A stretch of DNA of 64,000 nucleotides from Vibrio sp. 10N.286.49.B1 (lineage in GTDB: Bacteria > Pseudomonadota > Gammaproteobacteria > Enterobacterales > Vibrionaceae), in the NCBI RefSeq assembly GCF_002873335.1, contig NZ_MCUW01000007.1, positions 253,203 to 317,202 on the forward strand, in the 5' to 3' direction. The number at the start of each line of letters is the position of its first letter. The first letter of the stretch is position 1. The position numbers were made by a program, and so were the translations under genes. Positions 1 to 64,000 of the stretch are shown piece after piece. The notes beneath the pieces were generated by a model. The model made no database searches and was not told the origin of the DNA. It saw only the letters and a program-made list of their open reading frames with translations.

Positions 1-873
1 GGGTGCACTTGGCATGAGTTCGTAGCCGATAAAGGTGGCAAACGTAAACATAGGGCCAGGAACGGCTTGGGCGGCTGCATAACCGGTCAGAAAGGTATCT
101 TGAGTGATTTGGTCGCCAACAATATTTTGCAATAAAGGAAGGACAACATGACCGCCACCAAAGACTAGGCTACCTGCTTGATAAAATTCAGAGAAGAGTT
201 GCAACGATGGTGATACCCAGGAAAGCAACGGTAATCCAATTAATAAAACAACAAATAGAATGATTGGAGTATAAGAGAGTTTGAGCTTGGCATTGGACGA
301 GCGCAAATCAGGGGCGGCTAAGTAATAAATACCCACCGCTGCGGCGGCAATCAATACAATAATTTGTGTCGCAATACTTTGAAATAGTAACAATGCGACG
401 GCAGTAATGATGCAAATGGTAACGGTGAGTTTTTGTTGGCAGAAGTTCTTATACATCCCCCATGTTGCATCTGCCACAACAACAACGGCGAGAAGCTTTA
501 AACCATGGACGATATTTTGGAAATAACTTGACTCGGTTAGCTGGCTGCTGAGTAGCGCCAGCGCGAGCATGAGAATGACAGAAGGCAAAGTAAAGCCAAG
601 AAAGGCCATAATCCCACCCCCTAAACCCGCTCGCTGATAACCAACGGCAAAGCCCACCTGACTCGATCCCGGCCCTGGGAGGAACTGACTAAGGGCGACC
701 AATTGAGCGTATTCCTCGTCAGACAACCACTGCAGTTTTTCGACAAATGTTTGCCTAAAATATCCGATATGGGCGGCAGGGCCGCCAAAACTTACCCAGC
801 CGAGGGCAAAGAATAATTTAAATATGGCAAAAAAGGAGGTATTTGGGGCTGAGTCTTTGGTTAATGTGCTCAC
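1..873 (-). CDS. chrA: Chromate transporter family protein (ChrA-like), 3' end outside window
   Basis: Membrane protein of the CHR family, which exports chromate or related anions by proton or anion exchange. The reverse strand reads open for 291 codons from a GTG start (MSTLTKDSAPN), preceded by AAAGG at suitable spacing, and runs off the window edge. The N-terminal half carries the family motif FGGPAAHIGYFR and the FLPGPGSSQ stretch. A second related half begins near residue 230 with FGGGHVVLPLL and AVPGPMFTFATFIGY, so this is the long two-domain form, of which about a hundred residues are missing. It is divergent from a LysR-type gene 87 bp away that may control it. The family is clear; the real substrate is not, since many CHR proteins are annotated by homology only. 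Confidence 0.85.
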   Translation of the reverse strand, partial: MSTLTKDSAPNTSFFAIFKLFFALGWVSFGGPAAHIGYFRQTFVEKLQWLSDEEYAQLVALSQFLPGPGSSQVGFAVGYQRAGLGGGIMAFLGFTLPSVILMLALALLSSQLTESSYFQNIVHGLKLLAVVVVADATWGMYKNFCQQKLTVTICIITAVALLLFQSIATQIIVLIAAAAVGIYYLAAPDLRSSNAKLKLSYTPIILFVVLLIGLPLLSWVSPSLQLFSEFYQAGSLVFGGGHVVLPLLQNIVGDQITQDTFLTGYAAAQAVPGPMFTFATFIGYELMPSAP

Positions 874-960
874 AAGGTAGCCTTTAGCTAAGGTTTTCAA
901 TTAATGCAAATAATACGGACTGCAGTATAATGACTCAAATTAATAGATTGGATAGTAACT

Positions 961-1893
961 ATGATTAAAACAGGATTAGATGTGGTGGATTGGAAGCGTG
1001 TCGACCTGAATCTGCTTGTGGCATTTTATCATCTTTACCAAACACAGAGTGTGTCCGATGCTGCGGCCAAAAGCTATGTTAGTCAGTCTGCGATGAGCCA
1101 CAGTCTCTCAAAGTTACGCGTGTTGTGCCACGACACGTTATTTGAAAGAAAAGGCCATAAAATGGTGCCGACGGAGCGGGCCAGCGAATTATTTCCTACC
1201 GTTCAGCAAATACTGAACCTGTTTGAATTTAAGGTCTTACCCAAGCAAGAGTTCCTACCAAAAGAGTATGACGGTGTCTGTAAGATTGGTTTGACTGATT
1301 ATGCCGAGTTTATTTTTGCGCCTATTATTTACGATGCCGTGATGTCTCAAGCCCCAAAGGCAAAGCTTCGATTTATTAACGTAAACAGAGATAACTATAC
1401 TCAGATATATGAGCAAGAGAATCTAGACATTATGATCGGTAGCATTACCGACTTAGATAGCTCGTTTTCTTCGCAAATCTTATACACCGAACAACATGTT
1501 TGTATTTATGATGCCTCGGTTTGTGACGTTACGACCCTCGATATCGCCACTTTTGTGTCAAAGCCACATTGTCTCGTCAGTCCTAATGGGCAATTTCACT
1601 CACCTGTTGATAAATACCTCGATGCGATTGGAGAAGAGCGTACTGTTAAGGCTATCTCAAGGAATTTCTTGACGATTGGGCGCCTGGTCCATGGCCGAGA
1701 AATGTTTGCTATTGTGCCTAAAAAGATGGCCGAAATAAGTCTTATGCAGGCGGCTTTGACAGCCGTTCCCCCACCAGTACCTGTCGCCGATTTTGATATT
1801 ACACTGATATGGAAAGCGCACCTACACATGAATCATAAAGTTTCTTGGTTAAGAGATGCTTTGTATGAGTCGATTGTTGAACAGTTATCGTAA
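961..1893 (+). CDS. LysR-family transcriptional regulator
   Basis: DNA-binding regulator of 310 residues. The N-terminal winged helix-turn-helix spans about residues 15-75 (VDLNLLVAFYHLYQTQSVSD, then SQSAMSHSLSKLR and LFERKGHKMVPTERA), followed by a substrate-binding co-inducer domain. The helix-turn-helix resembles the NodD/LeuO branch, in which SQSAMSHSL is typical. ATG is preceded by GGATAG. Its divergent position next to the chromate-type transporter suggests it regulates that gene, but no operator could be defined. The inducer is unknown. Confidence 0.85.
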   Translation: MIKTGLDVVDWKRVDLNLLVAFYHLYQTQSVSDAAAKSYVSQSAMSHSLSKLRVLCHDTLFERKGHKMVPTERASELFPTVQQILNLFEFKVLPKQEFLPKEYDGVCKIGLTDYAEFIFAPIIYDAVMSQAPKAKLRFINVNRDNYTQIYEQENLDIMIGSITDLDSSFSSQILYTEQHVCIYDASVCDVTTLDIATFVSKPHCLVSPNGQFHSPVDKYLDAIGEERTVKAISRNFLTIGRLVHGREMFAIVPKKMAEISLMQAALTAVPPPVPVADFDITLIWKAHLHMNHKVSWLRDALYESIVEQLS

Positions 1894-1940
1894 CGTCACT
1901 TCGAGCATTTTTACTCAATGGAATGGCGTGAGTATTTTCT

Positions 1941-1973
1941 GTAGTAAGTAGTAAGTAGTAAGTAGTAAGTAGT
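1941..1973. repeat. Heptamer tandem repeat (GTAGTAA, about 4.7 copies)
   Basis: Four exact copies of GTAGTAA followed by GTAGT, lying 47 bp after the LysR-type stop codon. Such perfect short repeats are prone to copy-number slippage. Function is unknown. Confidence 0.9.
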
Positions 1974-2073
1974 GTAATCATTACCACCCCCCTATGAAGA
2001 GATAAAACCCAAGCGTAGTCTCTGCTATTTGCAGCAACCATAATTAGAGTGTTTATATTGATAGGGTGAATTT

Positions 2074-2089
2074 AGTGACCGATTCCACA
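2074..2089. promoter_or_regulatory. Putative CRP site upstream of the lac-type operon
   Basis: AGTGA-CCGATT-CCACA matches eight of ten core positions of TGTGA-N6-TCACA. It lies about 55 bp upstream of the predicted start of transcription of the sugar-binding protein gene. Catabolite control of a lactose operon is expected; the site is predicted from sequence only. Confidence 0.5.
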
Positions 2090-2171
2090 TCGTAGAAATT
2101 TTGTCAGTGCACATACGTCAAATTTATTAATTTGTCGGTTTTTTTGTAAAAAATAGATGGTAGATTCTTTA

Positions 2172-2185
2172 TGTAAACGTTTCCA
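2172..2185. promoter_or_regulatory. GalR-type operator of the lac-type operon
   Basis: TGTAAACGTTTCCA is a near-perfect LacI/GalR-family palindrome centred on AAACGTTT. It lies 39 bp before the start codon of the binding protein. The same palindrome recurs at the mgl, galE and galR control regions of this window, pointing to the repressor encoded at 20.3-21.3 kb. Confidence 0.75.
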
Positions 2186-2223
2186 ATGCGAAATGAACTC
2201 CCTACATAAAGAGAATAATAATT

Positions 2224-3483
2224 ATGAAGAAGCATTTAATTAAAGGATTGGTCGCTACCGCTGTTGGCGTTGCTTGCTTAGGTCAAACGGCGTTTGCCAA
2301 AGATCTAACCGTGTGGGCGTGGGATCCCAATTTTAACGTCGCCATCATGAAAGAAGCCGCGGAGAAGTACGAGGCAAAGCACCCAGATGTGAATGTTAAA
2401 GTGGTCGATTTTGCTAAGGCCGATATTGAACAAAAGCTACACACCATGCTGGCTTCAGGCGTGACATCAGCATTACCTGACGTGGTGTTGATCGAAGACT
2501 ATAACGCACAAAAATACCTGCAATCCTATCCAGGTTCATTTGCTCCCATGACTGATGCTATCGATTATAGCCAGTTTGCCCCTTATAAAGTGAGCGTAAT
2601 GACACTCAATGACGAGGTGTATGGTTTACCGTTCGATACTGGTGTGACGGGTTTATATTACCGTACTGATATCATTGAAAAAGCAGGTTTTACTGCGAAA
2701 GATCTTGAGAATATTACTTGGGAACGTTTCATTGAAATTGGTCAACAAGTTAAAGAGAAAACCGGTATCGCGATGCTGGGTAATAACCCGTCTGATCTAG
2801 GTTTGTTACGTGTGATGATTCAAGGTGCTGGCAGCTGGTATTTTAATCAAGATGGTAGTTTGAATATCAAAGACAACCAAGCACTGATTGAAGGCATCAA
2901 AATTTTCCGCGACTTCCATGTTAAGGATATTGCTCGTCCAACGATAGGTTGGTCTGAGTGGGTAGGAGCGGTAAATAGTGGTGCGGTTGCCTCTATTACT
3001 TCAGGTGTTTGGATTACCGCATCGGTTCAAGCGGGTGAAGGACAAGAAGGTAAATGGGCAGTCGCGCCAACGCCACGATTGGACATTGAAGGCGCGGTGA
3101 ACAGCTCTAACCTTGGGGGATCAAGCTGGTATGTCTTAAATGCATCGCAAGAGAAGGCGGCTGCCATTGATTTTCTTAACGCGACATTTGGGACAGATAA
3201 AGAGTTTTATAATCAGATCTTGAAACAGCAAGGTGCGGTAGGCTCTTACTTACCCGCTGGTAATACAGAAGCGTATCAACATGAAGATGGTTACTTCAAT
3301 GGTCAGAAAATATACGCAGACTTCAATAAATGGGCTGCTGAAATCCCATCAGTCAACTACGGTATGTTTACCTATGAAGTGGATGCAGCAATTGCAGCGC
3401 AAATGCCATCTATCATGCAAGGCGCACCCGTTGAGAAAGTGCTAGAGAGCGTAGAGCAACAATTAAAATATCAGATCCAATAA
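2224..3483 (+). CDS. lacE: ABC sugar-binding protein, probable lactose/beta-galactoside (LacE-type)
   Basis: Periplasmic binding protein of 419 residues, family 1 (COG1653 type), which would deliver a beta-galactoside to the LacFG-LacK permease. A signal peptide of about 25 residues ends in TAFA, and the mature chain starts KDLTVWAWDPNF. The middle has the family's inner-lobe pattern (PDVVLIEDYNAQKYL, YGLPFDTGVTGLYYRTD). It is the first gene of a cluster with two permeases, LacZ and an ATPase, so the substrate is inferred from the adjacent beta-galactosidase. A GalR-type operator and a CRP-like site lie upstream. Other beta-linked oligosaccharides cannot be excluded. Confidence 0.82.
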   Translation: MKKHLIKGLVATAVGVACLGQTAFAKDLTVWAWDPNFNVAIMKEAAEKYEAKHPDVNVKVVDFAKADIEQKLHTMLASGVTSALPDVVLIEDYNAQKYLQSYPGSFAPMTDAIDYSQFAPYKVSVMTLNDEVYGLPFDTGVTGLYYRTDIIEKAGFTAKDLENITWERFIEIGQQVKEKTGIAMLGNNPSDLGLLRVMIQGAGSWYFNQDGSLNIKDNQALIEGIKIFRDFHVKDIARPTIGWSEWVGAVNSGAVASITSGVWITASVQAGEGQEGKWAVAPTPRLDIEGAVNSSNLGGSSWYVLNASQEKAAAIDFLNATFGTDKEFYNQILKQQGAVGSYLPAGNTEAYQHEDGYFNGQKIYADFNKWAAEIPSVNYGMFTYEVDAAIAAQMPSIMQGAPVEKVLESVEQQLKYQIQ

Positions 3484-3496
3484 CCGCTTTTCTTTT

Positions 3497-3543
3497 GCCC
3501 CCATTTCTGCTGCGAGTCAGGGTGGGGGCCTTTTCTTCTTTTA
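3497..3543 (+). terminator. Hairpin with T-rich tail between binding protein and permease genes
   Basis: GCCCCCA and TGGGGGC form a 7-bp GC-rich stem with a 19-nt loop, followed by CTTTTCTTCTTTTA. It starts 14 nt after the binding-protein stop. Such elements typically let most transcripts stop after the abundant binding protein while a fraction continues into the permease genes; that role is inferred here. Confidence 0.6.
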
Positions 3544-3554
3544 TTGGTGAGAGT

Positions 3555-4472
3555 ATGAGTGAATTAACTAAGACGGTTAAAACCACTAAAAAAAATAATA
3601 AAAATAGCTTTCAAAGATTCTATGATATAAACGGCTGGGGGTTTGTATTACCTGCAGTAATATTGGTTTCTTTGTTTATGATTTACCCAATCATAAGTTC
3701 GTTATGGATATCACTCCATTCTGGTCGCGGTATTGTTACGCAATTTGTAGGTTTTGGAAATATTGTTCGTTTATTTAATGATCCGGTTTTTCTTAAGGCA
3801 TTATCGAACACTTTCATATTTTTAATTATCCAAGTTCCAGTGATGATATTACTTTCGTTAGCTTTATCATCGTGCTTAAATGCCCCAAACCTTAAATTTA
3901 GAAGTTTATTTAGGTTGGCCATATTTTTGCCATGTGTGACCTCACTCGTGGCGTATTCCATTTTGTTCAAAAGCATGTTTTCTTACGAAGGCATTGTAAA
4001 CTCCTTCCTACTTTGGACGGGGCTGGTTGATGGGCCAATCCCATGGATGGCGGATCCTTTCTGGGCCAAGGTGACGATCATTATTGCAATCACGTGGCGC
4101 TGGACTGGCTACAACATGATCTTCTTCTTGTCTGCAATGCAAAATATCGATAAATCTATTTATGAAGCCGCTCGCATTGAAGGGGTTAGCCCAATTAAGC
4201 AGTTTTTCTTTATTACGGTGCCACTTTTAAAACCTGTTATTTTATTTACAACCGTAATGTCAACAATAGGAACATTACAACTCTTTGATGAAGTGGTGAA
4301 TATAACGGCTGGTGGGCCCGCTAATGAAACGTTAACGTTGTCGATGTATATTTATGATCTGTCTTTCAAATTTGTGCCTAACTTTGGTTATGCGGCGACA
4401 GTATCTTACGTCATTGTATTTTTTGCTGCCATTCTAGCCATGCTACAATTTAGAATTGCGAGGGACAAATAA
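3555..4472 (+). CDS. lacF: ABC sugar permease, inner membrane subunit 1 (LacF/MalF-type)
   Basis: Inner-membrane subunit of the predicted lactose importer, 305 residues from the chosen ATG (MSELTKTVK), which has GGTGAGAG as ribosome-binding site. An upstream in-frame start exists but runs through the hairpin and has no support. The chain has about six membrane segments and the EAA loop EAARIEGVSPIKQFFFITVP near the C-terminus, which contacts the ATPase. Its TAA overlaps the ATG of the next permease by one base, indicating translational coupling. The N-terminal 30 residues are rich in Lys and Asn, and local AT content is higher than in neighbouring genes. Confidence 0.85.
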   Translation: MSELTKTVKTTKKNNKNSFQRFYDINGWGFVLPAVILVSLFMIYPIISSLWISLHSGRGIVTQFVGFGNIVRLFNDPVFLKALSNTFIFLIIQVPVMILLSLALSSCLNAPNLKFRSLFRLAIFLPCVTSLVAYSILFKSMFSYEGIVNSFLLWTGLVDGPIPWMADPFWAKVTIIIAITWRWTGYNMIFFLSAMQNIDKSIYEAARIEGVSPIKQFFFITVPLLKPVILFTTVMSTIGTLQLFDEVVNITAGGPANETLTLSMYIYDLSFKFVPNFGYAATVSYVIVFFAAILAMLQFRIARDK

Positions 4473-5287
4473 TGAATAATAAAAATAAAGCCTTACGTTG
4501 GCTAATGTATCTATTTTTGTCATTATTCTCTTTAGTGTCATTGTTTCCATTTTATTGGATGGTTGTATCAAGCACCAATACCGCGACTCAAGTCAACACG
4601 GGTAAGTTTACGTTTGGTGATCAGCTATTCGTCAACCTAATGAAGTTGAATGAGCAGGTGGATCTCTGGCAGATTTTTTACAACACATCAAAAATTGCCA
4701 TTATTAGCACCTTGTTTACCTTGCTGCTGTCCTCCATGGCTGGTTATGGGTTTGAGATCTATAAAAGCAAGATCCGCGATCGCGTTTATAGTGCGATGCT
4801 CTTAACGATGATGATTCCCTTTGCAGCACTCATGATTCCGCTTTTTACCTTAATGGCAAAAGCCGGACTTTTAGACACGCACTTGGCGGTGATGCTGCCG
4901 ACCATTGCTTCTGTTTTTATTGTGTTTTACTTCCGTCAGTGCACCAAAGCCTTTCCGTCTGAACTCATTGATGCAGCGCGAGTGGATGGCGTGAAAGATT
5001 GGAAGATTTACCTCTTTGTTTACATGCCGGTAATGAAAACAACGTATGCAGCCGCATTCATTATTGTCTTTATGACGTCTTGGAACGCCTTTTTATGGCC
5101 GCTGATTGTTCTACAGTCAGCCGAGTTGAAAACGATCAACCTTGTATTGTCGTCGCTTTCTTCCGCTTACTTTCCTGATTTTGGCATCATCATGGTAGGG
5201 ACCGTTGTGGCAACGATACCCACCCTAGCCGTATTCCTTTTAATGCAGAAACAATTTGTGGCCGGCATGACTGGCTCTGTGAAATAG
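4472..5287 (+). CDS. lacG: ABC sugar permease, inner membrane subunit 2 (LacG/MalG-type)
   Basis: Second membrane subunit, 271 residues, CUT1 type. It has about six membrane helices, beginning LMYLFLSLFSLVSLFPFYWM, and the EAA loop variant DAARVDGVKDWKIYLFVYMP. The start codon overlaps the preceding stop. The gene ends 12 bp before lacZ. It should pair with LacF and two copies of the ATPase encoded after lacZ. Confidence 0.87.
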   Translation: MNNKNKALRWLMYLFLSLFSLVSLFPFYWMVVSSTNTATQVNTGKFTFGDQLFVNLMKLNEQVDLWQIFYNTSKIAIISTLFTLLLSSMAGYGFEIYKSKIRDRVYSAMLLTMMIPFAALMIPLFTLMAKAGLLDTHLAVMLPTIASVFIVFYFRQCTKAFPSELIDAARVDGVKDWKIYLFVYMPVMKTTYAAAFIIVFMTSWNAFLWPLIVLQSAELKTINLVLSSLSSAYFPDFGIIMVGTVVATIPTLAVFLLMQKQFVAGMTGSVK

Positions 5288-8413
<3,126 letters not shown>

Positions 8414-8493
8414 AAGCGTAACTTTCATTGAGCGAATCGTGAGCGATAGGCGAATACAAGCCACAACGCTCACGCGCTAACCCGTATTTTTCG

Positions 8494-8509
8494 CCTTGTA
8501 CTGACAAGG
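8494..8509 (+). repeat. Perfect hairpin between lacZ and lacK
   Basis: CCTTGT-ACTG-ACAAGG forms a 6-bp perfect stem with a 4-nt loop in the 125-bp gap between lacZ and the ATPase gene. No T-run follows, so it is not a standard terminator. It could protect or process the operon mRNA. Confidence 0.4.
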
Positions 8510-8538
8510 TGAGTGACAGAATTTTTAAAGGATAAAGC

Positions 8539-9624
8539 ATGGCGGATATTAAGCTTTCCAATGTGGTCAAAAGTTATGGCGACACTACGGTGATTCATGG
8601 TGTAGACCTTGATATTAAAAAAGGTGAATTTGTTGTTTTTGTTGGCCCGTCTGGTTGCGGAAAATCAACACTGCTTAGGCTCATTGCGGGGCTAGAAGAA
8701 ATCACTGACGGTGTGATGGAAATTGACAACCAAGTCGTGAACCATGTCGATCCCGCTGAGCGTGGGATCGCGATGGTGTTTCAATCTTATGCTCTCTACC
8801 CACACCTAACCGTGGAAGAGAATATGGGGTTTGGCATGAAGATGAATGGTTTTCCAAAAGCAGAAATCAAACAACGCGTTGATCGCGCCGCGAAAGCGCT
8901 ACAACTTGATCATCTTATGGATAGAAAGCCGAAAGATATGTCTGGTGGGCAGCGTCAGCGAGTTGCGATTGGACGTGCCATTGTACGTAACCCGAAAGTC
9001 TTCTTGTTTGATGAGCCACTGTCTAACTTGGATGCTGAGCTTCGTGTTGATATGCGCCTACAAATAGCAAGCCTGCATCGTGAGCTGGATACGACGATGG
9101 TGTATGTGACACATGACCAAGTGGAAGCGATGACGTTAGCCGATAAAATCGTTGTATTGCGTGACGGTAAAGTCGAGCAAGTGGGATCGCCATTGGAGTT
9201 ATATAATCATCCTGCCAATGAGTTCGTTGCTGGATTTATTGGTTCTCCAAAGATGAATATGTTGCCTGCCTTAGTCACTGCCGCCGACGAAGGAAACGTG
9301 ACGATATCATTACCTGATGGGCAGTCTGTGAGTATGAAAGCCGACAGTCGAGCGGTATCGGAAGGGGATAAAGTCAGCTTTGGCTTGAGGCCCGAACATA
9401 TTGCGGTTGATGGCAGCGGTGAGGCGACACTTCACTTCACTACTCATGCGGTCGAGCGCCTAGGAAATAGCACCTACCTGTTTGGGATGGCGGCTGGGTT
9501 TGATAACTATCGTGTACATATATCGGGTGATATAGAAGTCGCGAGGCAAGATGAACTGACTCTGAGCTTCAACCTAAGTGACTGCCACCTTTTCTTTGAT
9601 TCACTGTGTATTTCTAATGGCTAG
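8539..9624 (+). CDS. lacK: ABC transporter ATPase of the lactose importer (LacK/MalK/UgpC-type)
   Basis: ATP-hydrolysing subunit of 361 residues that would power the LacEFG importer. Walker A is GPSGCGKST (residues 36-44), the Q-loop FQSY (81-84), the signature SGGQ (135-138) and Walker B VFLFDEP (154-160), followed by the H-loop in VTHDQVEAMTLADK. The C-terminal third is a MalK-like regulatory OB-fold (FGLRPEHIAVDG). ATG is preceded by AAAGGATAAAGC. It is the last gene of the lac-type cluster, 125 bp after lacZ. An ATPase of this family can serve several importers, so it may not be dedicated. Confidence 0.9.
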   Translation: MADIKLSNVVKSYGDTTVIHGVDLDIKKGEFVVFVGPSGCGKSTLLRLIAGLEEITDGVMEIDNQVVNHVDPAERGIAMVFQSYALYPHLTVEENMGFGMKMNGFPKAEIKQRVDRAAKALQLDHLMDRKPKDMSGGQRQRVAIGRAIVRNPKVFLFDEPLSNLDAELRVDMRLQIASLHRELDTTMVYVTHDQVEAMTLADKIVVLRDGKVEQVGSPLELYNHPANEFVAGFIGSPKMNMLPALVTAADEGNVTISLPDGQSVSMKADSRAVSEGDKVSFGLRPEHIAVDGSGEATLHFTTHAVERLGNSTYLFGMAAGFDNYRVHISGDIEVARQDELTLSFNLSDCHLFFDSLCISNG

Positions 9625-9687
9625 ACGCGCCAGTAAGGCAAGTGCACGAGTTATATGGAGCCACTTAAACTGAGTTAACAACCCGTC

Positions 9688-9707
9688 ATCCCCTTGAAAA
9701 AGGGGAT
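9688..9707. repeat. Palindromic element (REP-like)
   Basis: ATCCCCTT-GAAA-AAGGGGAT is a perfect 8-bp stem with a 4-nt loop, flanked by CCCGTC on the left and CTTCATC on the right. Similar GTCATCCCC...GGGGATCT palindromes occur as dispersed intergenic elements in many gammaproteobacteria. It may end or stabilise the lacK transcript. Confidence 0.55.
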
Positions 9708-9860
9708 CTTCATCAGCGCGTTGTGAGCCTATTCTGGTGCCATTCATTTCTATTTAAGTGAGTCACACGCTGTGGGAAAGCTTCGTCTGCACTAGGGTGA
9801 GCATATTTGGACTTTGGGTATTTACGGTAAGTCACCCCGACAGGAGAGAATTACTTTAAC

Positions 9861-9884
9861 TCACCTGCTCACCTGCTCACCTGA
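9861..9884. repeat. 8-bp tandem repeat (TCACCTGC, 3 copies)
   Basis: TCACCTGC TCACCTGC TCACCTGA: two exact copies and a third with one change, in the convergent gap downstream of lacK. Function is unknown. Confidence 0.85.
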
Positions 9885-10000
9885 CCTTATCTCGCCCCAA
9901 AACGTTCAATTTTTATGGTAAATGATCAGACTTTACTGGCGCTGAACAAACTTTATTGTCCTCCGATAACACTATCAGGTCACATAAGTAAATGAGTGCT

Positions 10001-11344
10001 CTAAGTCAGCTGAAAACGCGTCCAGACTTTTGAGCGCCAGCGACGAATCATGACGATACCGCGTACCCATTCGTCCAACCCTATCGCGATCCAAGCACCG
10101 ATCACGCCATAGCCCCAATGAATACCAAACAAGTAGCTAAATAAGACGGCCACGCCCCACATGCTCAAGATACCCATTTGTACTGGAAATTTGATATCAC
10201 CAGAGCCCTTTAGGGCGGCAATAAAAATCAAGTTAGACACTCGTCCAGACTCAACAAAGAGAGAGCCTGCGATAAGCATGGCGACCAGAGCAACAATCTC
10301 ACTGTCTTGCGTAAATAGATCAATGAGTGGGTAGCGGAATAAAAATATGGCTAGAATGATACTAATAGATACCGCAAGGCCGACGAGGTAGTACTTTTGA
10401 ATTCGATGTAAAATATCGTCGGTCCAGCCTTTCCCTATAAAGTAACTGGTTTGGATTTGACCTGCTTGTCCTAGTGCGAGCGCAAAAGCAAACGAGACGC
10501 GAGTGATATTTTGCGAATACGTATAAGCAGCGAGTGACGATGTGCCCATCTGTACAACAAAATACACAATGGTCATTTGCGCTAGGTTATACGATAAGAT
10601 CTCTCCTGCATTCATTGCGCCAATCTTAACTATTTTCTTATAAAGCGCTTTAGGAATGATACGCCATTGTGAGAAAGGTAAATCAATGTTTTTTGACCGC
10701 ACCACTTGGCACATCAACAACGTCCCAATGAGTTGGCTGACCACAGTGGCCGTGGCCACACCACTCACACCAAATACAGGCAGACCAAAGGGCTGGTACA
10801 AAGCAATATAGTTACCAGCGATGTTAATCACACCGGCGATGAGGTTGATCACCATTGGCGAACGGGAGTAACCATGGCTGCGTAGTATCGTAGTGAGAAC
10901 AATGCCAATCGTCACATTGAAGGTCATTGAGCCACTAATGATGAGATAGTCATAGCCAAAGCCAGCAACTTCCTTCTCAAGCCCAAATAGTGAAATAAAT
11001 TGTTCGGCGCCCAGAAAGAGTGACAAGCTTAAAAAGCTACCCACTGCGCAAGCCAAGAGAATACTGGCTACGCCCACTTGGGCTGAATCAATAAAGCGTG
11101 ACGCGCCATTAAATTGGGCGATTAAAATCCCGGTCCCGCTACTAACCATCATAGAGACAACAATCAGGAAAAAGGTTATCTGAGTAATGACGCCCACCGC
11201 AGATACCGCGAGATCCGAATAGCCACTTAACATAAACACGTCGGTGGTATTGAGTGCGGTACGTAAAAGAACTTCAACGAAAATTGGCCAGGTAAGCGCA
11301 ACAATATTCATTCGTTTATTGAGCGTTGAAGCAGTTTTAGACAT
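10001..11344 (-). CDS. MATE-family efflux transporter
   Basis: Inner-membrane exporter of 447 residues with about twelve predicted membrane segments in two related halves (NorM/DinF superfamily), which uses a Na+ or H+ gradient to expel organic cations or other small molecules. Family features include the N-terminal IFVEVLLRTALNTTDVFMLSG and the central GVSGVATATVVSQLIGTLL. It lies between the lactose and galactose transport clusters and is divergent from mglB. A GalR-type operator lies 113 bp upstream of its start, so it might be co-regulated with the sugar genes. Its substrate is unknown, and a role in sugar export is only a guess. Confidence 0.85.
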   Translation of the reverse strand: MSKTASTLNKRMNIVALTWPIFVEVLLRTALNTTDVFMLSGYSDLAVSAVGVITQITFFLIVVSMMVSSGTGILIAQFNGASRFIDSAQVGVASILLACAVGSFLSLSLFLGAEQFISLFGLEKEVAGFGYDYLIISGSMTFNVTIGIVLTTILRSHGYSRSPMVINLIAGVINIAGNYIALYQPFGLPVFGVSGVATATVVSQLIGTLLMCQVVRSKNIDLPFSQWRIIPKALYKKIVKIGAMNAGEILSYNLAQMTIVYFVVQMGTSSLAAYTYSQNITRVSFAFALALGQAGQIQTSYFIGKGWTDDILHRIQKYYLVGLAVSISIILAIFLFRYPLIDLFTQDSEIVALVAMLIAGSLFVESGRVSNLIFIAALKGSGDIKFPVQMGILSMWGVAVLFSYLFGIHWGYGVIGAWIAIGLDEWVRGIVMIRRWRSKVWTRFQLT

Positions 11345-11456
11345 GAGATGACGCCTAGTGGTTCATGAGACTAAATTAAGGGCTGGCAAGTGTACTCAGA
11401 AAATAATCAAACACAATACTTGGTGAATGAATAGTTTTGGCTAGTTAATATAGATA

Positions 11457-11470
11457 TGTAAACGTTACCA
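11457..11470. promoter_or_regulatory. GalR-type operator (distal mgl / MATE side)
   Basis: TGTAAACGTTACCA is a member of the recurring palindrome family. Its centre is 231 bp from that of the operator at the mgl start of transcription, so it could act on the MATE promoter or in a repression loop with the mgl operator. Confidence 0.65.
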
Positions 11471-11641
11471 TTATTTGGTGTGCATTTTATAATCATAAAA
11501 ACAGAGATGTCACGGAAAAAAGGAGATATAGATCTCGATGTTACACTGTGAAACATTGAGAATGCTTGTTTTTGCTTCGTTTGTTAACTAATTCAAACAA
11601 TTTGAGTCCCAATTGACACTTTTTGTTACGGTTGTGAGTTT

Positions 11642-11657
11642 TTTTAACTTCCTCACA
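11642..11657. promoter_or_regulatory. Putative class II CRP site of the mgl promoter
   Basis: TTTTA-ACTTCC-TCACA matches eight of ten CRP core positions. Its centre (11649.5) lies about 41.5 bp before the start predicted from the TATAAT box downstream, the standard position for class II activation, and there is no good -35 box. A second partial site, TGTGA at 11635-11639, overlaps the same region. Confidence 0.5.
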
Positions 11658-11677
11658 TTAATTGTTCAATTTGTCAC

Positions 11678-11683
11678 TATAAT
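11678..11683 (+). promoter_or_regulatory. mgl promoter -10 box
   Basis: TATAAT, an exact consensus -10 hexamer, with transcription predicted to start near 11690. The -35 region (ACATTA at 17-bp spacing) is poor, as in CRP-dependent promoters. Confidence 0.55.
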
Positions 11684-11687
11684 TCGG

Positions 11688-11701
11688 GTTAAACGTTTTC
11701 A
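11688..11701. promoter_or_regulatory. GalR-type operator at the mgl start of transcription
   Basis: GTTAAACGTTTTCA carries the AAACGTTT core of the palindrome family and covers the predicted transcription start of mglB, so a bound repressor would block RNA polymerase. A weaker related sequence, CTAGAACGTTTTTA, follows at 11725-11738. Confidence 0.65.
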
Positions 11702-11781
11702 CGTTGAGCAATTTGTAAGCTGAACTAGAACGTTTTTACCCCTACAACTCAATTATAATATTAACAAATAGGACTTGTTCA

Positions 11782-12756
11782 ATGAGAAAGTTAACACTCT
11801 TGGCTGCACTGTGTGCTGGTATGGGCTTCGGAACTCAAGCGGTTGCAAGCACTACTGTTGGTTTTACAATCTATAAATATGACGATAACTTTATGTCGGT
11901 TGTTCGTCAGGCGATTGTGAAAGAAGCAGACAATGACAGCGATACTCGCGTATTGATGAATGACTCTCAAAACAGTCAATCAATGCAAAATGATCAAGTA
12001 GATGTCATGCTTGCTCGTGGTGTACAGGCGTTGGCAATCAACCTCGTTGACCCAGCAGCAGCACCAAGCATTATTAAGAAAGCGAAAATGGACGACGTGC
12101 CAATTGTTTTCTACAACAAAGAACCAAGCCGTAAAGCACTTGATAGTTACGATAAAGCGTATTATGTCGGTACCGATTCAAAAGAATCAGGCATTATCCA
12201 AGGCGATTTGATTGCCCAGCAGTGGAAGGCTAATTCATCTTGGGATAAGAATGGCGACGGCGTCATTCAATACGTTATGTTAAAAGGTGAACCTGGTCAC
12301 CCAGATGCAGAGGCGCGTACTTCTTATTCAGTAAAAACCATCAACGACAACGGAATTAAAACCGAAGAATTACACATGGATACAGGCATGTGGGATACCG
12401 CGATGGCAAAAGATAAGATGGATGCATGGTTGTCTGGCCCTAACGGTAGCAACATTGAAGTCGTTATCGCGAATAATGACGGCATGGCTATGGGCGCAGT
12501 AGAAGCTCTGAAAGGGGCGGGTACCGACATTCCTGTGTTTGGCGTTGATGCCCTTGCTGAAGCATTGGCGTTAGTTAAATCTGGCGCAATGGCTGGTACA
12601 GTTCTAAACGATGCGGATTCACAAGCAAAAGCAACATTTGAGCTAGCTCGTAACCTTGCAAACGGAAAAACAGCGACAGAAGGCACACAATGGGAAATGA
12701 CAGATAAAGTCGTTCGTGTCCCTTATGTTGGTGTTGATAAGTCAACGTTAGAGTAA
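11782..12756 (+). CDS. mglB: D-galactose/D-glucose-binding periplasmic protein
   Basis: High-affinity periplasmic receptor of 324 residues that delivers galactose or glucose to MglAC and is a chemotaxis receptor for Trg-type transducers in enterics. The signal peptide is about 22 residues (ending AVA), and the mature chain begins [17 protein letters not shown] as in enteric MglB. A calcium-binding loop is visible at residues 155-163 (DKNGDGVIQ). ATG is preceded by TAGGACTTG. It is the first gene of mglBAC, followed by a perfect hairpin, and sits behind a CRP-like site and GalR-type operators. Confidence 0.95.
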
Positions 12757-12768
12757 TACTTACCTTAT

Positions 12769-12797
12769 ATTTAGGGAGAACAATGTTCTCCCTAAAT
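12769..12797 (+). terminator. 13-bp perfect hairpin between mglB and mglA
   Basis: ATTTAGGGAGAAC and GTTCTCCCTAAAT form a perfect stem around the loop AAT. No long T-run follows, so it probably acts as a 3' stabiliser or partial terminator that keeps mglB mRNA more abundant than mglAC. The fold is visible; its role is inferred. Confidence 0.65.
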
Positions 12798-12898
12798 AAT
12801 ATAGAAATTATATAATTGAAATAGGTAACTGAGTAGTTATTACTTATTTTTGGTAAGTTGTGTCTTGTGGTTTATTGTAACAATAAGAAAGTGATGCC

Positions 12899-14407
12899 AT
12901 GGTTAATCAAGAACATGAATTCTTGTTAGAGATGACAGGGATTAGTAAAGAGTTTCCTGGGGTTAAGGCATTAGATAAAGTTAATTTAAAAGTTCGACCT
13001 AATTCTATTCATGCTCTTATGGGTGAGAATGGAGCTGGAAAGTCGACATTATTAAAATGCCTATTCGGAATATATGAGAAAAATGAAGGTGATATTGTCT
13101 TTTTAGGAAGTAATATTAACTTTCAATCATCAAAAGAAGCATTGGAATCCGGTGTTTCAATGGTTCACCAAGAATTAAATCAAGTACTTCAATGTACGGT
13201 GATGGATAACATTTGGCTTGGGCGATATCCTAAAAAAGGCTTCTTTGTCGATCACGATAAAATGTATCGTGACACAAAAGAAATTTTTGAAGAATTGGAT
13301 ATCAATATCGACCCCAAGGTTAAAGTAAGTACACTGTCTGTTTCTCAAATGCAGATGCTAGAGATCGCGAAGGCCTTTTCTTATGACGCCAAAATAGTCA
13401 TTATGGATGAGCCGACCTCTTCTTTAACTGAAAAAGAAGTCAACCATCTATTCACCATCATCAAAAAGCTGAAAGAGAAAGGCTGCGGTGTGGTGTATAT
13501 CTCCCATAAGATGGAAGAGATTTTTGCGATTTGCGATGAAATTACCATCCTACGAGACGGTCAATGGGTCATTACTCGTCCTCTACAGGGACTTGATATG
13601 GATGCCATTATATCGATGATGGTGGGACGTGAGCTGACGCAACGTTTCCCAGAGAAGAGTAACACCCCTAAAGAAATCGTTTTGGAGGTAAAAGGCCTCA
13701 CGGCATTGAATCAACCATCGATTCAAGATGTGTCTTTTGACTTAAAAGCAGGTGAGGTTCTTGGTGTTGCTGGCTTAGTTGGCTCTCGACGCACAGATAT
13801 TGTTGAAACGATATTCGGTGTACGTGAACGAAGTGAAGGTCAGGTTCTTCTTAACGGCAAAGAAATGAAAAACCGAGACGCCCACGAAGCGATTAATAAT
13901 GGCTTTGCTTTGGTCACGGAAGAACGTCGCTCTACTGGGATATACGGCAATCTAGATATCACTTTTAACTCCCTTGTGGCTAACGTCGATAATTATAAGA
14001 CTAAGTCGGGGTTACTCAGTAATAAGAAAATGAAAAGTGATACCCAGTGGGTTATTGATTCAATGAGCGTCAAGACACCATCTCATGACACCTCAATAGG
14101 ATCGTTGTCAGGTGGTAACCAGCAAAAAGTGATTATTGGTCGCTGGTTATTGACACAACCTGAAATATTAATGCTTGACGAACCTACTCGAGGTATCGAT
14201 GTCGGGGCTAAATTTGAAATCTATCAATTGATTCTTGAATTAGCTAAGAAAAATAAAGGTATTATTATTATTTCTTCTGAAATGCCAGAGTTACTAGGTA
14301 TTACTGACCGTATTTTAGTGATGAGTAATGGTCGAGCGGCTGGTGTCGTGGATACGAAAGAAACAACACAAAGTGAAATATTAGAGCTGGCCTCACGTTA
14401 CCTCTAG
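12899..14407 (+). CDS. mglA: Galactose/methyl galactoside import ATP-binding protein
   Basis: Fused double-ATPase of 502 residues that energises galactose import, class CUT2. The first domain has Walker [10 protein letters not shown] (residues 42-50) and Walker [11 protein letters not shown]. The second has the degenerate P-loop region [12 protein letters not shown], the signature LSGGNQQK and Walker [14 protein letters not shown], the normal asymmetry of this family. The ATG overlaps no other gene, and the gap to mglC is 10 bp. The 142-bp leader after mglB contains the hairpin and no clear gene. Confidence 0.95.
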
Positions 14408-14417
14408 GGAAATTATT

Positions 14418-15425
14418 ATGGACGCTATTAAATCATACGCAAAGAAGCATTTAACCGAAGGTGCGATCTATGCGGTTCTATTTATATTATTGGCAATTAT
14501 TATTGTTCAAGAACCCTCTTTTTTAAGTTTAAGAAACTTTAGTAATATCCTGACGCAATCTTCTGTTCGTGTCATTATCGCATTGGGTGTTGCTGGATTA
14601 ATTGTTACGCAAGGTACCGATCTTTCGGCAGGTCGTCAGGTTGGTCTCGCTGCCGTTGTATCCGCAACCTTGCTACAATCCGTGGACAACGTGAATAAGG
14701 TATTCCCTGGTCTAGGTGATATCCCTATCGTAGCGGTTATCGTTGTGGTTTGTGCGTTAGGTGCGATCATCGGTTTGATTAACGGTATTATTGTGGCTTA
14801 CTTAAAAGTGACACCATTTATCGCGACCTTGGGCACAATGATCATCGTTTATGGTGTGAACTCGCTTTATTATGATTCAGTTGGGGCTTCCCCGATCGCT
14901 GGCTTCGACGAGCGCTTCTCCGAATTTACCCAAGGGTTTATTCGTATGGGAGACTTCAGGCTTTCCTATATCACTTTTTATGCCATTATCGCCATTGTTT
15001 TCATGTGGGTTCTTTGGAACAAAACAGTCTTTGGTAAAAATATCTTTGCAGTAGGTGGAAACCCAGAAGCAGCCAAAGTATCGGGTGTGAATGTCCCTGT
15101 GACACTGCTTAAAGTGTATGCATTATCGGGTGTATTCTATGGGTTTGCCGGTATGTTAGAAGCGGGCCGAATTGGCAGTGCAACTAACAACCTCGGCTTC
15201 TTATATGAGCTAGATGCTATCGCGGCTTGTGTGGTTGGTGGTGTCTCCTTTGCTGGTGGTGTGGGGAGTATTGCTGGTGTGGTTACCGGGGTGCTTATCT
15301 TTACTGTTATTAACTATGGGATGACCTATATTGGTGTTAACCCTTATTGGCAGTACATTATCAAGGGGTCAATCATCATCTTTGCGGTGGCCTTAGATTC
15401 GATGAAGTACGCGAATAAAAAGTAA
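14418..15425 (+). CDS. mglC: Galactose/methyl galactoside permease
   Basis: Inner-membrane subunit of 335 residues with about ten hydrophobic segments, CUT2 permease family (RbsC/XylH/MglC). Recognisable stretches are QGTDLSAGRQVGLAAVVSAT, ATLGTMIIVYGVNSLYYDS and GGNPEAAKVSGVNV. GAAATTATT precedes ATG, 10 bp after the mglA stop. A strong terminator follows directly, closing the mglBAC operon. Confidence 0.95.
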   Translation: MDAIKSYAKKHLTEGAIYAVLFILLAIIIVQEPSFLSLRNFSNILTQSSVRVIIALGVAGLIVTQGTDLSAGRQVGLAAVVSATLLQSVDNVNKVFPGLGDIPIVAVIVVVCALGAIIGLINGIIVAYLKVTPFIATLGTMIIVYGVNSLYYDSVGASPIAGFDERFSEFTQGFIRMGDFRLSYITFYAIIAIVFMWVLWNKTVFGKNIFAVGGNPEAAKVSGVNVPVTLLKVYALSGVFYGFAGMLEAGRIGSATNNLGFLYELDAIAACVVGGVSFAGGVGSIAGVVTGVLIFTVINYGMTYIGVNPYWQYIIKGSIIIFAVALDSMKYANKK

Positions 15426-15434
15426 CGACCTATA

Positions 15435-15467
15435 AAAGGGCTATCGATTCGATAGCCCTTTTTTTTA
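15435..15467 (+). terminator. Rho-independent terminator of mglBAC
   Basis: AAAGGGCTATC and GATAGCCCTTT pair around a GATT loop, followed by an unbroken run of T. It begins 10 bp after the mglC stop. Confidence 0.92.
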
Positions 15468-15483
15468 CGTGTTACTGAATGTT

Positions 15484-15498
15484 TGTAACCGTTTTACA
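15484..15498. promoter_or_regulatory. Upstream GalR-type operator of galE (external operator)
   Basis: TGTAACCGTTTTACA is an operator-like inverted repeat with one extra base compared with the others. Its centre is about 66 bp before the predicted galE transcription start and 97 bp from the downstream operator, a spacing compatible with repressor looping. Confidence 0.6.
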
Positions 15499-15506
15499 TC
15501 AAATGG

Positions 15507-15522
15507 AGTGACGGTGATCTCA
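15507..15522. promoter_or_regulatory. Putative CRP site of the gal promoter
   Basis: AGTGA-CGGTGA-TCTCA matches eight of ten CRP core positions. Its centre (15514.5) lies about 42 bp before the start predicted from the -10 box TATCAT, the class II position also used by E. coli galP1. Confidence 0.6.
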
Positions 15523-15544
15523 TTTTTAAGCAGTTATCCGCCCT

Positions 15545-15550
15545 TATCAT
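15545..15550 (+). promoter_or_regulatory. gal promoter -10 box
   Basis: TATCAT matches the -10 consensus at five of six positions and is placed correctly relative to the CRP-like site. Transcription would start near 15557, leaving a leader of about 165 nt before galE. Confidence 0.5.
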
Positions 15551-15579
15551 TATTAGCGAGCCTGTTTTTTTAATTTTCT

Positions 15580-15595
15580 GTGTAAACGTTTACAC
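15580..15595. promoter_or_regulatory. Downstream GalR-type operator of galE (perfect palindrome)
   Basis: GTGTAAACGTTTACAC is a perfect 16-bp palindrome, the best copy of the operator family in the window, about 31 bp downstream of the predicted start of transcription. It matches the internal-operator position of the E. coli gal operon in general layout. Confidence 0.8.
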
Positions 15596-15720
15596 TTTGA
15601 GAGTTTAGTCACAGATCGATCTTGATGACTGTTGCTACAATTTGCTTAGTTTAAATAAATAGCGCGAATTCACGGATCAAACATCGTGAATTAAAGGCAG
15701 ATAAAATCTAGGAGCGGAAT

Positions 15721-16737
15721 GTGAAAGTACTCGTGACAGGTGGAATGGGTTACATCGGTAGCCATACATGTGTGCAAATGCTAGAGAGTGGCATTGAACC
15801 GGTAATTATTGACAATCTTTGTAACGCCAAGCAATCCGTACTTTCCAGAATTAAAGCGCTCAGTGGTCAAACACCAACGTTTTATCATGGCGATGTCCGC
15901 GATGCCGAATTGCTTGAACGAATCTTCTCCGAACATGATATCCAATCCGTCATTCATTTTGCTGGTTTAAAAGCGGTGGGCGAATCAGTCGTTAAGCCTA
16001 TTGAATATTATGATAACAATGTAGCGGGTACGCTGGTGTTAGCCAATGCGATGCGAAATGCAGGGGTTAAAAGTATCATATTTAGCTCTTCTGCAACCGT
16101 CTATGGCGATCCTGAGATTGTGCCGATTACTGAGAATTCACCAGTGGGTAAGACGACTAACCCTTACGGCACGAGTAAATTCATGGTTGAACGCTGTTTA
16201 AGTGATGTCTTCACCTCCGACGAAGAATGGAGCATTACGTTGCTGCGGTACTTTAATCCAGTAGGAGCGCATCCGTCAGGAACGATGGGAGAAGACCCGC
16301 AAGGGATCCCAAATAATCTCATGCCATTTATTGCTCAAGTCGCCGTCGGTCGTCGTGACAAACTCTCCGTATTTGGTGACGACTATGACACACCTGATGG
16401 AACGGGAGTTCGTGACTACATCCACGTTATGGACCTAGCCGACGGGCATGTCGCGGCATTAAAAGCAGTAGGGCAAAAACAAGGCCTACATATCTATAAT
16501 CTCGGTACCGGTAAAGGAAGCAGCGTTTTAGACATGGTCGAGGCATTCAGCCTAGCATGTGGTAAGCCTGTCCCGTATGAGCTACACCCAAGGCGTCCTG
16601 GTGACATCGCAGAATGCTGGGCGAGCACGGCAAAAGCCGAGGCTGACTTGAATTGGAAAGCAAGCCGTTCTCTACGAGATATGACGGCTGACTCTTGGCG
16701 CTGGCAATCGAATAACCCGAACGGTTACGAGGAGTAA
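15721..16737 (+). CDS. galE: UDP-glucose 4-epimerase
   Basis: Cytoplasmic NAD-dependent short-chain dehydrogenase of 338 residues that interconverts UDP-galactose and UDP-glucose in the Leloir pathway and for surface polysaccharides. The glycine motif GGMGYIG lies at residues 7-13. The catalytic Ser is in FSSSATVYGD, and Y149 and K153 lie in NPYGTSKF, the same positions as in E. coli GalE. Translation starts at GTG with AGGAGCGGAAT before it. It is the first gene of galETKM. Confidence 0.96.
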   Translation: MKVLVTGGMGYIGSHTCVQMLESGIEPVIIDNLCNAKQSVLSRIKALSGQTPTFYHGDVRDAELLERIFSEHDIQSVIHFAGLKAVGESVVKPIEYYDNNVAGTLVLANAMRNAGVKSIIFSSSATVYGDPEIVPITENSPVGKTTNPYGTSKFMVERCLSDVFTSDEEWSITLLRYFNPVGAHPSGTMGEDPQGIPNNLMPFIAQVAVGRRDKLSVFGDDYDTPDGTGVRDYIHVMDLADGHVAALKAVGQKQGLHIYNLGTGKGSSVLDMVEAFSLACGKPVPYELHPRRPGDIAECWASTAKAEADLNWKASRSLRDMTADSWRWQSNNPNGYEE

Positions 16738-16814
16738 CGACTGCGGTAGATTGAACAAAGTTATAAATCTTGTGTTTTTCAAAGCGCTCGGCGCTGACGT
16801 ATTGAGTAAAGATA

Positions 16815-17867
16815 ATGTCGAATATTGAATTTAATCCTGTTGATCATCCACATCGTCGCTATAACCCATTAACTGGGCAGTGGATCCTTGTTTCTCCTCA
16901 TCGAGCCAAACGACCATGGAGTGGCCAGAGCGAAGAGGTGTCGAATGTTCAGATTCCTCACTATGATGCTGGTTGTTTTTTGTGCCCAACTAATGAGCGT
17001 ATTTCAGGTGATATCAATCCTGATTACAAGGGCACGTACGTTTTTAAAAATGATTTTGCGGCGTTGATGCCTGATTCACCTGATGCCCCTGAATCGACAA
17101 ACCCTTTATTTAAAACTCAAGGGGTGCGTGGTCTAAGTCGCGTGATTTGCTTTTCTCCCGACCACAGTAAGACGTTGCCAGAGCTTCCGCTTTCTGCATT
17201 GCGTTGCGTTGTAGATACATGGAATGAACAAATCGAAGAATTGGGACAAGATTATGTCTGGGTTCAAGCCTTTGAGAACAAAGGCGAGGCGATGGGCTGC
17301 TCACAACCGCACCCTCATGGTCAGGTTTGGGCCAACAGCTTTTTACCCAATGAAATCGAACGTAAAGACCGTCTAATGCGAGAGTATTACGCCGAGCAAG
17401 GTAGCAACCTGTTAGTTGATTATGTTACATCCGAAATGAAAGATGGGGCACGTACTGTCGTTGAAACCGAGCATTGGTTAGCAGTTGTGCCTTATTGGGC
17501 GGCCTGGCCATTCGAAACGATGCTATTACCTAAGGTACATATCCGCCGGATGAGTGAGCTGAGTGAGGAGCAAAAAGATGACCTCGCTGTAGCGATTAAA
17601 AAATTGACCGCACGTTACGATAATTTGTTTGAGTGTTCTTTCCCTTATTCCATGGGCTGGCATTACGCGCCGTTTTTTGATGAGGGAGAAGGGATTGAGC
17701 ACTGGCAGCTGCACGCCATGTTTTATCCGCCATTATTACGTTCTGCGACAGTTCGTAAGTTCATGGTGGGTTACGAAATGTTGGCGGAATCACAGCGTGA
17801 TTTGACTGCAGAGCAAGCCGCTGAACGCCTTCGTTCTTTAAGTGATGTGCACTATAAGCAACAATAA
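16815..17867 (+). CDS. galT: Galactose-1-phosphate uridylyltransferase
   Basis: Cytoplasmic HIT-superfamily enzyme of 350 residues that swaps UMP between UDP-glucose and galactose-1-phosphate. The active-site triad His-Pro-His is at residues 166-168 in [12 protein letters not shown], with H168 as the nucleophile that carries UMP. Cys-54 and Cys-57 (CFLC) and downstream His residues resemble the metal sites of the E. coli enzyme. It lies 77 bp after galE in the same direction without a terminator between. Confidence 0.96.
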
Positions 17868-17890
17868 AACCATGAATTTATAAGTTTGAT

Positions 17891-17911
17891 GCATCGAGCA
17901 TAGCGCGATGC
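17891..17911 (+). repeat. Hairpin between galT and galK
   Basis: GCATCG and CGATGC form a 6-bp stem in the 69-bp galT-galK gap, 26 bp before the galK start. It could affect galK translation; no T-run follows. Confidence 0.35.
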
Positions 17912-17936
17912 CTCTGATATTTGAGAGTTATTATCT

Positions 17937-19091
17937 ATGAATGATTTAATCCAAAACGTAGCGAATGCCTTTACTCGAGTTGTTGGACATAAGCCCGCTC
18001 ACTTTGTACGAGCGCCTGGTAGAGTGAACTTAATTGGTGAGCATACCGACTATAATGATGGTTTTGTTTTGCCATGTGCCATTAACTATCAAACGATGGT
18101 TGCAACGACTAAGCGTGATGACAATATCGTAAGAGTCATCTCCGTTGATTATCAAGATGCAGTTGATGAGTTTGATATCACCCAAGAGATTTCGTTTCAG
18201 CCTAATAAAATGTGGGCGAACTATATCCGTGGCGTGGTGAAGTTCTTACTTGTACGCGGCTATAAGATCGGCGGTGCTGATATTGCGGTGTCAGGTAATG
18301 TACCGCAAGGCGCTGGCTTAAGTTCTTCCGCTGCGTTAGAGGTCGTGATAGGGCAAACCTTTAAAACTCTTTATGATTTAGACATTTCACAAGCTGACAT
18401 AGCCTTGAATGGTCAACAGGCTGAAAACGAGTTTGTGGGCTGTAACTGCGGTATCATGGATCAGCTTATTTCAGCAGAAGGTCAAGAGCATCATGCCTTG
18501 CTTATTGATTGTCGAAGCTTAGAAACACGCGCGGTTTCAATGCCAGAAGATATGTCTGTCGTCATCATTAACTCCAATAAACAGCGTGGCCTTGTTGATA
18601 GCGAATACAACACGCGCCGTGAACAGTGTGAAGAAGCCGCACGTATGTTTGGTGTGAAAGCATTGCGAGATGTCACGCTTGAACAATTCAATGACCGCAT
18701 TGATGAACTTGATGCTGTTGTCGCCAAACGTGCTCGCCATGTCATTACTGAAAACGACCGCACAGTTGAGGCTGCCGATGCACTTAGTCGCGGTGATATG
18801 AAGCGCATGGCGCAATTGATGGAGCAGTCTCACGTATCGATGCGTGATGATTTCGAAATCACAGTAAAAGAGGTCGACACGGTTGTTGATATCGTTAAAG
18901 GTGTGATTGGTGACCAAGGTGGTGTTCGCATGACGGGAGGAGGCTTTGGGGGCTGTATCGTTTCATTAGTTCCGCCTGCTCTTGTTGATGACATAGTGGC
19001 AGCACTGGATGAACAATATGAAGCCGCAACCGGCCTCAAAGAGTCTATCTACGTGTGCCAAGCAAAAAATGGTGCTGGTGTTATCTCATAA
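17937..19091 (+). CDS. galK: Galactokinase
   Basis: GHMP-family kinase of 384 residues that phosphorylates alpha-D-galactose at C1. The galactokinase signature [19 protein letters not shown] is near residues 28-46, the ATP-binding loop is [11 protein letters not shown], and the third GHMP motif is [10 protein letters not shown]. The position between galT and galM is the classical order. The start has a weak leader (GAGAGTTATTATCT). Confidence 0.97.
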
Positions 19092-19100
19092 GGAAGCGTC

Positions 19101-20171
19101 ATGTCTATTTCGATGGTTGATACGTTGACGGCTATGCAAGTACCTGACGGTAATCCTGTTGAGCTTATTGAATTAAGTAATGTCAACGGGATGGTGATTG
19201 GCGTGCTTGATGTTGGCGCGACGTGGGTCAGTTGCAAGGTTCCCCTTGATGGTGAGCCTGATGGTTGTCGAGAGGTCTTGCTGGGTTGCTTGGATTACAC
19301 TAAGCAAGTCAGCTACATGGGGGCGACGGTTGGCCGCTATGCCAATCGCATCAAGGCTGGGCAATTTTCTATCGAAGCGGATACTTATCAATTGGCTTTG
19401 AACCAAGCGGGCAATACGTTGCATGGTGGCAGCGACGGCTTCGATAAGCGTCGTTGGCAAGTGTTGGCGCAGGGAGTCAGTTTCGTTGAGTTGAAACTTT
19501 GCTCCGCTGATGGGGATCAAGGCTTTCCTGGAAATCTTACTGTCATTACCCGTTATGATCTGACCGATGACAATGAGGTGGTGATCAGCTATCGAGCGAC
19601 GACCGATTCGCCAACCGTGGTGAATCTAACCAATCATGCCTATTTTAACTTGCTGGGTGCTGAGAGCGGACAAGACTGTTTGGGACATCGTTTGATGGTC
19701 AACGCTGACCAGTTTTTGCCGTCCGATGAAAAGGGGATCCCACTGGGTGAACTGCAATCGGTGGTGGGCACGAGTTTTGATTTTAACGAATCAAAGCGTA
19801 TTGACACGCATTGGATGCAAGATGAGCATCAACAGCGTGCAAAAGGGTACGACCACTCCTTCTTGCTTAACCACGATGGCTTGGATGACAGACCTGTCGC
19901 CTATGTCCATTCCCCTGATGGCGCTTTAACGCTACAGGTATTTAGTAATAAACCTGCGATGCAGTTGTACACGGGAAATTACCTTGCTGGAACGCCAAAT
20001 CGCTCCAAGGGGTGCTATACCGATTACGCAGGGTTTGCATTAGAAACTCAATTCTTACCTGATTCACCTAACCATCCTGAATGGCCGCAGCCTAGCTGTA
20101 TTCTCCAGCCAGATCAGGAGTACTGGTATACGACGAGCTACCGCTTTGACATCTCGGGGGAGGAGTCATAG
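19101..20171 (+). CDS. galM: Aldose 1-epimerase (galactose mutarotase)
   Basis: Beta-sandwich enzyme of 356 residues that converts beta- to alpha-galactose, needed because LacZ releases the beta anomer and GalK takes the alpha anomer. Family motifs include NRIKAGQFS, NTLHGGSDGFDKR, the catalytic-His stretch NLTNHAYFNL and the catalytic Glu in ALETQFLPDSPNH. AAGGAAGCGTC precedes ATG, 9 bp after galK. It is the last gene of the gal operon, closed by a strong hairpin. Confidence 0.95.
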   Translation: MSISMVDTLTAMQVPDGNPVELIELSNVNGMVIGVLDVGATWVSCKVPLDGEPDGCREVLLGCLDYTKQVSYMGATVGRYANRIKAGQFSIEADTYQLALNQAGNTLHGGSDGFDKRRWQVLAQGVSFVELKLCSADGDQGFPGNLTVITRYDLTDDNEVVISYRATTDSPTVVNLTNHAYFNLLGAESGQDCLGHRLMVNADQFLPSDEKGIPLGELQSVVGTSFDFNESKRIDTHWMQDEHQQRAKGYDHSFLLNHDGLDDRPVAYVHSPDGALTLQVFSNKPAMQLYTGNYLAGTPNRSKGCYTDYAGFALETQFLPDSPNHPEWPQPSCILQPDQEYWYTTSYRFDISGEES

Positions 20172-20230
20172 AGGTAGCGCGTTGCCTTTACTTATTACTC
20201 GTTTGAGTAAGGGGGGAACAGAATAAGAAT

Positions 20231-20270
20231 AACCCCAGCTCGTCTTAATTTGAGCTGGGGTTCTTTTATT
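20231..20270. terminator. Terminator between convergent galM and galR
   Basis: AACCCCAGCTC and GAGCTGGGGTT form an 11-bp perfect stem with a 10-nt loop, followed by CTTTTATTTG. It lies 59 bp after galM and ends close to the galR stop, so it can serve the forward operon and perhaps galR. Confidence 0.85.
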
Positions 20271-21267
20271 TGATTCTTTCGACTGAATTGCGCTGAACCA
20301 AGGTTGGAGAGTAAACCAGCAGATCTTTATCGATGGTTTCATTGTTCGACAAAGAAATTGCAATTTGCGCCGCTTTTTCCGCCATCATTTTAATTGGGTA
20401 GCGAATCGTCGTGAGGCGTGGATATAAATATTTTGCAATTAATGCATCGTCAAAGCCGATAATCGACATCTGATTAGGCAGCTCAAATTGGTTTTCTTCG
20501 AGCACTGATAGCGCACCTGCCGCCATATTATCGTTGTAGGCCACGATGGCCGTTATCGGCAATGATTTTGTGAGTAGGTTTGTCATGGCTTTTTCGCCAC
20601 CATCACTGTCCGGCTCACCATATTCGATATAGCTTTTCGAAAGCTCGATATTATTGGCTTTGAGCGCTTCAAGATAACCTGCAAGGCGTTGATCCACATC
20701 TTCAATTTGATGAGATGAAGAGATGCACGCAATGTTGGTATGACCGTGACGGATGAGTTGCTCAGTGGCGAGGTAAGCCCCTTTATAATTGTCTAAGGAT
20801 ATACAGCGACCGGGAAGCTCTGGAATATTTCGGTTAATGTATACCAATGCCTTCACTTCTTCGGCATAGCGAATGAGTTCTTCGTCAGGCAGTGCCTTCG
20901 AGTGAATGACCAATGCATCGCAACGGCTGTTAATCAGCAGCTCAATTGCTTGTCTTTCTTCTTCGGCGTTGTGGTAGCCATTACCAATTAATATATGTTT
21001 ACCATGCTGGTGTGCCACATCATCGACCGCTTTCACCAATGTTCCGAAAAATGGGTCGGAGACATCACTTACCAATACACCCACGGTTTTAGTGCTTTGA
21101 CTGACGAGGGCTCTGGCATTGGCGTTAGGTCGATAACCAAGTTTTTTCATTGCGGCAGTGACCGACGCAATCGAAGCGGCACTCGCTTTGGGTGAGTTAT
21201 TGGTTACTCGAGAAACGGTGGCGACTGACACCCCAGCTTCTTTTGCGACATCTTTTATCGTTGCCAT
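20266..21267 (-). CDS. galR: LacI-family transcriptional repressor, GalR-type
   Basis: DNA-binding repressor of 333 residues. The LacI-type helix-turn-helix and hinge are at residues 1-58 (MATIKDVAKEAGVSVATVSR, then NANARALVSQSTKTVGVLV), followed by a periplasmic-binding-like effector domain. I chose the ATG giving MATIKDV, which has AGAGGTG before it; the frame stays open another 58 codons upstream but that stretch overlaps the operator. The gene faces galM. Operators of the GTAAACGTTTAC type occur before the lac, mgl and gal operons and before this gene, so it most likely represses all of them and itself, with galactose as inducer. Confidence 0.9.
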   Translation of the reverse strand: MATIKDVAKEAGVSVATVSRVTNNSPKASAASIASVTAAMKKLGYRPNANARALVSQSTKTVGVLVSDVSDPFFGTLVKAVDDVAHQHGKHILIGNGYHNAEEERQAIELLINSRCDALVIHSKALPDEELIRYAEEVKALVYINRNIPELPGRCISLDNYKGAYLATEQLIRHGHTNIACISSSHQIEDVDQRLAGYLEALKANNIELSKSYIEYGEPDSDGGEKAMTNLLTKSLPITAIVAYNDNMAAGALSVLEENQFELPNQMSIIGFDDALIAKYLYPRLTTIRYPIKMMAEKAAQIAISLSNNETIDKDLLVYSPTLVQRNSVERIK

Positions 21268-21390
21268 CTGACACCTCTTTTTATTTATAGAGTTATTAAA
21301 CGCTTGTCGTGTAAATATCGCAATCAATGTTTCACAAAATTGAACATTATGTGATGTGTGATGACATGCCCTGTGTGGTTTTAGGCTATA

Positions 21391-21404
21391 TGTAAACGTT
21401 ACAC
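21391..21404. promoter_or_regulatory. GalR-type operator upstream of galR (autoregulation)
   Basis: TGTAAACGTTACAC lies 124 bp before the galR start and just outside the terminator of the PTS gene. It belongs to the recurring operator family and suggests the repressor controls its own gene. Confidence 0.7.
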
Positions 21405-21423
21405 ACCGCGAGGGTGTTCGTGG

Positions 21424-21450
21424 ACAAAAAAAGCCCCTCAACGGGGCTTT
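21424..21450 (-). terminator. Terminator of the PTS IIABC gene
   Basis: On the reverse strand AAAGCCCC and GGGGCTTT pair around GTTGA, followed by TTTTGTCC. It lies about 100 bp past the PTS stop codon. Confidence 0.85.
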
Positions 21451-21484
21451 AGATTTATCAGAAACATCAGGTTTCTGTGCGAGG

Positions 21485-21526
21485 GTTACTATGTACTACT
21501 TAGTTACTATGTACTACTCAGTTACT
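21485..21526. repeat. 18-bp tandem repeat (2.3 copies)
   Basis: GTTACTATGTACTACTTA is followed by GTTACTATGTACTACTCA and then GTTACT, between the stop codon of the PTS gene and its terminator. It would be part of the 3' untranslated RNA. Function is unknown. Confidence 0.85.
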
Positions 21527-21552
21527 GCGCAATTTAGTCACTTTGTGTCTTC

Positions 21553-23445
21553 TTATGCAGTAACTAACTCAGCTTTTGCTGAACGCATTTTTTTCAAACT
21601 GATACAAACTAAAGCCGTAACCACAGTACCAGCTGCCATACAAACTAACGCAAGCAGAGGTTTATTCATCGCACCTAGAAGTGCCACTACTGGACCACCG
21701 TGTGCGACGCTGTTTGTTATGCCGAATGAGAAAGCCATCACCGCTGCCACCATTGAGCCTACCACGTTAGCTGGAATGACCGACATTGGGTCTTGAGCGG
21801 CGAACGGAATAGCGCCTTCTGATATGCCGACTAGGCCCATCGCTCCCGCGGCTTTTCCTGCTTCTAGCTCCGATTCTTCAAACAGATTGAACTTACGTCC
21901 CAATACCGTTGCCAAGCCCATACCAAGTGGTGCGACAGGAATTGCACAAGCCATTGCGCCCATAAACTGAGTTTGACCGCTTGCAATCATGCCGACAGAG
22001 AATAAGAATGCGACCTTATTAAATGGACCACCCATATCGAACCCTGCCATGCCACCGAGAACAATACCCAGCAGAACCACACTCCCCGTACTCATGCTAA
22101 CGAGCATGGCGTTTAGACCGTCCATAAGGCTGGCAATAGGAGCACCGATAACAAAGATAAACAACGCCGAGATAAATAGAGAGCCAGTAATTGGCGCAAT
22201 CATAATTGGAACAAGTGGTTGAATAAATTTGTGATAGTTACGACTGGTCACCCATTTGACAAAGTAACCAACGAGTAGACCGGCAACAATAGCACCAATG
22301 AAACCTGTCCCGGCTTCAGCACCATAAAATGACCCATTATTTGCAATCCAGCCGCCGATTAAACCCGGAGCAAGACCAGGGCGGTCGGCGATGGCGTAGG
22401 CAATGTAACCAGACAGGATCGGGATCATCAATGTGAAAGCGACGACACCAACATCGAGTACTTTTTGCCACATACTGCCTTCAGGAATAGCCATGCCAGC
22501 TTCTGTTGGTTGCCCACCAATAGCCAAAGCGAGCGCGATAAGTAGGCCGCCCGTCACAACAAATGGGATCATATGAGAAACGCCATTCATTAAGTAGCAG
22601 TAAAGATCTGAGCGCTTAGAATTATTGCTATCAGCTTTGGCCGCCTTCCCATCTGCGACGAACTTAGGTGATGATAACGCATCACTAATGACGCCTTTTG
22701 CATTACTAATTGGTGCTTTAACACCCGTTTCTATGAGCTTTTTGCCGGCAAAGCGGTTCATGTCGACCTGCTTATCTGACGCAACAATAATAGCGTCTGC
22801 TTGTGCAATCTCCTCTGCCGTGGGGCTGTTTTTCACGCCGATAGAACCATTTGTTTCTACTTTAATTTTATAGCCAAGCTCTGCCGCGCCTTTTTCAAGC
22901 GCTTCTGCGGCTAGATAGGTGTGTGCTACGCCAGTTGGACAACCTGTGACGCCAATCAAGAAACCCTTATTGGCTTCCGGTTGGTCCTCATTAGATTCAG
23001 GTTTTGCTAATAGTAATTCGAGAGCTTGCGTGGTGCTCGTCGCTTTTAAGATGTTATCAATAAAGCCATTTTCAATGAGCTTAGAGGAAAGCTCGGCAAG
23101 CACTTCAATGTGATGATCAGAGCCGCCATCAGGAGAGGCAATCATAAAAAAGAGTTTTGATGGTTGACCGTCTTCTGCGCCGTATTCGATACCGGACTTA
23201 CTGATGCCGATGGCGACGGCTGGTGAAATCACGGCTGCACTTTTTGCGTGAGGTAAGGCTATGCCTTCTTCAAAGCCTGTGTTGCCAATTTCTTCGCGAG
23301 CGTAAATATCAGCCAGGAATTGAGTTTTGTCGTTTATTCTGCCTTGATGATGGAGTAGATCGGCCATTTCAGCAAAAACGTCATCTTTGTTGGTTGCTTT
23401 TAAATCTAGGCAGATCAATTGTTCATTGATGAGATCCGTGATCAT
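21553..23445 (-). CDS. PTS fructose/mannose-family IIABC permease
   Basis: Inner-membrane sugar phosphotransferase permease of 630 residues with IIA, IIB and IIC in one chain. The IIA phospho-His is H66 (GIALPHAKS). The IIB phospho-Cys is C169 (VTGCPTGVAHTY). The IIC part begins near residue 290 (LMNGVSHMIPFVVTGGLL) and carries PFNKVAFLF and GISEGAIPFAAQDP. It is divergent from an AraC-type gene, in a layout reminiscent of the V. cholerae VC1820-VC1827 region as I recall it, where a related system has been linked to mannose. Fructose or mannose is likely; which one cannot be told from sequence. Confidence 0.88.
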   Translation of the reverse strand: MITDLINEQLICLDLKATNKDDVFAEMADLLHHQGRINDKTQFLADIYAREEIGNTGFEEGIALPHAKSAAVISPAVAIGISKSGIEYGAEDGQPSKLFFMIASPDGGSDHHIEVLAELSSKLIENGFIDNILKATSTTQALELLLAKPESNEDQPEANKGFLIGVTGCPTGVAHTYLAAEALEKGAAELGYKIKVETNGSIGVKNSPTAEEIAQADAIIVASDKQVDMNRFAGKKLIETGVKAPISNAKGVISDALSSPKFVADGKAAKADSNNSKRSDLYCYLMNGVSHMIPFVVTGGLLIALALAIGGQPTEAGMAIPEGSMWQKVLDVGVVAFTLMIPILSGYIAYAIADRPGLAPGLIGGWIANNGSFYGAEAGTGFIGAIVAGLLVGYFVKWVTSRNYHKFIQPLVPIMIAPITGSLFISALFIFVIGAPIASLMDGLNAMLVSMSTGSVVLLGIVLGGMAGFDMGGPFNKVAFLFSVGMIASGQTQFMGAMACAIPVAPLGMGLATVLGRKFNLFEESELEAGKAAGAMGLVGISEGAIPFAAQDPMSVIPANVVGSMVAAVMAFSFGITNSVAHGGPVVALLGAMNKPLLALVCMAAGTVVTALVCISLKKMRSAKAELVTA

Positions 23446-23810
23446 AATGATTGTCCTATTACCAGGTGGAGTGGGGCCTGCATGGTATCTATATATGCCA
23501 TCGCTTTATGGGCACCAACTATGCGTAATAGCTAAATATGTAGTAGCGATACGTATGATAGTGTTTAGCCTATCTGTGGGCGATGACGGCCTTGATAGAT
23601 AATGTCACGATGCAGTGCGTCGATAGGGGAATTATGAGCGTGAATCCTTTGTTTTTTTAGTGCACCACAGAGACATCTACTGGATTTTTGTAACAACCCT
23701 TTTTTAGTGTGAACTGGATCTGTTTTTTATATTGATATCTACTGTTAGTTATTTTTAATTAAAATTCTTTTTAATTAATTACTTATGGTATTTTTCTTGT
23801 GGTTTATTAG

Positions 23811-23826
23811 TGTGGTAATTATCACT
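23811..23826. promoter_or_regulatory. Putative CRP site, PTS/AraC intergenic region
   Basis: TGTGG-TAATTA-TCACT matches eight of ten core positions. It is about 109 bp before the AraC-type start codon and could serve either divergent gene. Confidence 0.45.
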
Positions 23827-23875
23827 ATGCTAAACTTGGCTGGAACTTTGTAACCTAGTTGCTGAGCCGAAATAC

Positions 23876-23891
23876 CATGATTTATATCACA
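23876..23891. promoter_or_regulatory. Putative CRP site upstream of the AraC-type gene
   Basis: CATGA-TTTATA-TCACA has a perfect right half and three of five matches on the left, 44 bp before the AraC-type start codon. Confidence 0.4.
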
Positions 23892-23934
23892 ACTATTGCC
23901 TCATACTTAGCCATTCGCTGGAGAATTGTCTTCG

Positions 23935-24765
23935 ATGTTTTACAACCTAATTGAAGTATTGGTAGCAGAGCGAGAACATATTAATCGGATTTGGTTTGCT
24001 TCTGACAAACAGACTCCGCCACCTTGTAGCTATCAAGTAAACTTTCCCAGGCTAGAGCTTGTGGTCAGTGGTGAGTATGAGAATGAGCTTGAAGATCCAG
24101 AGCAAGGCATTTCAACGGTGAAAGTGTTGTCGGGAGATGTACTTTACATTCCACCAAACTGCTGGAACAAACCGAACTGGCAAGGGGATTGTTCAGTACT
24201 AAGTTTGTTGTTTGGTAAGCGACAATTAGGCTTTAGCTTGGTGAGTAAGCGACAGGGTGAGCAAGGGTTTTATGACATACAAAAGCATAGTGTCCCCACT
24301 CGAACGGGTCACGCCATTGATCATATTCTTGATGCCTTGAATGCGTTGGCGGAAGAGCCTAAGAAGTCTCCGATGGATGAGCACTTATTGATGGCTTTAT
24401 TGTCCTATAGCCAGTCGATGGTCTCAGAACCTTCAGAAAATTTACGCAGTGGCGACCTGTATCAAGGGATATGTATTTATATCCAAGAGAATTTTCATCG
24501 TTCAATTACACGATCGAGCATCGCCCATCGCTTTCATATTAGCCCCAATCACCTATCTCGCTTGTTTCGACAGCAAGGCCATATGACGTTGGCGGACTAC
24601 ATTACTTGGGTGAGGCTAGATCGCGCAAAGTTCATGCTAAAAAAATATGATTTCACCTTGAAAGAGGTGGCGATACGTTGCGGCTATCAAGATGTGAACT
24701 ACTTTTTCCGTGTTTTTAAGTCTCGAACTGGGCAGACCCCAAGTGAATATCGGCAAGCGCTATGA
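23935..24765 (+). CDS. AraC-family transcriptional regulator
   Basis: Regulator of 276 residues from the chosen ATG (MFYNLIEVLVAERE); a TTG three codons upstream is also open. The N-terminal half is a cupin-like sensor (VKVLSGDVLYIPPNCWNKPN). The C-terminal third holds the two AraC helix-turn-helix units (SIAHRFHISPNHLSRLFRQQ, then LKEVAIRCGYQDVNYFFRVF and TGQTPSEYRQ). It lies between the divergent PTS IIABC gene and the convergent IIB/IIA pair, with six bases overlapping the latter, so it is the likely local sugar-responsive activator of one or both. Confidence 0.9.
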   Translation: MFYNLIEVLVAEREHINRIWFASDKQTPPPCSYQVNFPRLELVVSGEYENELEDPEQGISTVKVLSGDVLYIPPNCWNKPNWQGDCSVLSLLFGKRQLGFSLVSKRQGEQGFYDIQKHSVPTRTGHAIDHILDALNALAEEPKKSPMDEHLLMALLSYSQSMVSEPSENLRSGDLYQGICIYIQENFHRSITRSSIAHRFHISPNHLSRLFRQQGHMTLADYITWVRLDRAKFMLKKYDFTLKEVAIRCGYQDVNYFFRVFKSRTGQTPSEYRQAL

Positions 24766-25557
24766 TGAAGAACATGCTCTTTGGCCTTTAACCAATTGAT
24801 GAATCAAGATCGCTTTGATCGCCTCTGGCTCTCTACTGGTGGTTAATAAAGAACAAAAGTCATCGTCAAGCAGCGCTTTTGTTAGGTGAGTGAAGCTGAC
24901 AAGTAAAGCGCGCTGTGGCGGGGAAGGCAAAACCAATGTGATGATGAGTTTAACAGGCCCAAGTTTTATTGATTGCCAATCAACGGGCTGGGGGCTTTGA
25001 ATTACGGTCAGTGAGGCCGTTTCTATTTTATTCGAAATTAAATGCGGCAGTGCAATGGAATGGCCGATCGCAGTTGATGAATGACGTTCTCGGTCTCGTA
25101 AACCAAGCATGATCTCACGATGGTGTTGGATGGACGTCAATTGAGCTATTTGCTCTAAAATTATCGATTTATCCTGGCTTTCGTTGTGAGCAAAGTGGAA
25201 ATCGATAGGAAAGGGCAACTGAAATGTAGTGAGCGCTTTTAGTAGGGGAAGGTTGGCCTTTTTATTGCTGCGATGCGCCGTGTTGACGAGCATGAAGTGT
25301 TCAGCGATAAAATCGGTGAGAACCATGCAAGCCAACTCGGCGTCCGAGCCTTCGATATGCAACTGACACAAATCGTCTTGCTTGCCCGCCAGTGAAAGAA
25401 TGTGGAGTGGGTGCTCGATGTTCGCGTTGTCCCAGCACGTTAAATTGTGCACGATGACGACGGAGCGAAACATGGCACTTAGGGTTTTCAGCCTGTTAAT
25501 TTTCCAGCCGGAAAAACCATCTTCGGGTAAAGCAAAAGTAATGCGTCGTTCGATCAT
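24760..25557 (-). CDS. PTS protein: HPr-like domain lacking phospho-His, fused to fructose-type IIA
   Basis: Cytoplasmic PTS protein of 265 residues. Residues 1-90 look like an HPr fold (NRLKTLSAMFRSVVIVHNLT, then GSDAELACMVLTDFIAEHF). Where active HPr has GxHARPA, this protein has GFSGW, so the phosphorylatable His-15 is absent. Residues 130-260 are a fructose/mannitol-type IIA with candidate phospho-His H172 in GHSIALPHLIS. I chose the ATG four bases after the IIB stop, indicating translational coupling; the frame stays open 16 codons upstream. The HPr part could be a docking or regulatory module. The HPr assignment is by pattern and needs a structure-based check. Confidence 0.75.
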   Translation of the reverse strand: MIERRITFALPEDGFSGWKINRLKTLSAMFRSVVIVHNLTCWDNANIEHPLHILSLAGKQDDLCQLHIEGSDAELACMVLTDFIAEHFMLVNTAHRSNKKANLPLLKALTTFQLPFPIDFHFAHNESQDKSIILEQIAQLTSIQHHREIMLGLRDRERHSSTAIGHSIALPHLISNKIETASLTVIQSPQPVDWQSIKLGPVKLIITLVLPSPPQRALLVSFTHLTKALLDDDFCSLLTTSREPEAIKAILIHQLVKGQRACSSS

Positions 25558-25561
25558 AATA

Positions 25562-25873
25562 TTAGCGTTTGACGATGTCACAACAGCGACGAATGACGGC
25601 ATCAATATCCGTCAGCGCGTCTTCAATGGTTACACAGTGGATCTTACTGCCGGTAAACCGGGCACGATCTTCTATTTCTATATCAGAAGCAATTAGGACT
25701 AAATCAGCATTCGCGATATCTTGCGCGGTTAATAGGTTTTCGATCCCCATTGCCCCTTGGGTCTCGACCTTTATACCGATGTTGTCTCTCAGCGCGGCTT
25801 TTCGTAACGCCTCTGCCGCCATGTATGTATGAGCGATTCCTGTGGGACACGCTGTGACTGCTACAATTTTCAT
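25562..25873 (-). CDS. PTS fructose-type IIB subunit
   Basis: Single-domain IIB of 103 residues, equivalent to the IIB part of fructose-family permeases. The phospho-Cys is C9 in AVTACPTGIAHTY. It lies immediately upstream of the HPr-like/IIA gene. No IIC gene is in this little operon, so it either supplies phosphate to the neighbouring IIABC permease or serves a permease elsewhere. Confidence 0.88.
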   Translation of the reverse strand: MKIVAVTACPTGIAHTYMAAEALRKAALRDNIGIKVETQGAMGIENLLTAQDIANADLVLIASDIEIEDRARFTGSKIHCVTIEDALTDIDAVIRRCCDIVKR

Positions 25874-26144
25874 TGTCTAATCTCTGTAATATCAACCATA
25901 GTTGAATAAGTTAGTTAGATTATTAAGTGATTAGAGTACTAAGTTGTTGATAACGAGTATACGTTTGAGTGCAAATTTACTAAGTAAAAATTGACCTTAT
26001 GATGTCCTAATGACACATTTTAACCTGTGTCTATATGACTTTTATTTTTTGATTTTTGCATTTAACTTTATGATTATTATTCGTTTTTATTGTTGGTATG
26101 ATTTGTGCAATTGTGGGTGAGTATTCTGTATTAAGTGAGTTGAT

Positions 26145-27329
26145 ATGCTAAATATTACTGATAAAAAAGTTGAGGAAAAAATCCCACCATGGTTACGACT
26201 TGGATTTCGTCCTTTCTTTTTAATGGGCAGCGTTTATGCCATTTTTGCTGTGGTTGCATGGGTCGTCATGTTTCAAAAAGGTCAACCCGACATTCTTCAT
26301 GTGCCGGCGTTGTGGTGGCATGCTCATGAAATGATTTTCGGTTTTTCATTGGCAATTGTCGTTGGATTTGTGCTGACTGCTGTACAAACATGGACGGGGG
26401 TCAATGGAACCAAGCACTATCGCTTACTTCTTCTTGTTGTATTGTGGTTGGCACCTCGAATACTCTTCTGGACGCCGGCTCCGCTTTGGCTCACATCAGT
26501 GATAGAGTCAATGTTCATCTTACTTTCCGCGTATGAGATTGGAATTCGGGTCTATGCGTCGAAAGGCTGGAAAAATTTATTTTTTGTCCCTCTGTTTTTA
26601 TTGGCTATTTTCGCAAACTTTGCCAGTTACGCAACAATCAAAGGCATGCCTCCTTTTAGCAGTAGCGCAGTGTGGCAGGCAATGCTTTGGTGGTTTACGA
26701 TATTACTGTCGGTGATGGGAGGAAGGGTGATTCCCTTCTTTGCTGCGAAGCGCTTTCAGTATGAAAAACCCCAACCTAAGGTTTGGATTGAATGGGGCGC
26801 AACACTGCCCTTAATTGGTTTGTTTGCATTGAGCTTTTTCCCATTGTCTTTTGCGACTCTTGGTCAACCATTAATGCTTATCGCGGGCGCGTTTCAGTTA
26901 ATTAAGTGGCTGCGTTGGAAGCCATGGTTAACACTGTCAGAACCACTAGTCTGGTCGTTGATGTTAGCGTACATGTGTATTCCACTTAGCTTGTTGTATC
27001 GAGGACTACTAACGGATGCATTTGCCGCGCATGCCATGTTACACCTGTTTGCAGTTGGGGCACTTGGTGGTTTGATTCTGGCGATGATCAGTCGTGTGAC
27101 GATGGGGCATACCGGTCGGGCTATTTATAAAGGCCCTAATATGACATTGCCTTTCATTGCTATTACGCTAGCCGCGGTTTTACGCAGCGTTGGTGTTGCA
27201 ATGTGGCCACAGCATCTGTTCGTTATGGTTGATGTCAGTGCCGCGCTATGGGCGTACGCTTTTTCAATGTACGTTTATCACTTTGGTAAGATGCTGGTGA
27301 CGGCAAGAATCGACGGCTATCCGGGCTAG
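26145..27329 (+). CDS. nnrS: NnrS family membrane protein
   Basis: Polytopic inner-membrane haem-copper protein of 394 residues, a family linked to nitric-oxide stress and denitrifying regulons. Visible family features include PPWLRLGFRPFFLMGSVYA, the His-containing VPALWWHAHEMIFGFSLAIVVGFVLTAV (only part quoted by motif), and HLFAVGALGGLILAMISRV. The 271-bp upstream gap is AT-rich; I could not define an NsrR or FNR site. Its neighbours are PTS genes and asnB, which give no functional hint. It is monocistronic, with a terminator right behind. Confidence 0.88.
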   Translation: MLNITDKKVEEKIPPWLRLGFRPFFLMGSVYAIFAVVAWVVMFQKGQPDILHVPALWWHAHEMIFGFSLAIVVGFVLTAVQTWTGVNGTKHYRLLLLVVLWLAPRILFWTPAPLWLTSVIESMFILLSAYEIGIRVYASKGWKNLFFVPLFLLAIFANFASYATIKGMPPFSSSAVWQAMLWWFTILLSVMGGRVIPFFAAKRFQYEKPQPKVWIEWGATLPLIGLFALSFFPLSFATLGQPLMLIAGAFQLIKWLRWKPWLTLSEPLVWSLMLAYMCIPLSLLYRGLLTDAFAAHAMLHLFAVGALGGLILAMISRVTMGHTGRAIYKGPNMTLPFIAITLAAVLRSVGVAMWPQHLFVMVDVSAALWAYAFSMYVYHFGKMLVTARIDGYPG

Positions 27330-27363
27330 TACTGCAATATTTCCCATAGGGTTAATCCAGCTA

Positions 27364-27397
27364 CAAAAAAAGGTCACGATTTCGTGACCTTTTTTTG
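27364..27397. terminator. Terminator after nnrS
   Basis: AAAAAAAGGTCACGA and TCGTGACCTTTTTTT pair around TT. It is symmetrical and can work on both strands, 34 bp after nnrS. Confidence 0.92.
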
Positions 27398-27449
27398 GAC
27401 GGCGTCATCTTTATTTGAACACGTTATCAATCTGTAACGACACCTAGAT

Positions 27450-27478
27450 AAAAAGAAACCAGCCTAAAGGCTGGTTTC
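27450..27478 (-). terminator. Terminator of asnB
   Basis: On the reverse strand GAAACCAGCC and GGCTGGTTTC pair around TTTA and are followed by TTTTTATC, 39 bp after the asnB stop. Confidence 0.88.
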
Positions 27479-27516
27479 AGTCATTTGTATTAACTTAGCA
27501 TCTAGTATTGGCGTCG

Positions 27517-29181
27517 TTAATAAGCATCGTTGTGAACGGCTTGTACGGCACGACCTGAAGGGTCAACACAGTTTTGGAATGACTCATCCCACTCTATAGC
27601 CTTTGCAGATGAACAAGCTACTGAAGGGCCACCAGGTACACATTGCGCAGCGGATTCTAACGGGAACAACTCTTCGAAGATTTCGCGGTACGAGTAACCT
27701 TCTTTTGTTGTCGGTGTATTGTAAGGGAATCTAAAGGCAGCGGTTTCCATCTGCTTATCCGTTACTTTTTCTTCCGCGACAGCTTTAAGTGTATCTATCC
27801 AGTTGTAGCCTACGCCGTCAGAGAACTGTTCTTTTTGACGCCATGCAATGGATTCTGGTAGGTAGTGTTCGAAGCACTCACGTAGGATGTGTTTTTCCAT
27901 CTTACCGTTACCACACATTTTGTCCTCAGGGTTTAGGCGCATTGCCACATCGATAAACTCTTTATCGAGGAACGGTACACGGCCTTCTACACCCCAAGCG
28001 GCGAGTGATTTGTTTGCACGGGCACAATCAAACATGTTGAGTGCAAGTAGCTTACGAACGGTTTCTTCATGGAACTCTTTTGCGTTTGGTGCTTTATGGA
28101 AATAAAGGTAGCCGCCAAATATTTCATCGGCACCTTCGCCAGAAAGAACCATTTTAATCCCCATCGCCTTAATCTTACGAGCCAGTAAGTACATTGGCGT
28201 TGATGCGCGGATGGTCGTGACATCGTAGGTTTCAATATGGTAAATCACATCGCGAATAGCATCTAAACCTTCTTGGATGGTGTAGGTCATTTCGTGGTGA
28301 ACGGTACCAATCTGGTCGGCAACCTGGCGAGCAGCGATTAGGTCCGGTGCGCCCTCTAGGCCAACCGCGAATGAGTGCAGTTGTGGCCACCACGCTTCTG
28401 ATTGACCATCGTCTTCAATACGCATTGCCGCAAAACGTTTGGCAACGGCTGAGGTAATCGATGAATCTAATCCGCCGGAAAGCAACACGCCATATGGAAC
28501 ATCCGTCATTAGCTGGCGTTTAACCGCCGCTTCTAGCGCTTCTGTTAGGTCTTCTTTGCTGGTGGAGTTGCCTTGTACTGCAGCGTACTCATTCCAGTCA
28601 CGAATATAATAGCGTTGTGGCTCGGTATCTTGTGAGCGATAAAAGCTACCTGGAGGGAATTCACTGATGGTTTTACAAACAGGTACGAGTGCTTTCATTT
28701 CTGATGCGACATAGTAGTTACCATGTTCATCGTAGCCTTGATAAAGCGGGATAATACCAATGTGATCACGACCGACGAGGTATTGATCTTTCTCTTCGTC
28801 GTATAGAACAAAAGCAAAGATGCCGTTTAACTCTTCTAATAGGTCTTCGCCAAATTCTTGGTACAGCGCAAGGATAACCTCACAGTCGGAGTCGGTCTGA
28901 AAGTCGTACTTGTCTTCATAGCGAGCGCGGATTTCTTTGTGGTTATAGATTTCACCATTAACCGCTAGGATGTGTTTTTTATCTTGGCTGTATAATGGTT
29001 GAGCGCCACTGTTCAAACCAACAATTGCCAAACGCTCGTGTGCCAAAATAGCTTTATCCGATGAATAAATGCCAGACCAATCCGGGCCTCTATGGCGAAG
29101 CTTTTTCGACATTTCTAATGCCACTGGACGTAGCGCAGCCGCGTCACTCTTAATGTCTAAAATGCCAAATATTGAACACAT
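27517..29181 (-). CDS. asnB: Asparagine synthase B (glutamine-hydrolysing)
   Basis: Cytoplasmic enzyme of 554 residues that makes asparagine from aspartate, glutamine and ATP. The N-terminal glutaminase has the nucleophile Cys-2 (MCSIFGILD), RHRGPDWSG and the LAVNGEIYNHKEIR substrate site. The C-terminal synthetase has the pyrophosphate loop GVLLSGGLDSS and LSGEGADEIFGGY. Length matches E. coli AsnB. AAGGAAGTTGT precedes the ATG. Close linkage to nagAC resembles the E. coli nag-asnB region, here with an antiporter gene inserted. Confidence 0.97.
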   Translation of the reverse strand: MCSIFGILDIKSDAAALRPVALEMSKKLRHRGPDWSGIYSSDKAILAHERLAIVGLNSGAQPLYSQDKKHILAVNGEIYNHKEIRARYEDKYDFQTDSDCEVILALYQEFGEDLLEELNGIFAFVLYDEEKDQYLVGRDHIGIIPLYQGYDEHGNYYVASEMKALVPVCKTISEFPPGSFYRSQDTEPQRYYIRDWNEYAAVQGNSTSKEDLTEALEAAVKRQLMTDVPYGVLLSGGLDSSITSAVAKRFAAMRIEDDGQSEAWWPQLHSFAVGLEGAPDLIAARQVADQIGTVHHEMTYTIQEGLDAIRDVIYHIETYDVTTIRASTPMYLLARKIKAMGIKMVLSGEGADEIFGGYLYFHKAPNAKEFHEETVRKLLALNMFDCARANKSLAAWGVEGRVPFLDKEFIDVAMRLNPEDKMCGNGKMEKHILRECFEHYLPESIAWRQKEQFSDGVGYNWIDTLKAVAEEKVTDKQMETAAFRFPYNTPTTKEGYSYREIFEELFPLESAAQCVPGGPSVACSSAKAIEWDESFQNCVDPSGRAVQAVHNDAY

Positions 29182-29362
29182 ACAACTTCCTTTTCATTGA
29201 AATCTAAATCTATTGGATTCAATTTGCCATCTGCTCAAAAAAAAGCAACCGCAATGAATGAAAAAGAAGATAAACCCCGACTAACATTAGATAGAATTTA
29301 ATGATAGTGGCTTTATTGTAAATATTATCTAATATTGGTGTGTTGGGTGAGCATTTGGTGGC

Positions 29363-29399
29363 CGTCCCCTTAAGCTGATGCCATCAGCGTAAAGGGACG
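29363..29399. repeat. Extended hairpin between asnB and antiporter gene
   Basis: The outer arms CGTCCCCTT and AAAGGGACG enclose a second perfect inner stem, GCTGATG/CATCAGC. It begins 6 bp after the antiporter stop codon and has no T-run, so it may be a Rho-type or stabilising 3' structure. Confidence 0.55.
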
Positions 29400-29405
29400 T
29401 AATGT

Positions 29406-30986
29406 CTATTTTAGCGTGGGATTAAGCTGTTCACAGACATGTCGTGCAAAACCGCTGCCCGCTTCACTGTAAATATTGAAGGCAGCATTAACGCCCATCG
29501 CCTCCAGTTCTTCTAGTTGATCAGGGTAGGCTGCGATTGCGGCGACCTGGCCTTTAAAGTTGGTTTGTTGCAACAGTGATAAAGCCGTTTGGTTCCCTAA
29601 ATGGTGTGGCATCGCCAATAAAACTAATTTCACATGTGCTGTATCTAAGATGCGCTCCCAAAAGTCGGGGTCAGTTGCGTCGCCAGAAATGACATTTCGT
29701 CCTTTTTGCTGATGAACAAGCGCCGCATCTTCACGAACCTCAACGCCGAGACTGACTTTGCCGTAGCGCTCATAGAGTTCGTCGTATGCACCTGTCCCTA
29801 TTCTTCCCATGCCTAGAATCAATACCTGTGCTTCGCCAGGGTTAATGAACTGATCACGCAGATTTATTTTTTCTGCTGCTTGTTCTTTTAGCCATTTTGA
29901 CGAGCGCAAATAAATCAGGTGTCCGATTCGATTAAGCGGCGCGGATATGACGAACGATAAGGAAACAGAGATCGCGATAGCGACGAGAATATCGCTGGAG
30001 ATCCAGCCAAGTTTGTAAGCTAATCCACCGACAATCAGGCCAAACTCACTAAAGTTAAACAGGGTGAGGGTTGTCAATAAGCTGGTACGGACACGGAACT
30101 TGAAGGCGTTGATGACCGCAAAATACAGTACGCCTTTTAGAGGCAGCAAGAACAACAATAAGACGCCGAGGATAAAGCCCTCAATGGTGGGTTGATCTGA
30201 GAGGCCGATGTTAAGAAAGAAGCAAACGAGGAACAGCTCTTTCAGATTGAATAGTGATTTGGATAACTCGGATGCCTTTGGATGGGAGGCGAGCAACATG
30301 CCTAGTATCAGTGCGCCGAGATCGGGCTTCATACCGACAAGGTCAAATAACCCAGCGCCCATTACTAAGGCAAAAAAGATCCCGCTTAACACCAGCATCT
30401 CACCATGTCCGGCTTTATTAAGCAGTTTGAACATTAATGGCCTAGCGAGAGGCAGAGCGAACAGGCCAATGGCGTACCACTCGGGTATCTTTCCTGTTGA
30501 TGCGGTCAAAAAGATGACGGCAAACACGTCTTGCATGACGAGAATACCAATCGCGAGAGTGCCATACGTCGCGTTGAGCTCGCCTTTTTCTTGCAGTGTT
30601 TTAACCGCAAAAACAGTACTCGAGAAAGAAAGTGCAAAGCCGAGCAAAATCAGTTGCTCCACTTCTAACGTGGCAAGGCTAGAAACACCGAGCACCTTAA
30701 GTCCAAGTAATAGTATGGCGAACAAAAGGGTGGACAGTATGTTGTGGATGGTGGCGCCAGCCCAAATTTCTTTGGAGAGCAAGGTTTTGATATCTAGCTT
30801 TAAGCCAATAGTAAACAGCAACAGTGTGACACCGAGATCGGCGAGAGTCACCATGGTATCTGAAGATTCGAAGCCAGCGCTATGCAGAGCAAAACCTGCG
30901 AGTAGAAAACCTACCATAGGCGGTAGTTGGCATTTTAATGCGAGAAAGCCAGCTAAGAAAGCAACGGTAACGAGTATAAGTTCCAT
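29406..30986 (-). CDS. CPA2-family cation/proton antiporter with TrkA-N domain (Kef/YbaL-like)
   Basis: Inner-membrane antiporter of 526 residues. About twelve membrane segments fill residues 1-360 (GFLLAGFALHSAG, DLGVTLLLFTIGLKL, LGFALSFSSTVFAVK). A Rossmann RCK/TrkA-N domain starts at residue 388 with VLILGMGRIGTGAY and would bind nucleotide. The likely role is K+ or Na+ exchange for protons and stress response; the ion is not deducible. The start codon lies only 22 bp past the nagC terminator and has a weak GTTGA leader, so its promoter would have to overlap the nagC 3' end or it relies on readthrough. Confidence 0.85.
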   Translation of the reverse strand: MELILVTVAFLAGFLALKCQLPPMVGFLLAGFALHSAGFESSDTMVTLADLGVTLLLFTIGLKLDIKTLLSKEIWAGATIHNILSTLLFAILLLGLKVLGVSSLATLEVEQLILLGFALSFSSTVFAVKTLQEKGELNATYGTLAIGILVMQDVFAVIFLTASTGKIPEWYAIGLFALPLARPLMFKLLNKAGHGEMLVLSGIFFALVMGAGLFDLVGMKPDLGALILGMLLASHPKASELSKSLFNLKELFLVCFFLNIGLSDQPTIEGFILGVLLLFLLPLKGVLYFAVINAFKFRVRTSLLTTLTLFNFSEFGLIVGGLAYKLGWISSDILVAIAISVSLSFVISAPLNRIGHLIYLRSSKWLKEQAAEKINLRDQFINPGEAQVLILGMGRIGTGAYDELYERYGKVSLGVEVREDAALVHQQKGRNVISGDATDPDFWERILDTAHVKLVLLAMPHHLGNQTALSLLQQTNFKGQVAAIAAYPDQLEELEAMGVNAAFNIYSEAGSGFARHVCEQLNPTLK

Positions 30987-31007
30987 AATTCAACTAATGT
31001 TGGTCTA

Positions 31008-31034
31008 TAAAAAAGACCACACCGAAGTGTGGTC
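31008..31034 (-). terminator. Terminator of nagAC
   Basis: On the reverse strand GACCACAC and GTGTGGTC pair around TTCG, followed by TTTTTTATA, 55 bp after nagC. Confidence 0.92.
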
Positions 31035-31088
31035 ATCCCTTTATTCAAAGTATATCAAACTATTAGTTGATAAATTCGATACAAGTTC

Positions 31089-32303
31089 TCAATCTTCTAA
31101 CAATTTTTGTAACAGAACACCATTGAGCATGGCTCGTTTGATCATCGCAAACGCCCCCATGGTAGGTTGTTTGTCGATCTCAGAGGCAACGATAGGTAGC
31201 CCGGTATGAAATGTGGTGAGCGATTGGTTCTCAACATTGCGCTGAATTGCCGGGAAGACGATGTCTTTTGCCATGGTAATATCGCCAGCAATCACGATTT
31301 TTTGCGGATTGAATAAATTCACTGTCATTGCGATGGCTTTACCAAGTTGGTTTCCGACTCGAACTAAACTTTGTTTTGCCAGTTCATCGCCATTTAATGC
31401 ATGCGAACATACATCTTCGATGGTGATGTCTTCTTTGAGTGATAATGTTGACTCATAGCCTTGATCAATGAGTTTTTTTACGCGGTGAACAATCGCTGGG
31501 TTAGCGGCAACCGTTTCTAAACAACCAAAGTTACCACATTGGCATTGCTCGCCGAGTGGATCAATTTGGATATGACCGATTTCACCAACGTTGCGATTAA
31601 AGCCTAAGAAGACTTGCCCATTGACAATGATGCCTGCGCCTGTTCCTCGGTGAACACTGACCAGGATTGAATCTTGGCAGTCTCGGCTTGAACCAAAGTA
31701 ATGTTCAGCGAGGGCCATTCCTCTTACGTCGTTACCAACAAAACATTCAACGTTAAATTGGGTGCGTATGAGATCGGCCAGTTCCAGTTTATCGATATCG
31801 GTATTGGGCATGTACTCGACCACACCGGTGGTCGGATTCACTAAGCCAGGAAGCGTGATACCAATGGCAATTAATTGGTCTATACGACGGCTGTGCTCAT
31901 TTAAGAAGGCTTGAAGATTAGACACTAACCCTTTTGCCAGTTGATTTTGATCGGCGTAATGGAGTTCTTTTTGAACAAAAGCCAGCTCGTTGCCACCTAG
32001 GTTGTATAGGGAGAGTTGGACATAATCTCGCCCCAGTCTTACAGCAATCGAGTGAAAAGGCGCGACTTCGGTCGTTAATGAAATTGCGCGTCGTCCACCC
32101 GTTGAAGCTTGTTGGGCGACCTCTTTGATGAGGCCACGCTCTAGCAGCTGGCGGGTGATCTTGGTAACGCTGGCTGGAGCCAGTTGGCTCACATCGGCAA
32201 CTTGAATGCGCGAGATAGGCCCTTTTTGGTCTATTAAACGGTAAACCGCTGCGCTATTCAGTTGTTTTACTAAATCTACGTTACCTATCTGTCCGCCATT
32301 CAT
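31089..32303 (-). CDS. nagC: N-acetylglucosamine repressor, ROK family
   Basis: Regulator of 404 residues that represses GlcNAc genes and releases DNA on binding GlcNAc-6-phosphate. The N-terminal winged helix-turn-helix is at about residues 30-75 (GPISRIQVADVSQLAPASVT, RQLLERGLI). The ROK sugar-binding fold contains the zinc motif CQCGNFGCLE and VHRGTGAGIIVNGQ. It is 2 bp after nagA, in one operon. Candidate NagC operators lie between nagA and nagE. Confidence 0.95.
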   Translation of the reverse strand: MNGGQIGNVDLVKQLNSAAVYRLIDQKGPISRIQVADVSQLAPASVTKITRQLLERGLIKEVAQQASTGGRRAISLTTEVAPFHSIAVRLGRDYVQLSLYNLGGNELAFVQKELHYADQNQLAKGLVSNLQAFLNEHSRRIDQLIAIGITLPGLVNPTTGVVEYMPNTDIDKLELADLIRTQFNVECFVGNDVRGMALAEHYFGSSRDCQDSILVSVHRGTGAGIIVNGQVFLGFNRNVGEIGHIQIDPLGEQCQCGNFGCLETVAANPAIVHRVKKLIDQGYESTLSLKEDITIEDVCSHALNGDELAKQSLVRVGNQLGKAIAMTVNLFNPQKIVIAGDITMAKDIVFPAIQRNVENQSLTTFHTGLPIVASEIDKQPTMGAFAMIKRAMLNGVLLQKLLED

Positions 32304-32305
32304 AC

Positions 32306-33442
32306 TTAATTTTGCTCGTATTGTCCGTTAACAATTGTACCTTGGACGTTGAAATCTCGATCGAATATGGCCAAGTTGGCTATCATGCCTTTTTTGATGC
32401 GACCGAGTTTATTATCCAGTCCCATCGCTTTAGCAGGATAGAGTGTTGCCATTCGTAGCGTTTCGTCCAAAGCAATACCGGCGTGTTCAACTGTATTTTG
32501 AACCGCTTCTATCATAGTCAGTGCGCTACCGCCTAGCGTTCCGTCTTCGCCAACGCACTTCCCTTCTCTGTAATATACTTTCTTACCGACAAAAATAAAG
32601 TAATCCATCTCGGCACCCGCTGGAGCTGTGGCGTCGGTCACTAATACCAGCTTTTCACCCTTCACTTTATGCGCGATACGAATATTCGCGTAATCAACGT
32701 GGAAGCCATCGGCGATAACACCAGCGTATACATCGGGTGTGTCATAAATGGCACCAACCACACCAGGTTCGCGACCTGTCATCGGTGTCATTGCATTAAA
32801 AAGATGCGTGGCAAATGTGATGCCAGATTCAAACCCTTGACGAGCTTGTTCATACGTCGCATTTGTGTGCCCGATAGACACTACTATGCCAGCTTTATGC
32901 AGTCTTTCGATATGCTCTGGGGCATTTTGTTCTGGTGCGAGTGTTACTTTTGCGACTAAGTCGCTATTTTCGCAGATTAAATCGATCATTGCATCATCTG
33001 AACGTCGAATGAAGTCTGGGCTATGGATGCCTTTTTTCTCAACATTTAGATAAGGGCCTTCTAAATGAAGACCAAGAGATTGATTTTTATATTTATTATT
33101 GTAGTCACGCGCAGCATCTAGTGCTTGACGCATATTTTCATCCGACGAAGTAATTAAGGTTGGTAGAAAGCTCGTACAGCCTGTTTTGATGTTGGTACGG
33201 TGCATCGTTTGAATCGTGTCAGCGGTGATTTCGTCATTGAACATAACACCACCACAACCGTTAAGTTGCAGATCAATAAAACCTGGACTGACGTTAGCGC
33301 CGTTGAGGTCGACACGCTCTATGGACTCAGGAAGTTCAGATAATGGTAATACCGCTTCAATCTGGTCACCGTTGATAACAACAGCATGATTATTGAGAAC
33401 ATCACTACTCGTGAAGACCTTACAATTGGTTAATGCATACAT
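32306..33442 (-). CDS. nagA: N-acetylglucosamine-6-phosphate deacetylase
   Basis: Metal-dependent amidohydrolase of 378 residues that removes acetate from GlcNAc-6-phosphate after PTS import or from recycled wall sugars. It shows [16 protein letters not shown], the metal-binding Glu in LHLEGPYLN, His in [11 protein letters not shown] and HLFNAMTP, and the catalytic Asp in [10 protein letters not shown]. It is the first gene of nagAC, divergent from nagE. Confidence 0.96.
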
Positions 33443-33725
33443 AGTTAGCGAATCCTTGTGTTTTAATTCTGTTTACCTCACCGCAAGTACCAAACTGACT
33501 TCTCGACATCGTCGTATTTGAAACTTAGTTTGTGTTACTTAGCAATGAATTCAATTTTTTATTTAGCAAGTTATAATTAGTTACACTTTTCATGTTAACT
33601 CAATGATAAAATGAGAATTATTGTTATTATTTTTAATTTTTGTGGGCGTTTATTTTTGCATTACTCATAAAAACGTGACCACGTACTGCAACTCTCACCA
33701 ATGAAATCTTACCGAGATCTCACCA

Positions 33726-33746
33726 TTTTTTCGTATGATAAAATAA
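33726..33746. promoter_or_regulatory. Candidate NagC operator (distal)
   Basis: TTTTTTCGTATGATAAAATAA resembles the E. coli NagC consensus TTATTT-CG-N-CG-AAATAA on both sides. Its centre lies about 95 bp from that of the proximal site, with the CRP site between. Confidence 0.5.
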
Positions 33747-33791
33747 GTTTTATGATCTCGCTAGCAAAAAGCCTCTATTTTGACAAAAACT

Positions 33792-33807
33792 GGTGATTGT
33801 GATCACA
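33792..33807. promoter_or_regulatory. CRP site of nagE
   Basis: GGTGA-TTGTGA-TCACA matches nine of ten core positions, the best CRP site in the window. It lies between the two NagC-like sites, 114 bp before the nagE start. Confidence 0.75.
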
Positions 33808-33817
33808 AATAGGGAGG

Positions 33818-33844
33818 TTTTAATTTGCGGAGCAAAATTAATTT
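33818..33844. promoter_or_regulatory. Candidate NagC operator (proximal)
   Basis: The segment centred at 33830 reads TTAATTTGCGGAGCAAAATT, an AT-flanked inverted repeat with paired GC steps typical of NagC sites. It is 76 bp before the nagE start. Confidence 0.6.
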
Positions 33845-33920
33845 CATAAACTGAGGAGGACTAAATTGAACGGCTAAAATAAGTCGTCCAAAATTAAAAT
33901 TCCTATAGGGGGAACACACG

Positions 33921-35492
33921 GTGAATATATTAGGATATGCACAGAAGCTCGGGAAGGCATTGATGCTTCCTATTGCAACGCTTCCAATCGCAGCACTTCT
34001 ACTTCGTTTGGGTCAACCTGACCTACTAGACATTGCATTTATGGCGGCTGCGGGTAACGCAATTTTCAGTCAACTACCTTTGCTATTTGGTTTGGGTATC
34101 GCGATTGGCCTATCTAAAGATGGCAACGGTGCGGCAGGTCTTGCAGGCGCAGTGGCTTACTTCGTATTAACGGCAACAGCAGCAACGATTAACGCAGACG
34201 TTAATATGTCGTTCTTTGGCGGTATCTTTGCAGGTATCATCGCGGGACATTCATACAACGCATTCCACGCGACGCGTTTACCTGAATGGCTAGCATTCTT
34301 CTCTGGCAAACGTCTTGTTCCAATTATGGCGGGTCTATTTGCTCTAGTTGCTGGTGCGTTATCTGGTGTGATTTGGCCTGGCATTCAATCTGGTCTAGAT
34401 TCTCTAGCACACGCTGTATCAACGTCTGGCGCAGTTGGTCAATTCGTTTATGGTACCCTTAACCGTGCACTTATCCCTGTTGGTCTTCACCATGTTCTTA
34501 ACTCTTACTTCTGGTTTGGTATGGGTACATGTCAAGAAGTTCTGATCACTGGCGCGCAAGCCGCTGGTCAAGCACTTCCTTCTATCCAACAATTGTGTAT
34601 TGACCCTGCTCTTGCTAAAACGCTAGTAGCTGGCCAAACGCACACATTTGAGTTTGCTAACTCTGTAACACCAGAAATCACAGCAACAGTAAAAGAAGTA
34701 ACAGAAACACTTAAGTCTGGTGACTTGCACCGTTTCTTTGGCGGCGATAAAGGCGCTGGCGTATTCATGAATGGTTTCTTCCCTGTCATGATGTTCGGTC
34801 TTCCTGGTGCTGCCCTTGCTATGTACCTAGCGGCGCCTGCGGAAAAACGTAGCCAAGTTGGTGGTGCACTGTTCTCTGTAGCATTCTGTTCATTCCTAAC
34901 GGGTATTACAGAGCCACTTGAATTCATGTTCGTGTTCCTTGCTCCTGCTCTATACGCAATGCACGCCGTGTTCACTGGTCTATCACTAGTCGTTGCAAAC
35001 ATGTTTGGTACGCTGCACGGCTTCGGCTTCTCTGCAGGTCTTATCGACTTCGTATTGAACTGGGGTCTAGCAACTAAACCATTCGTATTGCTACTTATTG
35101 GTCTTGGTTTTGGTGCTCTGTACTTCTTCACATTCTCGTTCGCTATCCGCGCATTCAACCTGAAGTCGCCTGGTCGTGAAGACGATGACGAAGTTGCAGC
35201 CGATGTATCTGCTGACGCACCTAAGGGTGACGTTGCTCGCCAATACCTTAAAGCACTAGGCGGACACGATAACCTGACATCTATCGATGCATGTATCACT
35301 CGTCTACGTCTAACAATGAAAGACCGCTCTATCGTTGACGAAACTGTTCTTAAAAAGCTCGGCGCGAAAGGTGTGGTTAAGCTAGGTGAAAATAATCTGC
35401 AGGTTATTCTGGGCCCTCTAGCTGAAATCGTTGCTGGTGAAATGAAAGCAATTGGTGCAGGCGAAGACCTAACAGAAGTTAAACTTCCTTAG
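33921..35492 (+). CDS. nagE: PTS N-acetylglucosamine permease IICB
   Basis: Inner-membrane PTS permease of 523 residues that imports and phosphorylates GlcNAc, a major vibrio nutrient from chitin. The IIC domain covers residues 1-400 (PIATLPIAALLLRLGQP, ALIPVGLHHVLNSYFWF, FLTGITEPLEFMF). The IIB phospho-Cys is C458 (SIDACITRLRLT). The IIA domain of E. coli NagE (648 residues) is absent, as usual in vibrios, so phosphate must come from a separate IIA-Glc. Translation starts at GTG after a strong AGGGGGAA. The codons are clearly biased, as in highly expressed genes. Confidence 0.95.
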   Translation: MNILGYAQKLGKALMLPIATLPIAALLLRLGQPDLLDIAFMAAAGNAIFSQLPLLFGLGIAIGLSKDGNGAAGLAGAVAYFVLTATAATINADVNMSFFGGIFAGIIAGHSYNAFHATRLPEWLAFFSGKRLVPIMAGLFALVAGALSGVIWPGIQSGLDSLAHAVSTSGAVGQFVYGTLNRALIPVGLHHVLNSYFWFGMGTCQEVLITGAQAAGQALPSIQQLCIDPALAKTLVAGQTHTFEFANSVTPEITATVKEVTETLKSGDLHRFFGGDKGAGVFMNGFFPVMMFGLPGAALAMYLAAPAEKRSQVGGALFSVAFCSFLTGITEPLEFMFVFLAPALYAMHAVFTGLSLVVANMFGTLHGFGFSAGLIDFVLNWGLATKPFVLLLIGLGFGALYFFTFSFAIRAFNLKSPGREDDDEVAADVSADAPKGDVARQYLKALGGHDNLTSIDACITRLRLTMKDRSIVDETVLKKLGAKGVVKLGENNLQVILGPLAEIVAGEMKAIGAGEDLTEVKLP

Positions 35493-35520
35493 GCTATCAT
35501 GTAAGCGCAATTGACAAGTA

Positions 35521-35548
35521 AAGCCTCTCTTTGGAGAGGCTTTTTTTT
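35521..35548 (+). terminator. Terminator of nagE
   Basis: AAGCCTCTC and GAGAGGCTT pair around TTTG, followed by a T-run, 28 bp after nagE. Confidence 0.93.
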
Positions 35549-35694
35549 GTTTTATGTATCCTGAATAGTTTGAGGTGGCGTGATAACCAAAAATAATCTC
35601 TATAAAGTGCGAGTTCTTGTTGTGGTTTTGCGAGGAATTGTGGATCATTGGAGCCCATACAATCTGACAATACTAAAACATAGAGGTGTTATAG

Positions 35695-37365
35695 ATGAGT
35701 GAAGCTGAGGCTCGTCCATCGAACTTTATCCGCCAAATCATTGATAAAGATTTATCTGATGGCAAACATACTAGTGTGCATACTCGTTTTCCGCCGGAAC
35801 CTAATGGTTACCTGCACATCGGTCACGCGAAATCTATTTGTTTGAACTTCGGTATTGCTCAGGATTATCAAGGTCAGTGCAACTTACGCTTTGACGACAC
35901 TAACCCTGAAAAAGAAGACGTAGAATACGTTGAATCTATTAAGAATGACGTAAGCTGGTTAGGCTTTGATTGGTCTGGTGAGATCTGCTATTCGTCGAAT
36001 TACTTCGATCAGTTGCATGATTATGCGGTTGAGCTAATCAATAAAGGCCTTGCGTATGTTGATGAGTTAAGCCCAGAACAAATCCGTGAATACCGTGGTT
36101 CGTTAACCGCACCAGGTAAGCCGAGCCCATACCGTGATCGTAGCGTTGAAGACAACCTAGCGTTGTTTGCGAAGATGCGTGCGGGTGAGTTTGCAGAAGG
36201 CACAGCGTGCTTACGTGCAAAAATCGACATGAGCTCATCGTTCATGGTGATGCGTGATCCTGTGTTATATCGTGTCCGTTTTGTTGAGCACCATCAAACA
36301 GGCGATAAGTGGTGCATCTATCCGATGTATGACTTTACGCACTGTATTTCGGATGCTCTCGAGGGCATTACTCACTCGCTATGTACGCTTGAGTTCCAAG
36401 ATAATCGTCGTCTGTATGATTGGGTATTGGAAAACATTACGATTGATTGCCAACCACGTCAGTATGAATTTAGCCGCCTTAACCTTGAATATACCGTTAT
36501 GTCAAAGCGTAAGCTGAGCCAGTTGGTATCTGAAAAATTGGTTAATGGCTGGGATGATCCACGTATGCCAACGATCTCGGGCTTGCGCCGTCGTGGTTTT
36601 ACACCGGCTTCTATTCGAGAGTTTTGTAAGCGCATTGGCGTGACCAAACAAGAAAACATGATTGAATTTGGTTCATTAGAATCCTGTATTCGTGATGATC
36701 TAAATGAAAATGCCCCACGTGCCATGTCGGTATTAGATCCAATCCGAGTGGTTGTTGAAAACTTTGCTGAAGATACAGTCGAGACGCTGAATATTGCCAA
36801 TCATCCAAACAAACCTGAAATGGGTAGCCGTGAGGTACCATTTACTCGTGAGTTGTGGATTGAGCGTGATGATTTCCGTGAGGAAGCAAACAAAAAATAC
36901 AAGCGCTTGGTATTGGGTAAAGAAGTACGCTTGCGCGGTGCTTACGTGATCAAAGCGGAACGCATCGAAAAAGATGCTGAAGGTAATATCACAACGATCT
37001 TCTGTAGCTATGATGATGAAACTCTAGGTAAAAACCCTGCAGATGGTCGTAAAGTAAAAGGCGTTATTCATTGGGTTTCTGCTGATAAAGGTCTACCGGC
37101 ACAGATTCGTCTATACGACCGTTTATTCACGGTTGCCAACCCTGCGGCAGAAGATAATTTTGCTGCTACGATCAACCCAGAATCTTTGGTTGTGCTTAAT
37201 GGCTTTGTTGAGCCTAGCTTAGCAGCAGCGACAGCCGATCAAGGTTATCAGTTTGAACGTACCGGTTACTTCTGTGTGGATGGTAAAGATTCTCAGCCTG
37301 AAGCACTCGTATTTAACCGTACCGTTGGGTTGCGTGATACTTGGGCAAAAATAGAGACAAACTAA
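35695..37365 (+). CDS. glnS: Glutaminyl-tRNA synthetase
   Basis: Class I aminoacyl-tRNA synthetase of 556 residues that charges tRNA-Gln. The HIGH-type motif is HIGHAKS in [15 protein letters not shown], and the KMSKS-type loop is VMSKRKLS. The C-terminal beta-barrel anticodon-binding region follows. Length matches E. coli (554). ATG is preceded by AGAGGTGTTATAG. Location next to nagE is the conserved order of enterics and vibrios. Confidence 0.98.
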
Positions 37366-37371
37366 TACTAT

Positions 37372-37393
37372 GCGCCTTACCATAGGCGCTTTT
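37372..37393 (+). terminator. First terminator after glnS
   Basis: GCGCCT and AGGCGC pair around TACCAT and are followed by TTTTT, only 6 bp after the glnS stop. Confidence 0.8.
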
Positions 37394-37401
37394 TAGTTAT
37401 A

Positions 37402-37429
37402 AAAAAACCAGCCACTTGGCTGGTTTTTT
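37402..37429. terminator. Bidirectional terminator between glnS and fur
   Basis: AAAAAACCAGCC and GGCTGGTTTTTT pair around ACTT. Runs of A and T on the two sides let it serve glnS and the convergent fur. Confidence 0.93.
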
Positions 37430-37444
37430 GTTTCGAATTATAAT

Positions 37445-37891
37445 CTAACTTGGTTTGTGCGCTTTCGGATTTTCTTTGCACGCTCCGCCAACGCATTTTC
37501 CATATAAATAGAGGCTGTGGTTGGTGAGCTCAATGTTGTATCGAGCGGCAATTTCTTTTTGGCGTGTCTCGATCATCTCGTCAGAAAATTCAATCACTTC
37601 ACCACAATCTAGACATACAAGATGGTCATGGTGGTGTTGGGTTGATAATTCAAATACAGACTTACCACCTTCAAAGTGGTGACGAGTGACGATACCCGCA
37701 TCGTCAAATTGGTTTAATACGCGATAAACGGTCGCTAAACCAATTTCTTCACCTAAATCGATAAGTTTCTTATACAAATCTTCAGCACTGATATGCTGGT
37801 ATTCCGGTTTCTGCAAGACTTCTAGGATCTTAAGTCTAGGCAGTGTGACCTTAAGGCCGGCATCTTTGAGTGCTTTGTTATTGTCTGACAT
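37445..37891 (-). CDS. fur: Ferric uptake regulator
   Basis: Iron-sensing repressor of 148 residues. I chose the ATG giving MSDNNKALKDAGLKVTLPRL, with AGGAAC as ribosome-binding site; the frame is open 21 codons further upstream without support. The winged helix includes HISAEDLYKKL and GLATVYRVLNQFDDAGIV. The metal-binding run HHHDHLVCLDCGEVIEF and the C-terminal Cys pair are present. It is followed convergently by glnS, with fldA nearby as in E. coli. Confidence 0.97.
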   Translation of the reverse strand: MSDNNKALKDAGLKVTLPRLKILEVLQKPEYQHISAEDLYKKLIDLGEEIGLATVYRVLNQFDDAGIVTRHHFEGGKSVFELSTQHHHDHLVCLDCGEVIEFSDEMIETRQKEIAARYNIELTNHSLYLYGKCVGGACKENPKAHKPS

Positions 37892-38082
37892 ATACGTTCC
37901 TGTGATGATCTGCAGCAATAAACAGATGTCAATAATCCCATCATTATAGGGCACTAAGGCTTAACAATAAACCACGAACTTCAAGGGGTTACTAACTATT
38001 AACATAGAAGTCGAACTTCGTCACTTTACAAACACGTCTGACCAGTTACAATTTCTTTACATTTCGTAACGAGCGACGATTG

Positions 38083-38595
38083 ATGGATAAACGATTAGAA
38101 AAGATATATAAGCCCAAATACGTCAAGTTTGCACTTAACATATGGCCACCATTTTGGGGGGCTGGTATTCGAATTATTGATATTAGTGAAGACTTCCGCT
38201 CGGTTAAGGTTCGTCTAAAGCTCAGATGGTGGAATAAAAACGCTAACCGCTCTCAGTTTGGGGGCAGTATTTTTGCTATGACAGACCCTATTTATTCTCT
38301 GATGTTAATGGGGATCTTGCGTGAACAGTATTATGTTTGGGATAAAGAAGCGAGTATCGACTTCCTAAAGCCGGGTTTTTCAGATTTAAACGCTGAGTTC
38401 GTTATTAGCCAAGATGCGCTTGAGCAAATCTTACAAAGTACCGCCACAGGCGATAAATGTTTTCCAGAATTTATCACGCACATCTGCAACCAAGATAGTG
38501 ACGTGGTTGCCACGATTCAGCGTAAACTCTACATCCGCAAGAAACCAAAATTTCGCGATATAAGCGATGGTGAGTCGCCATCGGTGCAAGCTTAG
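38083..38595 (+). CDS. DUF4442 hot-dog fold protein, probable thioesterase
   Basis: Cytoplasmic protein of 170 residues. It resembles DUF4442 proteins of the hot-dog thioesterase clan (NRSQFGGSIFAMTDPIYSLM is the family core, where PaaI-like proteins have HGG). Substrate unknown. I prefer ATG over the TTG directly upstream; the ribosome-binding site is weak (GAGCGACG). Divergent from fur across 191 bp. Confidence 0.75.
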   Translation: MDKRLEKIYKPKYVKFALNIWPPFWGAGIRIIDISEDFRSVKVRLKLRWWNKNANRSQFGGSIFAMTDPIYSLMLMGILREQYYVWDKEASIDFLKPGFSDLNAEFVISQDALEQILQSTATGDKCFPEFITHICNQDSDVVATIQRKLYIRKKPKFRDISDGESPSVQA

Positions 38596-38680
38596 ATTCA
38601 ACGACTGTGCGATGACCATTGTCTTTTTTTGTTTATTATTAGTAAAAGGTTGAAAGTAAAAAGTAGATGAAGGGTTAGGT

Positions 38681-39079
38681 ATGAAGCGAATGACAATGGC
38701 ATTACTGGGCTGTCTATTAAGTGGGATGGTCTTAGCCGATGAATTGACACCACAAGTGCTTGATGAGCTGAATCGCGACCTCGAAAAAAGCCATTTTCAG
38801 CAAGCGAATCCTGATATTTCAGTGGTGGACATGCGCCTTAGTTTTGCTGATGGTATTTTGTTTCGGACTACTCAGTATCAGTCCCGAGGGGAGCCAGAAA
38901 CGGAATCAATGGCGAGCTGGATGTTGGAGACCATGACTCAACAGGTTTGTCAGCAACTCACGCCTTTGCTGAAGGGGAAATTCAGTAACGTTGCGCAAAT
39001 AGCTGCGACCGAAACGGTTGAGTTTGACAATGGTCAAACCGCGTCTAAAACTCGAATTTGTAGCAACTCAGCTCAATAA
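38681..39079 (+). CDS. Small secreted protein of unknown function
   Basis: I do not recognise a family. The 132-residue product has a clear signal peptide of about 19 residues (MKRMTMALLGCLLSGMVLA) and then a periplasmic domain, DELTPQVLDELNRDLEKSHF. Two Cys residues in the mature part (QVCQQL and RICSNS) could form a disulfide bond. AGGGTTAGGT precedes the ATG. It lies between the DUF4442 gene and the convergent fldA and has a shared terminator. Confidence 0.7.
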   Translation: MKRMTMALLGCLLSGMVLADELTPQVLDELNRDLEKSHFQQANPDISVVDMRLSFADGILFRTTQYQSRGEPETESMASWMLETMTQQVCQQLTPLLKGKFSNVAQIAATETVEFDNGQTASKTRICSNSAQ

Positions 39080-39109
39080 ACAAGCCGCATAATAATCCGT
39101 AAACACAAT

Positions 39110-39140
39110 AAAAAATGCCTCCGATTTGGAGGCATTTTTT
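39110..39140. terminator. Bidirectional terminator between the secreted-protein gene and fldA
   Basis: AAAAAATGCCTCC and GGAGGCATTTTTT pair around GATTT, 31 bp after the forward gene and 21 bp from the fldA stop. Confidence 0.93.
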
Positions 39141-39160
39141 ATATGGCTAGGAGCGACGAA

Positions 39161-39694
39161 TTAGTCTTCGAGCTCAGCTAAGCACATTTCTTCATAAAGT
39201 TGCTTGGTCCACGTAGAGACGCGAGCATCCGTTAGCTCTGGCTGACGATCTTCATCGATGCACAAACCAACAAACTGAGACTCATCGCCTTCAACGAGAG
39301 CTTTTGATGCTTCAAATTCATAGCTTTCTGTCGAAGTGTGGCCGATGATGGTGCCACCTTTTGCTTCAACGATATCACGTACTGTACCCATAGCATCACA
39401 GAAGTACTCAGCATAGTCTTCTTGGTCGCCACAGCCAAAGATCGCTACCAGCTTCGTTGAGAAGTCGATGCCTTCAAGCTCAGGGAAGAAATCGTCCCAA
39501 TCTGCTTGAGCTTCACCGTAATACCAAGTCGGGATACCCAAAAGAAGCAAGTCGAAGTTATCAATGTCTTCTTTGCTGCTTTTTGCGATATCTTGAACGT
39601 GAATGAGCTGTTTACCCAATTGTTTTTGGATCATCTTTGCGATAGCTTCTGTGTTACCAGTGTCACTACCAAAGAATAGACCTACACTTGCCAT
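39161..39694 (-). CDS. fldA: Flavodoxin
   Basis: FMN electron carrier of 177 residues used by IspG/H, BioB, MetH reactivation and ribonucleotide reductase systems. The phosphate-binding loop is FGSDTGNTEAIA near residues 8-19, then GIPTWYYGEAQADWDDF and FGCGDQEDYAEYF. It is upstream of fur in the usual order, with a small DUF2788 gene before it. Confidence 0.96.
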   Translation of the reverse strand: MASVGLFFGSDTGNTEAIAKMIQKQLGKQLIHVQDIAKSSKEDIDNFDLLLLGIPTWYYGEAQADWDDFFPELEGIDFSTKLVAIFGCGDQEDYAEYFCDAMGTVRDIVEAKGGTIIGHTSTESYEFEASKALVEGDESQFVGLCIDEDRQPELTDARVSTWTKQLYEEMCLAELED

Positions 39695-39744
39695 AGAATC
39701 AGTACCTTTTCATTGTCTATTTTTGACTAAAGAAGTGGGGATAG

Positions 39745-39966
39745 TTAACTTATCCCAGAGCCTTCCCAGCTGAGTTGGATGATGCCTTTGGCAACAAAAC
39801 CAGCGCAACCAAGAAAGAGCACTAGCCACACAATACGGCGACCAAACGTTGGGACGTTACCTTGCTTGAGAACGTCTTTTATTGCCATACCGATTAAGAA
39901 GAAAATCGATGCAAACAACAAATCTAATCCAATAGATTCCAACTTGTCTATGTAGTCGTAAAGCAT
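39745..39966 (-). CDS. DUF2788 small membrane protein
   Basis: Protein of 73 residues with two hydrophobic stretches (LDLLFASIFFLIGMAI and IVWLVLFLGCAGFVAKG), matching the DUF2788 family often found near fldA and ybfF in gammaproteobacteria. Function is unknown. It starts at ATG with AAGGAATAG before it and probably shares a transcript with fldA, 50 bp downstream. Confidence 0.75.
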   Translation of the reverse strand: MLYDYIDKLESIGLDLLFASIFFLIGMAIKDVLKQGNVPTFGRRIVWLVLFLGCAGFVAKGIIQLSWEGSGIS

Positions 39967-40063
39967 GCTATTCCTTTATGCCAATATGCTTGCGCGAAAC
40001 TATACCACTGTTAAAAGATAAAGTTAATCCAAGCTCGTGAACAAGCATTCGTTTGATGTCAAA

Positions 40064-40819
40064 TTAAATGAATTTTCGAATTGCTCGCAGTACTTCGGTT
40101 GGTTTTTCTGCATGCAACCAATGTCCAGTGTTGGCGATGACATGTGCTTTGGGGTGTGCGAACTGCGCCTGAATGAGTGGTTGGTGTTCGGCGGTAAGGT
40201 AATCAGAGTCGCCACCTTTAATAAAGAGAATAGGTACGTTGGTTTTGGTAATGGGTATCCAATCGAGTATATCCAGATAATTGGACTTGAGTGATTCAAC
40301 GTTAAATCGCCACGTTAGGTGGTCGCCTCGCTTGAACAGTGATTTACCCAAAAATTGGCGTACCCCTTCCATTTCAACATGCTGCGCTAACAGCGCCATA
40401 GCCTCAGAGCGGGAAGAGGGCGGGTGCTTGAGCACTTCATTAAGCCCTGCTATTACATTGTCATGGCGCCGTGACGTGTATTTCACGGGTGACATATCTA
40501 ACACAACAAGCTTGGCGATAGGGTAGTGTTCACTAACCGCCATCGCCACCTTTCCTCCCATTGAATGCCCAATTACGATGGGCGACTCAATACTGAGAGT
40601 GGTGAGTAAATGACTCACGTCTTGGGCCATGCTTCGATAGTCGTGAATGTCGCTGTGAAAGGAGCTACCATGATTTCTGAGGTCGATACTGATGACATCA
40701 AAATCTTGTTTTAAGTCGCGCGCAAGCACACCTAAATTATTCAGGTCACCAAATAAGCCATGGATTAATACAACGGGTTGGCCGGTCCCTTCTCTTTTAT
40801 AGTTTAATAGTACTGACAT
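40064..40819 (-). CDS. ybfF: Acyl-CoA esterase, alpha/beta hydrolase
   Basis: Serine hydrolase of 251 residues related to E. coli YbfF. The nucleophile is S86 in GHSMGG, the oxyanion motif is HGLFGDLNNLG, and the catalytic His is in NTGHWLHAEKP. The ATG giving MSVLLNYKRE is chosen by homology; an upstream start 20 codons earlier would overlap the seqA promoter. It is divergent from seqA, as in E. coli. Confidence 0.9.
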   Translation of the reverse strand: MSVLLNYKREGTGQPVVLIHGLFGDLNNLGVLARDLKQDFDVISIDLRNHGSSFHSDIHDYRSMAQDVSHLLTTLSIESPIVIGHSMGGKVAMAVSEHYPIAKLVVLDMSPVKYTSRRHDNVIAGLNEVLKHPPSSRSEAMALLAQHVEMEGVRQFLGKSLFKRGDHLTWRFNVESLKSNYLDILDWIPITKTNVPILFIKGGDSDYLTAEHQPLIQAQFAHPKAHVIANTGHWLHAEKPTEVLRAIRKFI

Positions 40820-40912
40820 TTTTCTGTTATTCGTGATGCGTTTATCGTAGAGGTTCACGGCGGAACTCGTTATAATCAATCAGAGTTTAAACATAGAGAT
40901 TGTGAAAAGCGA

Positions 40913-41443
40913 ATGAAAACAATTGAGGTTGATGAGGATCTATACCGTTACATTGCCAGTCAAACCCACCATATAGGTGAGAGTGCTTCTGATATTTTGA
41001 GGCGACTCCTTGATGTGGATGCGTCAAAAACGGAACAGAAACCGGCCGCCGCTAAAACTATCGTTGTCAGCAAAGAAGCGCCAAAAGTTGAACAGGTTGA
41101 TTTTGTTAAAGAAATGCGCACTTTGCTTATCTCTGACGAATTTGCAGGGTTAAAGAAAGCGATTGATAGATTTATGTTGGTGTTATCAACCCTTCATCGC
41201 TTAAACCCAGAAGGCTTTTCTGAAGCGACGCAGGTAAAAGGGCGCAAACGCGTATATTTTGCAGATAACGAAAATACATTGTTAGAGAGTGGCACTACAA
41301 CAAAACCTAAAGCCATTCCTAATACACCACTCTGGGTAATAACGAATACGAACACCAGCCGCAAACGGCAAATGGTGGAGCAGGTCATGACCGTGATGGG
41401 AATGCCTGCCGATATCGTCGAGAAAGTGACGGTATCCATTTAG
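40913..41443 (+). CDS. seqA: Negative modulator of replication initiation SeqA
   Basis: Protein of 176 residues that binds hemimethylated GATC sites, sequesters the origin and organises new DNA. The N-terminal oligomerisation part is MKTIEVDEDLYRYIASQTHH. The C-terminal DNA-binding domain includes RKRVYFADNE and NTNTSRKRQMVEQVM. It shares the seqA-pgm order with enterics, 91 bp before pgm. Confidence 0.96.
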   Translation: MKTIEVDEDLYRYIASQTHHIGESASDILRRLLDVDASKTEQKPAAAKTIVVSKEAPKVEQVDFVKEMRTLLISDEFAGLKKAIDRFMLVLSTLHRLNPEGFSEATQVKGRKRVYFADNENTLLESGTTTKPKAIPNTPLWVITNTNTSRKRQMVEQVMTVMGMPADIVEKVTVSI

Positions 41444-41534
41444 AGTTTCGATTCAAGCCTCATAAGAACCGGCAACTAACGGTAATTATGAGGTTTTTTT
41501 GTTTTTTAGGCTTAATATTAAAAGGACGTCTGTT

Positions 41535-43181
41535 ATGGCTATCCATCCTCGAGCGGGCCAGAAGGCTCAGCAAGAAGATTTGTACAATATTCCCGCATTA
41601 GTATCTAACTACTTTCTCATTCAACCGGAACCGCAGAATTCAGCGCATCGAGTTCAGTTTGGTACATCTGGTCACAGAGGTAGCGCAGATAAAGGGACAT
41701 TTAATGAAAACCATATTTTAGCCATCGCACAAGCGGTTGCTGAAGTCCGCGCGCAGCACGGAACAACAGGCCCATTGTTTATTGGTAAAGATACACATGC
41801 GTTGTCAGAGCCTGCGTTTGCCAATGTGGTTGAAGTTCTTGTGGCTAATGGTGTCAAAGTCGTCATTCAAGAAGATGGCGGTTATACGCCAACTCCTGGT
41901 GTTTCTCACGCTATCCTGACTCACAACCTTGTCAATGATGCCAAAGCTGATGGTATTGTTATCACGCCTTCGCACAACCCGCCTCAAGATGGGGGCATTA
42001 AGTACAACCCGACTCACGGTGGCCCTGCTGAAGCTGAATTGACTCAAGCGATTGAAGATAGAGCAAACGAGATTATTGCTGATGAATTGAAAGACGTAAA
42101 ACGTCTACCGATTGCGACGGCGTTGAAATCAGACTTAGTTGAATCTCGTGACTTAGTTCAACCTTACATCGATGATCTCGTGAATGTTATCGACATGGAA
42201 GCGATTCAAAAAGCGAAGTTAAAAATTGGCGTTGATCCATTAGGTGGTTCTGGTATCGAGTATTGGCGCCAAATTGGTAAAACGTTCAACCTTGACCTCA
42301 CTTTAGTCAGTGACGCTATTGATCCTTCTTTCCAATTTATGTCATTGGACAAAGATGGTGTAGTGCGCATGGATTGTTCATCACCTTATGCGATGGCTGG
42401 TTTGCTTGCGTTAAAAGATGATTATGACCTGGCCTTTGGTAATGACCCTGACTACGACCGTCATGGTATTGTGACACCAAAAGGTTTGATGAATCCAAAC
42501 CATTACCTAGCGGTGTGTATCGATTACCTTTATCGCCACCGTACCCAATGGCGTGAGGATGTCGCGGTTGGCAAAACCTTAGTATCAAGCGCATTAATTG
42601 ACCGTGTCGTCGCGGATCTTGGTCGTACTTTGTGTGAAGTGCCTGTGGGCTTTAAGTGGTTCGTTGATGGGTTGTACAACGGTGAGTTTGGCTTTGGCGG
42701 TGAAGAGAGCGCTGGCGCGTCATTCTTACGTAAAGACGGAACGCCATGGTCAACCGATAAAGACGGTATTATTTTATGCCTGCTTGCGGCGGAAATTACC
42801 GCTGTAACGGGTAAAAACCCTCAAGAGTACTATGAAGCGCTAGCCGCAAAACATGGCGAATCCCAATACAACCGTATTCAAGCGGTTGCGAATACCGAGC
42901 AGAAGAATGTACTTAAGAAGTTGTCTCCTGAGATGGTGTCGGCAGAAACACTAGCTGGTGATGCGATCACGGCTCGTTTAACGCATGCGCCAGGTAACGG
43001 TGCCGCGATTGGTGGTCTGAAAGTAACCACTGAAAATGGCTGGTTTGCTGCCCGTCCTTCTGGAACAGAGGACATCTACAAAATCTATTGTGAAAGCTTT
43101 AAAGGCGAAGCTCATCTCAAGCTGATTGAAGCCGAAGCGCAAGAGATAGTTAACCAAGTCTTTGCTCAAGCAGGACTGTAA
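41535..43181 (+). CDS. pgm: Phosphoglucomutase (alpha-D-glucose phosphate-specific)
   Basis: Enzyme of 548 residues that interconverts glucose-1-phosphate and glucose-6-phosphate, linking galactose use to glycolysis. The phosphoserine is S146 in [11 protein letters not shown], as in E. coli Pgm. The metal loop is [10 protein letters not shown], the sugar-binding loop GGEESAG, and the phosphate-binding tail [12 protein letters not shown]. The start is the ATG giving [10 protein letters not shown] after AAAGGACG; 12 upstream codons are open but unsupported. Confidence 0.97.
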
Positions 43182-43212
43182 TTAACGATTAGCTCAGCTA
43201 TTTGTAAAATTG

Positions 43213-43246
43213 TAAAAAACGGTCACAATATGTGGCCGTTTTTTTA
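43213..43246 (+). terminator. Terminator of pgm
   Basis: ACGGTCACA and TGTGGCCGT pair around ATA with one G-U pair, followed by a T-run, 38 bp after pgm. Confidence 0.88.
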
Positions 43247-43279
43247 TGCCTGCGTTTACTGCTCACATGTCGAGTTGCT

Positions 43280-43352
43280 TGTATGGGAAAACTAAGCTGT
43301 ATGGGAAACCTAAGTTGTATGGGCAACCTAAATTGTAACGGTAAACCTAAAT
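43280..43352. repeat. 18-bp tandem repeat, four copies, between pgm and GcvB
   Basis: The unit TGTATGGGAAACCTAAGT occurs three times at exact 18-bp spacing with one to two changes per copy, plus a fourth 19-bp variant (TGTAACGGTAAACCTAAAT). It fills the space between the pgm terminator and the GcvB terminator. Function is unknown. Confidence 0.9.
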
Positions 43353-43359
43353 AGAAGGC

Positions 43360-43562
43360 AAAAAAAACACCGCCATAAAGGCGGTGTAAGAAAATTTGAC
43401 AGACAGGTCAAAACAGGAAGTACATGCCTCGAATAGGGGATAACTAATCAAAGCATGGTGGTAGAAACTACCGAACTCGAAAATCGAGATTGCAAACACA
43501 ACATCGCAATCACAAGTCAATTGATTCTAGAGAGAATCAAGCCGTTCAGACTTGTGCTTGCG
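43360..43562 (-). ncRNA. gcvB: GcvB small regulatory RNA
   Basis: Hfq-dependent sRNA that represses many amino-acid and peptide transporter mRNAs. Four things support it. It is divergent from gcvA, the classical location. Its predicted length is near 200 nt, as in E. coli (206). It has a GU-rich seed with TTGCGATGTTGTGTTTGCAA, matching the R1 target-binding region. A conserved ACTTCCTG...CCTGTCTGTC block, as in E. coli GcvB, precedes a perfect terminator. A 5' stem-loop (CACAAGTC/GACTTGTG with inner TTGATTCT/AGAATCAA) precedes the seed. Confidence 0.92.
43361..43387 (-). terminator. Terminator of GcvB
   Basis: On the reverse strand ACACCGCC and GGCGGTGT pair around TTTAT, followed by TTTTTTTGCC. 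Confidence 0.93.
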
Positions 43563-43568
43563 GGATGA

Positions 43569-43597
43569 AATATAGAATTTCTCTGGCCGTTCGGCAA
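43569..43597 (-). promoter_or_regulatory. GcvB promoter
   Basis: On the reverse strand TTGCCG (-35), a 17-bp spacer and TATATT (-10) predict a start near 43562. The gcvA start codon is 55 bp beyond the -35 box, so GcvA probably binds here to control both genes. Confidence 0.65.
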
Positions 43598-43651
43598 TGG
43601 ACAATTTATAATGTTTCAGATAAAAAAAACTAATGCATTTGAGAGAGCGCT

Positions 43652-44560
43652 ATGTCTAGACGTTTACCCCCACTTAACTCTTTGAAAGTTTTCGAAGCTG
43701 CGGCGCGCCATCTCAGCTTTACTCGCGCTGCGGAAGAGCTTTTTGTTACTCAAGCTGCGGTGAGTCATCAGATAAAAGCCTTAGAAGAATTTCTTGGCTT
43801 AAAGCTGTTTCGTCGCCGAAATCGTTCGTTATTACTAACGGAAGAGGGGCAAAGCTACTTTCTTGATATCAAAGATATTTTTACGGCTCTTTCTGAAGCA
43901 ACAGATAAGGTGTTGGAACGCAGTGAGAAAGGCGCTCTGACCATTAGTTTGCCGCCAAGCTTTGCTATCCAATGGTTGGTGCCTCGCTTAGCGGACTTTA
44001 ATCAACAAGAGCCAGATATTGATGTTCGTATCAAAGCAGTCGATATGGATGAAGGGTCGTTGACGGACGATGTGGATGTGGCCATCTATTATGGTCGCGG
44101 CAATTGGTCTGGTTTGCGGGCTGATAAACTGTACCAAGAATTTTTAGTCCCCTTGTGTGCGCCCGCGTTATTACTGGGCAGTAAACCACTCGATACACTT
44201 GCAGATTTGTCCCAACATACGTTGCTGCATGATACGTCTCGTAAAGATTGGAAACAATTTACCAAGCAAAATGAGTTAGATGGCGTAAATGTGAACCACG
44301 GTCCTATCTTTAGCCACTCAACGATGGTGTTACAGGCTGCCGCTCATGGCCAAGGCATTGCACTCGGTAATAACGTGCTTGCGCAACCTGAGTTGGATGC
44401 AGGGCGTTTGATTGCTCCCTTTGATGAGGTCTTAGTGAGTAAAAACGCGTTTTATGTCGTCTGTCACGAGAAACAAGCCGATATGGGACGAATTGCGACA
44501 TTTAGAGATTGGATGCTAGCGAAAGCGCAACGAGAGCAAGAGGTATTGTTTGATGGATAA
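43652..44560 (+). CDS. gcvA: Glycine cleavage system transcriptional activator GcvA
   Basis: LysR-type regulator of 302 residues that controls the glycine cleavage operon and GcvB. The N-terminal helix-turn-helix (SRRLPPLNSLKVFEAAARHL, SFTRAAEELFVTQAAVSHQI) matches GcvA closely. GAGAGAGCGCT precedes ATG. The divergent sRNA confirms the assignment. Its stop overlaps the start of the downstream hydrolase by 8 bp. Confidence 0.95.
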   Translation: MSRRLPPLNSLKVFEAAARHLSFTRAAEELFVTQAAVSHQIKALEEFLGLKLFRRRNRSLLLTEEGQSYFLDIKDIFTALSEATDKVLERSEKGALTISLPPSFAIQWLVPRLADFNQQEPDIDVRIKAVDMDEGSLTDDVDVAIYYGRGNWSGLRADKLYQEFLVPLCAPALLLGSKPLDTLADLSQHTLLHDTSRKDWKQFTKQNELDGVNVNHGPIFSHSTMVLQAAAHGQGIALGNNVLAQPELDAGRLIAPFDEVLVSKNAFYVVCHEKQADMGRIATFRDWMLAKAQREQEVLFDG

Positions 44561-45209
44561 GATATCGATAGATAGCCAATTGATGGACACCTTACGAATC
44601 GACGGTCCTCAAGGGGCACCGTTGTTTTTGTTTGCACATGGTGCCGGGGCAGGAATGGATCATGAATTCATGCAAGATATGGCAACACGATTAGCAGCCA
44701 AAGACATTCGAGTTGTTCGTTTTAATTTCCCTTATATGGTGAAACGTGCCGAAGATGGAAAAAAGCGCCCACCCGATCGCGCTCCCAAGCTCTTAGACGC
44801 GATGACTGCTGTAATTGATGTCATCGCAGGCGATAGTCAGATAGTCATTGGTGGCAAATCTATGGGCGGAAGAATGGCCTCATTGTTATCAGAGCACCCT
44901 AATGTGAAAGCAATAGCGTGCTTGGGGTTTCCTTTTCATCCGCCGGGCAAACCTGAAAACTATAAAGGTGAACAGCTTGCCAGTATCGCGAAGCCGTGCT
45001 TAATTTTGCAGGGCGAGCGAGATACATTTGGCAAGCGCGAAGAGTTTGAGCATTTTGAGTTTTCAAATGATGTTGTGGTGACCTTTATCCCCGATGGCGA
45101 CCATAGTTTAAAACCGCGCAAAGCCTCTGGTTTTACTGAGACACAAAACCGCCAAATGGCCGTTGATCGCCTTGCGCTGTTTGTAAAAGGGATTACTGAT
45201 GTCGAATAA
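44553..45209 (+). CDS. Alpha/beta hydrolase of KANL3/Tex30-like family
   Basis: Cytoplasmic hydrolase of 218 residues. The nucleophile is S103 in IGGKSMGGRMAS, the N-terminal oxyanion stretch is FAHGAGAGMDHEFM, and the likely catalytic acid and His are in LQGERDTFGK and IPDGDHSLKPR. Substrate unknown. I chose the ATG inside the gcvA 3' end, 3 bp after a TTG alternative. Start and stop both overlap neighbours, so it belongs to a tightly coupled gcvA-hydrolase-DUF423-rlmM operon. Confidence 0.85.
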   Translation: MDKISIDSQLMDTLRIDGPQGAPLFLFAHGAGAGMDHEFMQDMATRLAAKDIRVVRFNFPYMVKRAEDGKKRPPDRAPKLLDAMTAVIDVIAGDSQIVIGGKSMGGRMASLLSEHPNVKAIACLGFPFHPPGKPENYKGEQLASIAKPCLILQGERDTFGKREEFEHFEFSNDVVVTFIPDGDHSLKPRKASGFTETQNRQMAVDRLALFVKGITDVE

Positions 45210-45651
45210 TGCCTTGGGTATCCAACCGTTCCTGACATGGAGCCGAGCTTTTATTATTATAGCGGCCGTGTCCGGCATGCTCAGTGTAGCGTTAGGGGCG
45301 TTTGCTGCTCATGGGTTGAAAGCAATACTTTCGCCTTCATTACTGAGTACTTTTCAAACCGGCGTGACGTATCAATTCATTCATACCATCGCTTTGCTGT
45401 TCTGTGCGTTGTTAATTCGAAGCACGGGTGATGCTAATTCACAAAAGACATTTCATCGGGCTGCGATTTGCTTTATCATCGGCATCCTTTTCTTTAGCGG
45501 TAGTCTATACGCCCTAGCGCTAACAGGAGTGAAATGGTTTGGGCCAATCACTCCATTAGGTGGTGTGATGTTCATGGTCGGGTGGGGATTCCTTGCTCTG
45601 GCTGGATATCGGATGACTGACGATACGACCAAAGATGGAGTCAATCAGTGA
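45199..45651 (+). CDS. ygdD: DUF423 membrane protein (YgdD-like)
   Basis: Inner-membrane protein of 150 residues with four predicted helices. The family motif is GAFAAHGLK near residue 32, with the typical [15 protein letters not shown] and [22 protein letters not shown]. Function is unknown. E. coli ygdD sits between gcvA and rlmM, the same order as here with one extra gene. It overlaps both neighbours by a few bases. Confidence 0.88.
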
Positions 45652-46739
45652 AACAGTTAATGCTATATTGCCGCTCTGGATTCGAAAAAGAGTGTGCTGG
45701 TGAAATTCAAGACAAAGCGAATCAGCTTGAGGTTTTTGGTTTTCCAAGAGTAAAAAATAACTCAGGGTATGTGTTATTTGAATGCTACCAAGAAGGTGAT
45801 GCAGCAAAACTAGTACGCGATATTGACTTTAAATCGCTGATCTTTGCTCGCCAGATTTTTGCTATTGCGAGTGAGCTTGAGTCACTGCCAACAGACGATC
45901 GTATCTCACCGATTCTTGAATCGTTGAATGACGTTGATGGCTTGCCAATGTGTGGTGATCTTCGTATTGAAACCCCAGACACCAATGAAGCGAAAGAGCT
46001 GTTAAAGTTTTGTCGTAAATTTACCGTGCCAGTGCGTCAAGCGATGCGTGGTAAAGGTTTGCTCTACAATAAAGACAACGCTAAAAAGCCGGTTCTGCAT
46101 ATTTGTTTTACGGAACCAGGTCACTGTTATATTGGCTATTCGTTGCCGGTAAACAACTCTGCGTTTTTTATGGGTATACCGCGACTTAAATTTCCTGCCG
46201 ATGCTCCAAGTCGTTCTACGTTGAAATTGGAAGAAGCGTTTCACGTATTTATTCCAAGAGAAGAGTGGGACACGCGACTCGCGTCTGGTATGTGGGGGGT
46301 TGACCTTGGGGCTTGCCCTGGTGGTTGGACGTATCAACTGGTACGTCGCTCTATGTTTGTTCATGCTATTGATAACGGCATGATGGCTGACAGTTTAATG
46401 AATACCGGTCAGGTTAAGCATCACCAAGCCGATGGTTTCAAATTTGAACCACCTCGTAAAAATGTTACTTGGCTAGTCTGCGATATGATTGAAAAGCCGG
46501 CTCGCGTGGCACAGTTGATGGGCGAATGGCTTATCAAGGGGTGGGCGAAAGAAACCATCTTCAATCTTAAGCTTCCAATGAAAGGTCGCTATGATGAAGT
46601 ACTTCAAGACATTGAGAATCTAAAGATTTTCCTCAATGACAATAAAGTGAAGTACACCCTGCAAGCTAAGCACTTATACCATGACCGTGAAGAAATTACG
46701 GTGCATATCCAAGTGCTATCAAATATCTCTCCATATTAA
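45648..46739 (+). CDS. rlmM: 23S rRNA 2'-O-methyltransferase RlmM (Cm2498)
   Basis: Enzyme of 363 residues that methylates C2498 of 23S rRNA at the ribose. An N-terminal THUMP-like part ([20 protein letters not shown]) is followed by the Rossmann methyltransferase with [15 protein letters not shown] as SAM site and the K-D-K-E residues of RrmJ-type enzymes (Asp in [10 protein letters not shown], Lys in NLKLPMKGR). It starts at GTG overlapping the DUF423 stop. Confidence 0.96.
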
Positions 46740-46756
46740 TGATGACGTATTCACAT

Positions 46757-47548
46757 CTAGGCTTTCGAGCCTAGATGTTCCGTTTCGTCAAACCGAATAT
46801 CTTGTAGGTTAAACCCTAACTCAATATCGGTTTTCAACGCAGAAATCTGTTGGCATTTTCGTGCTAGCTCGATGTGCTCATCGAGTTTTTTTCGGTATTT
46901 CTTTGGCAAGTCTTCACCGATGAAGGCGGCTTCAATCGTCTCGTACTGAGTGAGTATCTCTTTTGCTGCTTTGGGTCCTACCCCAGGGACTCCTGGAACT
47001 TGAGAAGAGCTGACGCCCGTCAGTCCCCAATAGTCAGCAAGCTGCGTTGGCTTAACACCAAACTCCGCTTCGATAAATGGCGCATCTAACCAGCGGTGTT
47101 GGAAGTAGTCACGGATCTGTAGTGTGGGTGATAGGAGTTGGCAGTAGCCTTTATCTGTCGAGATAATGGTAACCTTTTCACCATGGCTGGCGACTTTTAC
47201 CGCGAGTGTTGCCACCAAGTCATCAGCCTCATCGCCCTCCGACAATAATGAATCAATCCCTAATTGCCACCATGCATCTTGCACTTTTTCTAACCCGCGA
47301 CACAGTGGTTCGGGCATTGGTTTTCTGTTCTGTTTGTACCCAGGTAAGATGTCACCTCGCCAGCCACGGTCTTGTTCATGGTGATCAAACACAGCAATGA
47401 TGTGTGTGGGCTCCGACTCTTTGATGATCCGTTTTAGTGTTCTCGAGGTAGTCAGAATTGTACGTTCAATATCCTCTGGATCAGGCTGTACAGCGTGCAC
47501 ACGTCGGAGAAGGTTTAGAGCATCAATAATCACTAGATGAATAGACAT
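46757..47548 (-). CDS. xni: Flap endonuclease Xni (ExoIX)
   Basis: Structure-specific nuclease of 263 residues (E. coli Xni has 251) related to the Pol I 5' nuclease domain. Motifs include MSIHLVIIDALNLLRRVHA, SEGDEADDLVATLA, STDKGYCQLLSP and the helix-hairpin-helix VPGVPGVGPKAAK. Homology fixes the start. The ATG directly follows the T-tract of a terminator with no Shine-Dalgarno sequence, so expression may be weak, leaderless, or depend on readthrough. It is convergent with rlmM over a 17-bp gap. Confidence 0.92.
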   Translation of the reverse strand: MSIHLVIIDALNLLRRVHAVQPDPEDIERTILTTSRTLKRIIKESEPTHIIAVFDHHEQDRGWRGDILPGYKQNRKPMPEPLCRGLEKVQDAWWQLGIDSLLSEGDEADDLVATLAVKVASHGEKVTIISTDKGYCQLLSPTLQIRDYFQHRWLDAPFIEAEFGVKPTQLADYWGLTGVSSSQVPGVPGVGPKAAKEILTQYETIEAAFIGEDLPKKYRKKLDEHIELARKCQQISALKTDIELGFNLQDIRFDETEHLGSKA

Positions 47549-47580
47549 AAAAAAAGACCACGGAATAACATGGTCTTATT
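47547..47580 (-). terminator. Terminator of ppnN, ending at the xni start codon
   Basis: On the reverse strand AAGACCA and TGGTCTT pair around a 10-nt loop, followed by TTTTTATG, where the final ATG is the xni start. Confidence 0.75.
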
Positions 47581-47610
47581 GTAATAAATCTACTAGCGAG
47601 TTTCAGAATT

Positions 47611-48972
47611 TTATTCGTTATTAGCTAGCTTATAGCACGGGATGTATTCTGAACCTGGCAGTTTCATCCGTTGTTGTTGAACGAAATCACCGAGTAATTT
47701 GTCCATCTTGGTCATTAGGTCTTTGTCACCATCGATCAAGAATGGTCCATGTTTCTCTATCTCTAGGATGCCTTCGGCTTTCACGTTCCCAGCGACAATG
47801 CCTGAAAATGCTTGTCTTAATGCGGCCGCTAGATTTTCTGGTCGTTGATTGAGATGTAAATCCAGTCCAGCCATATTCTCGTGTGTTGGATCGAATGGAA
47901 GCTGGAACTCGGGTTCGATATGTAGGGACCAGTTAAAGCTGTAGGCGTCGCCATTTTTTTTACGATGCTCTCGCACCTCTGGCATCGCTCCCTTCATTAC
48001 TCTTGCCGCTTTGGCTGGGTCATCAATGATGATCTGGTAATGCTTTTGCGCCTCTTCTCCTAATGTGTCACGTACAAATTGGTCAATCGAGCGGAAGTAT
48101 GCTTCACTTTCCTTTGGCCCGGTTAAAACAATTGGCATTGGTTGTTCTGCATTGTTCGGGTGCATCATGATACCCAAGATATAAAGCAGCTCTTCAGCAG
48201 TACCAGGCCCTCCAGGGAAGATGATAATGCCATGGCCCATGCGCACAAAGGCTTCCAAACGTTTTTCAATATCCGGCATGATGACGAGCTCGTTGACGAT
48301 TGGGTTTGGCGGCTCAGCGGCAATAATCGAGGGCTCGGTCAGACCTAAATAACGTTTTTCTTGGTAACGTTGCTTAGCATGGCCAATGGCGGCACCTTTC
48401 ATTGGGCCTTCCATCGCGCCAGGACCACAACCGGTACAAATGTTGAGTTCACGTAGCCCTAGCTCATTACCGACCTCTCGAGTGTATTGGTACTCCGTTG
48501 GGTTGATGGAGTGGCCACCCCAGCAAACAATTAAGTTAGGTTCTATGCCCGGCGTGAGTGAGCCGGCGTTACGTAAAATACCAAACACTAAATTTGTAAT
48601 ATGCGTGGAATTGGTGAGGTTTAAACGTTGGCTATCAGCAAGGTGCATGTTGACGTAAACAATGTCGCGCAACACGGAGAAAAGGTGCTCTTGGATGCCT
48701 TTAATAATTTGGCCGTCAACAAAGGCATGCTCAGGAGGGTTCGCAAGTTCGAGTTTTATCCCTCTCTCTCGGCGCATAACGTTGACATCAAACGAACGAT
48801 TTTTATCGAGCAGCTCTTTGGAGTTATCGGTGTGGCTGCCTGAATTTAAAACGGCAAGCGTACAATTACGATAGAGCTGATAAAGATCGCTGGCGGCGGT
48901 TTTTTTAAGGCGCTCAACTTCAAGTTGAGAGAGAAGATCCATGCTGCCTGTAGGGCTAATATGCGTAATCAT
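47611..48972 (-). CDS. ppnN: Pyrimidine/purine nucleotide 5'-monophosphate nucleosidase
   Basis: YgdH/PpnN enzyme of 453 residues that hydrolyses nucleoside monophosphates to base and ribose-5-phosphate, controlled by (p)ppGpp in E. coli. The LOG-type motif is [14 protein letters not shown], with [18 protein letters not shown] before it. The N-terminal ([19 protein letters not shown]) and C-terminal domains are full length. AAGGAAATGCC precedes the ATG. Confidence 0.95.
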
Positions 48973-49268
48973 GGCATTTCCTTAGTCTAGAAAGGGAAGC
49001 GAATACCCACCTTTTGGATTGAGCCATATCTTTATGGACGGGGCTACTAGAATGGGCAGGAAGGGTAACGCGATCGTCTTAATTCGTATTGTCTAGTTAC
49101 GGTCAATGAGCGGCGTTAACTTGACCACTGTAAACGGCGACACGTTAATTTCTTTGAAAGTGTCACGATGGAGTACAGTTATAGATTAGCAAAGTTAAGG
49201 CAACTTGCTATGGTTATTTGAAATATAACCGTATGAAATATAGATTATTTATAAATTACCAGTTTGGA

Positions 49269-50837
49269 TTATCGTTCCCAAGCAAACTGGTTAGGCCCTT
49301 GTTTTTTCGATTGCCTTAAGATTTTGTGTAGGCGTCCTAGAGCCTCGTCAGGGGTATCATTTTGATTAAATGAAGTACTGGCTGCAGAGAGGGTGATCGT
49401 GATCAGCTGATCGCGAAATTTGAATGGTAAGCTACTGATTTTAAGTTGAATTTCTTTAATTATTTTCTGGCAGTGTGCGTCATTTTGTTCTGGCATAATA
49501 AGCACAAATTCTTCACCCGCAAAACGAGCAACCGTATCGGTGTTACAAACCGTACTAGAGATGGTTCGAGCAATGATTTTTAATGCTTTATCACCAGCGC
49601 TGTAACCAAAGTTGTGGTTAATACTTTTGAATTTGTCGATATCAAGAATCACAATGCGAAGTGAGTGTTGGTTTTTTAGCCAGCGACGATATTCTAATTC
49701 GAGCTTGTCGAGCAATGCGGCTCTATTGTAAACCTTCGTTAAAGGATCGGTGAGCAAGCGTTTTGATTGATCTTCCAGTCGACGGCGATAGTCTTGCGTA
49801 ACATCGAACAACCCTTCTAATTGGTTATTGCTATATTGCATACGTTCCAATAAAGCTTGTTCTCGTTCTTCCGCATGTTGCAGTCGCTCTGTTAGGGAGG
49901 CTAACTGCGCTAGGATCGGTTCCATCGTACGTTTAACCGTTTCTATGTCAGTGCCTTGGTTGATGTTGGCTTTGCTGCTTGCGACTAAAGAACTCAGCTC
50001 TTGATGCGTTTGCTGCCTTTGCTCAAAGTAGACTTGGTTTTGATCGAGGTTTTGCGTGCCGTTCTTGAGTGAGTGAGAAAGAGAGCCGTTGACTTGTTTT
50101 AAGAATTGCTCGGATGTTTTTCTCTCATAATTTGTGCCATCAATCACTAAGCGCAGTACGCGGAGCGTTAGTTCAAGTAACGCGTCACTTGAAATATCCA
50201 TCAGTAATTTTGTTCGAATTTCTAGCAGTTGTTCCCCGGATTCACCCTCAAAATCGAGTTCGGTAATCAGGTTCTGAAGTTCCTCATTCAAACCAAAAAG
50301 CAGATTACTATTGGGCGCACTTTCATGCTCTTTAGGAGTGAGTGATGTATTCGAGGTGATTATTTTGATGGCGCGTTCATAAATACCGAGTAGCTTGATG
50401 GCATTGTCGGTTTTTTTGAAATTGTGTTTATCGCTGTAGGTGAGAACGGTGCGTAGGTCGCGCTTGATTTGAGCGGGTAGGCCAGTAATTCGTTGTAGGG
50501 TTTCTCCACTGCGACGAAGTTGTTCCTCTAATGAAATACTTTGCTTATCGAGCGCTGACGCCTTTTGGGTGATTAAACGCTCTAATATTGCAAAACGAGG
50601 GATTAAACTGCTGATGTCCGTGTTGTGCTCTAACTCTTGACGAAGCTCAAGCAGTTTTTCGTCAATACGGGAATGAGAGCCAATGTGGGCATTGCTGAGT
50701 GTTGAAATAAAGCGTTTTAATATGGTTTGTTCTCGCCGACATTTAAGGGACGCATCTCGTTGGGCAACGCGAAGTTGCTCCAACTGTATTTTCAACAGGT
50801 GGAGTTGCGCTGATGTATCGCGTTCAGATGAGCCCAT
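49269..50837 (-). CDS. GGDEF diguanylate cyclase with long coiled-coil N-terminus
   Basis: Predicted soluble c-di-GMP synthase of 522 residues; I see no membrane segment or signal peptide. The N-terminal 350 residues are helical and coiled-coil-like (LLKIQLEQLRVAQRDASLKC, ERLQHAEEREQALLERM). The C-terminal cyclase begins DPLTKVYNRAALLDKLE. The active site reads AGEEF at residues 440-444, a tolerated variant of GGEEF. The inhibitory site, normally RxxD, reads CNTD, so product feedback is probably lost. It is 104 bp downstream of a gene for a degenerate GGDEF protein. Confidence 0.87.
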   Translation of the reverse strand: MGSSERDTSAQLHLLKIQLEQLRVAQRDASLKCRREQTILKRFISTLSNAHIGSHSRIDEKLLELRQELEHNTDISSLIPRFAILERLITQKASALDKQSISLEEQLRRSGETLQRITGLPAQIKRDLRTVLTYSDKHNFKKTDNAIKLLGIYERAIKIITSNTSLTPKEHESAPNSNLLFGLNEELQNLITELDFEGESGEQLLEIRTKLLMDISSDALLELTLRVLRLVIDGTNYERKTSEQFLKQVNGSLSHSLKNGTQNLDQNQVYFEQRQQTHQELSSLVASSKANINQGTDIETVKRTMEPILAQLASLTERLQHAEEREQALLERMQYSNNQLEGLFDVTQDYRRRLEDQSKRLLTDPLTKVYNRAALLDKLELEYRRWLKNQHSLRIVILDIDKFKSINHNFGYSAGDKALKIIARTISSTVCNTDTVARFAGEEFVLIMPEQNDAHCQKIIKEIQLKISSLPFKFRDQLITITLSAASTSFNQNDTPDEALGRLHKILRQSKKQGPNQFAWER

Positions 50838-50941
50838 AAATTCTATAAAAACTAATTGGTTGTGATGTTTATTGATGGATTAAATGATAATAACAAAAAA
50901 CATCACAACGTCACGTAGTCTTAGGTTCAAGTGCTGTTTTT

Positions 50942-53227
50942 TTACCCGTCAGTGAGCGTTTTTTTGAAGCCGTCCTCATTCTGGGAAGATGAATGGACTT
51001 TTATTAAGCCTTGATTGATGGCTGTCTTACACGCTTTCCTTATGTCATCAGTTGCAAGGCTTGCGGCTGGCGCGTTATCAATGGCTTTGAGGTATACCCA
51101 GTGACTTTTATTTTCTTGCATGCTGATGTGTCTGGCCATATGGGTTGAAACCAGAAGAATATCCAATAATTCTTTGTCGTTGATCGCCGTATACGCTCTT
51201 GGTAAGAAGGGGTAGTTGGCCATACCGACACGCACGATACGGTTGATCTTACGATTAGGTTCAAACTCGGTAACCCAACTCTGTATTTCATCAAACAAGC
51301 TTTCTGCGGTACGTGGCTTAATACTCGGCTCAATGTACAGGAGGTTGGCATCGGAGAAATGGTAGACCCGTGAAGGATTATCGATCTTATTGCGAATAAA
51401 TTCGCCAAATGCTCGCTCCAGTTCTAACCCTGCTTTGTATCCATTTTGAAGATACATATTGCGTAAGAATGGAATATCGATCATGACAAAACGTAAGCGA
51501 TCGCTTAGTGGTTCATTGATCAGTTCGCCTACCTGCCACTGTTCAAAGTTACGTTGTGTGCGCTGCAGTGAACTTGGAAGGTTAGCGTTAAGCAAACGCA
51601 AGTTAGGAAGTCCTGACCGAGCGTGTGTGAACAGATTTTCGTTGAGCTCGATGAGTTCGTTTTTCATACGACGATGAACAAAGAGCATGCGAGCGCCAAA
51701 CAAGAATATAACGCTTACTGCGCAAAAAAGACCAAAGGCAACTTTTTGAAATTTCGTTTGAGCAACAATGGCATCTTTCAGTTCTAGTTTCTGTGTTTCG
51801 TAGTGAAGGCCTTGTTCGACAAATTGTTTTTGTTGGCGGAAGGCGTCCTCACTAATTTGATTCAGCTGATCTTGTTGAAATATACGCAGAGAGTTAGCTT
51901 GCTTGATGTTCTCAAGTGCAAGTTTGTAATCGCCTTTTTGCTCATAACCTAACGCCAACAGTTGATAGGCCTGTTGTTCGATAGAGGTATGTTTAAGGGA
52001 TTGGTTTAAGGTTAACGCTTCATTCGCATGCTCTAGTACTTTATCGCTTTCTTGCTGGTGGTAAGCCAGCCCCGCATAAAGCAAGGCTGCTCGGGCTTTA
52101 AGTGCTGGAAAATCTGAAAATGATAATAGGGTCTGAGCGCGAGATAGATATTGCTCGGCCAATGGGTAGTTATAGAGCTGCAAATACGTTGAGGCCAAGC
52201 TAATTCGAATATCGATGATCTTTTCGATGTTTTTGTCAAAACTTCTATGGTCAACGACATTAAAGTAATGCACTAATGCGAGGTTATATTTACCTTGCAG
52301 AAAATAGATATCGCCCATCAACTTTAAGACGTCGACCAGAACCGGTGAGTCTGGGTAGTTATCATAAAAATTAGCCGCTTGAGATAAATGCTCGAGTGCT
52401 TTATCTAATACCTGTCTTTGCATGAAAAGTTGCGCAAGCAGTTGGTTAATATGTGCTAATTGGTCGCCTGAGTCGAGTTCAATGGCCGTCCAGTAAGCCA
52501 GCAGTAATTCTGAAAGGGCTTCATTATAGCGGCGGTAGCGTAAGAAGTGCGTACCGTAAGCCGTATGATAGCTTATCGATAATTTCGATAAGGTGTCGCT
52601 TGGGACGTAAATACCGGCTTTTTGATACATGTGATTAGCCAGCTCGAATTCGTTCTCAGCAGATGCGATTTCACCTTGAAGGATCTTAATTTTATAACTT
52701 GTGCGGTTCGCGATGCTATGGCCTTTTCGGATGCCTTCTAACTCGTTTTCAATCAGCTTTAACGCATCCAGCGCACTCGCCCCGTCGCCATCTTTAAGCC
52801 AGGTCAATCGTGTTTTTAAGATACGAACGTCAAGCTCAAGAAACAACAAACGATACTTCTTTGTCATTGCCTCGGCGTCGGCTAAGTGCTCGAGCGCACT
52901 CTTCATATGACCAAGATTAAACTGTGCTTGCGCTAAAATAGTGAGTGCGTTCACAGAGCTTAGAGGAGTGCGGACACGTTGATCGGTATCATCTCTGGAT
53001 AGATTTGATGGTCGGTCATCATGCTGCTCGATGAACTTTCTACTTTTTAGATAGTTGCTGGCAATCTCGCTTGCTTTTGCTGGCTCAATCTCGACGAGTT
53101 TATCGGCCTCAACGAGAAGTGGGGACGTAAAATTGAGCGCATGAAGCGGCATGGAGTAAACGCCTGCAAATAGCGAGACGACTAACCCTAATACAGGCCA
53201 GAACTTAGATTTCATCAGTGCGTCCAT
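50942..53227 (-). CDS. TPR-repeat membrane protein with degenerate GGDEF domain
   Basis: Envelope protein of 761 residues. A signal-like N-terminus (WPVLGLVVSLFAGVYSMPLH) leads into a periplasmic domain of TPR repeats at about residues 70-460 (ALEHLADAEA, ALVHYFNVVD, ALENIKQAN). A membrane helix follows (FGLFCAVSVIFLFGARMLF), then a cytoplasmic GGDEF-like domain beginning HARSGLPNLRLLNANL. The catalytic motif is replaced by SDANL in YHFSDANLLYIEP, so it should not make c-di-GMP and may bind nucleotide or partner proteins. It lies upstream of the active-looking cyclase, perhaps as its regulator. Confidence 0.82.
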   Translation of the reverse strand: MDALMKSKFWPVLGLVVSLFAGVYSMPLHALNFTSPLLVEADKLVEIEPAKASEIASNYLKSRKFIEQHDDRPSNLSRDDTDQRVRTPLSSVNALTILAQAQFNLGHMKSALEHLADAEAMTKKYRLLFLELDVRILKTRLTWLKDGDGASALDALKLIENELEGIRKGHSIANRTSYKIKILQGEIASAENEFELANHMYQKAGIYVPSDTLSKLSISYHTAYGTHFLRYRRYNEALSELLLAYWTAIELDSGDQLAHINQLLAQLFMQRQVLDKALEHLSQAANFYDNYPDSPVLVDVLKLMGDIYFLQGKYNLALVHYFNVVDHRSFDKNIEKIIDIRISLASTYLQLYNYPLAEQYLSRAQTLLSFSDFPALKARAALLYAGLAYHQQESDKVLEHANEALTLNQSLKHTSIEQQAYQLLALGYEQKGDYKLALENIKQANSLRIFQQDQLNQISEDAFRQQKQFVEQGLHYETQKLELKDAIVAQTKFQKVAFGLFCAVSVIFLFGARMLFVHRRMKNELIELNENLFTHARSGLPNLRLLNANLPSSLQRTQRNFEQWQVGELINEPLSDRLRFVMIDIPFLRNMYLQNGYKAGLELERAFGEFIRNKIDNPSRVYHFSDANLLYIEPSIKPRTAESLFDEIQSWVTEFEPNRKINRIVRVGMANYPFLPRAYTAINDKELLDILLVSTHMARHISMQENKSHWVYLKAIDNAPAASLATDDIRKACKTAINQGLIKVHSSSQNEDGFKKTLTDG

Positions 53228-53240
53228 TCTTAGTGATCAT

Positions 53241-54110
53241 TTATTGTCGAGCCATACGGGTGTTGTGTGTAGGTAGTATCGTGCTACTTGAGCGATAAGG
53301 ATTTATATCTAAACCACCGCGTCGAGTGTAACGAGCGTATACGGTCAACGAATTCGGCTGACAGTACTGCATAATATCGGTATAGATACGCTCAACGCAT
53401 TGCTCATGAAATTCATTATGCTCTCTGAAGGACACAAGATAGCGAAGCAAGGCTTCACGGTCGATTCTCGGGCCGTGATATTGGATTTCAACGCTGCCCC
53501 AATCTGGTTGATTGGTGATTAAACAGTTCGATTTTAACAAGTGGCTATGCAGCGCTTCCTCGACAACATCATTACTTTCAATACCATGATTATTCGCACC
53601 ACTTGCTCCTAATAGGAGTTTTGCATCGAACTCATAGCTATCGATCTCAATATCTTGCTCGTCGATGCATTCACCGGCCATACCCACAATAGAAGATTGT
53701 TCAAAATCCTTAACGGCAGTGAGCGTTAAACTTACTTCCTCACCGGCACAATGTGATAGATCGCGTTGAATGGTATTTTGTACCTCATCCCAATTCGAAA
53801 ATCGTGTTTGGTTAAAACTGTTGAGGTAGAGCTTAAATGATTTCGACTCAATGAGATTCTCGCTGGTAGCCGGGATTGAGGCTTCACCAATGGCAACCTG
53901 TGGTAAGCCTTTGCTGTTTAGCCAAGATATCTCATAAAGCGTCCAAATATCACAGCCGTGAAACGGTAACTCGCCGCCCAGTTCAAGGTCGTCTCGGTTA
54001 AGACTTCTTGGCACAGGTTGCAACAATGATGGGTCATATTGATTAGTGTAATCGGTTTTCTGCCCGAGAGTGAGGCCAGAAAGCGCGGCAGCGTTTGAAT
54101 ATTTGCTCAT
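53241..54110 (-). CDS. queF: NADPH-dependent 7-cyano-7-deazaguanine reductase
   Basis: Queuosine pathway enzyme of 289 residues, the long YqcD-type form with two tunnelling-fold halves. The QueF motif [17 protein letters not shown] is present, and the catalytic Cys is in [15 protein letters not shown]. It makes preQ1 from preQ0 for tRNA modification. It is divergent from syd across about 110 bp; I see no preQ1 riboswitch. Confidence 0.96.
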
Positions 54111-54220
54111 AATTGTGTGATATTTCGATTAGAATAATGCGAATTTTACGAGATCCAGCAATAGCTGTCATCTTTTGTGAGCGGAAATACGCGGTCAATA
54201 CGGTGATAAGTGGAGAGAAT

Positions 54221-54766
54221 ATGAATCAAAGTGTACAACAAGCGCTAGAGGCATTTGCCAAGCGCTACGAACAATCATGGCAGAGTAAGCATCAATCACT
54301 TCCTGCAAATGAAGACCTATATGATTTGGTTTCTCCGTGTATTGAAAGCAAAAATGATGAGCAGGTTTTCTGGCGCGCGAGTGTGCGTGAGACGCCAGAG
54401 CAATTAGAAAGCATCGAACGTGGTATTGAGCTGCTGATTCATGATGATATCAAAGCCTATTATGGGCATCAGTACAGTGCGGACATGGAGGCAACGTGGC
54501 AAGGTAATACACTGACACTGCTGCAAGTCTGGAGTGATGAGGACTATGTACGCTTGCAAGAGAATATATTGGGGCACCTTGTCACTCAAAAGCGTTTGAA
54601 GCTAAAACCGACCATCTTTATCGCAGCCACTGAGGCCGATATGGATGTGATCTCAATTTGTAACCTCTCAGGGCAGGTAATTTTGGAACGTATCGGAACG
54701 GACCGTCGCGATGTGATTGCCGATGATCTTGTGTCGTTTCTTAATGGTCTCGAACCGAACGTTTAA
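54221..54766 (+). CDS. syd: SecY-interacting protein Syd
   Basis: Peripheral membrane protein of 181 residues that binds SecY and checks translocon integrity. The family pattern includes NQSVQQALEAFAKRYEQSWQ, VFWRASVRE and YGHQYSADMEATWQG. I chose the ATG with GGAGAG upstream; 36 further codons are open but overlap the queF promoter. It is 19 bp before a zinc-ribbon gene in the same direction. Confidence 0.93.
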   Translation: MNQSVQQALEAFAKRYEQSWQSKHQSLPANEDLYDLVSPCIESKNDEQVFWRASVRETPEQLESIERGIELLIHDDIKAYYGHQYSADMEATWQGNTLTLLQVWSDEDYVRLQENILGHLVTQKRLKLKPTIFIAATEADMDVISICNLSGQVILERIGTDRRDVIADDLVSFLNGLEPNV

Positions 54767-54785
54767 TGGCATCTGGAGTTTAACT

Positions 54786-55562
54786 ATGTACGTGATAGAG
54801 CTTCAGTTTGAATGCTTTGATAACACCACCATTACCGCCGTTGAAAAAGGCATTAATGGCTTAATGGATGCACTGCGTTTTAATGGCCAGGTGCTGGGTC
54901 GTGAGTTTCCTATTGTGATGGGGGATGGCGAGTTCTTCGTCCGAGTGGTATGCCCGGAACAAGACAGTTTGCACCCTAGGCACCATTCTGATTTTGTGAA
55001 GGTTTGTTTCAAGCGCTTATCTGACGCCTGTTTGCTGGCGCCTAAAATGCGCTTGCTCGGTCAAGATTTGAATTCGGAAGAATCAGCAGAGGAAGAAGCA
55101 CCGAGTTGGCAAGTGTTGTACACAACGTATGTGCATACATGCTCGCCATTAAGAAGTGGTGAAACCTTATTGCCCATCCCGTTGTATCGAAACCCTCCGA
55201 CCTTAAACGGTGACCATAAGTCATTAATAAAGTGGCAAACTGAATGGCAAGCTTGTGATGAGGTTCAGATGGGGGGAGGCTGCAAAGCCGAGCACGCAAC
55301 GCTAAGAGAGCTCAGTGACGTGAGCAGTGATTTGTTTAGACGAGGCTGGGATCTTCGTGGTCGCATTGAATTTATCACTCATATCCCTACTTATTATTAC
55401 TTGTATAAGGTGGGGGGCAAGAGCTTAGCTGATGAGAAAGCGCGTAAATGTCCTAAATGCGGTGGTGAATGGTTATTGGATGAAGCATTGCATGATATTT
55501 TTCACTTTAGATGCGAACCCTGTCGAATCGTCTCCAATATCTCTTGGGATCACTTAAAGTAA
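54786..55562 (+). CDS. Zn-ribbon-containing protein of unknown function
   Basis: Protein of 258 residues beginning MYVIELQFECFDNTTI. The C-terminus has a zinc ribbon with C222, C225, C243 and C246 (CPKCGG and CEPCR). Homologues appear beside syd in many gammaproteobacteria, but I know no defined function. The ATG is preceded by TGGAGTTTAACT. A strong terminator follows at 45 bp. Confidence 0.8.
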   Translation: MYVIELQFECFDNTTITAVEKGINGLMDALRFNGQVLGREFPIVMGDGEFFVRVVCPEQDSLHPRHHSDFVKVCFKRLSDACLLAPKMRLLGQDLNSEESAEEEAPSWQVLYTTYVHTCSPLRSGETLLPIPLYRNPPTLNGDHKSLIKWQTEWQACDEVQMGGGCKAEHATLRELSDVSSDLFRRGWDLRGRIEFITHIPTYYYLYKVGGKSLADEKARKCPKCGGEWLLDEALHDIFHFRCEPCRIVSNISWDHLK

Positions 55563-55606
55563 AAGTGATGTGAGATAGATGGTTATGTCACTTTTCATAC
55601 AATATG

Positions 55607-55641
55607 AAAAAAAGGGAGATACATAAGTATCTCCCTTTTTT
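55607..55641. terminator. Bidirectional terminator between the zinc-ribbon gene and metQ
   Basis: AAAGGGAGATAC and GTATCTCCCTTT form a 12-bp perfect stem around ATAA with A and T tracts on the two sides. Confidence 0.94.
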
Positions 55642-55713
55642 GATCTTGCTCAGATGTTAGTTAAATGATGCTTTCGCTATGCCATTGTCGCCCTAGTGAT
55701 AGCAAAAAGGCGG

Positions 55714-56526
55714 TTACTCCCAGCCTTTAACCACACCACCTTTAAAGATCTCAGACGCTGCGTTGAAGACTTCTTCAGTTTGGTAAGCTTTAACAAAGTT
55801 CTGCACATTCTCAAGGCTTACGTTGTCTTCACGAGCAACAATTAGGTTGACGTATGGTGACTCACTGTTTTCAACAAACACGCCATCTTTTTCTGGTGTT
55901 AAGTCAATTGAACTTGCATACGTCGTGTTGATAATAGACAAGGCCACATCGTCAAGAGAGCGAGGCAGTTGCGCGGCATCTAGCTCTACAATAGTGATGC
56001 TTTTTGGGTTCTCTACGATGTCACGAACGGTTGCTTGAAGACCAGCGCCTTCACGAAGTGTGATAAGACCTTGTTGCTCAAGCAACAATAGAGAACGACC
56101 TAGGTTTGTTGGGTCATTAGGTACGGCAATACGTGCGCCTTCTGCAATGTCATCGATAGAGGTGACTTGCTTAGAGTAACCCGCAATAGGGTAGACGAAT
56201 GAGTTACCTGCAACCGTTAATTTGTAACCACGATCAGCGACTTGTTGGTCAAGGTATGGTTTGTGTTGGAATGCATTGAGATCGATAGAACCGTCGTCTA
56301 GTGCCGCATTTGGCGTCACATAGTCAGTGAAAGTCACGAGTTCAACGTCTAGGTTGTATTTTTCTTTCGCTACTTTTGCTGCGACTTCCGCAACCTGAGC
56401 TTCTGCTCCAGCCATCACGCCAACTTTGATGCTGTTGGTATCGACTTCTTTTTCACCACAACCTGATAGAACAAGCGCTGATGCAGCGGCTGCAATAGCA
56501 AGCAACCCTTTAAGATTAAATTTCAT
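55714..56526 (-). CDS. metQ: Methionine-binding lipoprotein
   Basis: Substrate-binding lipoprotein of 270 residues for the MetNI methionine importer. The signal peptide ends in the lipobox LSGC with lipid-anchored Cys-23, then GEKEVDTNSIKVGVMAGAEA. NlpA family features include VTFTDYVTPNAALDDGSIDL and NAFQHKPYLDQ. GGAGAAAGTC precedes the ATG. It is the last gene of metNIQ. Confidence 0.95.
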   Translation of the reverse strand: MKFNLKGLLAIAAAASALVLSGCGEKEVDTNSIKVGVMAGAEAQVAEVAAKVAKEKYNLDVELVTFTDYVTPNAALDDGSIDLNAFQHKPYLDQQVADRGYKLTVAGNSFVYPIAGYSKQVTSIDDIAEGARIAVPNDPTNLGRSLLLLEQQGLITLREGAGLQATVRDIVENPKSITIVELDAAQLPRSLDDVALSIINTTYASSIDLTPEKDGVFVENSESPYVNLIVAREDNVSLENVQNFVKAYQTEEVFNAASEIFKGGVVKGWE

Positions 56527-56561
56527 GACTTTCTCCTTGTTATAAATCGTTAAATCTTTAT

Positions 56562-57239
56562 TTATCTGTGGTCTACACGGCGCACAACATTGTCGCCAAT
56601 AGACTGAATAATTTGAACTAATACGATGAGCATGACAACGGTAACGGCCATGATGACAACATCGTAGCGATGGAATCCGTATCGTATTGCAACATCACCT
56701 AAGCCACCCCCGCCAACGGTGCCTGCCATAGCCGAATAGCTGACCAGTGTGACGAGCGTAATGGTCACTGAATTGATGATGGTTGGCAGAGCCTCAGGAA
56801 GCAGTACCTTAGTGATGATCTGGTACGGCGTCGCTCCCATTGACTGCGCCGCTTCGACTAATCCGCTTGGTACTTCAAGCAACGCACCCTCGATGAGACG
56901 AGCAACAAAAGGAATAGCGCCAATAGTAAGAGGCACGATGGCCGCCGTTGTGCCAATAAAAGTGCCAATCAATAGCTTAGTTAATGGAATGATGGCGACC
57001 ATTAACACGAGAAAAGGAATAGAACGACCGATATTAACCACCGCCCCGAGTACTTTATTCAGGCGAGTGTTTTCAAGTAACCCTCCTTTTTTGGTCGTGT
57101 GTAAAATGACACCCAAAGGAATACCGACGGCAAACCCTACAACACCGGCCACGGCAACCATATACAAGGTTTCCCACGTGGCACCTAAAAGCAGATCCCC
57201 ATTCAGTGATAACCAATCTGAAACGGTATTAAAGGACAT
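56562..57239 (-). CDS. metI: Methionine ABC transporter permease
   Basis: Inner-membrane permease of 225 residues with about five helices. The EAA-type ATPase contact is [21 protein letters not shown]. Start is the ATG giving [15 protein letters not shown], which overlaps the metN end by 11 bp; a TTG two codons earlier is less likely. Pairs with MetN and MetQ. Confidence 0.94.
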
Positions 57240-58263
57240 AACCAAGTACCTCTACTTTTACATTGTGGTCGCGTAAATAATCAATTGCAGCGTTATCATC
57301 AATTTCCGTACCAAAAATCTCAGCCACCATCATGCCGAATTTTACTCCGCCGGCATAATCAAGATCTGAGCTTAAGATACTGATATCAATATTGTATTTT
57401 CTTGCTATCTGTGAGATTAGCGGGGCATCTACGGTTGCTCCAGTGAACTCTAATCGAACCAGCGGGTGGCTACCGCTTACTCGTGAGTCTTGTAGACGGC
57501 GCTGGTAGTCCTCAGGAATCGATAAATCTAGAGTCGAACGAATAAACTGATGAGCGAGCTCTGTTTTAGGGTGAGCAAAGATGTCACCGACTGAGCCTTT
57601 TTCAACTAGCTTGCCGTCACCGATAATCGCAACTTGGTGGCAAATGCTTTTGACCACATCCATTTCATGCGTAATCAATAAAATCGTTATTTTAAGCTTG
57701 CGGTTGATGGTTTTGAGCAGCTCCAGGATAGACTGTGTTGTTGCTGGGTCTAACGCACTGGTGGCTTCATCGCACAGCAATACTTTTGGGTCTGACGCTA
57801 GCGCGCGGGCAATCGCGACACGCTGTTTTTGTCCACCACTTAGATTGGCTGGGTAGGTATCACGTTTGTCATCCAGACCAACCAAAATCAATAATTCAGA
57901 CACCTTCGCTTCTATTGCGGCCTGGTCTTTACCTGCTAACTCAAGAGGAAGAGCAATATTGTCAAATACAGAACGAGAAGACAGTAAATTGAAATGCTGG
58001 AAGATCATACCAATGTTACGACGTGCAGCGCTTAATTGTGATTTACTCAATTGAGTAAGGTCAACGCCGTCAACGATCACTGAGCCCGATGTCGGAGCTT
58101 CAAGCATGTTTACACAGCGAATAAGAGTACTTTTACCCGCTCCTGATGCACCGATCACACCAAAGATAGTCCCTTCTTTTATATGAAGGTCTATATCGGC
58201 TAGCGCATTAATGGCTTTCGTGCCTTGATAAAACACTTTGTTTACTTGATTAATTTCGATCAT
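57229..58263 (-). CDS. metN: Methionine import ATP-binding protein
   Basis: ATPase of 344 residues that powers methionine import. Walker A is GASGAGKST near residues 38-46, then [15 protein letters not shown], the signature [15 protein letters not shown] and Walker [12 protein letters not shown]. The C-terminal NIL domain, the methionine-sensing regulatory module of MetN, starts near residue 260 ([20 protein letters not shown]). It is the first gene of metNIQ, behind MetJ boxes. Confidence 0.96.
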
Positions 58264-58362
58264 CTAAGCAACCTGAACTCAATGAGTAGCATAAAAGTTT
58301 GAACTACATCCCAATTACTAGAAGATGCTATGGGTTTCGCTTATTTGTGTCAATAGATATTT

Positions 58363-58386
58363 TTACGTCTAGACGTCTAAACGGCA
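58363..58386. promoter_or_regulatory. MetJ operator (tandem met boxes)
   Basis: A perfect met box AGACGTCT lies at 58371-58378, flanked by TTACGTCT (six of eight) and AAACGGCA (a weaker third box). The array is 100 bp before metN and 77 bp before gmhB, so methionine repression of metNIQ through MetJ is expected. Confidence 0.88.
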
Positions 58387-58462
58387 TTTTCATAGTGATG
58401 AAGCGATCAAAGCGTGTAATAATTCAAAGTACAAACATCCACATACAACAAGAGAGCAACCC

Positions 58463-59017
58463 GTGGCTAAACCCGCTGTGTTTTTAGACCGTGATGGCGT
58501 GATTAATGTCGATCATGGATACGTCAGTGATGAGCATGATTTCGAGTACATTGACGGAGTATTTGCGGCAACCCAAAAATTAAAAGAGATGGGTTATATG
58601 CTTGTGATCGTCACCAATCAATCTGGTGTCGCGCGTGGGATGTTTTCAGAAGATCGTTTTATGTCCCTGACGCAGTGGATGGATTGGAATTTTAGCGATA
58701 ACGGTGTGGAACTAGACGGTATCTATTATTGTCCTCACCACCCTGAGCACGGTATTGGGGAATATAAACAAGATTGCGAATGTCGAAAACCTAAGCCAGG
58801 CATGTTTATCTCTGCTCGTGATTTCCTTGATATCGATATGGCTAACTCGGTAATGGTTGGCGATAAAGCGGAAGATCTCATGGCAGCAGAGGCGGCGGGT
58901 GTGACGACAAAAATATTGGTGCGCACGGGGAAACCCGTCACAGAGCGTGGCGAGAATATTGCGTCAGTAGTACTAGATAGTATTCGTGATGTTCCTGGGT
59001 ATTTGGCTAGCCGCTAA
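58463..59017 (+). CDS. gmhB: D-glycero-beta-D-manno-heptose-1,7-bisphosphate 7-phosphatase
   Basis: HAD phosphatase of 184 residues in ADP-heptose synthesis for LPS core. The nucleophile and acid are D9 and D11 in [11 protein letters not shown], motif II is [10 protein letters not shown], the zinc loop has [20 protein letters not shown], and the last motif is MVGDKAEDL. It starts at GTG after AGAGAGCAACCC. Divergence from metNIQ is conserved in enterics, where an rRNA operon often follows; here none does. Confidence 0.95.
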
Positions 59018-59144
59018 CATCACTGTTGGCAACGATAAGCCATCACTAAACAGTAAGGCCGTGTCATGCATTGTGGATTGTGAAAATAGGCATCCACCGC
59101 ATTTCCTTATATTTAAAGGACGTAACATTCGCTAGGGAGTAGCA

Positions 59145-59516
59145 ATGAAAATTATCAATACGAAGATTTGTCGTTTAGCAATGCTTGCCGCTATTGTGAG
59201 TTGGCTTGCTGGGTGCAGTCAGCATTCAGCACCCATCACAATGAATGAAGAACACGCTTCGACATCGACACTCACCAGCATGATTTACTCATGTGATGAA
59301 ACTCAGTTTTCCGTTACGCCATTGGATGATGAACAGGTATTGCTGTTGTTTGATGGTGCTGAAAACCACTTATATCGAGTGCCATCTGCTTCGGGTGTGA
59401 AATATGCGCTAGAGGGCCAACAAGAGGTTGGTTCAGAGTTCGAGCTATTCATGAAGGGCGATCAAGCGATGTTGACGGTAATGGACCAGGTTTACAAAAA
59501 CTGCACGTTGAAATAA
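59145..59516 (+). CDS. MliC-type lysozyme inhibitor lipoprotein
   Basis: Predicted lipoprotein of 123 residues with lipobox LAGC near residue 24. The mature domain matches the C-type lysozyme-inhibitor fold pattern: YSCDETQFSVTP, HLYRVPSASGVKYA and a late Cys in YKNCTLK, which would make a disulfide. MliC proteins protect peptidoglycan from host or rival lysozyme in the periplasm. TAGGGAGTAGCA precedes the ATG. It lies 19 bp before treR and may share its transcript. Confidence 0.75.
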   Translation: MKIINTKICRLAMLAAIVSWLAGCSQHSAPITMNEEHASTSTLTSMIYSCDETQFSVTPLDDEQVLLLFDGAENHLYRVPSASGVKYALEGQQEVGSEFELFMKGDQAMLTVMDQVYKNCTLK

Positions 59517-59535
59517 AAAAAATATTGAAGGTATT

Positions 59536-60480
59536 ATGAGTAAGAAGCTCACCATTTTAGACATCGCTAAACTGTCGGGCGTTGGGAAGTCAACCGTATC
59601 TCGTGTCTTGACTAATGACCCTAAAGTGAAGCCTGATACGCGCCAAAAAGTTGAAGCTGTGATCGCTGAACATGGTTATGTACCTTCAAAATCGGCGCAA
59701 TCGATGAGAAGCGGCGGTAATCAGAAAGTCGTAGGTGTTATTATTTCTCGCCTTGACTCACCTTCGGAAAATAAAGCCGTCAGTGGCATGCTCAACGTTT
59801 TATATGGTGCGGGATATGATGTGGTGATCATGGAAAGTCAATTTGATCCTTTGAAAACCAATGAGCATTTGGATGTATTGCGTAAACGTAATGTCGACGG
59901 TGTGATTGTTTTTGGATTTACGGCTTTGGATGTTGAAGCCGTGAGCGGCTGGCAATCAAGAGCGGTCGTGATTGCGATGGACACCGATCTCGTTTCCTCT
60001 ATCAACTACGATAACCAAGGGCTGATACGTTCCGTCCTCGATAAACTGTCTTCCGATGGGTTGTCGCGTCTCGCGTTTATTGGTGTTGATCCCACCGATA
60101 AAACGACCGGTCTTGCTCGTCTTAAGGCTTACCAAACATGGTGTGAAGAGCGCAATATCGCACCTCGCTTTGAAACCGGCGCGTTGCATCACGATAGCGC
60201 CTACCATTTGGTCGATAAAGTGCTGAGTGAATCCTTACAAGCCATCGTATGTGCGAGTGATACATTGGCTTTGGGGACCGTCAAACGCCTGCAAGAACTG
60301 GGGCGAGAAGATATCTTAGTGACGGGTATCGGTGGAAATGAACTCCTTTCTTTTTTATTCCCTAAAATATACAGCATTGATCCTGGTTACCTTCAAGCTG
60401 GAAAAAAAGCCGCTAATCTATTGATTCGTCAGTTATCGGGAGACGATTCTATTCAACACCTAATGCAAGAAGCGGTGTAA
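59536..60480 (+). CDS. treR: Trehalose operon repressor
   Basis: LacI-family repressor of 314 residues, controlled by trehalose-6-phosphate in enterics. The helix-turn-helix is at residues 5-30 (LTILDIAKLSGVGKSTVSRV, then LTNDPKVKPDTR) and matches TreR. The effector domain has MRSGGNQKVVGVIISRLDSP and VCASDTLALGTVKRL. ATTGAAGGTATT precedes ATG. Two perfect palindromic operators stand between it and treB. Confidence 0.94.
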   Translation: MSKKLTILDIAKLSGVGKSTVSRVLTNDPKVKPDTRQKVEAVIAEHGYVPSKSAQSMRSGGNQKVVGVIISRLDSPSENKAVSGMLNVLYGAGYDVVIMESQFDPLKTNEHLDVLRKRNVDGVIVFGFTALDVEAVSGWQSRAVVIAMDTDLVSSINYDNQGLIRSVLDKLSSDGLSRLAFIGVDPTDKTTGLARLKAYQTWCEERNIAPRFETGALHHDSAYHLVDKVLSESLQAIVCASDTLALGTVKRLQELGREDILVTGIGGNELLSFLFPKIYSIDPGYLQAGKKAANLLIRQLSGDDSIQHLMQEAV

Positions 60481-60571
60481 TTCTTCGTTTCTCTCGGTAT
60501 CGAGTTCACGCCATTTATTCACGAATTATTATTTATAACCTTAGTAATGTGCGTTAAATATGAACAAACTT

Positions 60572-60587
60572 TGTGATCACGTTCAAT
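60572..60587. promoter_or_regulatory. Possible CRP site upstream of treB
   Basis: TGTGA-TCACGT-TCAAT has a perfect left half and three of five on the right. It is about 110 bp before the predicted treB start of transcription, so activation from it would be unusual. Confidence 0.35.
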
Positions 60588-60590
60588 TAA

Positions 60591-60604
60591 TGGGAATGTT
60601 CCCA
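60591..60604. promoter_or_regulatory. TreR-type operator 1
   Basis: TGGGAATGTTCCCA, a 14-bp inverted repeat that is perfect apart from the two central bases. It is identical to the second copy 58 bp downstream. Confidence 0.85.
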
Positions 60605-60648
60605 TTCACATCTTTGCGCTGTGTTGGCACACTGCATTGGCTTGGTGG

Positions 60649-60662
60649 TGGGAATGTTCCCA
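60649..60662. promoter_or_regulatory. TreR-type operator 2
   Basis: A second exact TGGGAATGTTCCCA, overlapping the expected -35 region of the treB promoter, where a bound repressor would block RNA polymerase. Confidence 0.87.
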
Positions 60663-60678
60663 TGGCGAGGCGATATAC

Positions 60679-60684
60679 TATAAT
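60679..60684 (+). promoter_or_regulatory. treB promoter -10 box
   Basis: TATAAT, an exact -10 consensus, predicting a start near 60691. The -35 region within operator 2 is poor. Confidence 0.6.
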
Positions 60685-60737
60685 TTATTAGAGATGAGCG
60701 GATCCTCGTCTCAATTATCAGAAAAGGTCTGCATACG

Positions 60738-62162
60738 ATGAGTCATATAGCCAAGCAAGATGTTGCTGCCATCATCGACGGTGTTGGTGGAAAAGAAAAT
60801 ATTGCCAGCGTGAGCCACTGTTTAACTCGCCTTCGCTTCGTTTTAAATGATACCGACAAAGCTAACAAGGCGGCATTAGAACAACTGAAGCTTGTAAAAG
60901 GTTGTTTTACAAACGCAGGACAATTTCAGGTTGTAATTGGTACTGAGGTTGATGAAGTTTATAAAGTGCTTATTAGCATGACCGGTAAAAGTGAATCCTC
61001 AAAAGATGAGGCCAAGGTAGCAGCGCGCACCAATATGAACATCGTAGAGCGTGGTATTTCTCACCTTGCCGAAATCTTTGTGCCACTTTTGCCTGCAATT
61101 ATCACTGGCGGCTTGATTCTAGGGTTTCGTAATGTAATCGGCGATATACGAATGTTTGATGGCCAAACATTAACGGAAATCAGCCAGTTCTGGGCAACGG
61201 TGCACTCGTTCTTATGGTTGATTGGTGAAGCGATTTTCTTCTTTCTACCTGTTGGCGTGTGTTGGTCCACGGTTAAGAAGCTTGGTGGCACCCCTATTTT
61301 GGGGATTACCTTAGGGATTACGTTGGTGTCCCCGCAACTCATGAATGCCTATCTTATTGGTAAGGAAGTACCTGAAGTCTGGGATTTTGGTCTTTTTGTT
61401 ATTGAAAAGGTGGGTTATCAAGCTCAGGTTATTCCTGCGATGTTGGCCGGAGTTGCGTTGGCTTTTATTGAAACCAATTTAAAACGTATTGTTCCGAGCT
61501 ATCTCTACCTTGTTGTTGTGCCGTTTGTATCAATCATTTTATCGGTTGTTCTTGCTCATGCTTTTATCGGCCCTTTTGGTCGCGTATTAGGTGATGGTGT
61601 GGCCTTTGCTGCTAAAGCGGCAATGACAGGCGATTTTGCGGTCATTGGTGCGATTGTGTTTGGTTTTTTCTACGCACCTTTAGTGATTACAGGTATTCAT
61701 CACACGACTAATGCCGTTGACTTACAGTTAATGCAAGAGCTTGGTGGTACCCCAATTTGGCCTCTAATCGCACTATCTAATATCGCTCAAGCATCGGCGG
61801 TTGTCGGCATCATTATGATTAGTAAACGCGAAGGAGAACGTGATATTTCCGTTCCTGCGGCCATTTCAGCCTACCTTGGGGTAACGGAACCAGCCATGTA
61901 CGGTATCAACCTGAAATATAAATTCCCAATGCTCAGTGCCATGATCGGCAGCGCGGCGGCGGCGGCTATTTGTGGTAGTGCAGGTGTGATGGCAAACGGT
62001 ATTGGTGTCGGTGGTCTACCGGGAATCCTTTCAATTCAACCCCAGTATTGGACTATCTATCTTATCGCAATGCTGGTGGCGATGGTGGTTCCAATCATGC
62101 TCACATTGTTCATGTATAAGCGCGCACAATCAAAAGGTGAGCTAGAGCTAGCCAGTGCGTAA
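60738..62162 (+). CDS. treB: PTS trehalose permease IIBC
   Basis: Inner-membrane permease of 474 residues that imports and phosphorylates trehalose to trehalose-6-phosphate. The IIB phospho-Cys is C28 (VSHCLTRLRFVLND). The IIC domain starts near residue 105 (LAEIFVPLLPAIITGGLILG) and carries GIHHTTNAVDLQ and YLGVTEPAMYGIN. No IIA is present, so IIA-Glc supplies phosphate. It follows two TreR operators. Confidence 0.96.
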   Translation: MSHIAKQDVAAIIDGVGGKENIASVSHCLTRLRFVLNDTDKANKAALEQLKLVKGCFTNAGQFQVVIGTEVDEVYKVLISMTGKSESSKDEAKVAARTNMNIVERGISHLAEIFVPLLPAIITGGLILGFRNVIGDIRMFDGQTLTEISQFWATVHSFLWLIGEAIFFFLPVGVCWSTVKKLGGTPILGITLGITLVSPQLMNAYLIGKEVPEVWDFGLFVIEKVGYQAQVIPAMLAGVALAFIETNLKRIVPSYLYLVVVPFVSIILSVVLAHAFIGPFGRVLGDGVAFAAKAAMTGDFAVIGAIVFGFFYAPLVITGIHHTTNAVDLQLMQELGGTPIWPLIALSNIAQASAVVGIIMISKREGERDISVPAAISAYLGVTEPAMYGINLKYKFPMLSAMIGSAAAAAICGSAGVMANGIGVGGLPGILSIQPQYWTIYLIAMLVAMVVPIMLTLFMYKRAQSKGELELASA

Positions 62163-62168
62163 CCCTTA

Positions 62169-62206
62169 AGAGGTTCATGGCAATGAACCTCTGCTTTTCT
62201 TTTTTT
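62169..62206 (+). terminator. Terminator-like hairpin between treB and treC
   Basis: AGAGGTTCAT and ATGAACCTCT form a 10-bp perfect stem around GGCA, followed by GCTTTTCTTTTTTT. It lies 7 bp after treB and would reduce treC transcription unless read through. Confidence 0.8.
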
Positions 62207-62229
62207 AATGTGTAAGTGAGATAACGCTG

Positions 62230-63909
62230 ATGGGTTTACAAACTCAACAAGAATGGTGGAAAACGGCCACTATTTACCAAATCTACCCGAAGAGTTTTTG
62301 TGATAGCGGTTCGACGGGAGTCGGGGACATTAAGGGCATTACCTCTAAATTGGATTATTTGGCGACACTAGGCGTGGACGCGATTTGGCTCACGCCTATC
62401 TATGCCTCTCCCATGGTTGATAATGGCTATGACATTTCTGATTATTACTCGATTAACCCCGACTTTGGCAGCATGGCCGACTTTGATGAGTTGCTAGCGC
62501 AAGCCCATCAAAGAGGGATCCGACTCGTCATGGATATTGTGGTGAATCATACGTCGACTGAGCACAAATGGTTTCAATCAGCCTTAGGGGATAAAAGCAG
62601 CCCGTATCGTGATTACTACATCTGGAAACCCGGTAAAAATCAGGCTGCACCCAATAACTGGCAATCGAAATTTGGCGGGTCAGCATGGAAGCTGGATGAA
62701 CAAACCAATGAGTACTTTCTTCACTTATTTGCTGAAGAGCAGGCTGATCTTAACTGGGAAAACCCTGCGGTTAGAAATGAAGTGAAGCAAGTGATCGAGT
62801 TTTGGGCCCAAAAAGGTGTCGATGGATTCCGTTTAGATGTCATTAATCTTATCTCCAAACAGCAAGCGTTTATGGATGATGCTGCGGGGGATGGCCGTCG
62901 ATTTTATACTGATGGTCCTCGGGTGCATGAATACCTTCAAGAAATTAGCAGCGCCGTTTTCCAAAAATATGGCTCAGTGACAGTCGGTGAGATGTCATCG
63001 ACAACCTTAGAACACTGCCAACAATACAGCGCGACAAATGGCAAAGAACTCTCTATGGTCTTTAATTTTCACCATCTGAAAGTGGATTACCCTGATGGTG
63101 AAAAATGGCGGCTTGCGCCATTCGATTTTATTGAATTGAAGAAGATTTTTAACCATTGGCAAACTGGGTTGCATAATCAAGGGTGGGGCGCATTATTTTG
63201 GTGTAACCATGACCAGCCGAGAGTGGTTAGCCGTCTTGGGGATGATGAGCACTATCGAGTCGAGTCGGCGAAGATGTTGGCCGCATCCGTTCATATGATG
63301 CAAGGTACGCCTTATATCTATCAGGGCGAAGAAATTGGCATGACCAACCCAAGGTTCTCTGAGTTATCACAATATCGAGACGTGGAAAGCCTCAATATGT
63401 ATAAGGTGATGAAGGAATCAGGTGAATTAAATCACGATGAGATTATGGCTATTCTTCAGCAAAAATCACGTGACAACTCACGCACGCCTATGCAGTGGAG
63501 TGACAAAGCTAATGCTGAATTTTCGACAGGGACCCCTTGGATAGAGGTAGCAAGTAACTATCCTGATATCAACGCAAAGACAGCGCTTGCCGATAAGCAT
63601 TCGGTGTTTTATTTCTACCAACAGTTAATCGCATTGCGAAAAGAGTTATCAGTGATTACGGATGGTCGTTATGTGGATTTGTACCCAATGCATGGTCAGG
63701 TACATGGTTACCTAAGAGAAAACGAGGACAGCCAATTGCTTTGTTTGAATAACTACTATGCAGAAGAGGTGCAGGTGTCGTTAGCCGAGCAATTTAATGG
63801 TCGAAAGGGTACGGTTGTGATTAGTAATTATGAGCAAGAGGAAGTGGTGAGGCTCACGAATATGGTGACTCTCAAGCCATACCAAACCATGGCGATTTTA
63901 TTGCATTGA
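62230..63909 (+). CDS. treC: Trehalose-6-phosphate hydrolase
   Basis: GH13 enzyme of 559 residues that splits trehalose-6-phosphate into glucose and glucose-6-phosphate. The nucleophile is D203 in GFRLDVINL, the acid/base is E254 in VGEMSS, and the third Asp is in WCNHDQPRV. GTGAGATAACGCTG precedes ATG; the gap to treB is 67 bp and contains the hairpin. Last gene in the window; about 90 bp of non-coding DNA follow. Confidence 0.95.
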   Translation: MGLQTQQEWWKTATIYQIYPKSFCDSGSTGVGDIKGITSKLDYLATLGVDAIWLTPIYASPMVDNGYDISDYYSINPDFGSMADFDELLAQAHQRGIRLVMDIVVNHTSTEHKWFQSALGDKSSPYRDYYIWKPGKNQAAPNNWQSKFGGSAWKLDEQTNEYFLHLFAEEQADLNWENPAVRNEVKQVIEFWAQKGVDGFRLDVINLISKQQAFMDDAAGDGRRFYTDGPRVHEYLQEISSAVFQKYGSVTVGEMSSTTLEHCQQYSATNGKELSMVFNFHHLKVDYPDGEKWRLAPFDFIELKKIFNHWQTGLHNQGWGALFWCNHDQPRVVSRLGDDEHYRVESAKMLAASVHMMQGTPYIYQGEEIGMTNPRFSELSQYRDVESLNMYKVMKESGELNHDEIMAILQQKSRDNSRTPMQWSDKANAEFSTGTPWIEVASNYPDINAKTALADKHSVFYFYQQLIALRKELSVITDGRYVDLYPMHGQVHGYLRENEDSQLLCLNNYYAEEVQVSLAEQFNGRKGTVVISNYEQEEVVRLTNMVTLKPYQTMAILLH

Positions 63910-64000
63910 TAGAAACTGCATGAATACCGTTTTCTTGTCATTCATGATTCAATAGCACGTAACAATAAGCCCCTCTTCGGAGGTAATGCCGATCAGTTAA

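Follow-up and report, generated by a model that had tools for sequence, protein, structure and literature searches.

Which regulator controls a lac operon that has no repressor gene beside it? The classic example of a dedicated repressor is the LacI of the lac operon. In Vibrio sp. 10N.286.49.B1, genes for LacZ and an ABC importer share an island with genes for galactose import (mgl), the Leloir pathway (gal) and a GalR-type regulator of the LacI family, here called GalR1. We analyzed this island within a window of 64,000 nt, the whole stretch of DNA under study (GCF_002873335.1, contig NZ_MCUW01000007.1, positions 253,203 to 317,202 of the forward strand). Its genes and putative operators are listed in Table 1.

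Table 1. Genes and putative operators of the lactose/galactose island (window coordinates)
Feature	Position	Strand	Remarks
LysR-type gene	961-1893		Directly upstream of lac, co-directional
Possible auxiliary lac operator GTGTAATCATTACCAC	1972-1987		~200 bp upstream of lac operator; weak
lac operator TGTAAACGTTTCCA	2172-2185	+	Starts 52 bp before lacE start codon
lacE-like periplasmic sugar-binding protein	2224-3483	+	PF13416, PF01547
lacF-like ABC permease	3495-4472	+	
lacG-like ABC permease	4472-5287	+	
LacZ beta-galactosidase	5300-8413	+	NF007074, 1525 bits (cut-off 1221)
lacK-like (MalK/UgpC type) ABC ATPase	8539-9624	+	
MATE-family transporter	10001-11344	-	Divergent from mglB; operator-bearing control region common to both
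Distal mgl/MATE operator TGTAAACGTTACCA	11457-11470	+	TGTAAACGTTnnCA in 6/6 aligned genomes
Proximal mgl operator GGTTAAACGTTTTCAC	11687-11702	+	Directly 3' of TATAAT; TAAACGTTTTCAC in 6/6 aligned genomes
mglB galactose-binding protein	11782-12756	+	NF011924 above cut-off
mglA ATPase	12899-14407	+	NF008215 above cut-off
mglC permease	14418-15425	+	NF007014 above cut-off
Weak upstream gal operator TGTAACCGTTTTACA	15484-15498	+	Right half displaced by one base
Main gal operator GTGTAAACGTTTACAC	15580-15595	+	Perfect match to E. coli GalR consensus
galE	15721-16737	+	
galT	16815-17867	+	
galK	17937-19091	+	
galM	19101-20171	+	
GalR1, GalR-type LacI-family regulator	20266-21267	-	
galR operator, left half TGTAAACGTT	21390-21405	-	~123 bp before galR start

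The putative regulator of the island

GalR1 carries a LacI-type helix-turn-helix and a periplasmic-binding-like ligand domain (PF00356 and PF13377, both above cut-off). GalR was its best NCBIfam family; because its score of 463.9 bits does not reach the cut-off of 557 for the GalR equivalog, we call the protein GalR-type and not an NCBIfam equivalog. Its recognition helix, VSVATVSRV, is identical to those of E. coli GalR and GalS. The E. coli GalR/GalS regulon (galE, mglB, galP, galS, and galR) resembles the island in regulator type, recognition helix, operator consensus, and the presence of mgl and gal; a difference is that the island also includes an operon for LacZ and an ABC importer. Neither galP nor galS is found in the island.

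According to a first-pass annotation, the island has no LacI-family gene other than GalR1. This is right for 10N.286.49.B1, but the genome encodes 17 such proteins, one more of them in the window (at ~59551) and one, GalR2, a paralog of GalR whose operators are similar. Searches with 11 of the 17 LacI-family proteins of the genome and three from E. coli found no LacI-family gene immediately next to lac, either in 10N.286.49.B1 or in 13 other stretches. The closest relative of E. coli LacI in the genome (34%) is encoded elsewhere than at lac.

Operators in the control regions

The six palindromes that had been called near-identical all exist, 1 to 2 bases to the right of where they had been placed, but that description is too strong, because only one is exact and five carry 1 to 3 mismatches. 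Scored against the motif, the main gal site (GTAAACGTTTAC from 15582) has no mismatch and the lac site (GTAAACGTTTCC from 2173) has one, the distal and proximal mgl sites (GTAAACGTTACC from 11458 and TTAAACGTTTTC from 11689) have two each, and the weak gal and galR sites (GTAACCGTTTTA from 15485 and GTAAACGTTACA from 21392) have three each.

At gal, the center of the main operator lies 48 bp from a -10-like TACAAT in five of six genomes and 49 bp in the sixth; at this spacing, the operator would be ~60 bp upstream of the start, which is also its place in E. coli. MG1655 has TGTAAACGATTCCA before galE, a site that we take to be the external operator. The second gal site lies ~97 bp upstream here, whereas in E. 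coli it is inside galE. The central CG of that internal operator is missing in 10N.286.49.B1 and in seven other galE starts compared. A match at 15740, likewise without the central CG, was rejected as an E. coli-like intragenic operator, because conserved glycine-rich GalE codons give rise to it. We also rejected the PTS gene at 21553-23445 as a target of the site at 21390, since the 3' end of the gene, and not its promoter, faces that site.

The two mgl sites are 230 to 232 bp apart in 6/6 aligned genomes, a spacing that is only suggestive of looping. The lac operator would overlap the transcription start if a conserved upstream TGnTAnnnT is the -10 element; a promoter scan listed no plus-strand promoter at lac, TGnTAnnnT included. 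The candidate auxiliary lac site at 1972 has two mismatches to the E. coli consensus when critical positions are ignored. Six of 14 genomes have a similar element between -191 and -200, with its orientation reversed in 10N.286.49.B1, according to a pattern written post hoc from an alignment already viewed.

Motif counts in the window and in genomes

The consensus for E. coli GalR has been given as GTGNAANC.GNTTNCAC (PMC5110547). Allowing up to three mismatches to the motif of the six palindromes, the window contains 34 matches against 30.3 expected, and 23 of 100 shuffles reached 34; because this count equals background, 3-mismatch sites carry no weight alone. Scored by the E. coli consensus instead, the window has 34 positions with at most three mismatches, and six of them fall in four control regions of the island (1,347 of 64,000 bp). 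Two of these six, 1972 and 2073, were absent from the first-pass annotation, and its sites at 15485 and 21392 are not included. A strict rule (GTGNAANC.GNTTNCAC with positions 3, 5, 9, and 15 intact and at most two other mismatches) picked out the lac and main gal sites among four places in the window, compared with 2.1 expected from random sequence. The site at 11456 fits the consensus with three mismatches, and those at 11687, 15484, and 21390 fall outside the strict rule yet are conserved. The idea that such sites are confined to the island holds at 0 to 1 mismatch, where only lac and gal are found in the window, but matches with two mismatches lie outside it, at 43656 and 46051.

The same division was seen genome-wide, where restriction of matches to the promoters of the island had been proposed as a test. 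Exact TGTAAACGTTTMCA occurs at three places, before lac, gal, and melB of a second galactoside cluster; exact TGTAANCGNTTNCA, however, occurs at nine, of which only lac, gal, and melB are known galactoside promoters, and degenerate forms of the motif, the one with three mismatches included, are at background (224 matches versus 289 in the control; 60/54 versus 65/62). Across 15 lac-bearing genomes, the 14-mer TGTAAACGTTTMCA was found at 40 places and its reversed control at 2. Galactose or galactoside genes account for 36 of the 40 (12 lac, 14 gal, 8 alpha-galactosidase/MelB clusters, and 2 other lacZ genes); the other four are two other sugar ABC operons, one LamB-like porin, and one glpD. 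As a separate observation, TGTAAACGTTAACA at C12:51633 lies inside a sulfoglycolysis-like cluster and was left unassigned.

Conservation of the operators among relatives

All six sites stand out as footprints in the aligned control regions of six syntenic genomes, 10N.286.49.B1 included; because these genomes are close relatives, 6/6 does not amount to six independent events. The weak gal site keeps TGTAAyCGTTT in 6/6, 97 to 100 bp from the main gal operator, and the left half TGTAAACGTT of the galR operator is likewise present in 6/6. Over a wider range, all 17 lacE copies that are at least 63% identical have an operator starting 44 to 115 bp ahead of the gene, with TGTAAACGTTTCCA in 13 and variant letters in 4; three of these copies (G002, G083, and G185) lie on fragmentary contigs and were counted by lacE alone. 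No operator was found before distant lacE paralogs (54 to 56%; 0 of 5, the fifth copy, L114, included). In G010, LacZ is encoded apart from lacEFGK and under its own site. The lac variant of the 14-mer serves as the gal operon operator in other Vibrionaceae, e.g., V. harveyi and V. sinaloensis. A site with at most two mismatches precedes galR in 11 of 36 other GalR loci. Pairs with identical GalR proteins (L147/L018 and L145/L020) were not taken as independent. In V. methylphosphonaticus (L019), both mgl sites are recovered only at three mismatches each, yet they are 231 bp apart. A GalR-type site is absent from three lac-type copies, L139, L140, and Sinorhizobium meliloti L218, whose fetched stretches each contain a different kind of LacI-family gene. 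Conservation, at the 17 lacE copies as well, supports the first-pass proposal that lac, mgl, gal, and galR share a single operator family and a GalR-type regulator.

These data bear on whether the sites could be chance matches, or targets of PurR- or CytR-like proteins or of further members of the LacI family. The AAACGTTT core is general among LacI-family operators, and at up to three mismatches both window and genome are at background. The six footprints, the site at 17 of 17 lac promoters, and the 40 places versus 2 in the control all argue otherwise, as does the fact that only GalR1 and GalR2 among the LacI-family proteins of the genome are >50% identical to E. coli GalR. We consider this explanation highly improbable, and reject a chance origin on the basis of conservation and the strict genome-wide count, even though weak matches are at background.

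The LysR-type gene might instead be the main controller of lac, with the operator secondary. It is adjacent and 62 to 69% conserved in five syntenic relatives, but it is not divergent from lac, its best counterpart in G124 matches at 49%, and none was found in the other seven stretches (~3 kb upstream), while the operator is kept in 14 of 14. Control mainly by LysR is quite unlikely in our judgment.

In 9 of 14 lac genomes, the control region of the MATE gene is also that of mgl or gal; the G215 contig lacks mglB and the beginning of mglA but has the control region. MATE copies without divergent mgl or gal (G124, the second G010 copy, and V. superstes L042) have no site with at most two mismatches within 400 bp, and we do not claim MATE as an established regulon member.

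GalR2 and the second galactoside cluster

GalR2 is 58% identical to GalR1, and its recognition helix, VSIATTSRV, differs at two of nine residues. Its gene adjoins those for a second LacZ (outside the island), for MelB, and for an alpha-galactosidase of family GH36. The operators there, TGGAAACGTTTACA and TGGAAACGTTTCCA, closely resemble those of the island, and GalR2 probably governs this separate cluster. The suggestion that one repressor probably controls the whole island is unsupported as stated, given a second GalR paralog with closely similar operators in the genome; GalR2 may also bind the lac site or the same sites as GalR1. A GalR2-clade protein is encoded in 6 of 14 lac genomes, and the far sites of three GalR2 clusters stand before MelB.

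GalR1 alone is probably enough for lac, because four lac genomes in which it is the only GalR-like match (G062, G215, G124, and G145; E ≤1e-70) keep TGTAAACGTTTCCA at lac. Joint control by GalR1 and GalR2, or control mainly by GalR2 where it is present, is possible, though we regard it as doubtful. E. coli GalR and GalS have operators in common; the degree of identity between GalR1 and GalR2 and the two sites in the GalR2 neighborhood fit such an arrangement, as do the GalR2 clusters of G022, G065, and G089, each with two sites identical to the lac site. The lac site also combines one TGTAAAC half with one TGGAAAC half, but the same asymmetric site is found at gal operons and, nearly so, before E. 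coli galE. Moreover, 8 of 14 genomes lack any GalR2-clade protein and nevertheless have the lac operator (its letters unchanged in six of these eight), the four genomes with GalR1 alone are among these, and G215, which has no GalR2, retains the site at its MelB gene. An interlocked galactoside network, in which lac would carry a hybrid operator (TGTAAAC as the GalR1-type half and TGGAAAC as the GalR2-type half) bound by both proteins or by a mixed dimer and MATE would export surplus sugar or a by-product, is a speculation that we rate as unlikely.

A probable galactose regulon that includes lac

From these sequence comparisons, lac very likely lies inside the GalR regulon. Since the operon is without an adjacent repressor gene and carries the same switch as the galactose genes, the galactose repressor probably controls it. 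We think it likely that the island is an enlarged galactose regulon under GalR1, as predicted from the sites, their conservation, gene content, and the match of helix and consensus. GalR1 would act as a galactose-responsive repressor on TGTAAACGTTTMCA-type operators at lac, MATE/mgl, gal, and galR. Without galactose, its dimers would cover the promoters of lac and mgl and lie upstream of that of gal, and paired sites (mgl ~231 bp, gal ~97 bp, and perhaps lac ~200 bp) could be joined by DNA looping, as they are at gal in E. coli. Galactose that enters through Mgl, or that LacZ cleaves from a galactoside taken up by the cell, would bind GalR1 and free the operators, so that uptake, cleavage, and the Leloir pathway would be induced together. 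E. coli GalR is inactivated by galactose (PMC4693257). Under GalR1, the lac operon would therefore sense its product, galactose, and not allolactose.

Several observations count against this regulon: 4 of the 6 sites have 2 to 3 mismatches, the E. coli intragenic galE operator is not preserved, and other LacI-family genes lie near gal in some relatives (between galM and galR in G022, G089, and G215, at 28 to 30% to 10N.286.49.B1 proteins; adjoining gal in G124, at 24% to GalR2, with a LacZ-like gene (39%) next to it). The GalR1 score below the equivalog cut-off, the background counts of degenerate motifs, the weak mgl sites of V. methylphosphonaticus, and the lack of a plus-strand promoter at lac in the scan also weigh against it; GalR2, where present, could serve lac, and the LysR-type regulator may act there as well.

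Judging from LacZ, the substrate of the lac operon would be lactose. We see about an even chance that the natural substrate of this galactoside operon is another, e.g., a beta-galactoside from algae or galactosylglycerol. Seawater contains little lactose, and by sequence comparison the lacE-like protein has only remote kin among solved sugar-binding proteins (best E 5e-23). No specific counterpoint emerged, and the regulatory claim is unaffected.

Comparison with known systems

As in E. coli lac, LacZ here would be under a LacI-family repressor; unlike E. coli lac, the operon has no adjacent LacI gene, an ABC importer in place of LacY, a GalR-type operator, and galactose instead of allolactose as the expected inducer. 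The mechanism is known, and lac would be the new member. LacZ is apparently wired into the regulon of its own product, and this is conserved over a range of species. Natural comparison sets exist: lac-type operons near another LacI-family gene and without the site (L139, L140, and L218), and lac operons that have the site in genomes encoding either one GalR-like protein or two. Promoter comparisons and simple reporter assays can therefore test how a catabolic operon is rewired.

The 27 GalR regulons in gamma-Proteobacteria (PMC4052901) may, in the supplements of that study, include an earlier prediction of lac within the GalR regulon. Among the matches listed, titles and abstract openings contained no statement of GalR control of lac in Vibrio. 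In Streptococcus thermophilus, one regulator named GalR likewise serves gal and lac, but the gene set is lacSZ, GalR is described as a gal-lac activator, and the operator as an 11-bp inverted repeat (PMC6090898).

Two of 99 plasmid records with a lacE relative were compared. The S. meliloti plasmid (L218) and Klebsiella aerogenes p35 (L217) share the ABC-plus-GH2 layout, although identity between their GH2 enzymes and the LacZ proteins of the lac operons here is only ~27%. On the former, a LacI-family gene close by is unrelated and a GalR-type site is absent, whereas p35 has an adjacent GalR-type gene (62% to E. coli GalR) and the sites TGTAATCGATTACA and CGTAATCGTTTACA.

Operator-like sites and regulator of the island

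The first-pass annotation had described six near-identical palindromes and a single repressor for lac, mgl, gal, and the repressor gene itself. All six sites are present, but they lie 1 to 2 bases from where they had been placed, and they carry 1, 2, 2, 3, 0, and 3 mismatches to GTAAACGTTTAC in the order lac, distal mgl/MATE, proximal mgl, weak gal, main gal, and galR. The window holds 34 matches to GTAAACGTTTAC (≤3 mismatches) versus a shuffled mean of 30.3, and the weaker sites can therefore not be claimed from the window alone. The E. coli GalR consensus, as given in PMC5110547, likewise matched 34 window positions (≤3 mismatches). Six of them lie within the island's four control regions, which together span 1,347 of 64,000 bp; the stricter rule in that paper left 4 places, including the lac and main gal sites, compared to 2.1 in random sequence.

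Features of the lactose/galactose island and the second GalR-type regulator
Feature	Location	Remark
LacE-, LacF-, LacG-like importer, LacZ, and MalK-type ATPase	window, 2224-9624	
MATE-family transporter	window, 10001-11344	divergent
GalR1	window, 20266-21267 (-)	
GalR2	contig C89, 253549-254538	58% identical to GalR1

The island also carries mglBAC, galETKM, and the GalR-type regulator, GalR1. The best NCBIfam family of GalR1 is GalR (463.9 bits, under the cut-off of 557); its identity to E. coli GalR is 54%, and its recognition helix, VSVATVSRV, is also that of E. coli GalR and GalS. One more LacI-family DNA-binding domain lies outside the island (window ~59551-59688). The MATE gene is divergent from mgl in 6 genomes and from gal in G077, G158, and G220, in each case sharing an operator-bearing region with its divergent partner (11345-11781 in the window); its product is a possible exporter within the galactose regulon.

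Conservation of the sites

Aligned control regions from the window and five syntenic genomes agree on TGTAAACGTTTCCA at the lac site (6/6). The distal mgl/MATE site reads TGTAAACGTTnnCA and the main gal site TGTAAACGTTTACA, with TGTAAGC in one genome; TAAACGTTTTCAC, TGTAAyCGTTT, and TGTAAACGTT are kept at the proximal mgl, weak gal, and galR sites, respectively. Spacing is also conserved, at 230 to 232 bp between the mgl sites (6/6 genomes) and 97 to 100 bp between the gal sites; in Vibrio methylphosphonaticus (L019), two mgl sites with 3 mismatches each are likewise 231 bp apart. A -10-like TACAAT lies 48 to 49 bp from the center of the main gal operator, which would sit ~60 bp before the predicted start; the E. 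coli gal operator likewise lies ~60 bp before the start. Genome G215 lacks mglB and the initial 180 residues of mglA between mglA and the control region (L127, ~7900), reflecting a deletion or an assembly fault.

The lacE protein was searched in 227 same-genus genomes, 19 of which matched (E ≤1e-60). In all 17 copies with ≥63% identity, an operator (≤2 mismatches) starts 44 to 115 bp upstream of lacE, with the letters TGTAAACGTTTCCA in 13, TGTAAACGTTACCA in 2, and TGTAAACGTTTTCA and TGTAAACGATTACA in 1 each. None of five lacE paralogs of 54 to 56% identity had the operator, and a site was also missing from three lac-type copies (L139, L140, and the Sinorhizobium meliloti plasmid copy L218) whose stretch includes another type of LacI-family gene. 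Fourteen copies were viewed in longer stretches (12 to 20 kb, or the window): gene order was lacEFGZK in 13, LacZ was separate and under its own site in G010, and a search for LacI-family genes immediately adjacent to lac gave no match. A LacI-family gene of another kind (28 to 30%) lies between galM and galR in G022, G089, and G215, and one (24% to GalR2) adjoins gal in G124, with a LacZ-like gene.

This comparison supports the lac-gal regulatory link well, through a mechanism that would already be known; what is new is that a LacZ operon very likely belongs to a GalR regulon in these bacteria. In Streptococcus thermophilus, GalR is described as controlling lac together with gal, but the operon is different and control is by activation (PMC6090898). 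A V. parahaemolyticus galactose-use study describes galETKM without mglBAC, and GalR and lactose do not occur in its main text (PMC6537148). Among the papers listed, titles and abstract openings contained no report of GalR control of lac in Vibrio; PMC4052901 may include an earlier prediction.

An imperfect second operator-like element lies ~200 bp upstream of the lac operator (window 1972-1987); it occurs in 6 of 14 genomes and is reversed in the source genome. Several Vibrionaceae gal loci (L215 1-2955 of G124, and others such as L028, L029, L036, and L048) have another LacI-family gene (23 to 26% to GalR2) on the far side of the gal operator, transcribed divergently from gal, and, in the same locus, a distantly related LacZ-like gene (32 to 39%). 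Klebsiella aerogenes plasmid p35 (L217 7275-16737) carries a lacEFG/GH2/K operon accompanied by a GalR-type gene of its own, GalR-type sites, and an alpha-galactosidase-like gene; this may be a parallel case.

Genome-wide occurrence and GalR2

Restriction of the motif to galactose and galactoside promoters held for TGTAAACGTTTMCA, which occurs in the source genome only at lac, gal, and melB (on another contig), but not for looser motifs. Genome-wide, TGTAAACGTTTACA (≤3 mismatches) gave 224 matches each way versus 289 in the reversed control, and TGTAANCGNTTNCA with one mismatch gave 60 and 54 versus 65 and 62; exact TGTAANCGNTTNCA occurs at nine places in the source genome, three tied to galactoside promoters. 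Across 15 lac-bearing genomes, TGTAAACGTTTMCA occurs at 40 places, compared to 2 for the reversed control. By tblastn and family search, 12 of these places are at lac, 14 at gal, and 8 in alpha-galactosidase/MelB clusters (7 of the 8 with GalR2); the rest are at 2 further lacZ genes, 2 further sugar ABC operons, 1 LamB-like porin, and 1 glpD. TGTAAACGTTAACA lies in an intergenic region of a sulfoglycolysis-resembling cluster (L142, G000:C12:47000-56000) encoding a sulfolactaldehyde reductase (above cut-off), a mannose-isomerase-like protein, a class II aldolase, an aldose epimerase, and a TauE-type exporter.

The source genome's second galactoside cluster (L141, G000:C89:244000-258000) encodes GalR2 beside a MelB symporter, a GH36 alpha-galactosidase, and a second LacZ that scores 1608 bits against the LacZ family; its GalR-type operators include TGGAAACGTTTACA and TGGAAACGTTTCCA. 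In a 76-protein tree, which has long branches elsewhere, the GalR2 proteins (9 rows) group as a separate clade with 100/100 support. GalR2 is present in 6 of 14 lac genomes and absent from 8; four of these 8 have GalR1 as the sole GalR-like match (E ≤1e-70) and keep an unaltered lac site, which makes GalR1 the likeliest reader of that site. The proposal of a single repressor is not borne out in that form: GalR2 may share the lac site where present, and the likely overlap of two GalR paralogs is also new.

The source genome's closest protein to E. coli LacI (34%; L002, G000:C1 near 126249) adjoins an alpha-galactosidase-like gene (53% to that of L141). A partial GalR-like copy with two stop codons (L173, G028:C3:9492-10283) is probably a decayed paralog.
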